Assembly: GCF_038051995.1 (NCBI RefSeq) | Contig: NZ_CP150290.1 | Coordinates: 3,214,001 to 3,278,000 of the forward strand | Direction: 5' to 3' | Length of the DNA: 64,000 nt | Source: Paenibacillus sp. FSL H8-0537 | GTDB taxonomy: Bacteria; Bacillota; Bacilli; Paenibacillales; Paenibacillaceae | Shown here: positions 1-64,000 of the stretch, piece by piece | How positions within the stretch are numbered: position 1 is the first letter of the stretch | Layout of the letters: each line of letters opens with the position of its first letter | Position numbers and translations under genes: made by a program | The notes under the pieces: model-generated | What the model was told of the DNA's origin: nothing | Databases searched by the model: none | What the model saw: only the letters and a program-made list of their open reading frames with translations

Positions 1-842
1 TGGGGGACATGCTGCCTCAGGAAGGAAGTATACCGATTGGTCGGCCGCTTCCTCATGTCAATCTTTACGTGCTAGGTCAGGGTGGAACCTTACAGCCCGT
101 TGGCGTGCACGGGGAGCTGTGCATTGGCGGAGCCAGCGTAGCTCGGGGCTACCTGAACAGGCCGGAACTGACGGCCGAGCGTTTCGTTCCAGATCCATTC
201 GTTGAATATGGGCGCATGTATCGCACAGGGGATCAGGCTTGCTGGCTGCCGGACGGAAATTTGCAGTTTCTCGGGCGCTTGGACGACCAGCTCAGTATTC
301 GGGGCTATAGGGTCGAACCGGGCGAGATTGAAGCGCGTCTGCTAGAAATTGAATCCATCCGCGAGGCGGTTGTTGCTGTCATGCCAGATCGCCAGAGAGA
401 GCTGGTGCTTTGCGCATATTACACAGCAGAAGCAGCGCTGGAAACGGCCGAACTGCGAGCATTTTTGTCTTCGATGCTGCCGGATTATATGGTGCCTGCT
501 GTCTTTAAGAAACTGGAGAAGCTGCCTTTAACAACAAACGGCAAAGTGGATCGCAGAGCTTTGCCTGCACTGGATGAAATAGTTTCCTCCAAATTATACA
601 TACGTCCAGTTACAGATGCGCAGCAGCGGATGGCCGCGTTATGGCAGGAGGTGCTGGGTCAAGAGCGGATTGGGCTGGAAGACAATTTCTTTGATCTTGG
701 AGGCCAATCGCTGAAAGCCATAACGCTGCTGACGCGCATCCATCAGGAATTTCAGATAGAGCTCGGCTTGCGGGACATTTTTCAGGCTGTAACGCTCAAA
801 GATTTAACCGAGGCGGTCAGCTCAGCCACCGAATATATTTAC
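1..842 (+). other. NRPS module 0 (partial A-T)
   Basis: This is the C-terminal half of an A domain (GELCIGG, YRTGD, the RGYR lysine-loop region and [10 protein letters not shown] are visible) followed by a T domain with its phosphopantetheine serine at residue 234. The T core reads LGGQS where its neighbours read LGGHS. The specificity residues of the A domain (GrsA positions 235-331) lie upstream of the window, so the amino acid cannot be predicted. Whether this is the first module of the protein or an inner one cannot be told here. Confidence 0.9.
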
Positions 843-3800
843 GAGTCGCTTATGCCTGCGCCACATCAGCCGTATTACCCGCTGTCATCTGCGCAGAAAC
901 GGCTATTTATGCTGCAGCAATTGGATGCTTCGGGACTTAGCTACAATATGCCAGCTGTCTTGCATTTGGAAGGCCCGCTGGATATGCAGCAGATGGAGGC
1001 AACATTGGGCGTCCTTATCGCTCGGCACGACGCTTTACGCACTTCATTTACAGTTGTAGATGGAGAGCCTGTTCAGCATGTGCATCAGCAGGTTGTCTTC
1101 TCCCTTCTTTATGAGGAAGCAGAGGAAAAAGAGGCATACGAGCAAATTTCGACTTTCATCCAACCGTTTGACCTGGGCATGGCTCCGTTGCTGCGGGCAA
1201 AAATTGTACGTATTGGGGAGCAACGGCATCTGCTCTTGTTTGACATGCATCATATTATCTCGGATGGTATTTCTGTGCAAATTTTGACCGAAGAGCTAGC
1301 TGCAGCTTATGTCGGAGAAACGCTGGAGCCGCTACAGCTGCAATATAAAGACTACGCTGTATGGCAGCAAGCCTACAAGTACACACAAGATTACGCCAAG
1401 CAGGAAGCCTATTGGCTGGATCAGTTTGCCGGAGACGTGCCTGTGCTTCAGCTGCCGACCGACGATCCTCGCCCGGCTGTACGCAGTTTTAAAGGAAACC
1501 GTGTAGACGCCGAGCTTCAGGGCGAGCTTGCAACAGCGGTTCGGGAGCTGGCTCGCAAGAACGGTGCCACCGTATACATGGTGCTGCTAGCTGCATACAG
1601 CGCGCTGTTGTCGCGAATCAGCAGTCAAGAGGAGATCGTTGTAGGAACGCCCGTGGCAGGGCGTCAGCACGCGGATCTGTCAGGCATGTTAGGTATGTTT
1701 GTCAACACCTTGGCGCTTCGCATGTACCCGGAAGGCGACAAAACGTTTGCCGCCTATCTGCGCGAAGTGAAGCAGACGGCATTGTCTGCTTTTGAGCATG
1801 GGAATTACCCGTTTGAGGAATTGGCCCAGCGCATTGTTCAGCAGCGTGATCTAAGTCGCAATCCGCTCTTTGACGCGATGCTCGTTGTGGAGCATGCGGA
1901 TCACGAGGAGTTTAAGCTTGCCAATGTCCATGTTACTCCGCACCCATTGGATTATACGGCAGCTAAGTTTGACTTGACACTCACTGTGACGGAGCGGGAG
2001 GACAGCTTCTCATTGAGATGGGAGTATGACTCCGCTTTGTTTGGACATCGTACGATAACACGCTGGAGCGATTGCTTCTATGAGCTGCTGGTTCAGGCTG
2101 CTGACTCACAGGACGCGAAGCTAGGAACATACGACATTGTAACGGGTCAGGAGAGAGAGCAGCTGTTAGGCCAATTTGCCGGGACTAAGAAAAACTATGG
2201 CCCAGCAACCTCGGTGCTAACCTTATTTGAGCAGCAAGCTATGCAAACTCCAGACCAACCGGCTGTCATTTGGGAAAAGGACGAGCTGAGCTATCGGCAG
2301 CTCAATGAGTGGGCAGAGCAGCTCGGTGCTGAGCTGCGGGGGCAGGGAGTGGGAGCGGACACGATTGTCGCTGTTATGACTCATCGTTCGTTAGAAATGG
2401 CGGTAGGCATACTGGCTGTCTTGAAAGCAGAGGGTGCCTACCTTCCGATCGATCCTGAATTTCCGATCGATCGCATCCGGTATATGCTAGGGGACAGCCG
2501 TCCTCAAGTGCTGCTTACGTTTAGAACGTATGAGCCTCTCGTCGCGGAGCTCCATCAGGACATTTCTGTTTTATATTTTGAGGACCACCCGCTACGGCAG
2601 ATCCCAGTGAAGGCAGTGAAACGCTCGTTCGCTCCAGAACACTTGGCCTACGTCATCTACACATCGGGTACTACAGGGAAGTCTAAGGGCGTTATGATTG
2701 AACACGGCAGCTTGGCGAACACGATACAGTGGAAAAAACGCCATTATTCGTTTAGCCCGCAAGATAGAGCGTTGATGTTGAATCCTTTTATTTTTGATTC
2801 GTTTGTGACTCATTTTTTTTGGCCTATCGTTTCAGGAGCAGCCGTTGTTATTTTGAGTGATGAAGGCAGTAAAGATGCTTCAGCCATTCGCGAAGCGATC
2901 GTGAACCATCAAATTACCCATTTGCAAAGCCCTCCGAGCTTCTACTCTGCCTTGCTGGAAAGCATGATGCATAAGGATTGGCGCTCGGTGCGAAGTGCGG
3001 TAGTAGCCGGCGAGGCGGTTGGCCTGCCTTTAATTCGTCGACTGAAGGCTATGAATCCCGATATGCAGCTGATGAATGAATATGGTCCGACCGAAAATAC
3101 CGTCGTGACGACAGCAGTGGAACTAACGGAAGAGACGGCTGTAACCATTGGGCGCCCCATACCGAATGCGCGGGTTTATATTTTAAATGCACAAGACATG
3201 CTGAATCCGCTCGGTGTACCGGGCGAACTTTGCATTGCCGGAGCCGGCTTGGCCCGGGGGTATATGAATCAACAGGAATTGACGGCATCCAAATTTACGG
3301 CTGATCCTTTCGTACAGGGCGAACGTATGTACCGAACAGGCGATTGGGGCCGGTGGTTGCCGGATGGCACGTTGGAGTATTTGGGACGAATGGATCATCA
3401 AGTGAAAATTCGGGGGAACCGGATTGAACTCGGCGACATTGAGGCGCATCTATTAACGCTTCCAGAAATGAATGAGGTAACCGTCACTGTGATCGAGGAA
3501 TCAGAGGGCAACGCCAGTTTATGCGCTTATTTTGTAGCGGAGCGAGAATACGCAGTGAAGGAGCTAAGACAGCTGCTTGGCTTGGCATTGCCGTCTTATA
3601 TGATGCCGTCTTATTTTGTTCAAATACCGCAAATGCCTTTGACTGCCAATGGCAAATTGGACCGCCGAGCGCTTCCGCTTCCTGACAGCAGCAATTTGAC
3701 CAAAGATGGCAGCTACTTGGCTCCGAGGTCAGAGGCAGAACGAAAGATGATCGAAGTGTGGCAGGAAGTGCTGGGCGTACGTCCGATCGGGGTTCAGGAT

Positions 3801-6800
3801 GATTTTTTTGAACGAGGAGGGCATTCGTTAAAGGCCACGTTTGTTGTTGCTCGCATGCAAAAAGAGCTTCAGGCCGACGTTACGCTGCGGGATCTGTTCC
3901 AATACCCGACCGTTGAGGCGATGACAGAAGTGATCGCATCCAGGTCAATGAAAAGATTTGTTGCTCTAGAGCTAGCGACGCAGATGGACTATTATCCACT
4001 TACGAGCGTGCAAAAAAGGCTATACGTGCTTCAACAAATGGAAGGAGCAGAAGTCAGCTACAACATGCCCGCCGTTCTGCGGATGGAAGGTATGCTGGAC
4101 CCATTACGCTTTGAGTCCTCCTTGCAGCAGCTCATTTTGCGTCATGACGCGTTGCGAACATCCTTTGCATTCATCGACAACGAGCCCGTACAGCAAGTGC
4201 ATGAGCATGTGCAGATAGCCGCAGCCTACCGGGAGGCGGAACAGCAGCAGCTTGATGCCGTAATCGCGGAGTTTGTACGTCCATTCGATCTTGGACAGGC
4301 TCCTTTGCTGCGCGTGGAGGTTGTGCGCGTGGAAGCACAGCTGCACTATGTGCTGCTCGACATGAACCATATGATCTCGGACGGCGTGTCAATGAGCATT
4401 TTTGTAGAAGAATTTACGAAACTGTATGCTGGAGAAAAATTGGAACCGCTGCGGCTGCAATACAAAGATTATGCCGTATGGCAGCAGAAATACGCCAAAA
4501 GTGCCGTGTATCTGGAGCAAGAGGGCTACTGGCTCCAGCATTTGGGCGGAAAACTGCCTGTGCTGCATCTTCCTGCTGATTACACACGTCCGGTTTTGCG
4601 CAGTTTTGCAGGGGACCGAGTCGATTTCAAGCTAGACAATGCGTTGTCGGAGGCGGTACAAAAGCTCGCGCTGGATAAAGGGGCCACCGTGTACATGGTG
4701 CTGCTGGCGGCGTACAGTACGTTCCTGTCGCGGCTGTCCAACCAGGATGAGATCATCATTGGTTCCCCTGTTGCTGGACGTCCGCATGCAGATTTGTCAT
4801 CCATGATGGGGATGTTTGTTAATATGCTGCCTTTGCGTACATTCCCTTCAGGACCAAAGGGTTTTGCCCAATTTTTAGAGGAAATCAAACAAACGACACT
4901 GGATGCTTTAGTGCATGGGGATTATCCTTTGGAGGATTTTGTGAATCAGGTTGTCAGAGAGCGGGATATGAGCCGCAATCCGTTGTTCGATGCCGTATTT
5001 GTGCTGCAAAATACCGATTTGTTGCCCATTGCGCTACCTGACTTGAGCGTAGACTCGTATCCGTTTGCCGAAACATCGGCGAAGTTTGACCTCACGCTTC
5101 AGGTTAATGAGCATCCGGACGGCTACTACTGCTCCCTGGAGTTTTCCACGGCATTGTTTGCTCGTGAAACGATAGAGCGCTGGTGCCGCTATTTTACGGA
5201 CATGCTGCATCATGTAGTCGCTGAGCCGGATACGCGGCTTGCCGAAGCGAGGTTGCTTCGTGAGCAAGAGCAACATGAACAGCTTTTGGCCTACAGCGGG
5301 CTACCTGTGTCGCCTGTGATGCAAGTGTCTATTACAGAGCGTTTTCAAGAAATCGTCCATCATCATCCCGAACGGCTGGCCGTTGTATGCGGCGAGCGGC
5401 AGCTTACGTACGGGGCGTTGCAGTACCAGTCCTTAGCTGTAGCCGGGAAGCTTATTAGAAAGGGGCTGCTGCCTCAAGCGGCTGTGGGCATTTTGGCTGA
5501 GCGCTCCATCGAGTTTGTTGTTGCAGTCATGGGCATTTTGCAGGCGGGCGGCGCTTACGTACCTTTGGACCCGGAGGCTCCGGATGACCGCCACATGTAT
5601 ATATTGAACGATAGTGGCGCGGATTGCTTGATCGTTGTTGGCGATTTGCGCGTGCCGGAACGGTATGAGGGATCGGTAATCAGGCTTGATGCTGATATGC
5701 TTCTGAAGGAAGCTCTGGGGGACAACGGGGAATCGCGCACAATCCGTAAAATTCGCAGCGATGATCCTGCCTATATTATGTACACCTCTGGCACAACAGG
5801 CAGTCCAAAAGGCGTGCTGGTCACACACGGCAATGTCGTCAACCTGGTGACAGGAGGCGGTTATGTGCCGTTTCATAGCGAGCATCGTTATGCGCAGACC
5901 GGCTCGGTCAGCTTTGATGCGGCAACATTTGAAATTTTTGGCGCGCTGCTTCATGGCGGAGCGCTGTACCCGGTAGAAAAAGACGTACTGCTGAGCGCGA
6001 GACGATTAGGACATTTTATTGCAGCAAACGGCATTACGGTCATGTTTTTGACAACATCGCTATTTCACCACTTGGTCAATGAGGAAGCGGGAATGTTTGC
6101 TGGGCTTCAGCATTTGATCATGGGTGGAGAAATATTGCTGCCGAAGCCTGTTCACGCTGTTCAGAAGGCTAGCCCGTCCATCACGATATGGAACGGATAC
6201 GGGCCGACGGAGAACACTACGTTTTCGACTGCCTTCCCTCTCAGTGAGACGACCGGGATGACGAGCATTCCGATAGGACGGTCGATTGGCGGAACGACAG
6301 CCTACGTGCTTGGCGCTGGCAGTCAGATGCTTCCCGTTGGCGTACCGGGAGAGCTGCACCTCGGAGGTGCCGGTGTAGCCAAAGGCTACTGGAACCAGCC
6401 TGAGCTTACGAAGGAAAAATTCAAGCCTGATCCGTTTATTGAAGGTAAAACCATGTATGCAACAGGGGATTTGGCTCGCTGGCTGCCTGATGGCAATCTC
6501 GAATATATGGGACGAATCGATCAGCAGGTCAAAATTCGGGGATACCGGATTGAACTGAGCGAAATTGAAGCGCGTCTGCTGCTGCACGCCGATATTCGTC
6601 AAGCTTCAGTCATCATTCGGAAAGATACACCTGGAAACGAATTGCTTTGCGCTTATTATGTTAGCGACGGTGTGTTAGATCCTTCAAAATTGAGATATCA
6701 GCTGAGCACAGCTCTGCCTTTGTATATGGTTCCTGAGTATTACATCCACCTTACGGAACTGCCGCTTACGAGAAATGGGAAGCTGGATCGAGCGGCATTG

Positions 6801-9800
6801 CCTGCGCCTGCATACGATACAGCGGCAACTGCGCCATATGTTGCCCCTCGTACAACGACGGAAGCTCAACTAGCGGCAATTTGGGAGGACGTATTGCAGA
6901 CTTCGCAAGTGGGAGCACGAGATAACTTTTTTGCACGGGGAGGGCACTCGCTAAGCGCGATGACGCTGGCATCGCGCATCCATCAAGTGATGAATGTGCG
7001 AGTGGAGATTCGTGACATCTTCCGTTTTTCGACCCTTGAAGCGCTGGCGCTCAGTGTAGAGGAGCGAGCGAAAGACCTATTTGAGGGTTTGCAGCCTTCG
7101 GCTCCGCGTGACTACTATCCGCTGTCTTCCGCGCAAAAGCGGATGTACGTGCTGCACCAGCTTGAAGGTGCGGAAATGAGCTATAACATGCCTGCGGCTC
7201 TGCTATTCAATGGACGGGTGGAGTTTGCCCGATTGGAACGCGCTTTTAAGGAGCTTATCGCCCGCCACGAAGTGCTGCGGACCAGTTTTGATATGCTTGA
7301 TGGCGAGCCCGTTCAAAAAATTACCTCAGAGGTTGATTTCAATTTGGCTTACGGGGAAGCCGGAGACAGACCAATTGAAGAAATGATTCGGGCGTTCATG
7401 CGTCCTTTCGATTTGGGCCTGGCTCCGCTGCTGCGCATTCAATTGACGAAGCTGACCGATACGCAGCATCTGCTGCTGTTTGATATGCATCACATCATCT
7501 CTGACGGGACTTCAATAAGCCTTTTCATCGAGGAGATGACAAGGCTGTACGCTGGCAAGCGTTTAGAGCCACTATCCCTTCATTACAAGGATTACGCGGT
7601 ATGGCATGCATTTAACAAACACTCGGAAACGTATGTCAAGCAAAAAGAATATTGGGTACAGCAGCTTGGCGGCGAGGTCCCGATTCTTCATTTGCCGTCG
7701 GATTTCCCCCGTCCAGCTATAAAAAGCTTTGCGGGAAGTCGGCTGGATTTTGTTATAGATGCAAAATTGAGCACGCAAGTAAAACAACTGGCACAAGACA
7801 CAGGGACTACTTTATTTATGGTATTGCTTGCTGCTTACAACGTGTTCCTAGCGAAAATTTCAGGTCAAGATGACATTATTGTGGGCACGCCGATTGCCGG
7901 TCGTCCTCATGTTGACCTGTCCGATATGATGGGGATGTTTGTGAACACGTTAGCCATTAGATCAATGCCGTCTGTAGACAAAACATTCAGGGACTACTTG
8001 GAGGAAATCAAGCAAGTTTCTTTGGGAGCGTTTGAACATGCGGACTACCCGTTTGAGGAAATTGTCGATCAAGTCGTTCAACACCGGGATGTGAGCCGGA
8101 ATCCGGTCTTTGATGCGATGTTCGCTCTGCAAAATATGAAACGATCTGTTCTGCATATGTCAGATGTCGAGATCCTTCCTGTCCCAATGGAAAACCCGAC
8201 GGCAAAATTCGATTTGTCTTTGTTTGTCAACGAGTCCGCAGATGAGTTGCATGGCAGCATGGAGTATGCGACATCGCTGTTTGAGGCGGGTACCATTGAA
8301 CGTTGGAAAGATCATTTTATCGCACTGCTTCGGCATACCGTGGCTGCGCCGGACGTCATGCTCGGCAAGGCGAACTTGCTTAATGAACAAGATTTGATGA
8401 CTCTGCATCGGTGGATGGACGGGCCTGTGAAGAAGCTCGAAGACACAAATGTGCATCAGTTATTTCAAAAGCAGGCGGAGAAAACACCGGAAGCGGCTGC
8501 GCTCGTATTTGGCGACACCATGCTTACTTACGGGGAACTTGACCGTTTATCGGATCAAATGGCTGCTGCTCTGCGACAAGAGCAGATCGGCGGCGGAAGC
8601 ATTGTAGGGCTAATGGCTCTACGCTCTCCCAAAATGATTATCGGTTTGCTTGGCATTTTGAAAACGGGAGCGGCCTTCCTTCCGATTGATCCTTCCTACC
8701 CTGAGGAACGAATTTCGTTCATACTGGAAGATTCTAAAGTCTCTTGCCTGCTGGTGGATTCGGATTCCGCCCAAACGCATGATTGCCTTGTCCGTCGCAG
8801 CAAAACGAGAATCATCGAACAGCTTCTTGCTACAATAAGCTCCAGCGATACAAGTGAGGTTTCACATGAGCAGCTTCAGAGTCCGGCAGCGACCGAAAGC
8901 AGCCGATTGCTCTACGTCATCTATACGTCGGGTACGACAGGCAATCCGAAAGGTGTCATGCTTGAACACGGTAACCTCATCAACTTGATTATGCATCAAT
9001 ATGAGCATACTTACATTCCGTTTGACAAGGATGTGTTGCAGTATGCTTCGTATAGCTTTGATGTGAGCTATCAAGAAATTTTCTCGACTTTGCTTGCCGG
9101 AGGAACGCTGCACTTGATCGAGGAGGAGATGCGCCAAAATGCAACTGCGCTTTTCCGTTATGTGGAGGATCGCGGCATTCAGACCTTGCTCCTGCCTTCG
9201 TCGTTTGTCAAATTCGTCTGGAACGATCCTACTTATGAATCGGTATGGCCGAAGTGCGTGAAGCATTTGATTACAGCGGGAGAGGCGCTAATTGTTGGTC
9301 ATACACTACAGCAATTTTTGCGAGAGCAAGGCGTAACGCTGCACAATCATTACGGTCCTTCCGAGACGCATGTGGCTACGACGTATACGATAATGCCGAA
9401 AGAGCCGATGGCTGCGCTACCTCCGATTGGTAGACCGATTAGCAATTCGTCTGTTTATATTGTCGATTCTCTGGGACAGCTGCAACCGATCAACGTAGCT
9501 GGCGAGCTGTATATTGGGGGAGCTTGTGTCGGCAGAGGTTACCTGCATCAGCCGGATTTGACAAGTGAGAAGTTCCTTTCCAATCCATGGTCACCCGGAA
9601 CCCGGATGTATCGAACTGGGGATAAGGCCCGCTGGTTGGCCGACGGAAACATTGAGTATTTAGGCCGTATCGATCATCAGGTTAAAATTAGAGGATACCG
9701 AATCGAACCGGGCGAGATCGAAACCAAGCTGCTGGAGTTGGACGGGATTCGAGAGGCTGCTGTAATTGCGCTGCAAGATGAACGCGGCAGCAATGAGCTG

Positions 9801-12800
9801 TGCGCTTATGTGGCAGGTGAGCGTGAATATACATTTGCTGAGCTGCGTGCAGCGCTTAGAACGATCTTGCCGGAATATATGATACCGGCCTATTTCGTGC
9901 AGCTTGCAGAGCTGCCGGTTACGCGTAACGGCAAAATTGACCTTAGAGCGCTGCCGAAGCCGACAGAAAATTTGGCGAAAGGCGATTATGTCTCGCCACG
10001 GACACTAGTAGAAACAAAGCTGGCTCTGCTGTGGCAGGAGGTGCTGGGGCTTGAGCGCGTCGGCATTCGCGACAACTTCTTCGAGCTTGGCGGCCATTCG
10101 CTCCGAGCAATGACGCTCGTATCGCGCATTCATCAGGTATTGGAGACCGAGGTTCCCCTGCGGCAGTTATTCCTTTCGCCTACGGTCGAAGGCTTGGCGG
10201 CCGTACTAGAAACAGCCGACGAGCGCGAATTTGAAGCGCTGGTGCCCGTGAAGGTTCAGGAGGCGTATCCGCTGTCCTCAGCGCAAAAGCGCCTGTACAT
10301 TTTACAGCAGCTGGAGGGAGCCGAGCTTAGTTACAACATGCCAGTCGCTCTGCGTCTGGCAGGACCGCTGGATCGTCAGCGGCTGGAAAGGGCACTGCAA
10401 GCGCTGGTGGCCCGCCACGAATCGCTGCGGACAGGGTTCGCAGTAGTGGACGGGGAGCCGATGCAGCGTATTATGGCGTCTCCCGTGTTCTCGGTAACTT
10501 ACGAGGAGGCGACGGAGGAGGAAGCACAGGAGCGCGTTCGCACCTTCCTTCGTCCGTTTGACCTCAGCGAAGCGCCGCTGCTGCGGACGACGGTGGTGCG
10601 TGTGGACGAAGCGAATCATATGCTATTGTTCGACATGCATCATATTATTTCCGACGGCACGTCAATGAGTATATTTGTCCAGGAGTTTACGAAGCTGTAC
10701 GGAGGAGAAGAACTGGAGCCGCTGCGTTTGCAGTATAAAGATTATGCGGTGTGGCAGCAAAGCTACCGGGAAAGCGCGTCTTATCGGGAGATGGAGCGCT
10801 ACTGGCTGGAGCAGTTTGCCGGGGAGCTGCCGGTGCTGAGCCTGCCGCTGGATTATCCGCTTCCGGCGTTGCGCAGCTTCGAGGGAGCGCACGTAGAATT
10901 CGAGCTGGACAGCGAGCTGTCAGCAGCGCTGCGGGAGCTGGCCCGAGCGAATGGAGCGACGGTGTATATGGTGCTGCTGGCGGCGTACAGCGCGTTGCTG
11001 GGCCGGTTAAGCGGTCAGGAAGAGCTGATCGTGGGTACGCCGATTGCGGGACGTTCGCATGCTGACTTGCAGGGCATGCTGGGGATGTTTGTGAACACGC
11101 TGGCGCTGCGGGTAAGCCCGTCGGGTGAAAAGTCGTTCTCCGCCTACTTGCAGGAAGTGAAGCAGACGGCGCTAAGCGCCTTCGAACACGGGGACTACCC
11201 GTTCGAGGAATTGGTGGAGCAGGTGGTCAGGCAGCGAGATTTGAGCCGCAATCCGCTTTTTGATGCGATGCTGGTGTTGCAAAACACGGAGCAATCGGAG
11301 CTGGAGCTGGCAGATTTGCAATGGACGCCGTACCCATTAGAAAGCGGAGCGGCGAAATTCGATCTGACGCTGTCGGTGAGTGAAGAGGAGCAGGGCATGC
11401 GATGCACGCTGGAATACGCGGTGAAGCTGTTTGAGCAGGGTACGATAGAGCGCTGGGTGGGTCATTTTACAGAGCTGCTGCGTCAAGTGACCCGTGATTC
11501 GCATACAACGCTGGGAAGCATGGACTTGCTGACGGCAGGTCAGCGGGAGCAGTTGCTGGTGCACTTCAACGCTACGGAGCTGGAGCTCCCTGAGAACGCG
11601 ACGGTGCACGGGCTATTCGAGCAGCAGGCTGCGCGAACGCCGGGACATCCGGCGCTGGTGAGTGGACTGTCCGTGTGGACGTACGGCGAGCTGGACGGAC
11701 AAGCCAACCGCATCGCGGGCTGGCTGCGCGCGCATGGCGTGAGCAGCGAAGACCGGGTTGGTGTGCTGCTGTCCCGTTCGCCTTGGCTGATCGCGGGTCT
11801 GCTGGGGATTATGAAAGCCGGTGCGGCCTATGTGCCACTGGATCCGGCGCTGCCAGCCGGCCGCATGGAAGGGATGGTTCGAGATGCTGGAATTGGCATT
11901 CTCTTAAGCGAAGAAGCCCAGCGGGAAACGGTGGCGGGCTGGGTAGAAACCCCGCTGCGTCAGGTGCTGTGTCTGGAGGAGCAGGGCTCTGACGGACAGC
12001 AGAAGGCTTCAGGACAGCAGGAGGAGCATGCCTCAGATAGACAGCAGAAGGAGCAGGCTTCGCAGGTGAGGTTCAGCTCTGTGGAGGAACTGAAAGCTTA
12101 TTCCTCAGCATCAACGGAGGTGGAGACCCGCGCTGAAGGCAGCGCGTATGTCATCTACACCTCGGGGACGACCGGCACGCCGAAAGGCGTGGTGGTGGAG
12201 CATCGGAACGTGGTCAACTTTATGACGGGGATGGTGGAAGCTCTGCCCTTTGCGCGATCTGCGACCATGCTCAGTGTGACGACGGTGTCCTTCGACATCT
12301 TCGTGACGGAGAGCTGGGTACCGCTGAGCTGCGGCATGCAGGTGCTGCTGGCGAGCGAAGCGGAGCAGCAGGACCCCGCGCAGCTGGCTGCGCTGCTCAC
12401 GAAGCATCCGGCCCAGGTGATGCAGACGACACCTTCCCGTCTGGTGATGCTGCTGGAGGATGCGCGCAGTGCAGCTGCGCTGCGTCCTATGCAGGCGCTA
12501 CTGATTGGCGGGGAGCCCTTCCCTGCGACGCTGGAAAGCCAATTGCGCAGTCAAACGGAGGCGGAGCTGTACAATATGTACGGGCCGACGGAAACGACGG
12601 TCTGGTCGACGTTTGAACACCTGAGAGAAGCGAGCGAAGGAGGAAAAATGAGCATCGGCCGTCCACTGGCCAATACGCAGGTGTATGTGCTGAACGAGGC
12701 GCTGCAGGTGCAGCCGATCGGAGCGGTGGGAGAGCTGTGCATCGGAGGAGCCGGAGTAGCTCGAGGCTACTGGGCCCGCGAGGAACTGACGAATGAGCGG

Positions 12801-15800
12801 TTTGTCGGGCATCCGTTTGTGCCCGAGGAGCGGATGTACCGAACCGGCGATTTAGCCAGGTGGCTGCCGGATGGTCGACTGGAGCATATGGGCCGGATGG
12901 ACCATCAGGTGAAGATACGGGGTTACCGGATCGAGCTGGGTGAAGTGGAAGCGCATCTGCTGCAAATCGAAGGGGTAAAAGAAGCGGTGGTGACGGTGAT
13001 CGCTGGAGAAAGAGAGACGGACGCAGCGGAGTTATGCGCGTATGTGACCGTGACAGGCAGCAGCGAGCTGGGAGCGAAGGAGATGCGAAGCAAGCTGGCC
13101 GAGGGACTTCCCTCGTATATGCTCCCAACGCACATCATATCTCTGCCTGAGATGCCGCTAACACCTAACGGGAAGCTGGATCGCAAGGCGCTGCCGAAGC
13201 CGGAAGTCGGGGGGCAGAGCGAAGTGGCGTATGTCGCGCCACGAACACCAGTCGAAGCGGAAGTCGCGCGGCTGTGGGAGGAGGTACTGGGGCTTGAACG
13301 CGTCGGCATTCGCGACAACTTCTTTGCGCTTGGCGGCCATTCGCTCCGGGCGATGACGCTGGTATCGCGTATGCATCAGGCCTTGGAGACGGAGGTGCCG
13401 TTAAGAGAAGTGTTTCTCTATCCGACCGTTGAAGAACTGGCAGCGGTGATTAGCGTACGGGAACAGAAGGCGTATGCGGCCATTCCCCGAGTGGAAGCCA
13501 GAGACTACTATCCGCTGTCCTCGGCGCAAAAACGGATGTACATTTTACAGCAGCTTGAAGAAGCGGGGAAAAGCTACAATATGCCGGGGATGCTGCTGCT
13601 GGAAGGCGAGCTGAACCGAGCGCGTTTTGAAGCAGCGTTCGGGCTTCTGATTGCCCGTCACGAAACGCTGCGTACCGCTTTTGAGCTGGTACAGGGCGAA
13701 CCGATGCAGCGGGTAAAGGAAGCCGTTGACTTTGAGGTTGCCTATGTAGGAGTGGCAAGCAAGGAGGAGGTCGAAGCTCGTGTGCGCGATTTCGTGCAGC
13801 CGTTTGACCTCAGCGAGGCGCCGCTGCTGCGGGTCGAATTAATCGAATGGGCGGAAGAGCGCTATGTGCTGCTGCTGGATATGCATCACATCATTTCCGA
13901 TGGCGCGTCGATGGATATTTTGGTGGAGGAATTCGCCCGTTTATATCGGGAGGAGAAGCTGCCTGAGCTGCGGATTCAGTACAAGGATTATGCGGTTTGG
14001 CAGCAGTCTGAGGCCAATAAAGAACAAATGAAGGAGCATGAAGCTTACTGGCTGAAAGCCTTGGCTGGAGAATTGCCCGTGCTGGAGCTGCCGACGGACG
14101 CAGCACGTCCAGCGGTGAGACAGTCCGATGGAGCCGCGTTTGACTTCGAGCTCGATTCGCATCAGAGGGATGCGTTGCACGAGCTTGCTGCTCAGCATGG
14201 ATCGACGCTGTATATGGTACTGCTCGCGGCGTATACGATTTTGCTGCATAAATACTCCGGGCAAGAAGACATTATTGTCGGTACGCCGATTGCAAGCAGA
14301 ACGCATCCGGACATAGAGCCGCTAATTGGAATGTTCGTCAATACCCTCGCGATCCGCACATATCCGCACGGCAGCATGCCGTTTTTGAGCTATTTGCAGG
14401 AAATGAAGGAAACGGCGCTCGGAGCGTATGAGCATCAGGACTACTTGTTTGAACAATTGGTAGAAAACGTGCAAGTTAATCGTGATTTAAGCCGCAATCC
14501 AGTGTTTGACGCCATGTTTGTCCTGCAAAATACAGAAAACACAGGCATTCGTATGGAAGGGCTTGAACTAAAGCCATATCAGAGCGAATACACCATAGCT
14601 AAATTCGACCTTGTTCTGGATGTTCGGGAAGAAAGCAACGGACTATCCTGCAACCTACAGTACGCAACAGCTTTGTTCAATAGGGAAACGGCGCAGCGGA
14701 TGGCGAAGCATTTTGCTCATTTGGTAGACAGCATTATTGAAGCACCTGAAGCAGAAATTGCCGATCTGAGCATGCTGAGCAGTAAGGAGCTGGCACAGAT
14801 TTTGCACGGTTTCAACGATACAACAGCGGAGTATCAGCGGGAGAAGACGATTCAGCAGCTGTTTGAGGAGCAGGCGCAGCAAAATCCGAATGCTGTAGCC
14901 GTTCGGTTTGAGCAGGAGCAGTTGACGTATCGGGCGTTGAACGAACGAGCCAATCGCTTGGCCCGAACACTGAGGGCTGCGGGTGTGAAGCCTGATCAAT
15001 TGGTGGGCATTATGGCCGAGCGCTCGCTGGAAATGGCCGTTGGCTTGATGGCGATTTTAAAAGCAGGGGGCGCATATGTGCCGATTGATCCAGACTATCC
15101 GCAGGAGCGAATCAGCTACATGCTGGAAGACTCCGGGACGCAGGTGCTGTTGGTTCAGGAGCATCGGCAGCAGCAAGCTGTGTTTGAAGGCACGGTCATT
15201 TTGCTTGATCACGAGCAGTCTTATCATGAAGATGGGGCCAATCTGGAATCCGTCAATGTGCCGAGCAATGCGGCCTACGTCATCTACACATCGGGGACGA
15301 CAGGCAAGCCGAAAGGAACCTTGATCGAGCATAAAAATGTTGTGCGGCTGCTGTTCAACAGCAAAAACTTGTTTGATTTCGGCCCGTCGGATACGTGGAC
15401 GCTGTTCCACTCGTTCTGCTTTGACTTCTCGGTATGGGAGATGTATGGGGCTTTGCTGTACGGCGGGAAATTGGTCATCGTGCCGTCGCTGGCGGCAAAA
15501 AATCCGGCGCAGTTTCTGCGATTGCTTGCTGAGCAGCAAGTGACGATTTTGAACCAGACACCAACCTATTTCTACCAATTGCTGCGTGAAGCGCTGGCAG
15601 AGGAAGCGCCGATGCTGAGCGTTCGCAAGGTCATTTTTGGCGGTGAGGCATTAAGCCCGCAACTATTAAAAAACTGGAGAGCGAAATATCAGGCGACGCA
15701 GCTGATCAATATGTACGGCATTACGGAAACGACGGTACATGTCACGTATAAAGAGATTACCGAGGTAGAGATTGAGCAGGCGAAAAGCAATATCGGCCGT

Positions 15801-18800
15801 CCGATTCCTACGTTAAAAGTATACGTGCTGGATGCAAAGCGCAATTGCGTGCCTGTTGGTGTAACTGGGGAAATGTATGTAGCTGGCGAAGGGCTGGCGC
15901 GTCTGTATTTGAACCGTCCTGATTTGACAAATGAGAAGTTTGTTGACAATCCTTTTGATGCTGGCGCAAAAATGTACCGTTCCGGAGATTTGGCAAGATG
16001 GCTGCCAGATGGCAGCATCGAGTATTTGGGCCGAATCGACCATCAAGTGAAAATTCGCGGGTACCGTATTGAGCTTGGCGAAATCGAATCGCAGTTGACC
16101 AAGGTGGAAGCGGTGCAGGAGGCAATCGTTCTCGCTTGCGAGGATGGAGGCGGAGAGAAGCATCTTTGCGCGTATTTTGTAGCAGATCAGCTGTATGCGG
16201 TAAACGAGATAAGGAGCCTGCTATCGCAAGAGCTGCCGGGGTACATGATTCCGTCGTACTTTGTGCAGATGGATCGGATGCCGCTGACATCGAACGGAAA
16301 AATTGACCGCAAAGCGCTGCCAGCGCCTGAAGGCAGATTGCAAACAGGAGAGGAGCTTGTCGAGCCGCGCACGTCGCAGGAAGCGGAGCTTGCGGAAATT
16401 TGGCGGGAAGTGCTCAGGCTGGAGCGAGTTGGTGTAAAGGACAATTTCTTCGAGCTTGGAGGCCACTCTTTAAGGGCAGCAACGCTGGTAAGCATGGTGC
16501 GTAAAGTGATGAATGTGGACCTCCCGCTGCGGGATGTATTCCAATACGCTACCATTGAACAGATGGCGTATGCGATTGGTAAGCTGGAACAAGCTTCTTA
16601 CAGCTTCATTCCTTCCATTATTGAAGAAAACGAATTTTATCCACTGTCCTCAGCGCAAAAGCGTCTGTACATTTTACAGCAGCTGGAGGGAGCCGAGCTT
16701 AGTTACAACATGCCAGTCGCCCTGCGTCTGGCAGGACCGCTGGATCGTCAGCGGCTGGAAAGGGCACTGCAAGCGCTGGTGGCCCGCCACGAATCGCTGC
16801 GGACAGGGTTCGCAGTAGTGGACGGGGAGCCGATGCAGCGTATTATGGCGTCTCCCGTGTTCTCGGTAACTTACGAGGAGGCGACAGAGGAGGAAGCACA
16901 GGAGCGCGCTCGCACCTTCCTTCGTCCGTTTGACCTCAGCGAAGCGCCGCTGCTGCGGACGACGGTGGTGCGTGTGGGCGAAGCGAATCATTTGCTGCTG
17001 TTCGATATGCATCATATTATTTCCGACGGCACGTCGATGAGTATATTTGTCCAGGAGTTTACGAAGCTGTACGAAGGAGAAAAGCTGGAGCCGCTGCGTT
17101 TGCAGTATAAAGATTATGCGGTGTGGCAGCAAAGCTACCGGGAAAGCGCGTCTTATCGGGAGATGGAGCGCTACTGGCTGGAGCAGTTCGCCGGGGAGCT
17201 GCCGGTGCTGAGCCTGCCGCTGGATTATCCGCTTCCGGCGTTGCGCAGCTTCGAGGGAGCGTACGTAGAATTCGAGCTGGACAGCGAGCTGTCAGCAGCG
17301 CTACGGGAGCTGGCCCGGGCGAATGGAGCGACGTTGTATATGGTGCTGCTGGCGGCGTACAGCGCCTTGCTGGGTCGGTTAAGCGGTCAGGAAGAGCTGA
17401 TCGTGGGCACGCCAATTGCGGGACGCTCGCATGCTGACTTGCAGGGCATGCTGGGGATGTTCGTGAACACGCTGGCGCTGCGACTAAGCCCGTCGGGTGA
17501 AAAACCGTTCTCCGCCTACTTGCAGGAAGTGAAGCAGACGGCGCTAAGCGCCTTCGAACACGGGGACTATCCGTTCGAGGAACTGGTGGAGCAGGTGGTC
17601 AGGCAGCGAGATTTGAGCCGCAATCCGCTTTTTGATGCGATGCTGGTGTTGCAAAACACGGAGCAATCGGAGCTGGAGCTGGCAGATTTGCAATGGACGC
17701 CGTACCCATTAGAAAGCGGAGCGGCGAAATTCGATCTGACGCTGTCGGTAAGTGAAGAGGAGCAGGGCATGCGATGCACGCTGGAATACGCGGTGAAGCT
17801 GTTTGAGCAGGGCACGATAGAGCGCTGGGTGGGTCATTTTACAGAGCTGCTGCGTCAAGTGACCCGCGATTCGCATACAACACTGGGAAGCATGGACTTG
17901 CTGACGGCAGGTCAGCGGGAGCAGTTGCTGGTGCATTTTAACGATACAGGGGCAGAAGCGCTGCTTGAGCAGCCATCGACACTGCATGCGCTGTTTGAGG
18001 AGCAAGCGGCGAAGACGCCGGAACGTGTCGCAGTCGTTTACGGGGATGAGGCCTTGACCTATCAAGAGCTGAACGAACGCAGCAGCAGGATGGCGCATCA
18101 TTTGCTTAAGCGCGGCGTAGCGCCAGCAGATGTCGTTGCCATCATGCCAGAGCGTTCCGTGGAACTGATCATTGGCATCCTTGGCATTTTGAAAACGGGC
18201 GCTGCTTATGTGCCGATTGATCCCGATTATCCGGCAGAACGGATTCATTTTATGCTGGAGGACAGCAGAGCTCGTTTTTGCCTGACGAATCAAGCACACC
18301 TTCATCAAATTAAACAATCAGCAGTGGAGGTTCTTCTACTAGACGGGTTAGAAAAACTGGAGGAGCATTCCGACCAGCCTTTACCTGCAATTCTTCCGAC
18401 AGATGCAGCTTACATCATTTATACGTCCGGTTCGACCGGCAGGCCGAAAGGCGTTATGATCGAACACCGCTCGGTCGTTCATTTGTGCAGATGGCATCAG
18501 GCCTATTTTGATATGAGTGCAACAGATCGGACAACCCAATATGCAGGAATTGGTTTTGATGCAGTGGTGTGGGAAATATTCCCTTCCCTTACGATAGGAG
18601 CCGCCGTGCATATAGTACCGGAGGATTTGCGTCTGGACCCTGCCGCCTTAAATGCCTATTTCGAGGAAAAAAGCATAACGGTCAGCTTCTTGCCGACACA
18701 GGTGTGCGAACAATTTATAATGCTGGAAAATCGTTCTCTGCGCGTTTTGTTGACGGGCGGGGATCGTTTGAAGAAAATCAGTCATACTCGATATGCTTTA

Positions 18801-21800
18801 TACAACAACTATGGACCTACAGAAGGTACAGTGCTTGCTACAACGGCCCGAGTGCATGTATCCCTTCCTGTCATACCGATCGGGAAGCCCATTTCTAATA
18901 CCCGAGTGTATGTACTTACCCAGGAGAACGGCTTGCAGCCTGTTGGCGCTGTTGGTGAACTGTGCATAAGCGGAGTCGGTCTAGCCCGAGGATATTGGGA
19001 TAGAGCGGATCTGACTGCGGAAAAATTTGTGTCGAACCCGTTTGAGCCAGGGGAGCGAATGTACCGTACGGGGGACTTGGTTCGCTGGCAGGCGGATGGT
19101 TCCTTGGCGTATGTGGGACGTAGGGATGAACAGGTGAAAATTCGTGGTTACCGCATCGAGCTCAGCGAGATTGAGGCGGTGCTGCTGCGGGGGACAGGGG
19201 TTCGCGAGGTCATCGTGCAGGCGCTGCCGGATGCGGGTGGCAGCCTTCAGCTGTGCGCCTACGTCGTAGGCAGCGAGCTGGAGATTGCGGGGCTGCGCAG
19301 CTTGCTGTCGGCTTCCTTGCCCGCCTATATGGTGCCGGCCTCCTTCGTGCAGATGGAGAGCCTGCCGCTCACGGCCAACGGCAAAGTGGACCGTCAGGCG
19401 CTGCCGATGCCAGAGGCTCAGGCTTCACACCTCCCGTATGCTCCGCCTCGCACAGCGATGGAGCACGCGCTGGTGACGGTGTGGCAGCAAGTGCTCGGCG
19501 TGCCCGAGGTGAGCATCCATGACCATTTCTTTGATCTGGGCGGCGACTCGATCAAAGCGATTCAAGTCGCTTCCCGGCTGCTGCAAGCGGGGTACAAGAT
19601 GGAAATGAAGACGTTATTCCGCTATCCGGTGGTGGCGCAGCTAGGCACCCATCTGACGGCGGTTACCCGCACGGCGGAACAAGGAGAGGTACACGGGGCG
19701 GTGCCGCTGACGCCGATTCAGCGCTGGCTGGTGGAACGTGATTCCGTCGACCTGCACCATTTCAACCAGGCGGTCATGCTGTATCGGGAAGAGCGGTTTG
19801 ACCGCGTGGCGCTGAGCGTGGCGCTGCAGCAGCTCGCCATCCATCATGACGCGCTGCGGATGACGCTGACGCAGGCCGAGGATGGCAGCTATGTCGCTTG
19901 GAACCGGAAGGTAGCAGACGGTGAGCTTTACAGGTTGGACGTTTTCGATTTCCGGGGTGAGCCCGGATGGAGCGAAAAGGTCGAAGCCGCTGCTGCGGAG
20001 CTGCAAGGCAGCATTTCGCTAGCGAGCGGCCCGCTCATGAGGCTGGGCTTGTTCCAATGCGGCGATGGGGATCATTTGCTCCTCGTCATTCATCACTGGG
20101 TCGTGGACGGGGTATCTTGGCGAATTCTGTTTGAAGATTTTGCCACTGCATACGAGCAAGCGGTACAAGGGAAAGACATCCGGCTACCGCAGAAAACGGA
20201 CGCATTCCAGACGTGGGCGCAGCAATGGAGCGCTTATGCAGGAAGTCCGGCGATGGAGGCGCAGCGTGCGTACTGGAAACGGATCGTAGAGCTGGCGGCG
20301 ATTCCGCCGCTGCCTAAGGATTACGACTCAGTAGCTTCAGAAGCCTCAGAAGTTTTAGGAGCTTCAACGCTAGCAGCTAGCCAAACGCTGGCTGTGGAGT
20401 GGTCGCAAGTCCAGACGCAGCAACTGCTGAAAGAAGCGCACCGAGCCTACGGAACGGAGATTAATGACTTGCTGCTGACCGCGCTGGCGATGGCGGTTCA
20501 GTCGTGGAGCGGTATGGAGCGTGTGGGGATCATGCTGGAAGGACATGGCAGGGAAACGATCCTTCCGGATGTGGATGTCAGCCGGACGGTCGGCTGGTTC
20601 ACGAGCGCGTACCCGGTGGTGCTGGAGATGAAGCCAGAGATGACCTTGTCGCAGCAGATCAAGCGAGTGAAGGAAACGCTGCGAGCGATCCCGGACAAAG
20701 GGGTCGGCTACGGCCTCCTGCGGTATGTGTCCAAACAGGTGGAAGGAGAGGATTGGTCGTGTGACCCTGACATTTCCTTCAATTACTTGGGCCAGTTTGA
20801 TCAGGATTTGGAGCGCAGTGCGCTTCAGCTGTCCCCACTATCCTCGGGAGAGGCGATCAGCAGTAGAAGGCAACGTGCTGCGGTGCTGGAATGCAACGGG
20901 ATGATCGCGGGGGGAACGCTGCGCCTGACCATGAGCTACAGCGCGGCGGAGTACCGTCCAGCAACGATGGAGCAGTTCGCGGAGCGGTTGAAGCAGAGCT
21001 TGGAGGCGGTGATCGCGCATTGTGTGGCTCAGGAGCGGACGGAACTGACGCCAAGCGATGTGCGGCTGCCGGACATGACGCAGGAAGAGCTGGATGGGTT
21101 GGTGCAGCGGAGCGCCGCCATCGGAGAGATGGAGGAGGTGTACGCGCTGACGCCGATGCAGCAGGGCATGTTGTTCCACAGCCGCCTGGAGCCGCAAGCG
21201 GGCGCTTATGTGAACCAGATGCAGCTGACGCTGCAAGGGGAGTTGGATGTGGCCGCGTTTGAACGAAGCTGGCAAACGATCGTTCAGCGGCATGCGGTGC
21301 TGCGGACGAGCATCGACAGCGGGTGGAGAAAAGAGCCGCTGCAAGTCGTGTACCGCCACCGGCCGCTTCAGCTCGCGTATGCCGATCTGTCGCTGAAACC
21401 CGCCACGGAGCAGGAAGCTGGCGTGGCGCAGTGGCGGACGGCGGACCGGCGGCAAGGCTTTGCTGTGGAAGCGGAGAGCCTGATGCGGGTGGCGTTGTTC
21501 CGCACAGGGGAGCATACGCATGAGCTGGTTTGGAGCTTCCATCATATTGTGATGGACGGCTGGTGCTTGCCGCTGGTGATGGAGGAAGTGCTGCGCACCT
21601 ACAGCACCTACAGCATCTCGGGTAGCGAAGAGGCGCAGCAGGAGCAGGAGCAGCCAAAAGGTCAGGCGTACAGCGAGTATATTCGCTGGCTGTCGGAGCA
21701 GGACGAGGCGTCGGCGCGGCGCTACTGGAAGGAACGACTGGCGGGCTGCGAAGCACAGGCGGTGTTCCCGAAACGGCAGCGCCAGACGTCAGGCTATGAA

Positions 21801-24800
21801 GCGAGGCGTGTGAGCGGAGTCGTGCCACGGGAGCAAAGCGAGCGAATCGCGGCGGCGGCCAAAGCGCATGGCGTAACGATGAATACACTGCTGCAAACAG
21901 CATGGGGATTGTTATTGCACCGCTACAGCGGCAGCCGGGATGTGGTGTTTGGCGGGGTGGTATCGGGTCGACCTGCCGACCTGCCGGGCGTGGAAAGCAT
22001 GATCGGACTGTTCATCAACACGCTGCCCGTCCGGGTCGTGTGCGAGGGTCAGGAGACGGCGGCGGATGTGCTGCGGCGGATGCAGGCGGACGCGCTGGCT
22101 GCACAAGCCTATGGCTACTATCCGCTACATGAGATCCAGGCGCATGGCACTGGAACGAGAGAGCTGTTTGACCATATTCTAGTGTTCGAGAATTATCCGA
22201 TGCCGACGAGCTCGGAAGCCTCCCTGGATGCGAGCGGACTGGTGATTACTGACGTGCAGGCGGACGAACAAACGAATTATGACCTGAATGTGATGATTCA
22301 GCCTGGAGAAGAGCTAGTCGTGCATTTCGACTATAACGGACAGGTGTACGAACAAGGGGCTATGGAGCGGGTGCAAGGTCACTGGCTGCAACTGGTGGAA
22401 CAAATCGTGAGCCAGCCGAACGTGCCGGTCACGCAGTTGGAACTGCTGACGGCAGGTCAGCGAGAGCAACTGCTGGTGCACTTTAACGCTACGGAGCTGG
22501 AGCTCCCTGAGAACGCGACGGTGCACGGGCTATTCGAGCAGCAGGCTGCACGAACGCCGGGTCATCCAGCGCTGGTGAGTGGACTGGCCGTGTGGACGTA
22601 CGACGAGCTGGACGGGCAAGCCAACCGCATCGCGGGCTGGCTGCGCGCGCATGGCGTGAGCAGCGAAGACCGGGTCGGTGTGCTGCTGTCCCGTTCGCCT
22701 TGGCTGATCGCGGGTCTGCTGGGGATTATGAAAGCCGGTGCGGCCTATGTGCCACTGGATCCGGCGCTGCCAGCTGGCCGCATCGAAGGGATGGTTCGGG
22801 ATGCCGGAATTGGCATTCTCTTAAGTGAAGAAGCCCAGCGGGAAACGGTGGCGGGCTGGGTAGGAACCCCGCTGCGTCAGGTGCTGTGTCTGGAGGAGCA
22901 GGGCTCTGATGGACAGCAGAAGGCTTCAGATGGACAGCAGGAGGAGCATGCCTCAGATAGACAGCAGAAGGAGCAGGCTTCGCAGGTGAGGTTCAGCTCT
23001 GTGGAGGAACTGAAAGCTTATTCCTCAGCATCAACGGAGGTGGAGACCCGCGCTGAAGGCAGCGCGTATGTCATCTACACGTCGGGGACGACCGGCACGC
23101 CGAAAGGCGTGGTGGTGGAGCATCGGAACGTGGTCAACTTTATGACGGGGATGGTGGAAGCTCTGCCCTTTGCGCGATCTGCGACCATGCTCAGTGTGAC
23201 GACGGTGTCCTTCGACATCTTCGTGACGGAGAGCTGGGTACCGCTGAGCTGCGGCATGCAGGTGCTGCTGGCGAGCGAAGCGGAGCAGCAGGACCCCGCG
23301 CAGCTGGCTGCGCTGCTCACGAAGCATCCGGCCCAGGTGATGCAGACGACACCTTCCCGTCTGGTGATGCTGCTGGAGGATGCGCGCAGTGCAGCTGCGC
23401 TGCGTCCTCTGCAGGCGCTGCTGATTGGCGGGGAGCCCTTCCCAGCCACGCTGGAAAGCCAATTGCGCAGTCAAACGGAGGCGGAGCTGTACAATATGTA
23501 CGGGCCGACGGAAACGACGGTCTGGTCGACGTTTGAACACCTGAGAAAAGTGGGCGAAGGAGGAAAAATGAGCATCGGCCGTCCACTGGCCAATACACAG
23601 GTGTATGTGCTGAACGAGGCGCTGCAGGTGCAGCCGATCGGAGCGGTGGGAGAGCTATGCATCGGAGGAGCCGGGGTAGCCCGAGGCTACTGGGCCCGCG
23701 AGGAACTGACGAATGAGCGGTTTGTCGGGCATCCGTTTGTGCCCGGGGAGCGGATGTACCGGACCGGCGATTTAGCCAGGTGGCTGCCGGATGGTCGACT
23801 GGAGCATATGGGCCGGATGGACCATCAGGTGAAGATACGGGGTTACCGGATCGAGCTGGGTGAAGTGGAAGCGCATCTGCTGCAAATCGAAGGGGTAAAA
23901 GAAGCGGTGGTGACGGTGATCGCTGGAGAAAGAGAGACGGACGCAGCGGAGTTATGCGCGTATGTGACCGTGACAGGCAGCAGCGAGCTGGGAGCGAAGG
24001 AGATGCGAAGCAAGCTGGCCGAGGGACTTCCCTCGTATATGCTCCCAACGCACATCATATCTCTGCCTGAGATGCCGCTAACACCTAACGGGAAGCTGGA
24101 TCGCAAGGCGCTGCCGAAGCCGGAAGTCGGGGGGCAGAGCGAAGTGGCGTATGTCGCGCCACGGACACCAGTCGAAGCGGAAGTCGCGCGGCTGTGGGAG
24201 GAAGTACTAGGACTAGAACGCGTCGGCATTCGCGACAACTTCTTTGCGCTTGGCGGCCATTCGCTCCGGGCGATGACGCTGGTATCGCGTATGCATCAGG
24301 CCTTGGAGACGGAGGTGCCGTTAAGAGAGGTGTTTCTCTATCCGACCGTTGAAGAGCTGGCAGCAACTTTGGAAGTAGCCGACGAGCGCGAATTTGAAGC
24401 GCTGGTGCCTGCTAAGGCTCAGGAGACGTATCCGCTGTCTTCAGCGCAAAAACGGATGTACATTTTACAGCAGCTGGAGGGAGCTGAGCTTAGTTACAAC
24501 ATGCCAGTCGCTCTGCGTCTGGCAGGACCGCTGGATCGTCAGCGGCTGGAAAGGGCACTGCAAGCGCTGGTAGCCCGCCACGAATCGCTGCGGACAGGTT
24601 TCGCAGTAGTGGACGGGGAGCCGATGCAGCGTATTGTGGCGTCTCCGGTGTTCTCGGTAACTTACGAGGAAGCGACGGAGGAGGAAGCACAGGAGCGCGT
24701 TCGCACCTTCCTTCGTCCGTTTGACCTCAGCGAAGCGCCGCTGCTGCGGACGACGGTGGTGCGTGTGGACGAAGCGAATCATTTGCTGCTGTTCGATATG

Positions 24801-27800
24801 CATCATATTATTTCCGACGGCACGTCAATGAGTATATTTGTCCAGGAGTTTACGAAACTGTATGGAGGAGAAGAACTGAAGCCGCTGCGCTTGCAGTATA
24901 AAGATTACGCGGTTTGGCAGCAAAGCTACCGGGAAAGCGCGTCTTATCGGGAGATGGAGCGCTACTGGCTGGAGCAGTTCGCCGGGGAGCTGCCGGTGCT
25001 GAGCCTGCCGCTGGATTATCCACTTCCGGCGTTGCGCAGCTTCGAGGGAGCGCACGTAGAATTCGAGCTGGACAGCGAGCTGTCAGCAGCGCTGCGGGAG
25101 CTGGCCCGGGCGAATGGGGCGACGGTGTATATGGTGCTGCTGGCGGCGTACAGCGCGTTGCTGGGCCGGTTAAGCGGTCAGGAAGAGCTGATCGTGGGCA
25201 CGCCGATTGCGGGACGTTCGCATGCTGACTTGCGGGGTATGCTGGGGATGTTCGTGAACACGCTGGCGCTGCGACTAAGCCCGTCGGGTGAAAAATCGTT
25301 CTCCGCCTACTTGCAGGAAGTGAAGCAGACGGCGCTAAGCGCCTTCGAACACGGGGACTATCCGTTCGAGGAATTGGTGGAGCAGGTGGTCAGGCAGCGA
25401 GATTTGAGCCGCAATCCGCTTTTTGATGCGATGCTGGTGTTGCAAAACACGGAGCAATCGGAGCTGGAGCTGGCAGATTTGCAATGGACGCCGTACCCAT
25501 TAGAAAGCGGAGCGGCGAAATTCGATCTGACGCTGTCGGTGAGTGAAGAGGAGCAGGGCATGCGATGCACGCTGGAATACGCGGTGAAGCTGTTTGAGCA
25601 GGGCACGATAGAGCGCTGGGTGGGTCATTTTACAGAGCTGCTGCGTCAAGTGACCCGCGATTCGCATACAACACTGGGAAGCATGGACTTGCTGACGGCA
25701 GGTCAGCGGGAGCAGTTGCTGGTGGATTTTAACGATACAGGGGCAGAAGCGCTGCTTGAGCAGCCATCGACACTGCATGCGCTGTTTGAGGAGCAAGCGG
25801 AGAAGACGCCGGAACGTGTCGCCGTCGTTTGCGGGGATGAGGCCTTGACCTACCAAGAGCTAAACGAACGGGCAAATCGACTTGCCAGAATGATACAGGG
25901 CTACGGTGCAGGACCAGAACATATTGTTGCGGTTCAGTGCAGACGTTCCGTAGAGATGGCCGTCGCCTTGCTCGGGGTGCTTAAGGCAGGCTCAGTTTAT
26001 CTGCCACTTTCTTTGGAAGATCCTGTGGAACGTAAGCAGTTCCTCCTGAAGAACAGCGGTGCATTACTATTGCTGTCTGATTCTGTGCAGGAAGCGTCGT
26101 GCCCCGTATTGCTATTGGATGACGCCGGCATCGATGCCGAGATGTCTGGAAATCTCTTAAACACTGCAAAGCCCGAAAATTTAGCGTATGTCATTTATAC
26201 ATCCGGCACGACAGGCCAGCCGAAAGGCGTTATGGTGGAACATCGCAGCATCGTTCATACGCTTCAATGGAAAGCTGCAACCTACCATTTTGATCAGGGT
26301 AAAGTACTTCATGCCAGTCCGTATGTGTTTGATGCTTTCATCTCGCACTTCTTCGCACCTCTTATTACAGGAGCAACCGTCGTATTGATTCGAGATGAAG
26401 AACTGAAAGATCCGGGAGCCATTGCGAAGGCGCTAGTGGAGCACTCGATTACGCACGCTCAATTTACGACAGGGATGTTTGCAGTTCTGCTGGATATGTT
26501 GAAGCCAGCCCAACTAGCAACTGTGCGCAGTGTGGTGATTGGTGGTGAGAAGCTCAGCGGGGCGCTCATTGAAAAAATACTGAATTATCCCCAAATTGCG
26601 TTTGTTAGCGAGTACGGACCGACGGAAAATAGCGTTGTAACAACCGCTTTGCCTATCACTGGTGTCTGGCAGGAACATGGACTTGGCAAAGCGATTGGAA
26701 AAACGAAGGTTTATGTACTAGCAGCGGACGGGCAACTCCAGCCGATTGGCGTGCCAGGTGAACTGTGCATAAGCGGAGTTGGTCTAGCCCGAGGATATTG
26801 GGATAGAGCGGATCTGACTGCGGAAAAATTTGTGTCGAACCCGTTTGAGCCAGGGGAGCGAATGTACCGTACGGGGGACTTGGTTCGCTGGCAGGCGGAT
26901 GGTTCCTTGGCATATGTGGGACGTAGGGATGAACAGGTGAAAATTCGCGGTTACCGCATCGAGCTCAGCGAGATTGAGGCGGTGCTGCTGCGGGGGACAG
27001 GGGTTCGCGAGGTCATCGTGCAGGCGCTGCCGGATGCGGGTGGCAGCCTTCAGCTGTGCGCCTACGTCGTAGGCAGCGAACTGGAGATTGCGGGGCTGCG
27101 CAGCTTGCTGTCGGCTTCCTTGCCCGCCTATATGGTGCCGGCCTCCTTCGTGCAGATGGAGAGCCTGCCGCTCACGGCCAACGGCAAAGTGGACCGTCAG
27201 GCGCTGCCGATGCCAGAGGCTCAGGCTTCACACCTCCCGTATGCTCCGCCTCGCACAGCGATGGAGCACGCGCTGGTGACGGTGTGGCAGCAAGTGCTCG
27301 GCGTGCCCGAGGTGAGCATCCATGACCATTTCTTTGATCTGGGCGGCGACTCGATCAAAGCGATTCAAGTCGCTTCCCGGCTGCTGCAAGCGGGGTACAA
27401 GATGGAAATGAAGACGTTATTCCGCTATCCGGTGGTGGCGCAGCTAAGCCCCCATCTGACGGCGGTTACCCGCACGGCGGAACAAGGAGAGGTACACGGG
27501 GCGGTGCCGCTGACGCCGATTCAGCGCTGGCTGGTGGAACGTGATTCCGTCGACCTGCACCATTTCAACCAGGCGGTCATGCTGTATCGGGAAGAGCGGT
27601 TTGACCGCGTGGCGCTGAGCGTGGCGCTGCAGCAGCTCGCCATCCATCATGACGCGCTGCGGATGACGCTGACGCAGGCCGAGGATGGCAGCTATGTCGC
27701 TTGGAACCGGAAGGTGGCAGACGGTGAGCTTTACAGGTTGGACGTTTTCGATTTCCGGGGTGAGCCCGGATGGAGCGAAAAGGTCGAAGCCGCTGCTGCG

Positions 27801-30800
27801 GAGCTGCAAGGCAGCATTTCGCTAGCGAGCGGCCCGCTCATGAGGCTGGGCTTGTTCCAATGCGGCGATGGGGATCATTTGCTCCTCGTCATTCATCACT
27901 GGGTCGTGGACGGGGTATCTTGGCGAATTCTGTTTGAAGATTTTGCCACTGCATACGAGCAAGCGGTACAAGGGAAAGACATCCGGCTGCCGCAGAAAAC
28001 GGACGCATTCCAGACGTGGGCGCAGCAATGGAGCGCTTATGCAGGAAGTCCGGCGATGGAGGCGCAGCGTGCGTACTGGAAACGGATCGTAGAGCTGGCG
28101 GCGATTCCGCCGCTGCCTAAGGATTACGACTCAGAAGCCTCAACGCTGGCATTTAGCCAAACGCTGGCCGTGGAGTGGTCGCAAGTCCAGACGCAGCAAC
28201 TGCTGAAAGAAGCGCACCGAGCCTACGGAACGGAGATTAATGACTTGCTGCTGACCGCGCTGGCGATGGCGGTTCAGTCGTGGAGCGGTATGGAGCGTGT
28301 GGGGATCATGCTGGAAGGACATGGAAGAGAAACGATCCTCCCGGATGTGGATGTCAGCCGGACAGTCGGCTGGTTCACGAGCGCGTACCCGGTAGTGCTG
28401 GAGATGAAGCCAGAGATGACCTTGTCGCAGCAGATCAAGCGAGTGAAGGAAACGCTGCGAGCGATCCCAGACAAAGGGGTCGGCTACGGCCTCCTGCGGT
28501 ATGGGTCCGAACAGGTGGAAGGAGAGGACTGGTCGTGTGACCCAGACATTTCCTTCAATTACTTGGGCCAGTTTGATCAGGATTTGGAGCGCAGTGCGCT
28601 TCAGCTGTCCCCACTATCCTCGGGAGAGGCGATCAGTAGTAGAAGGCAACGAGCCGCGGTGCTGGAATGCAACGGGATGATCGCGGGGGGAACGCTGCGC
28701 CTGACCATGAGCTACAGCGCGGCGGAGTACCGTCCAGCGACGATGGAGCAGTTCGCGGAGCGGTTGAAGCAGAGCTTGGAGGCGGTGATCGCGCATTGTG
28801 TGGCTCAGGAGCGGACGGAACTGACGCCAAGCGATGTGGGGCTGCCGGACATGACGCAGGAAGAGCTGGATGCGTTGGTGCAGCGAAGCGCAGTCATCGG
28901 GGAGATGGAGGAGGTGTATGCGCTGACGCCGATGCAGCAGGGCATGTTGTTCCACAGCCGCCTGGAGCCGCAAGCGGGCGCTTATGTGAACCAGATGCAG
29001 CTGACGCTGCAAGGGGAGTTGGATGTGGCCGCGTTTGAACGAAGCTGGCAAACGATCGTTCAGCGGCATGCGGTGCTGCGGACGAGCATCGATAGCGGGT
29101 GGAGAAAAGAGCCGCTGCAAGTTGTGTACCGCCACCGGCCGTTTCAGCTCGCGTATGCCGATCTGTCGCTGAAACCCGCCACGGAGCAGGAAGCTGGCGT
29201 GGCGCAGTGGCGGACGGCGGACCGGCGGCAAGGCTTTGCTGTGGAAGCGGAGAGCCTGATGCGGGTGGCGTTGTTCCGCACAGGGGAGCATACGCATGAG
29301 CTGGTTTGGAGCTTCCATCATATTGTGATGGACGGCTGGTGCTTGCCGCTGGTGATGGAGGAAGTGCTGCGCACCTACAGCACCTACAGCATCTCGGGTA
29401 GCGAAGAGGCGCAGCAGGAGCAGGAGCAGCCAAAAGGTCAGGCGTACAGCGAGTATATTCGCTGGCTGTCGGAGCAGGACGAGGCGTCGGCGCGGCGCTA
29501 CTGGAAGGAACGACTGGCGGGCTGCGAAGCACAGGCGGTGTTCCCGAAACGGCAGCGCCAGACGTCAGGCTATGAAGCGAGGCGTGTGAGCGGAGTCGTG
29601 CCACGGGAGCAAAGCGAGCGAATCGCGGCGGCGGCCAAAGCGCATGGCGTAACGATGAATACACTGCTGCAAACAGCATGGGGATTGTTATTGCACCGCT
29701 ACAGCGGCAGCCGGGATGTGGTGTTTGGCGGGGTGGTATCGGGTCGACCTGCCGACCTGCCGGGCGTGGAAAGCATGATCGGACTGTTCATCAACACGCT
29801 GCCCGTCCGGGTCGTGTGCGAGGGTCAGGAGACGGCGGCGGATGTGCTGCGGCGGATGCAGGCGGACGCGCTGGCTGCACAAGCCTATGGCTACTATCCG
29901 CTACATGAGATCCAGGCGCATGGCACTGGAACGAGAGAGCTGTTTGACCATATTCTAGTGTTCGAGAATTATCCGATGCCGACGAGCTCGGAAGCCTCCC
30001 TGGATGCGAGCGGACTGGTGATTACTGACGTGCAGGCGGACGAACAAACGAATTATGACCTGAATGTGATGATTCAGCCTGGAGAAGAGCTAGTCGTGCA
30101 TTTCGACTATAACGGACAGGTGTACGAACAAGGGGCTATGGAGCGGGTGCAAGGTCACTGGCTGCAACTGGTGGAACAAATCGTGAGCCAGCCGAACGTG
30201 CCGGTCACGCAGTTGGAACTGCTGACGGCAGGTCAGCGAGAGCAACTGCTGGTGCACTTTAACGCTACGGAGCTGGAGCTCCCTGAGAACGCGACGGTGC
30301 ACGGGCTATTCGAGCAGCAGGCTGCACGAACGCCGGGTCATCCAGCGCTGGTGAGTGGACTGGCCGTGTGGACGTACGACGAGCTGGACGGGCAAGCCAA
30401 CCGCATCGCGGGCTGGCTGCGCGCGCATGGCGTGAGCAGCGAAGACCGGGTCGGTGTGCTGCTGTCCCGTTCGCCTTGGCTGATCGCGGGTCTGCTGGGG
30501 ATTATGAAAGCCGGTGCGGCCTATGTGCCACTGGATCCGGCGCTGCCAGCTGGCCGCATCGAAGGGATGGTTCGGGATGCCGGAATTGGCATTCTCTTAA
30601 GTGAAGAAGCCCAGCGGGAAACGGTGGCGGGCTGGGTAGGAACCCCGCTGCGTCAGGTGCTGTGTCTGGAGGAGCAGGGCTCTGATGGACAGCAGAAGGC
30701 TTCAGATGGACAGCAGGAGGAGCATGCCTCAGATAGACAGCAGAAGGAGCAGGCTTCGCAGGTGAGGTTCAGCTCTGTGGAGGAACTGAAAGCTTATTCC

Positions 30801-33800
30801 TCAGCATCAACGGAGGTGGAGACCCGCGCTGAAGGCAGCGCGTATGTCATCTACACGTCGGGGACGACCGGCACGCCGAAAGGCGTGGTGGTGGAGCATC
30901 GGAACGTGGTCAACTTTATGACGGGGATGGTGGAAGCTCTGCCCTTTGCGCGATCTGCGACCATGCTCAGTGTGACGACGGTGTCCTTCGACATCTTCGT
31001 GACGGAGAGCTGGGTACCGCTGAGCTGCGGCATGCAGGTGCTGCTGGCGAGCGAAGCGGAGCAGCAGGACCCCGCGCAGCTGGCTGCGCTGCTCACGAAG
31101 CATCCGGCCCAGGTGATGCAGACGACACCTTCCCGTCTGGTGATGCTGCTGGAGGATGCGCGCAGTGCAGCTGCGCTGCGTCCTCTGCAGGCGCTGCTGA
31201 TTGGCGGGGAGCCCTTCCCAGCCACGCTGGAAAGCCAATTGCGCAGTCAAACGGAGGCGGAGCTGTACAATATGTACGGGCCGACGGAAACGACGGTCTG
31301 GTCGACGTTTGAACACCTGAGAAAAGTGGGCGAAGGAGGAAAAATGAGCATCGGCCGTCCACTGGCCAATACACAGGTGTATGTGCTGAACGAGGCGCTG
31401 CAGGTGCAGCCGATCGGAGCGGTGGGAGAGCTATGCATCGGAGGAGCCGGGGTAGCCCGAGGCTACTGGGCCCGCGAGGAACTGACGAATGAGCGGTTTG
31501 TCGGGCATCCGTTTGTGCCCGGGGAGCGGATGTACCGGACCGGCGATTTAGCCAGGTGGCTGCCGGATGGTCGACTGGAGCATATGGGCCGGATGGACCA
31601 TCAGGTGAAGATACGGGGTTACCGGATCGAGCTGGGTGAAGTGGAAGCGCATCTGCTGCAAATCGAAGGGGTAAAAGAAGCGGTGGTGACGGTGATCGCT
31701 GGAGAAAGAGAGACGGACGCAGCGGAGTTATGCGCGTATGTGACCGTGACAGGCAGCAGCGAGCTGGGAGCGAAGGAGATGCGAAGCAAGCTGGCCGAGG
31801 GACTTCCCTCGTATATGCTCCCAACGCACATCATATCTCTGCCTGAGATGCCGCTAACACCTAACGGGAAGCTGGATCGCAAGGCGCTGCCGAAGCCGGA
31901 AGTCGGGGGGCAGAGCGAAGTGGCGTATGTCGCGCCACGGACACCAGTCGAAGCGGAAGTCGCGCGGCTGTGGGAGGAAGTACTAGGACTAGAGCGCGTC
32001 GGCATTCGCGACAACTTCTTTGCGCTTGGCGGTCATTCGCTCCGGGCGATGACGCTGGTATCGCGTATGCATCAGGCCTTGGAGACGGAGGTGCCGTTAA
32101 GAGAGGTGTTTCTCTATCCGACCGTTGAAGAACTGGCAGCGGTGATTAGCGTACGGGAACAGAAGGCGTATGCGGCCATTCCCCGAGTGGAAGCCAGAGA
32201 CTACTATCCGCTGTCCTCGGCGCAAAAACGGATGTACATTTTACAGCAGCTTGAAGAAGCGGGGAAAAGCTACAATATGCCGGGGATGCTGCTGCTGGAA
32301 GGCGAGCTGAACCGAGCGCATTTTGAAGCAGCGTTCGGGCTTCTGATTGCCCGTCACGAAACGCTGCGTACCGCTTTTGAGCTGGTACAGGGCGAACCGA
32401 TGCAGCGGGTAAAGGAAGCCGTTGACTTTGAGGTTGCCTATGTAGGAGTGGCAAGCAAGGAGGAGGTCGAAGCCCGTGTGCGCGATTTCGTGCAGCCGTT
32501 TGACCTCAGCGAGGCGCCGCTGCTGCGGGTCGAATTAATCGAATGGGCGGAAGAGCGCTATGTGCTGCTGCTGGATATGCATCACATCATTTCCGATGGC
32601 GCGTCGATGGATATTTTGGTGGAGGAATTCGCCCGTCTCTATCGGGAGGAGAAGCTGCCTGAGCTGCGGATTCAGTACAAGGATTATGCGGTTTGGCAGC
32701 AGTCTGAGGCCAATAAAGAACAAATGAAGGAGCATGAAGCCTACTGGCTGAAAGCCTTGGCTGGAGAATTGCCTGTGCTGGAGCTGCCGACGGACGCAGC
32801 ACGTCCTGCGGTGAGACAGTCTGCTGGAGCCGTGTTTGACTTCGAGCTCGATTCGCATCAGAGGGATGCGTTGCACGAGCTTGCTGCTCAGCATGGATCG
32901 ACGCTGTATATGGTACTGCTCGCGGCGTATACGATTTTGCTGCATAAATACTCCGGGCAAGAAGACATTATTGTCGGTACGCCTGTTGCGGGCAGAACGC
33001 ACATCGACTTGCAAGAGCAGATTGGTATGTTCGTGGGCACGTTGGCCATCCGTAGCTATCCAGCGGGTGAGAAATCGTTATCGGCTTACTTAAATGAGGT
33101 CAAGGAAACGATGCTTAACGCCTATGAGCACCAGCAATATCCGTTTGAAGAACTGCTTGAGAATGTGCAAGTTAATCGTGATTTAAGCCGTAATGCAGTG
33201 TTTGACACGATGTTTGTCCTGCAAAATACGGAAAGCAGGCAGTTTGAACTGGATGGGCTCCAAATGAAGCCGTATGCCAGCGCACAAAGGACAGCGAAAT
33301 TTGACTTGACCTTGCAGGCAGTAGAGGGTGAGGATGGGGTTGCTTTCAGCTTGGAGTACGCAACTTCATTGTATAAGCCGGAAACTATACAGCGGATTGC
33401 GGGGCACTTTGTCCAGTTGATTGATGAGATGATCGCCCGCCCTCAGGCAAGCCTTGCGATGCTGCAAATGGTGACGAATGAGGAACGAACGCGGCTGATA
33501 GACGTGTTCAACGATACAAAGGCAGCGTATCCGCGAGAGCTGGCCATTCATCAGCTGTTTGAGGACCAAGTGGAACGAAGGCCGAATGCAACAGCCATTT
33601 TATTTGGAGAGTCGCAGTGGTCTTACGGCGAGCTAAACGATAAGGCCAATCGGTTGGCACGGACGCTGCAGAAGGCTGGACTTGAAGCGGAACAACTGGT
33701 AGCCATTGTGGCAGAGCGTTCTTTTGAGATGATTGTCGGCATATTGGCGATTCTTAAAGCTGGAGGGGCCTACGTGCCTATTGATCCGGAGTATCCGGAG

Positions 33801-36800
33801 GAGCGCATTCGCTACATGATGCAGGATGCAAATGTGCGAATTGTACTGATCCAGAGCCATTTACAAAGACCTGTGTTTACTGATGCGATGGTTGTGCTGC
33901 TTGATGCTGAGCAGGCTTATGATAAGGATGGTTCAAATCTGGCATCGGCCACAGAATCAACTCAGATGGCGTACGTCAACTATACTTCCGGCTCGACAGG
34001 GACTCCCAAAGGAGTGTGCGTCACGCATCGCGGGGTTGTTCGACTTGTGACACATGCGAGTTATGTGGATATTTGCGAAAATGACGTTTTCTTGCAGGGA
34101 TCAACTATTTCATTCGATGCCGCGACGTTTGAGATTTGGGGCAGCTTGCTGAATGGAGCGGTATTGGCGCTTCTGCCTCCTGTCACTTTGTCGCTTGAAG
34201 ATTGGTCGCAAGCGATCCGAAAGCATCAAGTTACGATTGTATGGTTCACGTCAGGATGGTTCACGGTTATGGTAGAACACAAGCTTGAAGGATTGGCAGG
34301 AATCAGACAATTGCTCGTCGGAGGCGATGTGGTATCCAGAGCGCATGTGAAGAAAGCGATGGAACGTTATCCGCACTTGCGTTTGATTAATGGGTACGGT
34401 CCGACGGAAAACACGACATTTACAAGTTGCCATACAATCCGTTTGGAAGATATGGATCGTGCCTTGATTCCAATTGGCCGTCCTATCGGAAATACGCAAG
34501 TATATGTGCTCGATCCATTAGGCATGCTGCTGCCGCTGGGCGCAATTGGAGAGTTGTATGCGGCTGGAGACGGTGTGGCACGCGGTTATTTGAATCAACC
34601 GGAATTGACGGCGGAGAGATTTGTTGATAATCCTTTTGTACCAGGGCAAAAAATGTATCGGACTGGTGATCTTGCACGTTGGTTGCCAGACGGTACGCTC
34701 GAATACGTAGGGCGTATGGACAGTCAGGTGAAAATTCGCGGGTACCGGATCGAGCTTGGGGAGATAGAAGCACAGCTTGGCCGAATGGCTTCGGTGCGCG
34801 AAGCGGTTGTGGTCGCAAAGGCCGATAGCAGCGCAGTACAGCAGCTTTGTGCGTATGTTGTAGCCAATCGGGAGCTGGCTGCTGGAGAACTAAGAAGGGA
34901 CTTAGCCGAGCAATTGCCGGGGTACATGATTCCAACGTACTTTGTGCAACTCGAACGCATGCCGCTAACGCCAAATGGCAAAATCGACCGCAAGGCGCTG
35001 CCAGCGCCTGAAGGAATCATTCCTGCTGCGGTCGAATATGCAGCGCCGCGCACGCACATCGAAGCGCATCTTTCCCGTATTTGGCAAGAAGTTCTCGGTC
35101 TTGAACGGGTAGGCGTGTACGACAACTTCTTTGAGATTGGCGGTCACTCTTTGCGGGCAACGGCAATGGTGAGCCGTCTGCATAAAGAAATGCAAATTAA
35201 CGTGCCGCTGAGACACATTTTCAGGTTCCCGACCATCGAGCTGCTTGCTCAAGCAATTGCAGACATGGAACAGCAAGCGTTCCAGACTATCCAACCTATC
35301 GAAGAAAAAGAGTATTATGCCGTCTCCTCAGCTCAGAAGAGGCTGTATATATTGCATCAGCTTGAAGGGACGGGGCTGAGCTACAATTTGCCGAGAGCAA
35401 TGCTGCTGGAAGGAACGCTGGACCGAAAGCTGTTCGAAGCCGCACTGCACAAGCTAATTGCAAGGCACGAGACGCTGCGAACGAGCTTCCATATGGAGGA
35501 AGGTGAATCGGTGCAGCGCGTGCACAATGAAGTGCGCTTTGCTGTGGAATATATCCAGGCAAGTGAAGAGGAAACAGCAGAAGTCATGCGGCGATTCGTT
35601 CGCACCTTTGATCTGGAGCAGCCGCCGCTCTTGCGCGCCGGACTCATCGAGCTTGCATCTGAGCGCCATCTGTTCGTACTCGATATGCACCATATTATCT
35701 CCGATGGTATTTCGATGGGCATTTTGGTAGAAGAGTTTGCACGCATGTATGCCGGGGAAGAACTGCCCCCATTACGCAATCAATACAAGGACTATGCGGC
35801 ATGGGAGCAGTCTCAGGAGCAGAAGAAGCGTCAGCTTCAGGAGGAAGGGTACTGGCTGGATGTGTTTAGCGGGGATATACCGGTTCTGGAAATGCCAACG
35901 GATTATGTGCGGCCTGCAGTGCAAAGCTTCCAGGGTGAAGAGTTGTCATTTATGCTTGGCGCTGAGCAGAGTGAACGTTTGCGGCGCATAGCGGCCGAAA
36001 GCGGATCTACGCTGTATATGATATTGCTGGCGATATACAAAACCTTACTGCATAAATATTCGGGGCAGGAAGATATTGTAGTCGGTACGCCAATTGCGGG
36101 CAGAACACATGGCGACTTCCAGTCGCTGGTGGGCATGTTTGTAGGCACATTGGCAATCCGCAGCTATCCGGCGCGCGAGAAAACCTTTATATCATACCTG
36201 GAAGAACTCAAGGAAGCGATGCTAGGCGCTTACGAGCATCAAGGCTACCCATTTGAGGAACTGGTGGAGAAGGTGCAAGTCAGCAGGGATATGAGCCGCA
36301 ACCCGATTTTTGATACGATGTTTGTTTTGCAAAATATGGAACAAAGAGATTTGCAAATGCAGGGCTTGCAGATTCAGCCATATGCAAATGAGCATACCGC
36401 GGCGAAGTTTGATTTAACCTTCCAGTTAGAGGAAATGGAAAATGGTATCTCGTGCAGCATCGAATATGCTTCTGGTTTATTCAAGCGAGAGTCGGTGCTC
36501 CGGATGGCGAAGCAATTCGAGAAGCTAGTTGAATCCGTTACGGCTAATCCGTATGCAAGGCTAGCGTCGTTAGAGATCCTAACAGCGGAGGAGCACACAC
36601 AGCTTGCAGCATTCAATGCGACAGCATCGGAATACCCAAGCGAAAAAACGGTCTACCATTTGTTCGAGCAGCAGGCGGAAAAAACACCTGAAGCGGTAGC
36701 CGTCGTTCATGATGAAGAGCAAGTGACGTATGGCGAGCTAAACGCCCGTTCCAATTGCTTGGCAAGGACGCTGCGAGCATCCGGCGTGCGACCGGATCAT

Positions 36801-39092
36801 TTGATTGGCATACTGGCGGATCGATCCGTGGAAATGATTATAGGCATACTGGCCGTGCTAAAAGCTGGTGGGGCTTACGTGCCAATAGATCCGGAGTATC
36901 CTGAAGAGCGCATCCGTTACATGCTGGAGGACGCTGGCTCGGAGGTGCTGCTAGTTCAGCAGCATTTGCTGAATCGCGTACATTTTGAAGGAAAGCTTAT
37001 CAATCTGAATGATCCGGAGGTCTTTAGCGAAGAAGAGTCGAATATAGAGCCGATATCTGGCGCGCACGATCTTGCTTATGTGATCTATACGTCGGGAACG
37101 ACGGGAAATCCGAAGGGCGCGATGATTACCCACCAAGGCCTGACGAATTACTTGTGGTGGGCACAAGAGGTATATGTCGCTGGGGAAAAGCTTGATTTTC
37201 CGCTGTACTCATCTATTTCCTTCGACCTGACGGTAACATCCATATTTACGCCGCTGCTAACAGGCAACCTTATTCGCATCTACAGTGGAGAAGACAAAGC
37301 GCTAATAATCGAGCGGATCGTAACAGATAACCAAGTCAACATTATCAAACTGACACCGGCCCATTTAAGTATAATCAAAGAAATGAATATAAGGGCCGGC
37401 TCAAACATCCGTAAGCTAATTGTCGGAGGTGACAATCTTGGCGCGGATATAGCGAGAAGCATCCATGACAAGTTTGGCGGAGATATCACGATATTCAATG
37501 AATATGGACCGACAGAAACCGTTGTCGGCTGCATGATTTATCGATACGATCCGGAAACGGATACGAGCGGTTCCGTTCCTATTGGGGTACCGGCTGCGAA
37601 TGTCAGCATTTATTTGCTTGATGCTGAGCGTAAGCAAGTGCCGATTGGAGTACCGGGAGAAATATACATCGTTGGAGATGGAGTTGCGCGAGGGTACTTC
37701 CGTCGTCCGGACTTGACCGCGGAGAAGTTCGTTGACCACCCATTCATTCCTGGGAAGCGGATGTACCGTACAGGGGACTTGGCCAAAATGCTGTCAAACG
37801 GAAACTTGGAATATTTAGGCCGCGCAGATGACCAAGTGAAAATACGCGGCTACCGTATTGAGCTCGGCGAAGTAGAGGCGCAACTGATGAAAGTAGAGGC
37901 GGTGAAGGAAGCCGCGGCCATCGCTCGCGAAAACGACGCGAAAGAGAAGCAGCTATATGCCTATTACGTAGCGGATAGCGAGCTTACGGCCGGGGAACTG
38001 CGGAGAGCATTATTGCAGAAGCTCCCAGCCTATATGATTCCAAACCGCTTCGTGCAACTGGATAAATTGCCGCTTACAGCTAATGGAAAAATCGATCGCA
38101 GACGTTTATCTCTTTTGCAGCAAAATGAGCCGCTTCAAGCCAATTACACTGCGCCAAGGAATCCGCTGGAACAAGCGCTTGCTGACATCTGGCAGGAGGT
38201 TCTGGGCATAGAACGGGTTGGCATTCACGATAATTTCTTCGATGCAGGCGGACATTCTTTGAAGCTGATTCATATGATCGGAGAAGCTCGCAGCAGGCTG
38301 GATTTGGAAATATCGTTTAGCACCGCCTTCACTTACCCGACGGTCATGGAGCTTGTCGAGCAGTTGGAAAGTCGAAACCACTTTGATGATTCTACAGTGC
38401 AGCAAGGTACAGGGGTATCTGTATGGAACAGCAGCAATGGAAACGGCTTAACTTTGCATTGCTTCCCGCCAATCGTAGGCTATGGGCAAGTGTTCACGAT
38501 GATGGCGCAATCGTTGCAGGATACGGCAACTATATATGCCTATGATTTCATCGTTTGCGACGATACATCGGAATATTTTGCACAACATGTTCAAAAATTG
38601 CAGCCTCAGGGTCCCATTTATTTGCTGGGCTACTCTGCTGGAGGTAACCTTGCATTTGAAGTAGCTAAGCGACTGGAGGAACAGGGTCGTAAAGTAGCGT
38701 CTATCCTTATGTTTGACGCCTATCCGAGAGAAACGTCTTCATCTAATATGCAGCAAGAAGCGTATCTGGAGACGCTAAAAGAAGAGATTTCGATGTTCAT
38801 TCGCCATGTTCCCGGGGAGACGGCAGAAAAAGTTAAACAAAACATCCTAGCTTACACAGCATGGATTGATGGGATGCAAACAAATGGAGAAGTTCAGGCT
38901 GAAATTCATCTAATCCAATCAGCAGATCCAATAGGAGAAGAGGAATGGAGAAGGAAATCCTGGAGCGCTTTAACAACGGGGCAACTGCACATTTATTTAG
39001 GAAACGGCAAACATGAGCAGATGCTAGAAAGAGATTATGCTTCAACCAACGCCTTACTTATAAAATCTATACTTGAAAATTTCACTGTTTAA
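1..39092 (+). CDS. Giant multimodular non-ribosomal peptide synthetase, 5' partial
   Basis: The frame is open from the first full codon (base 3) to TAA at 39090-39092. The first residues already lie in the C-terminal half of an A domain, so the true start is upstream; the ATG at base 9 is internal. The visible 13,027 residues give A(partial)-T, then modules 1-5 as C-A-T, module 6 as C-A-T-E, module 7 as C-A-T, module 8 as C-A-T-E, modules 9-11 as C-A-T, then TE. Each A domain shows the YTSG[TS]TG, YG[PI][TS]E, TGD and NGK motifs; each T domain shows the phosphopantetheine serine in a GG[HDQ]S motif. C domains after E domains (modules 7 and 9) start with the [14 protein letters not shown] signature of D-L condensing domains; all others carry the L-L type PLSSAQKR signature. 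The protein should assemble a peptide of at least 12 residues in the cytoplasm and release it through the TE. No frameshift was seen. Confidence 0.97.
843..3953 (+). other. NRPS module 1 (C-A-T), Tyr-like code
   Basis: The C domain starts near residue 289 and has HHIISDG at 414-420 (L-L type). The A domain starts near residue 736, with YTSGTTG from 884. Aligned by hand to GrsA, the pocket residues read D-S-T-Q-V-A-E-V-V. This most resembles the published Tyr code D-G-T-I-T-A-E-V (recalled, not searched), so an aromatic residue is a weak guess. The T serine is at residue 1273. No E domain follows, so an L residue is expected. Confidence 0.8.
3954..7076 (+). other. NRPS module 2 (C-A-T), predicted Val
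   Basis: The C domain starts near residue 1328. Its active-site motif reads NHMISDG (N1453, H1454): the first His of HHxxxDG is Asn while the second, catalytic His is kept. The A domain starts near residue 1775, with YTSGTTG from 1925. Its pocket reads D-A-F-F-I-G-G-T-F, one change from the Val code D-A-F-W-I-G-G-T-F; Ile is the main alternative. The T serine is at residue 2314. Confidence 0.85.
7077..10227 (+). other. NRPS module 3 (C-A-T), predicted Pro
   Basis: The C domain starts near residue 2369, with HHIISDG at 2494. The A domain starts near residue 2815, with YTSGTTG from 2972. The pocket reads D-V-Q-L-I-A-H-V-A, matching the Pro code D-V-Q-L-I-A-H-V in all eight core positions. The specificity core motif is YGPSE rather than YGPTE. 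The T serine is at residue 3364. Confidence 0.88.
10228..13458 (+). other. NRPS module 4 (C-A-T), Gly-like code, first copy
   Basis: The C domain (near residue 3420; HH at 3544) is nearly identical to those of modules 6 and 8. The A domain (near residue 3866; YTSGTTG from 4050) is nearly identical to those of modules 7 and 9. Its pocket reads D-I-T-Q-L-G-M-V-W, closest to the Gly code D-I-L-Q-L-G-L-I-W; this is a moderate prediction. A Gln/Glu/Lys-rich insert begins at residue 3994, before the YTSGTTG motif. The T serine is at residue 4445. Confidence 0.85.
10260..11570 (+). repeat. Condensation domain repeated three times (C4, C6, C8)
   Basis: The C domain of module 4 recurs almost unchanged in module 6 (about 16632-17942) and module 8 (about 24423-25733), at offsets of 6372 and then 7791 bases. 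All three share the start PLSSAQKR and the end [12 protein letters not shown]. The upstream linkers differ in module 6, so the copies were joined to different carrier domains. Confidence 0.92.
11527..14286 (+). repeat. Third copy of the A-T unit plus N-terminal C domain (module 4-5)
   Basis: This block matches 30220-32982 (module 9 A-T and the front of the module 10 C domain) with an offset of 18693-18696 bases, the difference being one codon in the Gln-rich insert. Its A-T part also matches module 7. Similarity drops sharply near 14286, inside the C domain just after the motif VGTP, while the equivalent sequence in module 10 takes a different course. Confidence 0.9.
13459..16587 (+). other. 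NRPS module 5 (C-A-T), predicted Thr
   Basis: The C domain starts near residue 4500, with HH at 4626; its N-terminal two thirds match the C domain of module 10. The A domain starts near residue 4948, with YTSGTTG from 5093. The pocket reads D-F-W-N-I-G-M-V-H, an exact match to the Thr code. The core motif is YGITE instead of YGPTE, a common variant in Thr domains. The T serine is at residue 5487. Confidence 0.9.
16588..21108 (+). other. NRPS module 6 (C-A-T-E), predicted D-Leu
   Basis: The C domain starts near residue 5544 (HH at 5668). The A domain starts near residue 5992, with YTSGSTG from 6138 and the first pocket residue D at 6184. The pocket reads D-A-W-F-L-G-N-V-L, matching the Leu code D-A-W-F-L-G-N-V. 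The T domain has LGGDS (Ser 6514), the form usually found before an E domain. The E domain runs from about residue 6565 with HHWVVDG at 6695. Its linker after KDYDS is nine residues longer than in module 8. Confidence 0.9.
18957..24362 (+). repeat. Large direct repeat, copy 1 (A6 tail-T-E-C-A-T)
   Basis: This block recurs at 26760-32138. The offset is 7803 bases up to a 27-base length difference in the E-domain linker (near 20335-20390) and 7776 afterwards. By eye there are scattered single-base changes from 18957 to 21366 and none from 21367 to 24217. It covers the last part of the module 6 A domain, its T and E domains, and nearly all of module 7. Confidence 0.95.
21109..24372 (+). other. 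NRPS module 7 (D-L type C, A, T), Gly-like code, second copy
   Basis: The C domain starts near residue 7045 with the D-L signature and HHIVMDG at 7178, which fits a D-Leu donor from module 6. The A domain starts near residue 7505 (YTSGTTG from 7690) and has the same pocket as module 4, D-I-T-Q-L-G-M-V-W. The T serine is at residue 8085. Most of this module looks identical at DNA level to module 9. The T-C linker that follows resembles the linker between modules 3 and 4, not the one after module 9. Confidence 0.88.
24373..28884 (+). other. NRPS module 8 (C-A-T-E), Tyr-like code, epimerized
   Basis: The C domain starts near residue 8141 (HH at 8265). The A domain starts near residue 8589, with YTSGTTG from 8730 and pocket D at 8775. 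The pocket reads D-A-S-Q-V-G-E-V-V, closest in my recollection to a Tyr code of iturin type (D-A-L-S-V-G-E-V-V); this is a weak prediction. T is LGGDS with Ser 9115. E starts near residue 9166 with HHWVVDG at 9296. Everything except the A-domain core closely matches module 6. Confidence 0.87.
26760..32138 (+). repeat. Large direct repeat, copy 2 (A8 tail-T-E-C-A-T)
   Basis: This is the second copy of the 18957-24362 block, covering the last part of the module 8 A domain, its T and E domains, and module 9. The stretch 29143-31993 shows no difference from copy 1 by eye. The copies end at the T-domain end, where the linkers diverge: copy 1 continues like module 3 to 4, copy 2 like module 4 to 5. 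Confidence 0.95.
28885..32148 (+). other. NRPS module 9 (D-L type C, A, T), Gly-like code, third copy
   Basis: The C domain starts near residue 9637 with HHIVMDG at 9770, as expected after the E domain of module 8. The A domain starts near residue 10097 (YTSGTTG from 10282) with pocket D-I-T-Q-L-G-M-V-W. The T serine is at residue 10677. It is a near-perfect copy of module 7 up to the end of the T domain, after which the sequence continues like module 4 into module 5. Confidence 0.88.
32149..35262 (+). other. NRPS module 10 (C-A-T), predicted Val
   Basis: The C domain starts near residue 10732 with HH at 10858. It matches the C domain of module 5 up to about base 32982, then diverges. The A domain starts near residue 11180; its A3 core reads NYTSGSTG (Tyr at 11325), with Asn where the other modules have Ile or Met. 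The pocket reads D-A-F-W-L-G-G-T-F, one change from the Val code. The T serine is at residue 11714. Confidence 0.88.
35263..38388 (+). other. NRPS module 11 (C-A-T), predicted Asn
   Basis: The C domain starts near residue 11769 (HHIISDG at 11894). The A domain starts near residue 12215, with YTSGTTG from 12360 and pocket D at 12406. The pocket reads D-L-T-K-I-G-E-V-G, one conservative change from the Asn code D-L-T-K-L-G-E-V-G. The T serine is at residue 12750. As the last module before the TE, Asn should be the C-terminal residue. Confidence 0.9.
38389..39089 (+). other. Terminal thioesterase domain of the NRPS
   Basis: This is a type I TE of surfactin-synthetase kind, about 220 residues. 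The nucleophile motif is GYSAGG with Ser at residue 12876, the likely acid is Asp 12903 in FDAYP, and the likely base is His 13002 in GNGKHEQ. It would release the full-length peptide by hydrolysis or cyclization; the sequence does not say which. Confidence 0.92.
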
Positions 39093-39137
39093 AGGTGAAC
39101 CGTAAAAAAGGTCAATCCTATTCATGAAATGCTCCTT

Positions 39138-39190
39138 GTTAAGCAGTCGGTTTATTCATTAAACCTGACTGCTTAACGGGAAGTTTTCTT
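39138..39190 (+). terminator. Rho-independent terminator of the NRPS gene
   Basis: GTTAAGCAGTC at 39138 pairs with GACTGCTTAAC ending at 39177, extended by GGTTTA/TAAACC with one bulged base. It is followed by a T-rich run. It lies 46 bases after the stop codon. Confidence 0.8.
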
Positions 39191-39208
39191 TTTACCAAAA
39201 GAAACAGG

Positions 39209-39228
39209 AAGCCTGAGTAATCAGGCTT
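39209..39228. other. Perfect short hairpin
   Basis: AAGCCTGA, a 4-base loop and TCAGGCTT form a perfect 8-bp stem. There is no U-run after it on the plus strand. It overlaps the 3' end of the transposase remnant and could be the terminator of the lost insertion sequence on the minus strand. Confidence 0.5.
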
Positions 39229-39440
39229 TCAGATTGACGGGAAACCCTATGTCTTGTCTCAAGACGTTCGGGTTTCTCTTTGTTTTGGGGATCAGCCCCC
39301 GCAACCGATAATAGCGAAACCCATGGAGCTGTTTAGCATCCGCGAAGCTTCGCTCAATCACCCAGAAAGATCATTTTGAAAAGAACAAGTGGATCAATGG
39401 CTGGACGGCCATTATCTTGTGAATACGTGCAAAAGTTGTC
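39221..39440 (-). pseudogene. Remnant of an IS1182-family-like transposase
   Basis: On the minus strand, 39430 down to 39365 encodes QDNGRPAIDPLVLFKMIFL, the typical N-terminal motif of IS1182-type transposases (GRPSIDPVVL). From 39364 downward, in another frame, it encodes ERSFADAKQLHGFRYYRLRG, the typical C-terminal motif. The several hundred residues between them, with the catalytic centre, are missing, so an internal deletion fused the two ends and shifted the frame. The family call comes from remembered motifs and was not searched. No clear terminal inverted repeats or target duplication were found. It marks a past insertion right at the 3' border of the NRPS gene. Confidence 0.7.
39241..39286 (+). 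terminator. Terminator-like nested hairpin
   Basis: The outer arms GAAACCC (39241-39247) and GGGTTTC (39270-39276) enclose a second perfect stem GTCTTG/CAAGAC. A T-rich tail follows (TCTTTGTTTT). It lies within the frame of the transposase remnant, so it may be a later insertion or a chance structure. Confidence 0.45.
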
Positions 39441-39465
39441 AAAGCAACTACAGTTGCTTTATCAT
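39436..39465 (+). promoter_or_regulatory. Promoter of the DUF72-marR pair
   Basis: TTGTCA (39436-39441), an 18-base spacer and TATCAT (39460-39465) each differ by one base from the sigma-A consensus. The ribosome binding site follows at 39511. Confidence 0.55.
39441..39460. promoter_or_regulatory. 20-bp perfect palindrome inside the promoter
   Basis: AAAGCAACT, two bases and AGTTGCTTT form a perfect inverted repeat between the -35 and -10 boxes. A bound repressor here would block RNA polymerase. The second gene of the transcript encodes a MarR regulator, so autoregulation is the simplest inference. A leftover end of the neighbouring insertion sequence is the alternative. Confidence 0.6.
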
Positions 39466-39524
39466 AAAAAAGACATCTTCATCAGACCTATAACATGCCA
39501 AGGACATAAGAAAGGAGCCGTATG

Positions 39525-40424
39525 ATGGCTGTTCAAATCGGACTTACAGGCTGGGGCGACCATGATTCGCTGTATATTCCCGGTACAAAGGCGAAGGACA
39601 GGCTGGGCCAATATGCAAAATATTTTCCCGTCGTCGAAGTAGACAGCTCCTTCTATGCGATTCAATCCCGGGAAAGGTTCGCCAAATGGGTGGCGGAAAC
39701 GCCGAGCTCGCTCCATTTTATGATAAAAGCCTATCAAGGCATGACAGGGCATCAGCGCGGTGAAGCGGCAGCTGCCGCGGCATTAAATGACACGGGGCAA
39801 ATGTTCGCTGCTTTCCGCGAATCTATTGAACCGGTTATGGAGGCTGGGCGATTGACCGCCGTACTGTTCCAGTATCCGCCATGGTTTGATTGCACGCAGG
39901 ATAATGTCCGGCTGCTTCGCGAAACGAAGCTCAGAATGGGCAGCATTCGCTGCGCGCTGGAGTTCCGCCATCAGAGCTGGTTTATGCCGGAGTTTCGTGC
40001 GAGGACGCTGGCGTTCATGGAGCGCGAGGGCTGGATACACAGCGTATGTGATGAGCCGCAGGCAGGCATTGGCTCGGTGCCGACTGTGCTGCATGCAACC
40101 GATCAGGAGCTGACGCTCGTTAGGCTGCATGGTCGAAATGTATCGGGCTGGAACCAGAGCGGAGCACCGAATTGGCGCGAGGTTCGCTATTTATACCGCT
40201 ACAACAGTACTGAGCTGCGAGAATGGGCAGAACATATCAAGGAGCTGCAGCAGCAGAGCAAGCATATTTGCATTATTTTTAACAATAACTCCGGCGGAGA
40301 CGCGGCTGATAATGCCAAAGAACTGATGGACCTGCTTGGACTGAACTGTCCGGATGGGGAAGGGCCTTATTTTGTTCGCAATGAGCCAGAGCCGCCAGCG
40401 GTGGAGCAGTTGGAGTTATTTTAG
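39525..40424 (+). CDS. DUF72 family protein (YecE-like)
   Basis: A 299-residue protein with the DUF72 features near its start (IGLTGWGDHDSLYIP, then VVEVDSSFYAI) and a TIM-barrel-like layout. The family is widespread and its biochemical role is not established. Two ATGs are adjacent (39522 and 39525); the site AAAGGAG at 39511-39517 is 4 bases from the first and 7 from the second, so I chose the second. It ends 16 bases before the MarR gene, and both probably share the promoter at 39436. Length is close to the family norm. Confidence 0.88.
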   Translation: MAVQIGLTGWGDHDSLYIPGTKAKDRLGQYAKYFPVVEVDSSFYAIQSRERFAKWVAETPSSLHFMIKAYQGMTGHQRGEAAAAAALNDTGQMFAAFRESIEPVMEAGRLTAVLFQYPPWFDCTQDNVRLLRETKLRMGSIRCALEFRHQSWFMPEFRARTLAFMEREGWIHSVCDEPQAGIGSVPTVLHATDQELTLVRLHGRNVSGWNQSGAPNWREVRYLYRYNSTELREWAEHIKELQQQSKHICIIFNNNSGGDAADNAKELMDLLGLNCPDGEGPYFVRNEPEPPAVEQLELF

Positions 40425-40440
40425 AGTGGGGGACAGGTTT

Positions 40441-40887
40441 ATGCCTTATCAGGGACTTGAGCAGTCAATTGGCTTTACAATGGGAATGACGTATCGCAAG
40501 CTTACTAATTTTTTTCAGCAACGTTTGAGAGAATATGCGATTACGCCAGAGCAGTGGTCGGTACTGCTTCAAATTAGCAAGTCGGAGGGCTTGATCCAGA
40601 AGGAAATTGCTTTGCGGACGAGCAAGGAAAATCCCACCGTTACCCGTATCATCGACCATTTGGAGAAGGAGCAGCTGATTTACAAGCGGCCTGGCGTTCA
40701 GGATCGACGCAGCTTTGTTGTTTATATTACGGACAAAGGCGAGCAGCTTATTAATGAAACCATCGCCATAAATGAGTCGGTAAACGATGAAGTCAAGAAG
40801 GTCATTTCCGCAGAGGAATATGAGCTTATGATTTCGCTGATGCTGCGAATTAATAATCATATGCAGGCATCAATCGAGAAAAATTAA
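40441..40887 (+). CDS. MarR family transcriptional regulator
   Basis: A 148-residue protein with a central winged helix (IQKEIALRTSKENPTVTRII, then the wing ending DRRSFVVYITDKG), as in MarR repressors. The frame is open further upstream, overlapping the DUF72 gene, but the GGGGG-rich site at about 40428-40432 points to ATG 40441. It likely dimerizes and binds an inverted repeat; the 39441-39460 palindrome upstream of its operon is the best candidate. The ligand cannot be guessed. Confidence 0.88.
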   Translation: MPYQGLEQSIGFTMGMTYRKLTNFFQQRLREYAITPEQWSVLLQISKSEGLIQKEIALRTSKENPTVTRIIDHLEKEQLIYKRPGVQDRRSFVVYITDKGEQLINETIAINESVNDEVKKVISAEEYELMISLMLRINNHMQASIEKN

Positions 40888-41029
40888 CCGTTCCGGCAGC
40901 TGCTAGATTTTTTCGGCACACAAGGTTTCTTGGAATCTGTTGAAATATCCTCTTAACAATCCAACATTTCCCACCGATATAATTAAAAGATCTATGCGAT
41001 GTCATTTTAGACGGGCTGCGCCGTGTACA

Positions 41030-41035
41030 TATAAT
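41030..41035 (+). promoter_or_regulatory. Candidate -10 box for the gene at 41085
   Basis: A consensus TATAAT lies 35 bases before the ribosome binding site. The matching -35 region is weak. A second TATAAT lies at 40978-40983, also with a poor -35. Confidence 0.3.
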
Positions 41036-41084
41036 AGAACGATAAACGAGGGCGCGTGGGAAAATGGTTGGAGGAGGGAATGCT

Positions 41085-41807
41085 TTGGGCGGTACAGGCC
41101 ACAGCAGCAAAGATGCCGAGGAGGCAGCTTTCCAATGGATCAGGCTGACAGGATTTGGACGGGAAGTGTCGTGCAGGCGGCGAGAGCGGAAGGATATCCG
41201 AAAAGTACGGGCGCTTAGGCACTTCTATAAAAATTGCTTTATACCTGCTCTTGAACAAACGGTATTTCAGGAAAATCGTTATTACCACATCCATCAAGAA
41301 CAGCTGATCGAGCTGTTTTTATCTGCTTTTCGCCAGCTGTGCAATCGGCTGTATGCCAGGCAGCAGGAGGGACGGATCGGAGCCATTAGCATCATTGAAT
41401 ATAGCTTGCAGGCATCCCCCAGTACGGTAGAATTATTTGGCTATCGGGTAGAGGCCTATGGCGAGCAGGGTTATGAAGATGCGGAGCCTTATTCGGAAAA
41501 TTATAATATCGCCTGGCTGTATCAGTTCGTACCAGAGCTAATGACGAATTTAAATGAGCAGCGCAAAGCATATGGGGGAAAAATATTGGGCGGCGATATT
41601 GAGAACATGATGCGGGGCGAGCTGGTTTTGTTCCACCAGTTTGCGGCCCAACTTATCCGCAGCGCCATTCCAAGGGCCATCAGCGAGCCGCAATATGCGG
41701 CGCTGGCCAAAACAGATTCGTTCAACATTCGGCTGGGCCGAGAAGGAAAACAACGCAAGACGATATATATAAAGCATGACGCTTTTGATTTTGGTGGACA
41801 AGGATAG
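41085..41807 (+). CDS. Conserved-looking protein of unknown function
   Basis: I do not recognise this protein. From the TTG at 41085, placed 6 bases after GGAGGAGGG (41070-41078), it has 240 residues; ATG 41064 in the same frame is possible but has no good ribosome binding site. It is soluble, with no signal peptide or membrane segment, with a basic start and a charged, aromatic-rich middle (residues about 120-160). The end is strongly basic (GREGKQRKTIYIKHD). The GNAT gene follows after 32 bases, so the two are probably co-transcribed. Confidence 0.75.
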   Translation: MGGTGHSSKDAEEAAFQWIRLTGFGREVSCRRRERKDIRKVRALRHFYKNCFIPALEQTVFQENRYYHIHQEQLIELFLSAFRQLCNRLYARQQEGRIGAISIIEYSLQASPSTVELFGYRVEAYGEQGYEDAEPYSENYNIAWLYQFVPELMTNLNEQRKAYGGKILGGDIENMMRGELVLFHQFAAQLIRSAIPRAISEPQYAALAKTDSFNIRLGREGKQRKTIYIKHDAFDFGGQG

Positions 41808-41839
41808 GCGGAAGATAGAGCAAGAGGAAGGAGCTTGAG

Positions 41840-42625
41840 ATGAACCGAGAACAGTTGATAGCCATATTTACGAAGGAGCAGCGAATCGATATAGCGTTTC
41901 CGGGATATCGTCGCGAGACGGACGGCGATATTATTCGGCAAATCGCGCTCGAAAATGACGGCGAAGGCGGCTTCGTTCTTTATACGGATTTGAACGAGGA
42001 CAACGTGGATGAAGCCATTGAGGCGCAGCTCGCTTATTTTCGCGAGCTTGGGCAATCGTTTGAGTGGAAGGTGTACAGCGGTGACAAGCCTCACAATCTC
42101 AAAGAGCGCTTGCTGGCACATGGCTTCGACATCGGCGAAGAAGAAGCGATGATGGTTATTCAGCTTGCGGAAGGGCATGAGCTGCTCCAGTGTGAAATTT
42201 CACCAGCCATTCGCCCTGTGACGGATGCGGCAGGCATTGATGCATTAGTAGCGCTGGAAGAAGCGGTATGGGGTGTTGCCCATATCGAGCATGGGGAGCG
42301 ATTAAAGCAGGATTTGCAGGATGAGCAAATTGGGCTGCGCATCTATGCCGCTTATGAGGGAGACAAAATGGTCAGTGCCGCCTGGATGTATTTGCACGAG
42401 GGAACGTCGTTTGCAAGCATTTGGGGAGGATCTACGCTCGCGGAATACCGCGGCAAAGGGTTTTATACAGCGCTGCTGGCTGTGCGTGCGCAGGCTGCCT
42501 GGCACGCAGGCTTTCGTTTGATGACGGTGGATGCGAGTCCAATGAGCCGCCTGATTTTGGCGAAACGAGGCTTTGAGCTGCTTGCCTATACATGGCCCTG
42601 CATGTCTCCAGCGGAGAATATTTGA
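41840..42625 (+). CDS. GNAT family N-acetyltransferase
   Basis: A 261-residue protein. The C-terminal half holds the acetyl-CoA loop (GGSTLAEYRGKGFYTALL, residues about 195-212) followed by a final strand with RGFELLAYTWP. The N-terminal half looks like a degenerate GNAT-like or substrate domain, so the protein may be a tandem GNAT. The site GGAAGGAG at 41826-41833 sets ATG 41840. The substrate is unknown. Confidence 0.85.
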   Translation: MNREQLIAIFTKEQRIDIAFPGYRRETDGDIIRQIALENDGEGGFVLYTDLNEDNVDEAIEAQLAYFRELGQSFEWKVYSGDKPHNLKERLLAHGFDIGEEEAMMVIQLAEGHELLQCEISPAIRPVTDAAGIDALVALEEAVWGVAHIEHGERLKQDLQDEQIGLRIYAAYEGDKMVSAAWMYLHEGTSFASIWGGSTLAEYRGKGFYTALLAVRAQAAWHAGFRLMTVDASPMSRLILAKRGFELLAYTWPCMSPAENI

Positions 42626-42699
42626 TCTAGGTTGTTACTTGTAATAATGATACAATGGACAAAGCCGTAGCGAATAATGGGAAGATGCAGGAGGACGAA

Positions 42700-43068
42700 A
42701 TGACGACTTTATTGCTGCTCGGCAGCATCAATATGTTTTTAGCGGTTATGCTCGGCGCTTTTGGCGCGCATGCATTGAAGAAGAAGCTTTCCGCCGACAT
42801 GCTGGCTATTTATCAGACTGGGGTGCAATACCAGATTGCCCATGCGTTGGGCTTGCTGCTTGCCGGTGTGTTAGCAGACGGCATACTTACGAGCGGACTC
42901 GTCGTAACCGCAGGCTGGTTTTTATTTGCTGGCATTATTTTGTTCAGCGGCAGCCTTTATGCTCTTAGCCTCAGCGGTGTGAAGAAGCTGGGCGCGGTTA
43001 CTCCGCTGGGCGGACTGTGTTTTTTGATCGGTTGGGTCATTTTGGCCGTTGCGGTTGTTCAAGGCTAG
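42700..43068 (+). CDS. DUF423 family small membrane protein (YwdK-like)
   Basis: A 122-residue protein with four hydrophobic segments and the family motifs GAFGAHALKKKL near residue 20 and YQTGVQYQIAHALGLL near 40. The AGGAGG at 42689-42694 fixes ATG 42700; an in-frame ATG at 42655 has no site. It is an inner membrane protein with no settled function. A terminator follows at 43091. Confidence 0.88.
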   Translation: MTTLLLLGSINMFLAVMLGAFGAHALKKKLSADMLAIYQTGVQYQIAHALGLLLAGVLADGILTSGLVVTAGWFLFAGIILFSGSLYALSLSGVKKLGAVTPLGGLCFLIGWVILAVAVVQG

Positions 43069-43090
43069 CTGCATAGCCGTAGAAAACGAG

Positions 43091-43122
43091 AGAGCTTGCC
43101 GCAGGCAGGCTCTTTGGTCATT
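43091..43122 (+). terminator. Terminator after the DUF423 gene
   Basis: AGAGCTTGCC, a 3-base loop and GGCAGGCTCT form a 10-bp stem with one G-T pair, followed by a T-rich stretch. It argues against any start upstream of 43113 for the next gene. Confidence 0.7.
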
Positions 43123-43152
43123 TTGCGAAAAGGACTGGGAGGAAGCTGGTTT

Positions 43153-43335
43153 ATGTTTACGGGATGGCGCCTTTCGGTGCTGGGACTAGTTGTTGTGGGG
43201 ACGACAGCGGTTGTCGCTCCTCTGTTCAAACTAATGGATTTCGGAAAAACGATTCCATTGTTTATTTTATTTGCATTGTTTATCGGCTGTATGGAGCTGA
43301 TGGAATGGATCAAACGGCGTAATCGAAGACGCTAA
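43153..43335 (+). CDS. Small two-helix membrane protein, unknown
   Basis: A 60-residue protein with two hydrophobic segments (about residues 6-22 and 31-50) and a basic tail ending RRNRRR. GGGAGGA at 43137-43143 supports ATG 43153. No function can be assigned; the positive-inside rule puts the C terminus in the cytoplasm. Confidence 0.7.
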   Translation: MFTGWRLSVLGLVVVGTTAVVAPLFKLMDFGKTIPLFILFALFIGCMELMEWIKRRNRRR

Positions 43336-43406
43336 TCCTTGCAAGGAATAGCAGAGCCTGACAAATGAAAAACTATTGATTATTAAGAGAAAGGGGATTT
43401 TAGCAA

Positions 43407-43856
43407 ATGCCGCAAATCGACACGCCGTCTGTCCTGCTGCTTTTTTTCGCGCTGCTGGGCATATTGAGCAAAAATAACTCCATCACCATCGCTGCCGTAT
43501 TTCTGCTGCTTCTCCGGGTAACGAATGTGCATCAGGCTTTCCCGTGGATCGAGAAACACGGCCTCACTTTGGGCATCATCATATTGACGATTGGCATTCT
43601 CGCGCCGCTGGCGAGCGGAACGATCAGTATGAAATCCGTCTATGAATCCTTTCTCCATTGGAAATCGATAGCGGCCATCGTCGTCGGCGTGATGGTTGCT
43701 TATTTGGGCGGGCGCGGCTTTCATCTCATGTCCAGCCAGCCGACAATTGTGACCGGGCTGATTATCGGCACCATTATTGGAGTTGCTTTTTTCAAAGGCG
43801 TTCCGGTCGGTCCGCTTATTGCGGCGGGACTGCTATCGCTGCTGATCAGCAAGTGA
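43407..43856 (+). CDS. ytwI: DUF441 family membrane protein (YtwI-like)
   Basis: A 149-residue integral membrane protein with four or five hydrophobic helices and the family's [12 protein letters not shown] segment near residue 18 and [14 protein letters not shown] near the end. The site AAAGGGG precedes the ATG. Its 3' end overlaps the convergent GNAT gene by 11 bases. The molecular role of the family is unknown. Confidence 0.88.
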
Positions 43857-44373
43857 GGGCTAGCCATTCTTCTTGCAGTATGGCGTAATAATATTCGTCC
43901 CACCAATCATGGGCGCCATTAGGAATACATTTTTTGAAAAAGCCTTCCCGTCGCATGCCGATTTTCTCCATCACCCGATAGGAGGGAGTGTTTTCGGGCT
44001 GGCAGGTGGCAATTATTCGGTGGAGCCGCAGCTCCTCGAACCCATATTTCAGCATGGAGCGTGCAGCTTCCGTTGCGTAGCCTTGATTGCGATAATGCGG
44101 GCTGAATACCCAGCCGATCTCATAGGTGTGCTCGCCAAAATACTTATGAAACACAAGATGTCCAATAAGCTGATGGCTGTCTTTCAAGAGTACAGCGTAA
44201 TGCTGTGCTTGATTGCCAAGATTATCATTGACAAACTGCTGTGCATCGTCTCTACTTTGTACCCCTCCGGGTATGTAAGTCATAACAGCAGGATTGGAGG
44301 TGTATGCCCATACAGCCTTCCAATCGTCTGATTTAAAAGGGCGAATCCGCAACCTCTCTGTTGCAATTAGCAT
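43846..44373 (-). CDS. GNAT acetyltransferase, RimJ/RimL type
   Basis: A 175-residue protein with the RimJ/RimL layout: TERLRIRPF near the start, the acetyl-CoA loop [15 protein letters not shown] near residue 95, and [18 protein letters not shown] near 128. Such enzymes acetylate N-terminal amino groups, aminoglycosides or small amines; the substrate here is unknown. GGAG lies 8 bases upstream of ATG on the minus strand. Its 5' leader contains the structured element at 44408-44460. Confidence 0.9.
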
Positions 44374-44407
44374 GTAAAGAACTCCATTTCACAATGAATA
44401 GTTTCAA

Positions 44408-44460
44408 GCGTAAACGGCCGAAAGCCGTCCTCTAGCGGCAAAGCTACCGTTTCGCGTAGA
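44408..44460. other. Multi-stem structured intergenic element
   Basis: The outer arms GCGTAAACGG and CCGTTTCGC pair, and enclose GGC/GCC and TAGC/GCTA hairpins, a three-way-junction-like fold. It is in the leader of the minus-strand GNAT gene. It may be an intergenic repeat of this genus or a structured RNA; I cannot place it in a known class. Confidence 0.45.
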
Positions 44461-44504
44461 AATATAGAGAAAGGATGGAACAATCATATCCTTTCCTATA
44501 TTTT
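44460..44504. other. Long near-perfect hairpin
   Basis: AAATATAGAGAAAGGAT (44460-44476), an 11-base loop and ATCCTTTCCTATATTT (44488-44503) form a 16-bp stem with one bulge. Both flanks are A/T-rich. The start is contiguous with the preceding structured element, so both may be one unit. Confidence 0.55.
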
Positions 44505-44605
44505 GAAAAATGACTCCATACAGGGTCAGCTTATTCCTCTAATAATACAAAAATCCTCCATAATTACAAGGCTTTATTGCTGTGGAGCTTTGTCACAAAA
44601 CGAAA

Positions 44606-44650
44606 GGCACGCCAGCTTGCACCTTTTCAGGTGGAGCTGGTGTGCCTTTT
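44606..44650 (-). terminator. Terminator of the cupin gene
   Basis: GGCACGCCAGCT (44606-44617) pairs with AGCTGGTGTGCC (44635-44646), with a T-rich tail on both strands. It lies directly downstream of the minus-strand cupin gene. Confidence 0.8.
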
Positions 44651-44689
44651 GCATGTGCCGCTAGGTGAGCAGAGGATAGGAAGCTGTCT

Positions 44690-45352
44690 TTATCTTTGCC
44701 ACTCCTGCTGCTGCTCTTGCTCCTCATCCAAAGCCTGTGGCGGCGGGTTGCCAATTCGCCATTGTACGCCTTGCGCCGCTCCGTGGCCGTAGCCTTCATA
44801 TCCGCTTGCGCCAGCTTGGGCATTGACACACGCCGGTCCGATAATGGTCGTATTTTGAATCGGGGACAGCACATGGGCCAGCTGACCGGCATTGACGCAA
44901 TAGGCGAGCTGGAACACTTCCTTCGGCGTAATACGCAGTACGTCAGAGCCGAATACTGTTTGTGGACAGCGGTCATCAAAAATCGTAATAAAATGCGTAT
45001 GCTCGCTGCACGCAATAATCCAGTGCCACCAGCCCATCGGAATGTATACGGCTTGATGGTCGCATAACCGGTAAGTAAGCAGCTGCTTCGTAAAAGGATT
45101 TAAAATCGAAACGACAATTTCACCGTGCGTGACGAATACAAGCTCCGTCGTATTGGGATGCCAATGCGGCTCAACAATATAATTTTTGGTCATATGCGCA
45201 TCGAAAAACGACGTGCTTCTTAGCACAGGCAATTCCTGTGCCGTTAATTGGTTTAAGTAGTTGCAGGAGTCCTTATGGAACAAGGGGGCGCAATTAACAT
45301 CGTAAAACAAATTTAATGCGGGTGAAGCGAGGTCTACATATTCTGTACTCAT
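44690..45352 (-). CDS. Cupin domain protein
   Basis: A 220-residue protein with one germin-type cupin. Metal ligands are visible as H63, H65 and E70 (HWHPNTTE) and H110 in the second motif (PMGWWHW). This places it near the monocupin/bicupin oxalate-decarboxylase-like group, but one domain alone does not identify the reaction. The tail after residue 185 is Gly- and then Glu/Gln-rich and probably disordered. There is no signal peptide, so it acts in the cytoplasm. It is divergent from the DUF5107 gene, about 200 bases apart. Confidence 0.82.
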   Translation of the reverse strand: MSTEYVDLASPALNLFYDVNCAPLFHKDSCNYLNQLTAQELPVLRSTSFFDAHMTKNYIVEPHWHPNTTELVFVTHGEIVVSILNPFTKQLLTYRLCDHQAVYIPMGWWHWIIACSEHTHFITIFDDRCPQTVFGSDVLRITPKEVFQLAYCVNAGQLAHVLSPIQNTTIIGPACVNAQAGASGYEGYGHGAAQGVQWRIGNPPPQALDEEQEQQQEWQR

Positions 45353-45443
45353 GATCGGCCTGCCTTTCTGAAATCGCAGTTTTTCCAGCAGTGTATGCAG
45401 CTGCCTAGACGGAGGTGAAGAGCTGGCGCGGAAGTCGGTTCAA

Positions 45444-45471
45444 TTGATGCCTCATGAAATCAGAATATAGT
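45444..45471 (+). promoter_or_regulatory. Candidate promoter of the DUF5107-TPR gene
   Basis: TTGATG (45444-45449), a 16-base spacer and TATAGT (45466-45471). The gene starts about 80 bases further on. Confidence 0.4.
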
Positions 45472-45553
45472 CCATTAGAACAAGTGTATCGTGAATTGGC
45501 TCTCTCGCTCTCAGGCGCTAAAGTTAAAGCATCAAAGCTAGGGAGGAATCACG

Positions 45554-48500
45554 TTGGAGCAGCAGGTGAAGATTTGGGAGGAGACGGTTTCCATACCGAC
45601 CTACGGCATAGGCAAACCAGAGCGAAATCCGATGTTTTTAGAAAAAAGAGTGTATCAAGGCAGCTCGGGCCGGGTTTATCCGCATCCCGTTATTGATAAA
45701 ATCGAAAATGAAAAGCAGCCTCAGCCATACAAGCTCGTCATTCTCGAAAATGAATATGTGCGTATCGAAATGATGCCAGAGCTGGGCGGACGCATTTATC
45801 GGGCGCTGGATAAAACAAATGACTACGATTTCGTTTATTACAACAAGGTCATTAAGCCTGCGCTCGTGGGGCTAGCGGGGCCGTGGATATCCGGTGGCAT
45901 TGAATTCAACTGGCCGCAGCATCATCGTCCAAACACCTACGGGCCAGTAGAATATCGTCTAGCTGAAAATAAAGACGGCAGCGCTACGGTATGGGTCAGC
46001 GAAATTGACCGCATGTATGGCACGAAGGTAACGTCTGGCTTTACACTATATCCCGGCAAGGCTTATTTGGAAATTTCCGCACAGCTTTACAACCGGACGC
46101 CGCAGCCGCAAACTTTTTTATGGTGGGCAAATCCGGCGGTCGCTGTTAATGAGCATACGCAGTCGGTATTTCCCCCTGATGTAACAGCGGTTTTCGACCA
46201 CGGTAAGCGGGACGTAAGCCGCTTTCCAATTGCAACCGGCACCTATTATAAAATGGATTATTCCGCTGGCGTTGATATTTCCCGCTATCGCAACATTCCC
46301 GTGCCAACCTCTTATATGGCTTACAAATCCGATTATAATTTTGTGGGTGGGTATGACCATGGGGTGCAGGCGGGCCTGCTGCATGTAGCGAACCATCATA
46401 TTTCCCCGGGCAAAAAGCAGTGGACTTGGGGGAACGGCGAATTTGGCATCGCTTGGGATCGCAATCTGACCGATGAGGACGGGCCTTATATTGAGCTGAT
46501 GACGGGCGTCTATACGGACAATCAGCCGGATTTCACCTGGCTTCAGCCGTATGAGGAGAAGTCGTTCAAGCAATATTTTATGCCCTACAAAAAGATAGGA
46601 GTCGTCAAAAATGCGTCCATCGATGCCGCTGTTAATTTAGAAGTCGACGAGCAGACGCGGGAGGCTACCCTTTACGTTTATGCGACAGCTGTGTTCGAGG
46701 CTGCCCAAATCGAGCTGCGCGGACGGGGGCGCAGCTATATTCAAGAGAAGGTGAAGCTGTCGCCGACCGACATCTTCAAGTCTGTCGTTACATTGGATGA
46801 TTCAGACCAGACTTTTGATTTGTTGCTGACGGTCCGTGATGCGGCAGGGAGGCTGCTCATTTCCTACCAGCCTGCCAAGCCCTCGCTTGAGCAAATACCT
46901 GACGCGGCGAAGCCGCTTGAAGCGCCAGCTGCGCTCAAGACGAATGAGCAGCTGTATTTGGCCGGGCTTCACTTGGAGCAATATCGCCACGCGACCTTTG
47001 AGCCGGAGGCGTATTATTTGGAAGGGCTGAAGCGCGACGCTAGCGACAGCCGTATAAATGTCGCTTATGGTACGCTGCTGCTGCGGCAGGGGAAATTTCA
47101 ACAGGCGGAAGGCTATTTCCACACCGCCATTAAGTCGCTGACATGGCGCAATCCGAATCCATATGACAGCGAGGCGCTTTACCAGCTTGGCGTTGCCTTG
47201 AAGCATCAAGGGAAGCGCGAAGAAGCGTTCGCTGCTTTCTACAAGGCAACGTGGTCAGCGGCTTGGCAGGATGCCAGCTACTTCTCGCTGGCACAGATCG
47301 CTTGCGCGGAAGGCGCGCTTGCGGATGCGCTGGAGCTGGTAGAGCGTTCCATCGTGCGGAACGCCCGCAATTATAAAGCGCGCCATTTGAAGGCGGCGCT
47401 GCTGCGCAAGCTGGGACGCAGCGAGGAGGCGATAGCCTTCGCGGCGGAGACGCTCGGGCTCGATGTGGCCGATTTCGGATCGGCCAACGAGCGCTGCTTG
47501 GCGCTGGCTGCTGAAGGGCAGCAGCAGCTGGCGGATCAGGCGCGTGCCGAGCTGCTGCGGCTTATGCGCGGCGATGCGCACAATTATTTGAACTTAGCTG
47601 CCGACTACGTTGGCAGCGGGCTGCATGAGGAAGCGATTGCGGTGCTGGCGTGCATCGTGACTTCACTAGAAAACCAAGCGGCAGCGATCTATCCGATGCT
47701 GCATTATACGCTTGCTTATGCCTATGAGCAGTCAGGCCATATGGAAGCCGCTGCTGCTTCGCGGCAAGCTGCGGAATCGAATGCTCCTCATTATTGCTTC
47801 CCGAACAGCTTGTTTGAGCTGCTCGTTCTGGAGCATGCAATTGCGGCCAATCCGCATGATGCGAAGGCGCATTATTATTTAGGCAATTTACTGTATGACA
47901 AAAAAAGGCATAGCGATGCGATTGCCCATTGGGAGGCGTCGCGCGCAGCAGAGCCGAATTTTGCCACAGTACATCGCAACTTAGCGCTTGCCTACTACAA
48001 TAAACGCGGCGACGAGGCAGCTGCGCTTGAAGCGCTGGAGCAGGCTTTCGCACTTGATCAGGCCGACGCCCGCGTCTTCTATGAGCTGGATCAGCTGTAT
48101 AAAAAGCTAGGGTATCCCGCTGAGCAGCGGCTCGCCAAGCTGGAACAGCAGCAATCGCTTGTCGAGCTTCGCGACGACCTGTACATCGAATATGTCACGC
48201 TGCTGAATGCGACTGGGCAGCATGCTCAAGCAGTAGTTGCACTCGCTTCCCGCCAGTTCCACCCTTGGGAGGGCGGAGAAGGCAAGGTAACGGGGCAGCA
48301 TGTGCTCACGCATGTGGAGCTCGCCAAACAGGCGCTTCAGCAAGGGAATGCTCCCCAGGCGATTCAATTGCTGAACATGGCGCTCATCTTTCCGGAGCAT
48401 TATGGAGAAGGCAAGCTGCATGGCGCGCAGGAAAACAATATTTATTATTACTTAGGCTGTGCATATGTAGCGCTGAATGATCCGCAAAGAGCGGAAGAGT

Positions 48501-48892
48501 GCTTTAAGCAGGCTTCCCAAGGGCTGGAGGAGCCTGCAAGCGCGCTGTATTACAATGACCAGCCGCCGGATATGATTTTTTATCAAGGGTTGTCGTGGTT
48601 GAAGCTGGGCAATGAGCAGGAGGCGAAGCGCCGCTTCCATAAGCTGCTTGATTATGCGGAAAAGCATATTTTCGACCGGGTCGAATTTGATTATTTTGCT
48701 GTATCGCTGCCGGATTTCCTCGTGTTCGAGGATGATTTAAGCAAACGCAACGAAATTCATTGCCGTTATATGATGGGGCTTGGCCTTCTGGGACTTGGCG
48801 AGCGTGGACAGGCAGCGGAGCAGTTTGGCGCCGCCCTGCAATTGGATAGCAATCACAGCGGAGCGCGCATTCATAGTCGACTGCTAGTTTAA
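45554..48892 (+). CDS. DUF5107 and tetratricopeptide repeat protein
   Basis: A 1112-residue protein. The start is TTG, 7 bases after GGGAGG (45541-45546). The first 400 residues are a DUF5107 domain, recognisable by ENEYVRIEMMPELGGRIYRAL near residue 67, GGIEFNWPQHH near 115, and a Trp/Tyr-rich beta-sandwich of aldose-epimerase-like type, which suggests carbohydrate binding or processing. From about residue 464 to the end there are many TPR units (for example YGTLLLRQGKFQQAEGYF and YYLGNLLYDKKRHSDAI). No signal peptide is present, so it is cytoplasmic. The reaction is not known to me. Confidence 0.85.
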   Translation: MEQQVKIWEETVSIPTYGIGKPERNPMFLEKRVYQGSSGRVYPHPVIDKIENEKQPQPYKLVILENEYVRIEMMPELGGRIYRALDKTNDYDFVYYNKVIKPALVGLAGPWISGGIEFNWPQHHRPNTYGPVEYRLAENKDGSATVWVSEIDRMYGTKVTSGFTLYPGKAYLEISAQLYNRTPQPQTFLWWANPAVAVNEHTQSVFPPDVTAVFDHGKRDVSRFPIATGTYYKMDYSAGVDISRYRNIPVPTSYMAYKSDYNFVGGYDHGVQAGLLHVANHHISPGKKQWTWGNGEFGIAWDRNLTDEDGPYIELMTGVYTDNQPDFTWLQPYEEKSFKQYFMPYKKIGVVKNASIDAAVNLEVDEQTREATLYVYATAVFEAAQIELRGRGRSYIQEKVKLSPTDIFKSVVTLDDSDQTFDLLLTVRDAAGRLLISYQPAKPSLEQIPDAAKPLEAPAALKTNEQLYLAGLHLEQYRHATFEPEAYYLEGLKRDASDSRINVAYGTLLLRQGKFQQAEGYFHTAIKSLTWRNPNPYDSEALYQLGVALKHQGKREEAFAAFYKATWSAAWQDASYFSLAQIACAEGALADALELVERSIVRNARNYKARHLKAALLRKLGRSEEAIAFAAETLGLDVADFGSANERCLALAAEGQQQLADQARAELLRLMRGDAHNYLNLAADYVGSGLHEEAIAVLACIVTSLENQAAAIYPMLHYTLAYAYEQSGHMEAAAASRQAAESNAPHYCFPNSLFELLVLEHAIAANPHDAKAHYYLGNLLYDKKRHSDAIAHWEASRAAEPNFATVHRNLALAYYNKRGDEAAALEALEQAFALDQADARVFYELDQLYKKLGYPAEQRLAKLEQQQSLVELRDDLYIEYVTLLNATGQHAQAVVALASRQFHPWEGGEGKVTGQHVLTHVELAKQALQQGNAPQAIQLLNMALIFPEHYGEGKLHGAQENNIYYYLGCAYVALNDPQRAEECFKQASQGLEEPASALYYNDQPPDMIFYQGLSWLKLGNEQEAKRRFHKLLDYAEKHIFDRVEFDYFAVSLPDFLVFEDDLSKRNEIHCRYMMGLGLLGLGERGQAAEQFGAALQLDSNHSGARIHSRLLV

Positions 48893-48992
48893 ATGCAATG
48901 AATGAAACAATTATTTGGAATCTGCTGGCTCTTAGCTCCCATTTGTCATACAATTGTTTCTGGCAATCTTATTTTCCGAAAAGGAGTATATG

Positions 48993-50228
48993 ATGAAACG
49001 ATTGATTTGGCTAGGATGTTTGTCTTATTTTATTATCGGGCTTGCCCATGTTGTGCTGGGCTCTGTATTGCCCGTTGTGCTTGAGCATTATGGCAAAGCC
49101 TACAGCGAGGGAGGCACGCTCATTTTCACGCAGTTCGGCGGATTTCTAGTCGGAGTGCTGCTCTCGCCGTGGCTGAACCGTCATTTGGGCAAAAGAGGCG
49201 GACTGCTCCTTGCTTTCGCTATGCTGTTTAGCGCTGAGCTTGCCTTCATGCTGCTGCCGCCTTGGAACTGGCTGTATGCGATAGCCATTGTAGCCGGTTT
49301 TGGCTTTGGCATGATCGAAGCGGTAATCGGAACCATTATTATCGCAGCAGTCAAAAATCAAACGGCCGTCGCAATGAGCCGTCTTGAGGTGTTCTTCGGC
49401 GTTGGCGCTATGGTGATGCCGCTAATTGCAAGTGGCCTGATCTGGGCCAATTATTGGCAGCTGTCATTTGTGTTCGTTTCACTTTTTTCCATTTTGTCTT
49501 TGATTTTGTGGGCAAAAGGCTCCTTTGGCGAGCTTGATGCGGTGCTGCGAAAGTCAGTCATAGCGGCAGCAGAGGAACGGCAGCAGGCGAAACGGGCAGG
49601 CAAGCCGCTTTATCAGGGCAAGCAGTGGATTATTTTTTCCTTATTCCTTGTGTTTTTCTTTCTCTATGTGGGGACGGAGATGAGCCTTGCAAACTTTATG
49701 CCAGCCATTCTTATTGAGAAGCTGGGCATGAAGGAGGCAGGAGCAACGCTGAGTGTAACCTGCTTCTGGGTTGCAATGGCATTCGGTCGATTGTTCGCTG
49801 GCGTCATAGCCGAGAAAATCAAATACCGGGTGTACATTATGGCAAGCTGTGGTGCGACGGTGCTGTTGTTCATCTTGTTTCCGTTCATGAACCAGGTATG
49901 GTCCGCCTTCGCGGTCATTTTGCTGCTGGGACTTGCCATGTCCGGGGTGTTCTCTATTGCGCTCGTCTTTTCGAGCAAGCTGCTGCCAGGCGCTGAGGAA
50001 TCTACCCCAAGCTTTATGATTGCAGCGGGCGGCGTCGGTGGTGCCGTGCTTCCGCTTACGATGGGCTGGGGGCTGGATCATTTGCAGGTGAACCAGTCGG
50101 TATGGCTGCTGGCGGCTTTTTCCGCCGGGTTGATTGTTTTAAGTGTCGTAGCCTTTCAGCTGGACCGCAGGCAATTGAGCATGCGAGCTGGGGGAGGCTC
50201 TATAGGACGGCCTAAGCACGAAACATAA
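48993..50228 (+). CDS. MFS transporter
   Basis: A 411-residue protein with 12 predicted membrane helices in two halves joined by a cytoplasmic loop near residues 190-220. The NRHLGKRGG motif between helices 2 and 3 is the MFS loop. AAGGAG at 48981-48986 is 6 bases from ATG 48993 and 3 from ATG 48990, so the second is preferred. The substrate is unknown; the fold resembles sugar or drug antiporters. A strong terminator follows. Confidence 0.88.
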   Translation: MKRLIWLGCLSYFIIGLAHVVLGSVLPVVLEHYGKAYSEGGTLIFTQFGGFLVGVLLSPWLNRHLGKRGGLLLAFAMLFSAELAFMLLPPWNWLYAIAIVAGFGFGMIEAVIGTIIIAAVKNQTAVAMSRLEVFFGVGAMVMPLIASGLIWANYWQLSFVFVSLFSILSLILWAKGSFGELDAVLRKSVIAAAEERQQAKRAGKPLYQGKQWIIFSLFLVFFFLYVGTEMSLANFMPAILIEKLGMKEAGATLSVTCFWVAMAFGRLFAGVIAEKIKYRVYIMASCGATVLLFILFPFMNQVWSAFAVILLLGLAMSGVFSIALVFSSKLLPGAEESTPSFMIAAGGVGGAVLPLTMGWGLDHLQVNQSVWLLAAFSAGLIVLSVVAFQLDRRQLSMRAGGGSIGRPKHET

Positions 50229-50237
50229 AAGGCTGAC

Positions 50238-50275
50238 AAAACTGTAAATTGCCAAACGGCGGTTTACAGTTTTTT
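50238..50275 (+). terminator. Terminator after the MFS gene
   Basis: AAAACTGTAAA and TTTACAGTTTT form a perfect 11-bp stem followed by more T residues. Confidence 0.85.
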
Positions 50276-50279
50276 ATTG

Positions 50280-50498
50280 CCTCCGTAAGCTTTAGGCCTG
50301 ATTTTTGGCTGAGGGGTGAAGGAAGGAGGTACGTTATATTTTGCCGAATGTTATAGCAGGAGCTCATGCCAGATATTGGCGTGCGGGGGAAGGAAGCAGC
50401 AAAGCAAATATCTATAGGCTGGGATGTGATTATGGACACTAGTGACCGATATAAGAAGTAAGGGTTTAATTTTATTTTTGAAAAAAAGAGGTGAGGGC
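50280..50498. other. Leader region before pxpB
   Basis: This 220-base gap has a full-consensus Shine-Dalgarno AAGGAGGT at 50323-50330 with only a 34-codon TTG frame after it (50341 on), which I do not trust as a gene. No clear promoter or riboswitch was seen. Confidence 0.4.
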
Positions 50499-51263
50499 GT
50501 GTCTATTGCTCCTGTCAATCCAGTCTTTGAAGTAAAGCTGTCGCCTCTTGGAGATACGGCGATTATTGTAGAGCTCGGCAGCGCGATTGACCGTAAGACG
50601 CATGAGCGCGTGCAAGCACTCCGTACTTATTTGCAGCGCGAGCCATTTCCTGGCTTCATTGAGCTTGTTCCGGCTTATGCAACGCTGACGATTTTTTATG
50701 ATCCAATGAAGCTGCTGGCTCCGCTAGCCGAAAACAACTGGAATTTGCAAGCTGAAGCGGCTGCATCTCCTTATGAATGGGTATGCCAGCTGCTCACGGA
50801 CATGGTCAGCAAGCTGGAAGACGAGCAGGCTGCTGCTCCGCGAATCGTAACCCTGCCCGTCTGCTACGGCGGAGAGCTGGGACCGGATCTTGCAGCGGTT
50901 GCGGAACATAGCGGACTTTCAGAAAAAGAGGTCATCGCCTTGCATGCGGCGCAGCCTTATCTCGTACATATGGTTGGTTTTGCACCTGGTTTTCCTTATT
51001 TGGGTGGCTTGCCTGGGCGAATCGCGACACCTCGGCGGAGCATGCCCCGCTTGCGTATTGAGCCAGGCAGCGTAGGTATCGGCGGCAATCAGACGGGTGT
51101 CTATCCTATCGTCTCCCCTGGCGGATGGCAAATTATCGGGCGTACGCCGCTCGCGCTGTTCCGTCCGTCACATGAGCAGCCGAGCTTATTGCAGGCGGGA
51201 GATCAGATTTATTTTGAGCCAATTAGCTATGAGGCATTTATGGCATGGGAGGAGCAGGCATAA
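50499..51263 (+). CDS. pxpB: 5-oxoprolinase subunit PxpB (KipI family)
   Basis: A 254-residue protein and first gene of the pxpBCA operon, which hydrolyses 5-oxoproline to glutamate with ATP. The family segments SPLGDTAIIVELG near the start, AAQPYLVHMVGFAPGFPYLGG in the middle and SVGIGGNQTGVYP are present. GTG 50499 follows AGAGGTGAGG; a GTG at 50442 in frame would add 19 unusual residues without a good site. The stop TAA shares one base with the next ATG, so translation is coupled. KipI in B. subtilis also inhibits the sporulation kinase KinA; that role is not shown here. Confidence 0.9.
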   Translation: MSIAPVNPVFEVKLSPLGDTAIIVELGSAIDRKTHERVQALRTYLQREPFPGFIELVPAYATLTIFYDPMKLLAPLAENNWNLQAEAAASPYEWVCQLLTDMVSKLEDEQAAAPRIVTLPVCYGGELGPDLAAVAEHSGLSEKEVIALHAAQPYLVHMVGFAPGFPYLGGLPGRIATPRRSMPRLRIEPGSVGIGGNQTGVYPIVSPGGWQIIGRTPLALFRPSHEQPSLLQAGDQIYFEPISYEAFMAWEEQA

Positions 51264-52279
51264 TGGGCATTCGAATCAAACATGCAGGTCTCCTCACGAC
51301 CGTGCAGGATCGGGGACGTCCCGGATATAGGCAGCAGGGCATTATTGCAGGCGGGGCGATGGATGATTTTGCGCTTCGCACCGCTAATTTGCTCGTTGGA
51401 AATGAGGCGGGAGCAGCGGTGCTGGAAGCTACGCTCATCGGCCCGAAGCTGATTTTTGAGCAGGATGCATTAATCGCTATATGCGGGGGCAATCTGTCGC
51501 CTGCCGTGCAAGGAGCAGCCGTACCGCTGTGGCGGCCGGTGTACATAAAAGCAGGGAATGAGCTGTCGTTCGGAGCTTGCCAGGCGGGCGCCCGCGCTTA
51601 TATAGCAGCGGCTGGAGGCATTGATGTCCCGCTAGTTATGGGGAGCAGGAGCACGTACACGCGTGCGGCGATAGGCGGCTTTGCAGGTCGTGCGTTGAAA
51701 GCGGGCGATGTGCTGGCGATTGGAGAAGGTGCGTCGGAAACGCTGTTTTATTGGGAGCAGGAAGCTGAAGACAGGCAGGACGCCGCGCCTTTTTTTGCAA
51801 CCAGCTGGTCGATTGGCTCAGAGGGACGTCCCTTTTATCGGAAAAATCCGGTCATTCGCTTCGTGCCGGGACGGCATTTTGATGCGTTTACCGAAGGGAG
51901 CAGGAAGCATTTTTTGCAGAGTGATTTCCGAATTTCGACGCAATCGGATCGGATGGGCTATCGGCTGGAAGGGCCGCGTCTTGGAACAGCAGCAGCGCTG
52001 GAGCCTATTTCTGAGGCGGTATCCATGGGGACCATTCAGGTTCCTGCTGGCGGCAGCCCGATTATTTTGATGGCGGACCACCAGACGATTGGCGGCTATC
52101 CGAAAATCGCCCAAGTTGCCACGGTAGATTTGCCGCTGCTTGCGCAAGCAAAACCGGGAGAGACAATTAGATTCCAGCAAATTACACGGCAAAAATCGGA
52201 AGAGCTTTACATCAAGCACGAGCTTCAAATGCAGCGTCTCTCCATGTTTATTGAAATACGCTATAGAGAGGAGAGGTAG
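51263..52279 (+). CDS. pxpC: 5-oxoprolinase subunit PxpC (KipA family)
   Basis: A 338-residue biotin-dependent-carboxyltransferase-like protein, start overlapping the pxpB stop by one base. The motifs [19 protein letters not shown] at residue 8 and [11 protein letters not shown] near 233 are typical of the family. With PxpB it forms the ATP-dependent part of 5-oxoprolinase. The next gene starts 4 bases after its stop. Confidence 0.92.
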
Positions 52280-52283
52280 ACGA

Positions 52284-53069
52284 ATGGCGCTGACCATCGA
52301 TTTGAATTGTGATTTGGGCGAGCATTTTGGCGTGTATGAGTTGGGGCAGGACGCTGAATTGCTGCCGCTCCTTACATCAGCCAATATTGCTTGCGGCTTT
52401 CATGCCGGCGATCCGGGGACGATGAGGCGAACGGTGAAGCTGGCGCTGGAAAATGGCGTTGCCATCGGCGCCCATCCTGGACTGCCGGACTTAATCGGCT
52501 TCGGACGGCGAGAGATGGCGATATCACCAGAGGAAGCCTATGATCTGACCATCTATCAAATCAGCGCGCTGAATGGTTTTGTGAAGTCGGAGGGCGGCGT
52601 GATGCAGCATGTGAAGCCTCATGGCGCCCTATATAACATGGCGGCGAGACGCGCTGAACTGGCTGAAGCGATTGCTGATGCGGTGTATAAGGTGAATCCG
52701 GAGCTTATTTTATATGGCTTGTCGGGGAGCGAATTGATTCATGCGGGAAAAAAGCGAGGGCTGCGCACGGCGAGCGAGGTGTTTGCAGATCGTACCTACC
52801 AGCAAGACGGCTCACTGACACCGCGCAGTCAAGCAGGCGCCCTAATAGAGGAGCCGAAGGAAGCGCTGAAGCAGCTCCTTCAGATGCTGACAGAAGGGGC
52901 TGTATGGTCGGCGCAGGGAGTGAAGATTCCGCTTGCTGCGGAAACGATATGTGTACACGGTGATGGCGAGAAGGCTCTCTTGTTCGTCAAGCAGATTCGC
53001 AAGCTGCTGGAGTCGGAAGGAATTATTCTTTGTGCGCCGGGCTTCAATCCATTTAATCAGTCCACTTAG
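52284..53069 (+). CDS. pxpA: 5-oxoprolinase subunit PxpA (LamB/YcsF family)
   Basis: A 261-residue protein with the family start [14 protein letters not shown], the [10 protein letters not shown] motif near residue 37, and KPHGALYN near 120. It supplies the ring-opening part of 5-oxoprolinase. GGAGAGG lies 7 bases before ATG 52284, within the end of pxpC. It closes the operon; no clear terminator follows. Typical family length is about 250. Confidence 0.94.
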
Positions 53070-53210
53070 TGAGCTTCTCTTTTTATTTTCGCTTTTTTAA
53101 ATTTTCCGTGATTTTGCGGCCTGTCGGCGTTTGGGCGAGACCACCTGCGCCGTTTCCCTATGCTTACAGAAAGAAAATAAAGCTGCAGACGTGGAAAATG
53201 CTGCGAGGAT

Positions 53211-53232
53211 TTTTGTTGTAAATGCAACAAAA
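53211..53232. promoter_or_regulatory. Operator-like inverted repeat at the paiA-like promoter
   Basis: TTTTGTTG and CAACAAAA (8-bp perfect arms, 6-base gap) overlap the -35 box at 53216-53221. The layout suits a repressor site. Confidence 0.5.
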
Positions 53233-53244
53233 TTGGTGTACTAT
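53216..53244 (+). promoter_or_regulatory. Promoter of the paiA-like gene
   Basis: TTGTAA (53216-53221), a 17-base spacer and TACTAT (53239-53244). The gene starts about 80 bases downstream. Confidence 0.5.
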
Positions 53245-53270
53245 TTTTTTACCTCAGTTGAAAAGAATAA

Positions 53271-53843
<573 letters not shown>

Positions 53844-53869
53844 CATTTTCTGAAAGGATGTTCAACAGA

Positions 53870-53910
53870 TGGAAAAGTTCTTTCCAAACAAGTGGAAATG
53901 CTATTATAAT
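53870..53910 (+). promoter_or_regulatory. Promoter region of bstA with repeated TGGAAA sites
   Basis: TGGAAA-N5-TTTCCA-N6-TGGAAA (53870-53898) gives two overlapping inverted repeats, placed just upstream of a consensus TATAAT at 53905-53910. The -35 is poor, so an activator or repressor site is plausible. Confidence 0.4.
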
Positions 53911-53961
53911 CTCAATAAGAAATAGGAAAATATCAGCATTATGCTTGCAGGAGGCTGGAAA

Positions 53962-54498
53962 ATGGATGATTTGCGCTTTCCCATCGGTTTGTTTGAGCAT
54001 GAGGGTGATATTTCGCAGCAGCAGTTGGATCGCTGGTTTGCCGACATTGAATCGGCCCCAGCACGGCTTCGAGCAGCTGTAATCGACTTAAATGAGGAGC
54101 AGTTGGATACGCCATATCGCCCGGATGGCTGGACGGTAAGACAGGTTGTGCATCATATGGCGGACAGCCACATGAACGCCTATACACGATATAAGCTGGC
54201 GCTAACAGAAGAAACGCCAACTATACGTCCTTATTATGAGGAAAGATGGGCCGAACTAAGTGACGGGCGTACAGGCCCTATTGAGTTGTCCTTAGCGCTT
54301 CTTGATGCGCTGCACAGCAGGTGGCTGCTGCTGCTTCGCTCGTTAAGCCGTGAGCAGCTAGAGCGTGCTTTTATTCATCCCGAATCTGGAAATACGATTC
54401 AGCTGGATTGGAATGTAGGCAATTATGCTTGGCATGGCAATCATCATATCGCCCATATTACCCGGCTGCGTGAGCGCATGGGCTGGAGCATGGAGTAG
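53962..54498 (+). CDS. bstA: Bacillithiol transferase BstA (YfiT, DinB family)
   Basis: A 178-residue protein with the YfiT hallmarks: DDLRFPIGLFE at the start, TPYRPDGWTVRQVVHHMADS with the metal-binding His pair near 64-65, and WHGNHHIAHI near 157-166. BstA enzymes join bacillithiol to electrophiles using a divalent metal, for detoxification in the cytoplasm. AGGAGG at 53949-53954 sets ATG 53962. The next gene encodes another DinB-superfamily protein about 50 bases on. Confidence 0.9.
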   Translation: MDDLRFPIGLFEHEGDISQQQLDRWFADIESAPARLRAAVIDLNEEQLDTPYRPDGWTVRQVVHHMADSHMNAYTRYKLALTEETPTIRPYYEERWAELSDGRTGPIELSLALLDALHSRWLLLLRSLSREQLERAFIHPESGNTIQLDWNVGNYAWHGNHHIAHITRLRERMGWSME

Positions 54499-54548
54499 CA
54501 TACAATAGCTGGAAAGACTATTTTTCACTCGAAAAAGGGGGCGTTGGA

Positions 54549-55154
54549 ATGGATTTACAACGTGTTTATTTGGATAGCATCCAATCACAGTTCCACTACT
54601 ACAAAAAACTTGCTGAGAAAGCGATGAATCAGGTTGAGCCGGAGCAGCTATTTGTGCAGCCTAAAGAGGATGTGAACAGCATTGGCACGATCGTCAAGCA
54701 TATGTGCGGCAACATTTTGTCCAGATGGACAGACTTCCTGACAGCAGACGGTGAAAAGGATTGGCGGGATCGCGATGCCGAGTTTGAAAACGACTGGGCG
54801 AATAAGGAAGAGCTGCTCGCGAGCTGGGACGAAGCATGGGCTTGTTTTTTTCAGGCGATAGATTCGCTCCAGCCGGAGCAGCTTGGTCAAGTTGTTTATA
54901 TTCGCAACGAAGGGCATACCGTTCTAGAAGCAATCAACCGTCAGTTGGCGCATTATCCCTATCACATTGGACAAATCGTTTATGCGGCAAAAGGGTTAAA
55001 GGAAAATGAATGGAACAGTCTGTCCGTGCCAAGAAACGGCTCGAAGCAATACAATGCCGGGAAATTTGCCAAAGAGAAAGCGATTAAGCATTTTACCGAT
55101 GAGGAGCTAAAGCGGTTGGATGGTGATGGACCTAGAGAAGGGGAAAATATTTGA
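54549..55154 (+). CDS. DUF1572 family DinB-like protein
   Basis: A 201-residue four-helix-bundle protein of the DinB superfamily: IGTIVKHMCGNILSRWTDFL near residue 45 and INRQLAHYPYHIGQIVYAAK near 128 carry the likely metal-binding histidines. The function is unknown; relatives are thiol- or metal-dependent enzymes. AAAGGGGG precedes ATG 54549 by 7 bases. Its stop overlaps the TTG start of the broken lipoprotein gene. Confidence 0.88.
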   Translation: MDLQRVYLDSIQSQFHYYKKLAEKAMNQVEPEQLFVQPKEDVNSIGTIVKHMCGNILSRWTDFLTADGEKDWRDRDAEFENDWANKEELLASWDEAWACFFQAIDSLQPEQLGQVVYIRNEGHTVLEAINRQLAHYPYHIGQIVYAAKGLKENEWNSLSVPRNGSKQYNAGKFAKEKAIKHFTDEELKRLDGDGPREGENI

Positions 55155-55574
55155 GCATTGGTTACACGCTAGTTATCATCTGCTTGCTGCTCACAAGCGC
55201 ATGCAGCAGCGCGGATACGAATGCTGCAAGTGTTGAGCCAGAGGTCGCTCCTGTTTCGGTAAGCGCAGCGCCTGCTTTCTCCGGTCAGGATCATGAATTT
55301 TGGCGGTAGCAATTGGAGATGGTACAATACGTATCGTTTTCGTTATCAGGATGCTGACTGGTTTTTAATAGGAGCGACAACGGGTTCTTATTTTACGGGC
55401 AATGAACTAATGGAAAATGCCGATGAAGACGATTATAATTTGCTGACAGGCGATTTCGTAAAAAAAACATGGGATGAAGAAGCCGGCAAACAGGTGATCG
55501 AGAGCGGCAATCGCGGCGAGCAGGAACTTGTGAAAATACAGAATTTTGATGTGCGGGCAACAGAGCTGCAATAG
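55151..55574 (+). pseudogene. Broken lipoprotein gene
   Basis: From TTG 55151 (GAAGGGG site upstream) the frame encodes a lipoprotein signal with lipobox LTSAC (Cys 18), then an Ala/Val/Pro-rich stretch and stop TAG at 55307-55309. In another frame, 55293-55574 encodes a 93-residue piece with GGSNWRWYNTYRFRYQ and DYNLLTGDFVKK, which I recall as the C-terminal part of longer lipoproteins of Bacillales. The two pieces abut with the middle of the protein missing, so an internal deletion with frameshift is likely. A two-gene reading is possible but less likely. Confidence 0.6.
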
Positions 55575-55591
55575 TAGAATGAGACGTTTAC

Positions 55592-55628
55592 AAAACCGTC
55601 AAAGCACACTTTGACGGTTTTTTTGCGT
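55592..55628 (+). terminator. Strong terminator
   Basis: AAAACCGTCAAAG, a CACA loop and CTTTGACGGTTTT form a perfect 13-bp stem followed by T residues. It ends the bstA to lipoprotein unit. Confidence 0.9.
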
Positions 55629-55735
55629 TCAAGTGAGGGGGAAAGTTTCGAAAAGGGGTTACATATGCCTATACCGCATAGTGACTTACTGCATAGGCTG
55701 TTATCATTACTAAGAAACGAAGGAGCTTAATCCGG

Positions 55736-55882
55736 ATGTCAAAAACCACTACAAAACCGGAATCGAATGAGCCTTCAGCCGATGATCTCGCCTTATGGTC
55801 TGCTGTTATATTAGTGGTTGGCGATCTTTTTGGGCTATTTGCTGTTTTAAAAGCCAGAGCGGAGAAAGAGGATTCCTCCTGA
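55736..55882 (+). CDS. Small hydrophobic protein, paralog 1
   Basis: A 48-residue protein from ATG 55736 (AAGGAG at 55720-55725). A charged, Ser/Thr-rich start is followed by DDLALWSAVILVVGDLFGLF, one hydrophobic helix, and a charged end. It resembles the next small protein (pattern DDL...S....GD...L.ALK.AE.E), so the two are tandem paralogs. A single membrane or surface helix is likely. Function unknown. Confidence 0.65.
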   Translation: MSKTTTKPESNEPSADDLALWSAVILVVGDLFGLFAVLKARAEKEDSS

Positions 55883-55953
55883 CGAGGTTTTGAACAATCT
55901 CGCTTTATATATATGGCTGATGGATATAATCATTTATTGAGGAGGGGTTAATA

Positions 55954-56124
55954 ATGGCCGATGAACAAAAAATAACCTCTGACGATCTATTTAAAATTTC
56001 AGCTTCGTTGTCGTTGATTGGTGATGGCTTGGCCTTGCTTGCGCTAAAAAAGGCGGAGACGGAAAGCGTTAATCAGAAGGCGATGACCGTAGCATTAAAT
56101 CGCTTGATTCGAAAACGTCCCTAA
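55954..56124 (+). CDS. Small hydrophobic protein, paralog 2
   Basis: A 56-residue protein from ATG 55954 with a strong GAGGAGGGG site. It shares with its neighbour the sequence DDL, a hydrophobic helix containing GDGLALLALKKAE, and charged ends; it adds a basic C-terminal tail (NRLIRKRP). Function unknown. Confidence 0.65.
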   Translation: MADEQKITSDDLFKISASLSLIGDGLALLALKKAETESVNQKAMTVALNRLIRKRP

Positions 56125-56150
56125 ACTATAAGTGAAGGGAGGATAGGCGA

Positions 56151-56228
56151 ATGAAAACAGGAGGAAAGCCTGTTCACACAGGCTTTTTGGTTGTTATACA
56201 ACCCTATAGCTGTTTCGGCAAAAGGTAG
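56151..56228 (+). CDS. Possible 25-codon leader peptide
   Basis: ATG 56151 has a good GGGAGG site 8 bases upstream (56137-56142) and a 25-codon frame ending at TAG 56226-56228. The frame runs through the terminator hairpin at 56165-56186. It may be a real leader or a chance frame. Confidence 0.25.
   Translation: MKTGGKPVHTGFLVVIQPYSCFGKR
56165..56190 (+). terminator. Terminator after the small-protein pair
   Basis: AAAGCCTGT and ACAGGCTTT form a perfect 9-bp stem with a 4-base loop and a T-run. Confidence 0.75.
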
Positions 56229-56270
56229 TGGATGCGCTAGGTTTCCATAAATAAAGGATATCGTAGTATA

Positions 56271-56945
56271 ATGTGGTCTTACTTAAGATTTCGAGACAGT
56301 AAGGAAGTGGTTGGTTTCACTATTTCAAAGTTGAATTTGCTAGCAATAGTCTGCTTCGTTCTCTTTATTATAATCGGATTAACGTTTCAAATCCCATTTG
56401 TGAAAACCATGGACCAATGGTTGATTCATCACATTCAAGCGTTTGAAGCTCCGTTCTGGACAAGCATTATGAAAATTCTTTCTTTTATTGGCTCTGTCAA
56501 CGCAGTGTCTATAGGCTCGGTTCCGATTATTTTATTTTTGCTCTTTGTATGGAAGAGCCGCAGGGAGACGGTCATTTTTTTGATTGCTGTATTTGGCTCC
56601 GCGCTGCTTAATGTGGGGCTAAAGCTAATGTTTCAACGTTCAAGGCCGAGTTTGAATGCGATTATTACGGAAGTAGGGTACAGCTTTCCAAGCGGTCATT
56701 CGATGAATGCATTCACCTTTTATGGAATTCTTACATACTTATGCTGGCGTCATATTCCCAAAGAGCGAATAAGAAAGTGGCTGCTTGCCTTCAGCTCCAT
56801 TATGATTGTCGGCATCGGTGGCAGTCGAATCTATTTAGGGGTGCATTATCCGAGCGATGTTGTAGGGGCGTATTTGATTAGTCTGGTTTGGCTAATTGTA
56901 CTCATTCAGTGTACTCGGTACTTTACTCGCGTAAAAGCTGCTTAA
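56271..56945 (+). CDS. PAP2 superfamily phosphatase
   Basis: A 224-residue membrane protein with six hydrophobic segments and the three PAP2 motifs: K118...R125-P126, PSGH at 140-143, and SR185-186...H192...D196. Such proteins remove phosphate from lipid phosphates such as undecaprenyl pyrophosphate or phosphatidate, facing outside. The start is unclear: ATG 56271 lies within a TATAAT at 56267-56272 and has only AAAGGA 12 bases upstream; GTG 56307 is the alternative. A strong terminator follows. Confidence 0.88.
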   Translation: MWSYLRFRDSKEVVGFTISKLNLLAIVCFVLFIIIGLTFQIPFVKTMDQWLIHHIQAFEAPFWTSIMKILSFIGSVNAVSIGSVPIILFLLFVWKSRRETVIFLIAVFGSALLNVGLKLMFQRSRPSLNAIITEVGYSFPSGHSMNAFTFYGILTYLCWRHIPKERIRKWLLAFSSIMIVGIGGSRIYLGVHYPSDVVGAYLISLVWLIVLIQCTRYFTRVKAA

Positions 56946-56990
56946 AGCTGTCTACACAGCTCCAAAATCAACATGAAATAGCAGGGCAGA

Positions 56991-57038
56991 CCGCCGTAGG
57001 GTTTGGATTATACGTCCAAACTCTACGGCGGTTTTTTT
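56991..57038 (+). terminator. Strong terminator after the PAP2 gene
   Basis: CCGCCGTAGGGTTTGGA (56991-57007) pairs with TCCAAACTCTACGGCGG (57015-57031), one mismatch, followed by seven T residues. Confidence 0.9.
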
Positions 57039-57090
57039 GAAATATAAGAAATGATAAGGTTCAGCGTTATAAGAAAATTCAAATACCAAG

Positions 57091-57119
57091 TTGACAGATA
57101 GGGATTGATATGGTAGTTT
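57091..57119 (+). promoter_or_regulatory. Promoter of the gntR-amidohydrolase-ABC operon
   Basis: A consensus -35 TTGACA (57091-57096), a 17-base spacer with TG at the extended -10 position, and a weak -10 TAGTTT (57114-57119). Confidence 0.55.
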
Positions 57120-57124
57120 TGGTC

Positions 57125-57140
57125 TAAGGTTTGAACCTTA
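57125..57140. promoter_or_regulatory. 16-bp palindromic operator
   Basis: TAAGGTTTGAACCTTA is a perfect inverted repeat at the predicted transcription start, between the promoter and the gntR start. It is the likely binding site of the GntR protein encoded next. Confidence 0.6.
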
Positions 57141-57169
57141 ATGTTTTTCTGTTGATTTGGAGGGGTCAA

Positions 57170-57883
57170 ATGCAGTTCGAACAAGTATCCGCTAAAAAAG
57201 TTAGCGATTTTATTTTGGAGCAGCTAGAGGAAGCGATTATCCTTAAAGATTTTCTAGCGGAGGAGCAGCTGCCAACGGAACGGGAGCTTGCAGCGGTGTT
57301 CAAGGCTAGCAGGCTTGCGGTTAGGGAGGCGTTATCCGAGCTTGAGGGCAAGGGGCTAATTGAGAAACGAATTGGAGCCAAGGGCGGCACATTCGTTCTT
57401 CCTTTAACGATAAACTCGCATCAGAGAACGCGGGAGGAAGTGCGCGGCGGCTGGGACGATATGCTGAAAGTATTCGAATATCGCTCCATTATAGAGCCAG
57501 AAGCGGCCTACCTTGCTGCAAAGCGGATAAGTACGGCAGAGCTCGAACAGCTGCGAGGTTTTATTGAAACGAGCATGGAAGAGGATTGCACGCGTGAAAT
57601 GTTCCGTTCCCTGGACGTCAAATTTCACTTGTCGATTGCGAAAGCTTCCGGCAACGATTATTTCGAGAAGGCAGTCAGGAAAATTCGCACCAAAATTAAT
57701 CCTGCACTGGATTTGATGCCCTATAACGAGAACGTCAGGCGGACAAGTTATGATAAGCATATGCTGCTGCTTGATGCGCTTCATGCCGGTGATGGAAACG
57801 GCGCGAAAGAAGCGATGAAGCAGCATATCGACGAAACCGTACATGCGATTTATGCGCGTGTCGTTGTCGAAGGAGACAGTTAA
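57170..57883 (+). CDS. GntR family regulator, FadR subfamily
   Basis: A 237-residue protein: an N-terminal winged helix (LPTERELAAVFKASRLAVREAL, about residues 29-50) and a C-terminal FCD domain with metal or ligand histidines (DVKFHLSIAKASGN near 150, and MKQHIDETVHAI near the end). GGAGGGG at 57159-57165 sets ATG 57170. It probably represses its own operon through 57125-57140 and is released by a substrate or product of the pathway. Confidence 0.9.
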   Translation: MQFEQVSAKKVSDFILEQLEEAIILKDFLAEEQLPTERELAAVFKASRLAVREALSELEGKGLIEKRIGAKGGTFVLPLTINSHQRTREEVRGGWDDMLKVFEYRSIIEPEAAYLAAKRISTAELEQLRGFIETSMEEDCTREMFRSLDVKFHLSIAKASGNDYFEKAVRKIRTKINPALDLMPYNENVRRTSYDKHMLLLDALHAGDGNGAKEAMKQHIDETVHAIYARVVVEGDS

Positions 57884-57916
57884 CTGGTCAACCGGCACTG
57901 TAGGAGGGTGAAGATT

Positions 57917-59107
57917 TTGAAATTAAATGAGCTTCTTGCTCTTGCAAATCAGCAGAAGGAACAACTAGTAGCATGGCGCAGAGACCTCCATCAATACCCT
58001 GAAACTGGATTTGAGGAAGTAAGAACTTCGGGAATCGTCGCTGAGCATTTGCGGCAGCTAGGCTTGGAGGTTCAGACGAATATAGGGAAAACAGGCGTTG
58101 TCGCATTGCTTCGCGGTGAAAAGCCCGGTCCCACCATTGCCCTTCGGGCGGATATGGATGCCTTGCCGATTGAGGATCTGAAATCCGTTTCTTACAAATC
58201 GAAAATACCCGGCAAAGCCCATTTATGCGGCCATGATGCTCATACAAGCATGCTTATGGGTGCGGCTCAGCTGCTTGCGGGTCTAGGCAAGCCAGCCAGC
58301 GGAAATATCAAATTTGTGTTTCAGCCCGCTGAGGAAGGGCTAGCTGGCGCGAAAGCGATGATGGACGACGGTGTGCTGCAAAACCCCGCTGTGGACGTAA
58401 TGGCCGGGCTGCATGTTTTCCCTTCGCTGCCGACAGGGTCCATTTCCGTAACGAAGGGAGACGCCTTCGCTTCAGCGGACAGCATCACGATTAAGATCAT
58501 CGGCAAAGGCGGCCACGCCGCCCGTCCTCATGAAGGGGTAGATGCGATTACGGTAGCGGCACAGGTGATATCAGCCTTGCAGCATGTGGCGAGTCGTCTA
58601 GTTGATCCGCTTGAGCCGGTTGTCGTGACGATTGGCAAAATCAACGGAGGCTACATGGGGGCGGCGATTGCTCCTGAAGTGGAGATGGTCGGCACAGTCA
58701 GGACACTGACGCCGGCAGTCCGCGAGCGGATGCCGCAGCTGCTTGAAGACATCATTCGCGGCGTGACCTCATCCTTCGGGGCAGACTATGAATTGAACTA
58801 CAAGATGGGCTATCCGGTTGTGCAAAACGATGAAGCGATGGTTGATTTTCTTACCTCGACAAGTGAACAACTATTGGATGGAAAAAAATGGATTTATGTA
58901 AAGCCGTCGATGGGCGGCGAGGACTTTGCCTTTTATTCCGAGGCAGTGCCAAGCGTGTTTTTCCGTTTAGGCGTTGGAAGCGGCGAGGAATATACCTCCT
59001 ACCCGCTGCATCACCCCCAGTTTGATTTGGATGAAGCTGCTCTTCCTTACGGAACTGCCATGCTGTCAGCCCTTGCACTTAACTATTTGGCTGATCCACG
59101 GGAATAA
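57917..59107 (+). CDS. M20 family amidohydrolase
   Basis: A 396-residue protein of peptidase family M20D. The metal-site motifs CGHDAHT near residue 100 and QPAEEG near 140 are present, with LHVFPSLPTG and the dimerization-domain motif GKGGHAARPHEG around 200. Such enzymes cleave N-acyl amino acids or small peptides with two metal ions. AGGAGG at 57902-57907 abuts a GTG at 57908 and is 9 bases from TTG 57917, so TTG is preferred. There is no signal peptide, so it works on imported substrate. Confidence 0.88.
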   Translation: MKLNELLALANQQKEQLVAWRRDLHQYPETGFEEVRTSGIVAEHLRQLGLEVQTNIGKTGVVALLRGEKPGPTIALRADMDALPIEDLKSVSYKSKIPGKAHLCGHDAHTSMLMGAAQLLAGLGKPASGNIKFVFQPAEEGLAGAKAMMDDGVLQNPAVDVMAGLHVFPSLPTGSISVTKGDAFASADSITIKIIGKGGHAARPHEGVDAITVAAQVISALQHVASRLVDPLEPVVVTIGKINGGYMGAAIAPEVEMVGTVRTLTPAVRERMPQLLEDIIRGVTSSFGADYELNYKMGYPVVQNDEAMVDFLTSTSEQLLDGKKWIYVKPSMGGEDFAFYSEAVPSVFFRLGVGSGEEYTSYPLHHPQFDLDEAALPYGTAMLSALALNYLADPRE

Positions 59108-59141
59108 ACAAACTAAAACGAATTTCAGGAGGCTGTGCGAT

Positions 59142-60704
59142 TTGAAACGATGGTATGTACAGGGCTTTGCAGCAATAATAGCGGTTATGCTGGTTGTTAC
59201 AGGATGCGGCAACGCCGCAGAGACGAAGAATGAGACGCAAACGAATGGCGGGACGGCTAGCGCTCCAGCGGGCGGGGACAAAACGACTTTAACGATCGCT
59301 AACGCGACGGATATTGAAAGCTTTGATACTCATAACAACAACAATACGATGAGCGAAGCGGTACTCGTCAATGTGTTTGATTATTTGCTGAAAAATGACG
59401 CGGAGCAAAACAAGGTGCCCGTGCTTGCCACTTCGTGGGAGCAGGTCAATGATACGACATGGAGATTGAAGCTGCGTGACGACGTCAAGTTCCACAATGG
59501 CGATCCATTCACAGCCGCGGATGTAAAGTTCTCGCTTGAGCGTGTCGCAAAGGACACTGCTTTGAAGCAAAATACGTATTACAAGCATATTAAAGAAGTT
59601 AATATTATTGATGATTATACGGTTGACATTGTTACGGAAACGCCAGACCCGATTATGCTTAATCGTTTGTCCCGTATGGGAGCTGGCATTTTGCCTTCCA
59701 AATATATTGAGGAAAACGGCATCGAAGCTTTCTTGAAAGCTCCGGTAGGCACAGGCCCTTATAAATTCTCCAAATGGACGAAGGATGACCGGATTGAGCT
59801 GGTGAAAAATGCCGAATATTTCGGTGGAACGCCTAAATGGGAAAATGTTGTATTCCGCTCCATTCCTGAAGCGTCGACACGGGTTTCCGAGCTGCTGACA
59901 GGCGGAGTAGATATTGCTGCTGGTGTTCCATCAACGGACATTGCGCGTATTGAAGGTGTTGATGGCCTAAGTGTGGAGCAAGCGAAAATTCAGCGTGTGC
60001 TTCATATCATTATGCGCATGACCGAAGGTTCAATTACCGCTGATCCAAAGGTTCGCGAGGCGATTGATCTTGCGATCGACAATCAGGTTATTATTGACAG
60101 CATTGCCGGCGGGGCAGGCATTCCAACGAGAACTTCGGTTACACCTGGAAACTTCGGTTCAGATCCGAGCTTGTATGAAACGTTTGAGTATGATCAGGAG
60201 CGTGCGAGAGCATTGCTGAAGGAAGCTGGTTATGAAAATGGCGCGAAAGTGTCGTTCTCATCCTCCGTTCAATATAAAGAAGTGGCTGAGGTAGTAGCTG
60301 CTATGCTTACAGATGTAGGTTTTGAAGTCAATTTGGAAATTTTGGAGGCAAGCAGCTTCAGCGAGAAGCTGAACTCGAAGAAATTCAGCGAGCTGTTCCT
60401 GCTTGGCGTAGGAAATTCCTTATTTGATGCCTCGAACAATTACAATCGCTTCAAGAAAGAAAATGCGGCTGGCGAGACAGATTATAACAATCCAGAAGTA
60501 GAGGAGCTGCTGCAATCGGCGCTGCAAAACATGGATTTAGCTGATCGCGAGAAGCAATACCAGAAGGTTCAGCAGCAATTTACAGTTGACCGTCCGACGA
60601 TTTACCTGTACCAAATGAAGGGCATTTACGGCATCGGAGCAGGCATCGGCTACACGCCAAGGCTTGATGAGATGTATTATGCGGAAGATATTACGCTGAA
60701 ATAA
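59142..60704 (+). CDS. Peptide ABC transporter substrate-binding lipoprotein
   Basis: A 520-residue family 5 extracellular solute-binding protein of DppA/OppA type. It has a signal peptide with lipobox VTGC (Cys 22), a Thr/Ala/Gly linker, and the family segments LRDDVKFHNGDPFTAADVKF and APVGTGPYKF. TTG 59142 lies 9 bases after AGGAGG (59127-59132). It is anchored outside the membrane and delivers substrate to the permeases encoded next. An attenuator-like hairpin follows. Confidence 0.92.
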   Translation: MKRWYVQGFAAIIAVMLVVTGCGNAAETKNETQTNGGTASAPAGGDKTTLTIANATDIESFDTHNNNNTMSEAVLVNVFDYLLKNDAEQNKVPVLATSWEQVNDTTWRLKLRDDVKFHNGDPFTAADVKFSLERVAKDTALKQNTYYKHIKEVNIIDDYTVDIVTETPDPIMLNRLSRMGAGILPSKYIEENGIEAFLKAPVGTGPYKFSKWTKDDRIELVKNAEYFGGTPKWENVVFRSIPEASTRVSELLTGGVDIAAGVPSTDIARIEGVDGLSVEQAKIQRVLHIIMRMTEGSITADPKVREAIDLAIDNQVIIDSIAGGAGIPTRTSVTPGNFGSDPSLYETFEYDQERARALLKEAGYENGAKVSFSSSVQYKEVAEVVAAMLTDVGFEVNLEILEASSFSEKLNSKKFSELFLLGVGNSLFDASNNYNRFKKENAAGETDYNNPEVEELLQSALQNMDLADREKQYQKVQQQFTVDRPTIYLYQMKGIYGIGAGIGYTPRLDEMYYAEDITLK

Positions 60705-60714
60705 CAGCAGCCAT

Positions 60715-60750
60715 AAAGGAGGGGATAGCACTTTATTCCCTTCCTTTTGC
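60715..60750 (+). terminator. Partial terminator between binding protein and permeases
   Basis: AAAGGAGGGGA and TCCCTTCCTTT pair with one G-T, followed by a short, interrupted T-run. Such a structure would let the binding protein be made in excess over the membrane parts. Confidence 0.5.
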
Positions 60751-60782
60751 TTTAATTCATTCCTTAGGAGAGGGGCCGTTCA

Positions 60783-61700
60783 GTGGGCAAATACATTCTT
60801 AGATCTTTGCTGCAAATGGTGCCGGTTCTATTTCTCATTTCCGCCATCGTTTTTGTGCTTGTACATGTGACGGGAGACCCGGTCAATCTGATGCTGCCTG
60901 AAACGGCGACAGAGGAGGATCGGGCCGTTCTGTCGAAGGCGCTTGGGCTGGACCGGCCGTTATATGTTCAATTCGGCCTATTTCTCTATAATGCTGTCCA
61001 GGGAGATTTCGGACATTCCTTCCATTACGGACAATCAGCTTTGCCGCTTGTGCTGGAAAGGCTGCCTGCCAGTTTCCAGCTTGCTGGAGCGGGAATGCTG
61101 ATTGCAACGCTGCTTGCCATTCCGCTAGGCATTATTTCGGCGCTGAAGCGCAACACTTATTTGGATCTATTTATTTCAGGTTTGTCTGCGCTGGGCAAAG
61201 GAATGCCAAATTTTTGGACGGGCATTATGCTGATTTTATTATTTTCGGTTATATTGGGCATTTTCCCCGTTTCCGGAAAGGGCGGACCGGAGCATCTCGT
61301 CCTGCCTGCTATAACGTTAGGAGCCGGCATTGCGGCGCAAATGACGAGGCTCATTCGGGCAAGCATGCTGGAGATTTTGAATCAGGAATATATCCGTACG
61401 GCCAGAAGCAAGGGGCTGCTGGAAACCGTTGTTATTTTCAAGCATGCGCTGCGCAATGGATTGATTCCCGTCGTTACGATCATGGGCCTGCAATTTACAA
61501 GCCTGATTGGCGGGACGCTCGTAACCGAGACTGTGTTTTCATGGCCAGGACTTGGGCAACTGCTAGTGTCGGCCGTCAATACGCATGATATGTCGATTGT
61601 ACAGGCAGCCGTATTCGTCATTGCCATCATCGTATTGGTTGTGAATTTATTAACGGATATTGTATACCGGTATCTGGACCCACGCATTAAATACAGTTAA
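60783..61700 (+). CDS. Peptide ABC transporter permease (DppB type)
   Basis: A 305-residue protein with six membrane helices, the N-terminal RSLLQMVPVLFLISAIVF segment and the inner-membrane loop motif EYIRTARSKGLLETVV that contacts the ATPases. GTG 60783 follows GGAGAGG. It forms the channel with the next permease. Confidence 0.93.
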   Translation: MGKYILRSLLQMVPVLFLISAIVFVLVHVTGDPVNLMLPETATEEDRAVLSKALGLDRPLYVQFGLFLYNAVQGDFGHSFHYGQSALPLVLERLPASFQLAGAGMLIATLLAIPLGIISALKRNTYLDLFISGLSALGKGMPNFWTGIMLILLFSVILGIFPVSGKGGPEHLVLPAITLGAGIAAQMTRLIRASMLEILNQEYIRTARSKGLLETVVIFKHALRNGLIPVVTIMGLQFTSLIGGTLVTETVFSWPGLGQLLVSAVNTHDMSIVQAAVFVIAIIVLVVNLLTDIVYRYLDPRIKYS

Positions 61701-61717
61701 AGCCAGAGGTGAGGCAG

Positions 61718-62641
61718 ATGTCGTTATTATCCAAATCGCAAGCGGATGGCTTGCCGGGCAAGCGGCCTGAGGAGTCGGAAAGCAGATGGCGGCAGGGAAT
61801 CAAGTCGCTATTAAAAAGCAAGACCGGTACGCTCGGTATTCTGATCGTACTCGCCGTATGCATCATTGCCATTGGCGCGCCGTTGTTTGCCACCCATGAG
61901 CCAGCGAAAATCAGCCCGGCGCAGAGGCTGCTTCCGCCGATGTGGCTGGAGGGCGGCATGCATGAGCATTTTCTGGGGACGGACAATTTGGGCAGAGACA
62001 TTTGGAGCCGCATTGTTTACGGCTCGCAAGTATCCTTAATCGTCGGAATTGGAGCCGTTATGCTGTCGGGCGCAATCGGAGCACTTCTGGGCTTGCTGGC
62101 GGGCTTTTATGGAAAATGGGTAAATGCCATTATTATGAGGGTTGCCGATGCTTTTATCGCGATTCCAGCTATTTTGTTCATGCTTGTTGTACTCGCCGTA
62201 CTTGGACCAGGACTTGGAACGCTAATCTTCGTAATTGGTGTCACCAACTGGGTTTCTTATGCGCGGGTTGTCCGCGGGGAAGTGCTCAGCGTGAAGGAAC
62301 GGGATTTTGTAAAAGCTGCGCGAGCATTAGGCGCACGTAATGGACGGATTATTTTCACCCATATTTTGCCGAATGTATTGTCGTCCTTCATTATTATTTC
62401 CACGATGAGCGTGGCAACGACGATTATTATGGAAGCGTCACTCAGCTTTCTCGGACTTGGCATTAAGCCGCCTGCGGTTTCCTGGGGCGGGATGCTGAGC
62501 GATGGACGCCAATATTTGGCTACAAGCTGGTGGGTTGCTACTTTTCCGGGACTTGCCATTACGATTACGGTTCTAGGCGTAATCTTTTTCGGAGATTGGC
62601 TTCGCGATATGCTGGACCCTCGCATGAAATCGAAGGAATAA
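61718..62641 (+). CDS. Peptide ABC transporter permease (DppC type)
   Basis: A 307-residue protein with the N-terminal extension and HFLGTDNLGRDIWSRIVYG motif of DppC, six helices, and the EAA loop ERDFVKAARALGARNGRIIF. ATG 61718 is better spaced from AGAGGTGAGG than GTG 61709. It partners the DppB-type permease. Confidence 0.93.
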   Translation: MSLLSKSQADGLPGKRPEESESRWRQGIKSLLKSKTGTLGILIVLAVCIIAIGAPLFATHEPAKISPAQRLLPPMWLEGGMHEHFLGTDNLGRDIWSRIVYGSQVSLIVGIGAVMLSGAIGALLGLLAGFYGKWVNAIIMRVADAFIAIPAILFMLVVLAVLGPGLGTLIFVIGVTNWVSYARVVRGEVLSVKERDFVKAARALGARNGRIIFTHILPNVLSSFIIISTMSVATTIIMEASLSFLGLGIKPPAVSWGGMLSDGRQYLATSWWVATFPGLAITITVLGVIFFGDWLRDMLDPRMKSKE

Positions 62642-62662
62642 GAAGGGAAATGAGGGAGCAAT

Positions 62663-63637
62663 ATGCCGACACCTTTGCTGGAAGTTAAAAATTTGCATAC
62701 GAGCTTTAAAACAGATAAAGGCGTGATTCCTTCCGTAAACGGTGTAAGCTTCTCCGTCGAAGAGGGGGAAACGCTTGCGATTGTAGGGGAATCTGGCTGC
62801 GGAAAAAGCGTCACTTCGCTGTCCATAATGGGACTCATCGCTTCTCCCGGTTCTATAACGGGCGGGGAAATTGCATTACAGGGTCGCGATTTGGTGAAGC
62901 TCTCCCGCAAGGAGCTGCGGAAGCTGCGCGGCAACGAAATGTCGATGATTTTTCAAGAGCCGATGACATCGCTCAATCCTGTATTTACGATCGGCAATCA
63001 GCTGTCGGAAGTATTTCGGGTTCATCAAGGCTCAAGCAAAGCGGAGGCCAGGCAGAAAAGTGTGGACATGCTGGAGCGCGTAGGTATAGCCAATGCTTCC
63101 AAGCTGGTTCGCCAATTTCCTCATCAGCTGTCTGGAGGAATGCGGCAGCGGGTTATGATTGCGATGGCGCTCGCCTGTGAGCCGAAGCTGCTTATTGCCG
63201 ATGAACCAACAACGGCGCTCGATGTGACGATTCAGGCGCAAATTTTAGATTTGATTTCAACGCTCAGCAAGAAGCAGCAGACGGGCGTTATTCTAATTAC
63301 GCATGATTTAGGCATTGTTGCGGAGATGGCGGATCGGGTTGTCGTTATGTATGCAGGGGAAGTCGTCGAAGAAGCATCGGTCATCGATCTGTTTGCAGCT
63401 CCGAAGCATCCCTATACAGTCGGTCTGCTCGGTTCTTTGCCAAGAATGGATGAGCACAGGGAGCAGCTCGCATCGATACCCGGCATGGTGCCTAATTTGC
63501 TGGACATGCCAAGCGGTTGTCCCTTTCACCCTCGCTGTTCCTATGCAGGCAGCGAATGCACCGTTATTAAACCGGAGCTTGAGCGAGTTGGCAATGGTCA
63601 CTATGCGAGATGCCTGAAAAGCGAGGAGGTGTCATGA
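62663..63637 (+). CDS. Peptide ABC transporter ATPase (DppD type)
   Basis: A 324-residue ATPase with Walker A GESGCGKS near residue 40, signature LSGGMRQRV, Walker [13 protein letters not shown], and the C-terminal Cys-containing oligopeptide motif ([17 protein letters not shown], then ARCLKS). The start of the next ATPase gene overlaps its stop. Confidence 0.94.
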
Positions 63638-64000
63638 TGAGCCAGAGCGACTTTAATGCTGCGCCCCTTCTGGAAGTGAAGGATTTACGAAAGTATTATC
63701 CCTTGAAACGGGGCTGGTTTGCGAGGGGGAATGAATATGTCCGCGCAGTAGATGGCCTCGATTTCACCATTAATCAAGGGGAAACGCTAGGCATCGTAGG
63801 CGAGTCTGGCTGCGGCAAATCAACAACGGGCGAGATGGTAGCGCAGCTGCTTGAGCCATCGTCTGGCGAGATATGGTTTGAAGGCAGGCGTCTTACGGGA
63901 ATGAATGAGCAGGACATCCGGCATGTAAGACGGGAGCTGCAAATTATTTTTCAAGATCCCTATGCCTCGCTGAATCCGAGAATGACGATTAAGGATATTG
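63634..64000 (+). CDS. Peptide ABC transporter ATPase (DppF type), 3' partial
   Basis: About 122 residues are visible before the window ends. Walker [10 protein letters not shown] and Q-loop [13 protein letters not shown] are typical of DppF/OppF. ATG 63634 overlaps the previous stop; ATG 63637 in the same frame is better spaced (7 bases) from AGGAGG. It should pair with the DppD-type ATPase. Confidence 0.93.

Follow-up and report, generated by a model that had tools for sequence, protein, structure and literature searches.

The paenidepsins were named and described in March 2026 (PMC13036774). According to that work, P. apiarius MW-14 makes several acyl congeners, and paenidepsin A, with MIC values of >64 µg/mL against the bacteria and fungi tested, causes hyphal swelling of Aspergillus fumigatus from 2 µg/mL and has an effect with micafungin. 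A related product, compound 7 of Paenibacillus sp. P3_m182_1, has the formula C72H113N17O16 (observed at 1472.8608). Pro4, Thr6, Leu7 and Asn12 set it apart from the MW-14 compounds, and its synthetase has E domains in modules 7 and 9; the structure of compound 7 was proposed from MS/MS rather than NMR, position 7 is ambiguous between Leu and Ile, and its activity was deferred to future work (PMC13036774). The auxiliary genes pdnC and pdnE occur together in about 50% of complete clusters and are thus not universal (PMC13036774).

Here we analyze a stretch of 64,000 nucleotides (the window) of Paenibacillus sp. FSL H8-0537, corresponding to positions 3214001-3278000 of a 7.0-Mb single-contig genome (G000:C1). 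Coordinates refer to the window unless given as genome positions. We estimate at about 95% the probability that its large NRPS gene is a paenidepsin synthetase (pdnD type) making a 12-residue lactone, with compound 7 or an acyl homologue as the main product.

A single gene for a complete synthetase

Frame 3 of the forward strand is open from base 3 to a stop at 39092, encoding 13,029 residues in the window. Examination of 80 kb of upstream sequence placed the start of the gene 2,350 bases 5' of the window. The NRPS is encoded by one gene (genome 3211651-3253092) with a protein of 13,813 aa, of which residues 1-784 are encoded ahead of window base 3 and residues 785-13813 in the paenidepsin-type part at 1-39092 (+). 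The frame opens at genome 3211615 with TTG, but the ATG at 3211651, preceded by the purine-rich AAGGAAAGAAGGG, is more likely to be the start. The preliminary description of an uninterrupted frame of >13,000 residues, carrying 12 modules and running past the window, is borne out by the open frame and by the 12 adenylation (A) cores found, and the upstream sequence supplied the gene start and the C-starter domain, completing the 12-module NRPS. A second NRPS gene upstream was considered and rejected, as the C-starter shares the frame and lies at most 2.35 kb before the window.

Each of the 12 A cores scored >300 bits with a profile built from the A cores of the gene itself, a count that excludes two partial profile matches of -3.4 and 3.2 bits. 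The remaining domains are the C-starter (motif HHIIADG), 11 further C domains, 12 carrier serine motifs, one E domain each in modules 7 and 9 (HHWVVDG; residues 7481 and 10082) and a terminal thioesterase (TE) at 38451-39035 (+; PF00975, E 5.1e-26), whose serine motif at 38628, GYSAG, is a thioesterase motif. Pfam searches of two stretches, around E7-C8-A8 and at the C terminus, agree with this layout. In module 3, the C-domain motif NHMISDG (4365-4385, +) has its first His changed and retains the second, which we take to be the catalytic one of the HHxxxDG motif. Among four sequences compared, the motif is NHMISDG here, NHLISDG in the sister genome G034 and HHIISDG in both P. apiarius MW-14 and P. 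alvei DSM 29. The possibility that this C domain is dead was rejected, given the intact second His and a first-His change common to G034.

The C domain of module 8, which follows an E domain and carries the motif HHIVMDG (21540-21560, +), is of the D-donor type by its motif and by comparison, its best matches being C domains of Bacitracin synthase 3, Tyrocidine synthase 2 and surfactin synthetase. The ordinary C domain of module 9, taken as the contrast, best matched Tyrocidine synthetase 3, followed by Txo2, Txo1, an 'amino acid adenylation domain protein' and Linear gramicidin synthase A. We assume the former three to take D donors, and TycC and gramicidin A to take L donors. The matches of C8 and C9 differ as expected, with one C domain of each type compared and C10 judged by motif alone; this is in line with the earlier claim that the C-domain types agree with the E domains and that the D/L pattern is well supported. 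By the motifs and the C8 comparison, the synthetase shows the pdn trait of 12-module members in which modules 7 and 9 carry E domains and the C domain after each accepts a D residue.

Adenylation codes and the predicted product

Code columns were numbered after what we take to be the PheA code positions. Modules 4, 6, 7, 11 and 12 were called from codes that we regard as canonical for Pro, Thr, Leu, Val and Asn. For modules 1, 2, 3, 5, 8, 9 and 10, we relied on the matching modules of MW-14, whose product was solved by NMR and MS/MS (PMC13036774). All A cores lie on the forward strand. Module 1 (Orn) enters the window with the C-terminal part of its core (1-293; T1 serine motif at 699), its code DVGEIGSID being read upstream. 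It is followed by module 2 at 2661-3407 (DSTQVAEVV, His, as in the MW-14 His module), module 3 at 5784-6533 (DAFFIGGTF, Val), module 4 at 8925-9686 (DVQLIAHVA, Pro; DAQWIAHVA in the MW-14 OHPro module), module 5 at 12159-12914 (DITQLGMVW, Gly) and module 6 at 15288-16052 (DFWNIGMVH, Thr). Module 7 at 18423-19139 (DAWFLGNVL) is read as Leu, converted to D by the E domain with its motif at 20091-20111, and module 8 at 23079-23834 (DITQLGMVW) as Gly. The last four are module 9 at 26199-26942 (DASQVGEVV, Trp; DATQVGEVV in the MW-14 Trp module; E-domain motif at 27894-27914), module 10 at 30855-31610 (DITQLGMVW, Gly), module 11 at 33984-34733 (DAFWLGGTF, Val) and module 12 at 37089-37841 (DLTKIGEVG, Asn). 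The predicted order is Orn-His-Val-Pro-Gly-Thr-D-Leu-Gly-D-Trp-Gly-Val-Asn.

The 12 modules align one to one with those of MW-14, at 46-70% protein identity per module. The nine-letter codes are identical in modules 1, 2, 3, 5 and 8, one letter off in modules 9 and 10, and two letters off in module 11. Modules 11 and 12 have the lowest identity (46%), so the calls of Val11 and Asn12 lean on the code alone. The codes also preserve the conserved pdn ends, Orn-His-Val-Pro/OHPro at the start and Val-Asp/Asn at the end, within the range of 8-12 modules. Amino-acid calls depart from MW-14 at positions 4, 6, 7 and 12, which are exactly the four that distinguish compound 7. Most residues of the order proposed in the preliminary description stand; the MW-14 comparison favors His and Trp for its "Tyr-like" modules 2 and 9, and module 1, partly in the window and called unknown because its code residues lie upstream, is corrected to Orn.

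In the proposed route, the C-starter would load a 3-hydroxy fatty acid onto ornithine, and the eleven later modules would add His, Val, Pro, Gly, Thr, Leu (turned to D), Gly, Trp (turned to D), Gly, Val and Asn. The terminal TE is expected to close the lactone, freeing a macrolactone in which the 3-hydroxyl of the fatty acid is joined to Asn12. Hydroxy-Trp would be absent from the product, as the genome gave no match to a pdnC (PrnB-like) gene. If produced with a C15 3-hydroxy acyl chain, this macrolactone would have the computed formula C72H113N17O16 ([M+H]+ 1472.8624), which is identical to the formula of compound 7. The same mass arithmetic returns 1662.9002 for paenidepsin A, reported as 1662.9003 in the experimental section and as 1662.8930 in the results section (PMC13036774). 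Any hyphal-swelling activity of the predicted peptide would be borrowed from paenidepsin A.

The gene had been put forward as encoding a peptide order matched by no known Paenibacillus product. In the comparison with known clusters, compound 7 and the pdn cluster of P3_m182_1 match it at the level of predicted order and formula (PMC13036774), and a new order is rejected because compound 7 has the same proposed order. In our view it is hardly credible that the gene makes a new peptide with no relation to known Paenibacillus products and with Tyr-like residues in positions 2 and 9. A Tyr-like reading comes naturally for the module 2 code, as antiSMASH also gives Tyr where the MW-14 product carries His (PMC13036774), but that code is identical to the MW-14 His code, the module 9 code is one letter from the MW-14 Trp codes, and the formula with His and Trp equals that of compound 7; Tyr was rejected at both positions. 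Within the paenidepsin reading, the main product could be a new congener, with an acyl chain of C14, C16 or C17, with Ile or Val as residue 7, or with hydroxy-Pro, as might be expected from the several acyl congeners of MW-14 (PMC13036774) and from a C-starter just 67% identical to that of MW-14. We find this possible but rather unlikely, since the module 4 code is closer to what we assume to be the usual Pro code than the MW-14 OHPro module is, and since the sequence predicts acyl length neither way. The gene encodes a complete, very large NRPS, a new member of a described family with a described product. Its predicted product is not new, and the candidate 'unknown product' is removed from the list, since it agrees with a known lipopeptide even in molecular formula.

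Relatives and the distribution of pdnC

The C-starter shares 67% identity with that of the giant NRPS of MW-14 (a 13,741-codon frame) and 75% with that of P. alvei DSM 29, with all other matches at <=31% among those listed (MW-14, DSM 29 and the own genome), which would place it in the pdn clade. Elsewhere in the own genome, on the minus strand (genome 5656295-5684944), lies another large NRPS locus. Its frames have 7,032 and 2,582 residues, and one domain shows 30% identity to the pdn C-starter. At E <= 1e-120, this C-starter was found in 2 of the 51 genomes searched in the genus and, with at most four candidates scored for each genome, in 8 of the 394 searched in the family; both counts include the own genome. 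NRPS genes were read in all seven other genomes, in G348 up to the contig end only.

The sister genome G034 has a gene of 13,903 residues in which all 12 codes are the same in every letter and identity per module is 91.4-94.5%. When the last 2.6 kb of the gene were compared as DNA with 60 relatives, the own genome and G034 gave the full-length matches listed, and other genomes gave partial ones. Among the remaining members, G342 and G350 have 12 modules, G348 has 8 up to the contig end and G340 has 10 in three frames; in all four, module 6 is of the MW-14 type, and so is the last module where seen. The G340 locus (C1:843907-878882) has a 396-aa opposite-strand ORF between its first two frames and looks interrupted.

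A PrnB-like pdnC lies directly upstream of the NRPS in 5 of the 8 genomes, all of which have a Trp-type module 7 code, and pdnC had no match in the present genome, G034 and DSM 29, the three without that code. This distribution only suggests that PdnC may modify Trp7, as the five carriers come from one genus and are hardly independent, and G348 was seen to the contig end only.

A 42-kb island with empty sites in relatives

Upstream, the gene has as neighbors genes for an MFS protein and an EamA transporter, together with a 194-aa ORF that matches no Pfam family; downstream lies a DUF72 gene. Among the neighbors scanned, namely six of the eight ORFs in 9 kb upstream and 20 downstream, none corresponded to pdnA (AraC), pdnB (ABC exporter), pdnC (PrnB) or pdnE (chitosanase), and family searches of the 20 downstream ORFs gave no obvious tailoring gene. 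The downstream region includes two GNAT-type ORFs (41840-42625, below the Pfam cut-off, and 53325-53843). Two further gene groups look like ordinary metabolism: CT_C_D, CT_A_B and LamB_YcsF genes in a row at 50442-53069, presumably a 5-oxoprolinase set, and an oligopeptide-type ABC transporter at 58974-63999.

Empty sites occur in 2 of 51 genomes, G063 (C18:111217-113991) and G015 (C1:6033112-6035248), where 0.9 and 0.3 kb separate the EamA and DUF72 genes and the interval contains no NRPS; the proteins encoded by these two genes are 94-97% identical to those of the present genome. G015 also lacks the 194-aa ORF. Alignment with G063 defines the extra DNA as genome 3211092-3253428, 42.3 kb that hold one large gene. 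The G+C content of this island is 54.4%, compared with 48.8% and 49.6% in its two 20-kb flanks. At the right edge of the island (39225-39426), a DDE-transposase insertion sequence is represented by three pieces. Fuller copies are found near genome positions 4742617, 4901950 and 6986606 (three by position; the two read are 99.8% alike over 1,569 bases), and a single fragment was found in G034. Flank sites uniting the present genome with G034 number 47, against 14 and 4 for the other pairings, and therefore one gain or one loss would suffice to account for the island.

Homogenization of modules 7-8 and 9-10

The block from the end of A7 through T7, E7, C8, A8 and T8 (18936-24364, +) is 98.7% identical over 5,430 aligned bases to its partner in modules 9-10 (26739-32140, +). 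Both blocks begin about 34 residues past code position 331 of A7 or A9 and end just past carrier domain 8 or 10. Sites were counted on aligned units running from A7 to A9 and from A9 to A11, those at which the copies agree within a genome and differ between genomes being termed concerted. Between the present genome and G034, columns 600-6000 hold 369 concerted, 9 position-specific and 2 crossed sites, in contrast to the A7/A9 specificity core (columns 0-600; 0, 157 and 0) and to the columns from 6000 on (9, 592 and 1). In columns 600-6000, the corresponding counts are 1,330, 1 and 2 for the window and MW-14, 286, 32 and 13 for MW-14 and G350, and 157, 65 and 27 for MW-14 and G342, the weakest case. 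In trees of the Gly modules, copies 5, 8 and 10 of the window group together (96/96), as do those of G034 (100/98) and copies 8 and 10 of G350 (100/99), while the MW-14 and G342 copies are not resolved. Trees of the T-E-C segments group the module 7/9 pairs of G034 and G350 (both 100/100) and of the window (90/91), and not those of MW-14 and G342.

The Leu (A7) and Trp (A9) cores are each shared by the present genome and G034, at 93% and 95% identity; the pair therefore predates their split, and the blocks would have been homogenized since, most simply by gene conversion within each genome. Near-identity, which reaches 100% in stretches of 300 bases, could also stem from an artefact of the assembly or from a tandem duplication that is very recent, and the much weaker concerted signal of MW-14 and G342 (157 vs 65), with several trees leaving the copies unpaired, leans the same way. 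We nevertheless judge it improbable, as the block follows the genome (369 vs 9) despite A cores shared with G034, and as MW-14 and G350 behave alike (286 vs 32).

Concerted evolution of NRPS and PKS domains has already been described, with functional divergence as protection (PMC4256081), and is known to obscure duplication events (PMC9205934). The homogenized modules are hence a further example and no new principle. For the paenidepsins, duplication followed by recombination has been proposed (PMC13036774); the terms 'gene conversion' and 'concerted' are absent from the main text of that article, and the available part of it contains neither a 42-kb island with an empty site nor homogenization of modules 7-8 and 9-10. 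Whether the synthetase moves as a single-gene island, in which conversion keeps the T-E-C-A-T blocks alike and A-core swaps escape it and change position 7, is to us an evenly balanced matter. If so, module identity would be uninformative on the date of duplication, contrary to the duplicate-then-recombine order.

The remaining interest of the locus is evolutionary: two related genomes have the same predicted product and have kept their specificity cores, and about 5.4 kb of duplicated module sequence have been rewritten separately. From such homogenized blocks one can see at which points natural recombination fuses parts of an NRPS and leaves the product unchanged, the practical question in NRPS engineering. 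The island and the blocks are modest additions to a known family.

Comparison with known paenidepsin systems

The same family includes KB425796-A to K of Paenibacillus sp. 530603 (cited here through PMC13036774), antifungal lipopeptide macrolactones of 12 residues that have Pro4. The pdn-like locus of P. alvei DSM 29 shares the first four codes and the Asn code of the last module with the present gene, and differs in having eight modules in two genes and no Trp-type code. The MW-14 cluster has in common with it a single giant 12-module gene, the domain order and residues 1, 2, 3, 5, 8, 9, 10 and 11, but it has OHPro4, Cit6, OHTrp7 and Asp12. Its NRPS is flanked by pdnA, pdnB, pdnC and pdnE, none of which was found beside the gene here; we located the AraC, ABC transporter and PrnB genes upstream of it and a GH46-type gene downstream, in agreement with PMC13036774. 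The cluster of P3_m182_1, known from its published description (PMC13036774), splits the NRPS into two genes (7+5 modules), unlike the single gene for 13,813 residues found here, and it shares with our locus 12 modules, E domains in modules 7 and 9, Pro4, Thr6, Leu7, Trp9, Asn12 and, for compound 7, the formula with a C15 acyl chain.
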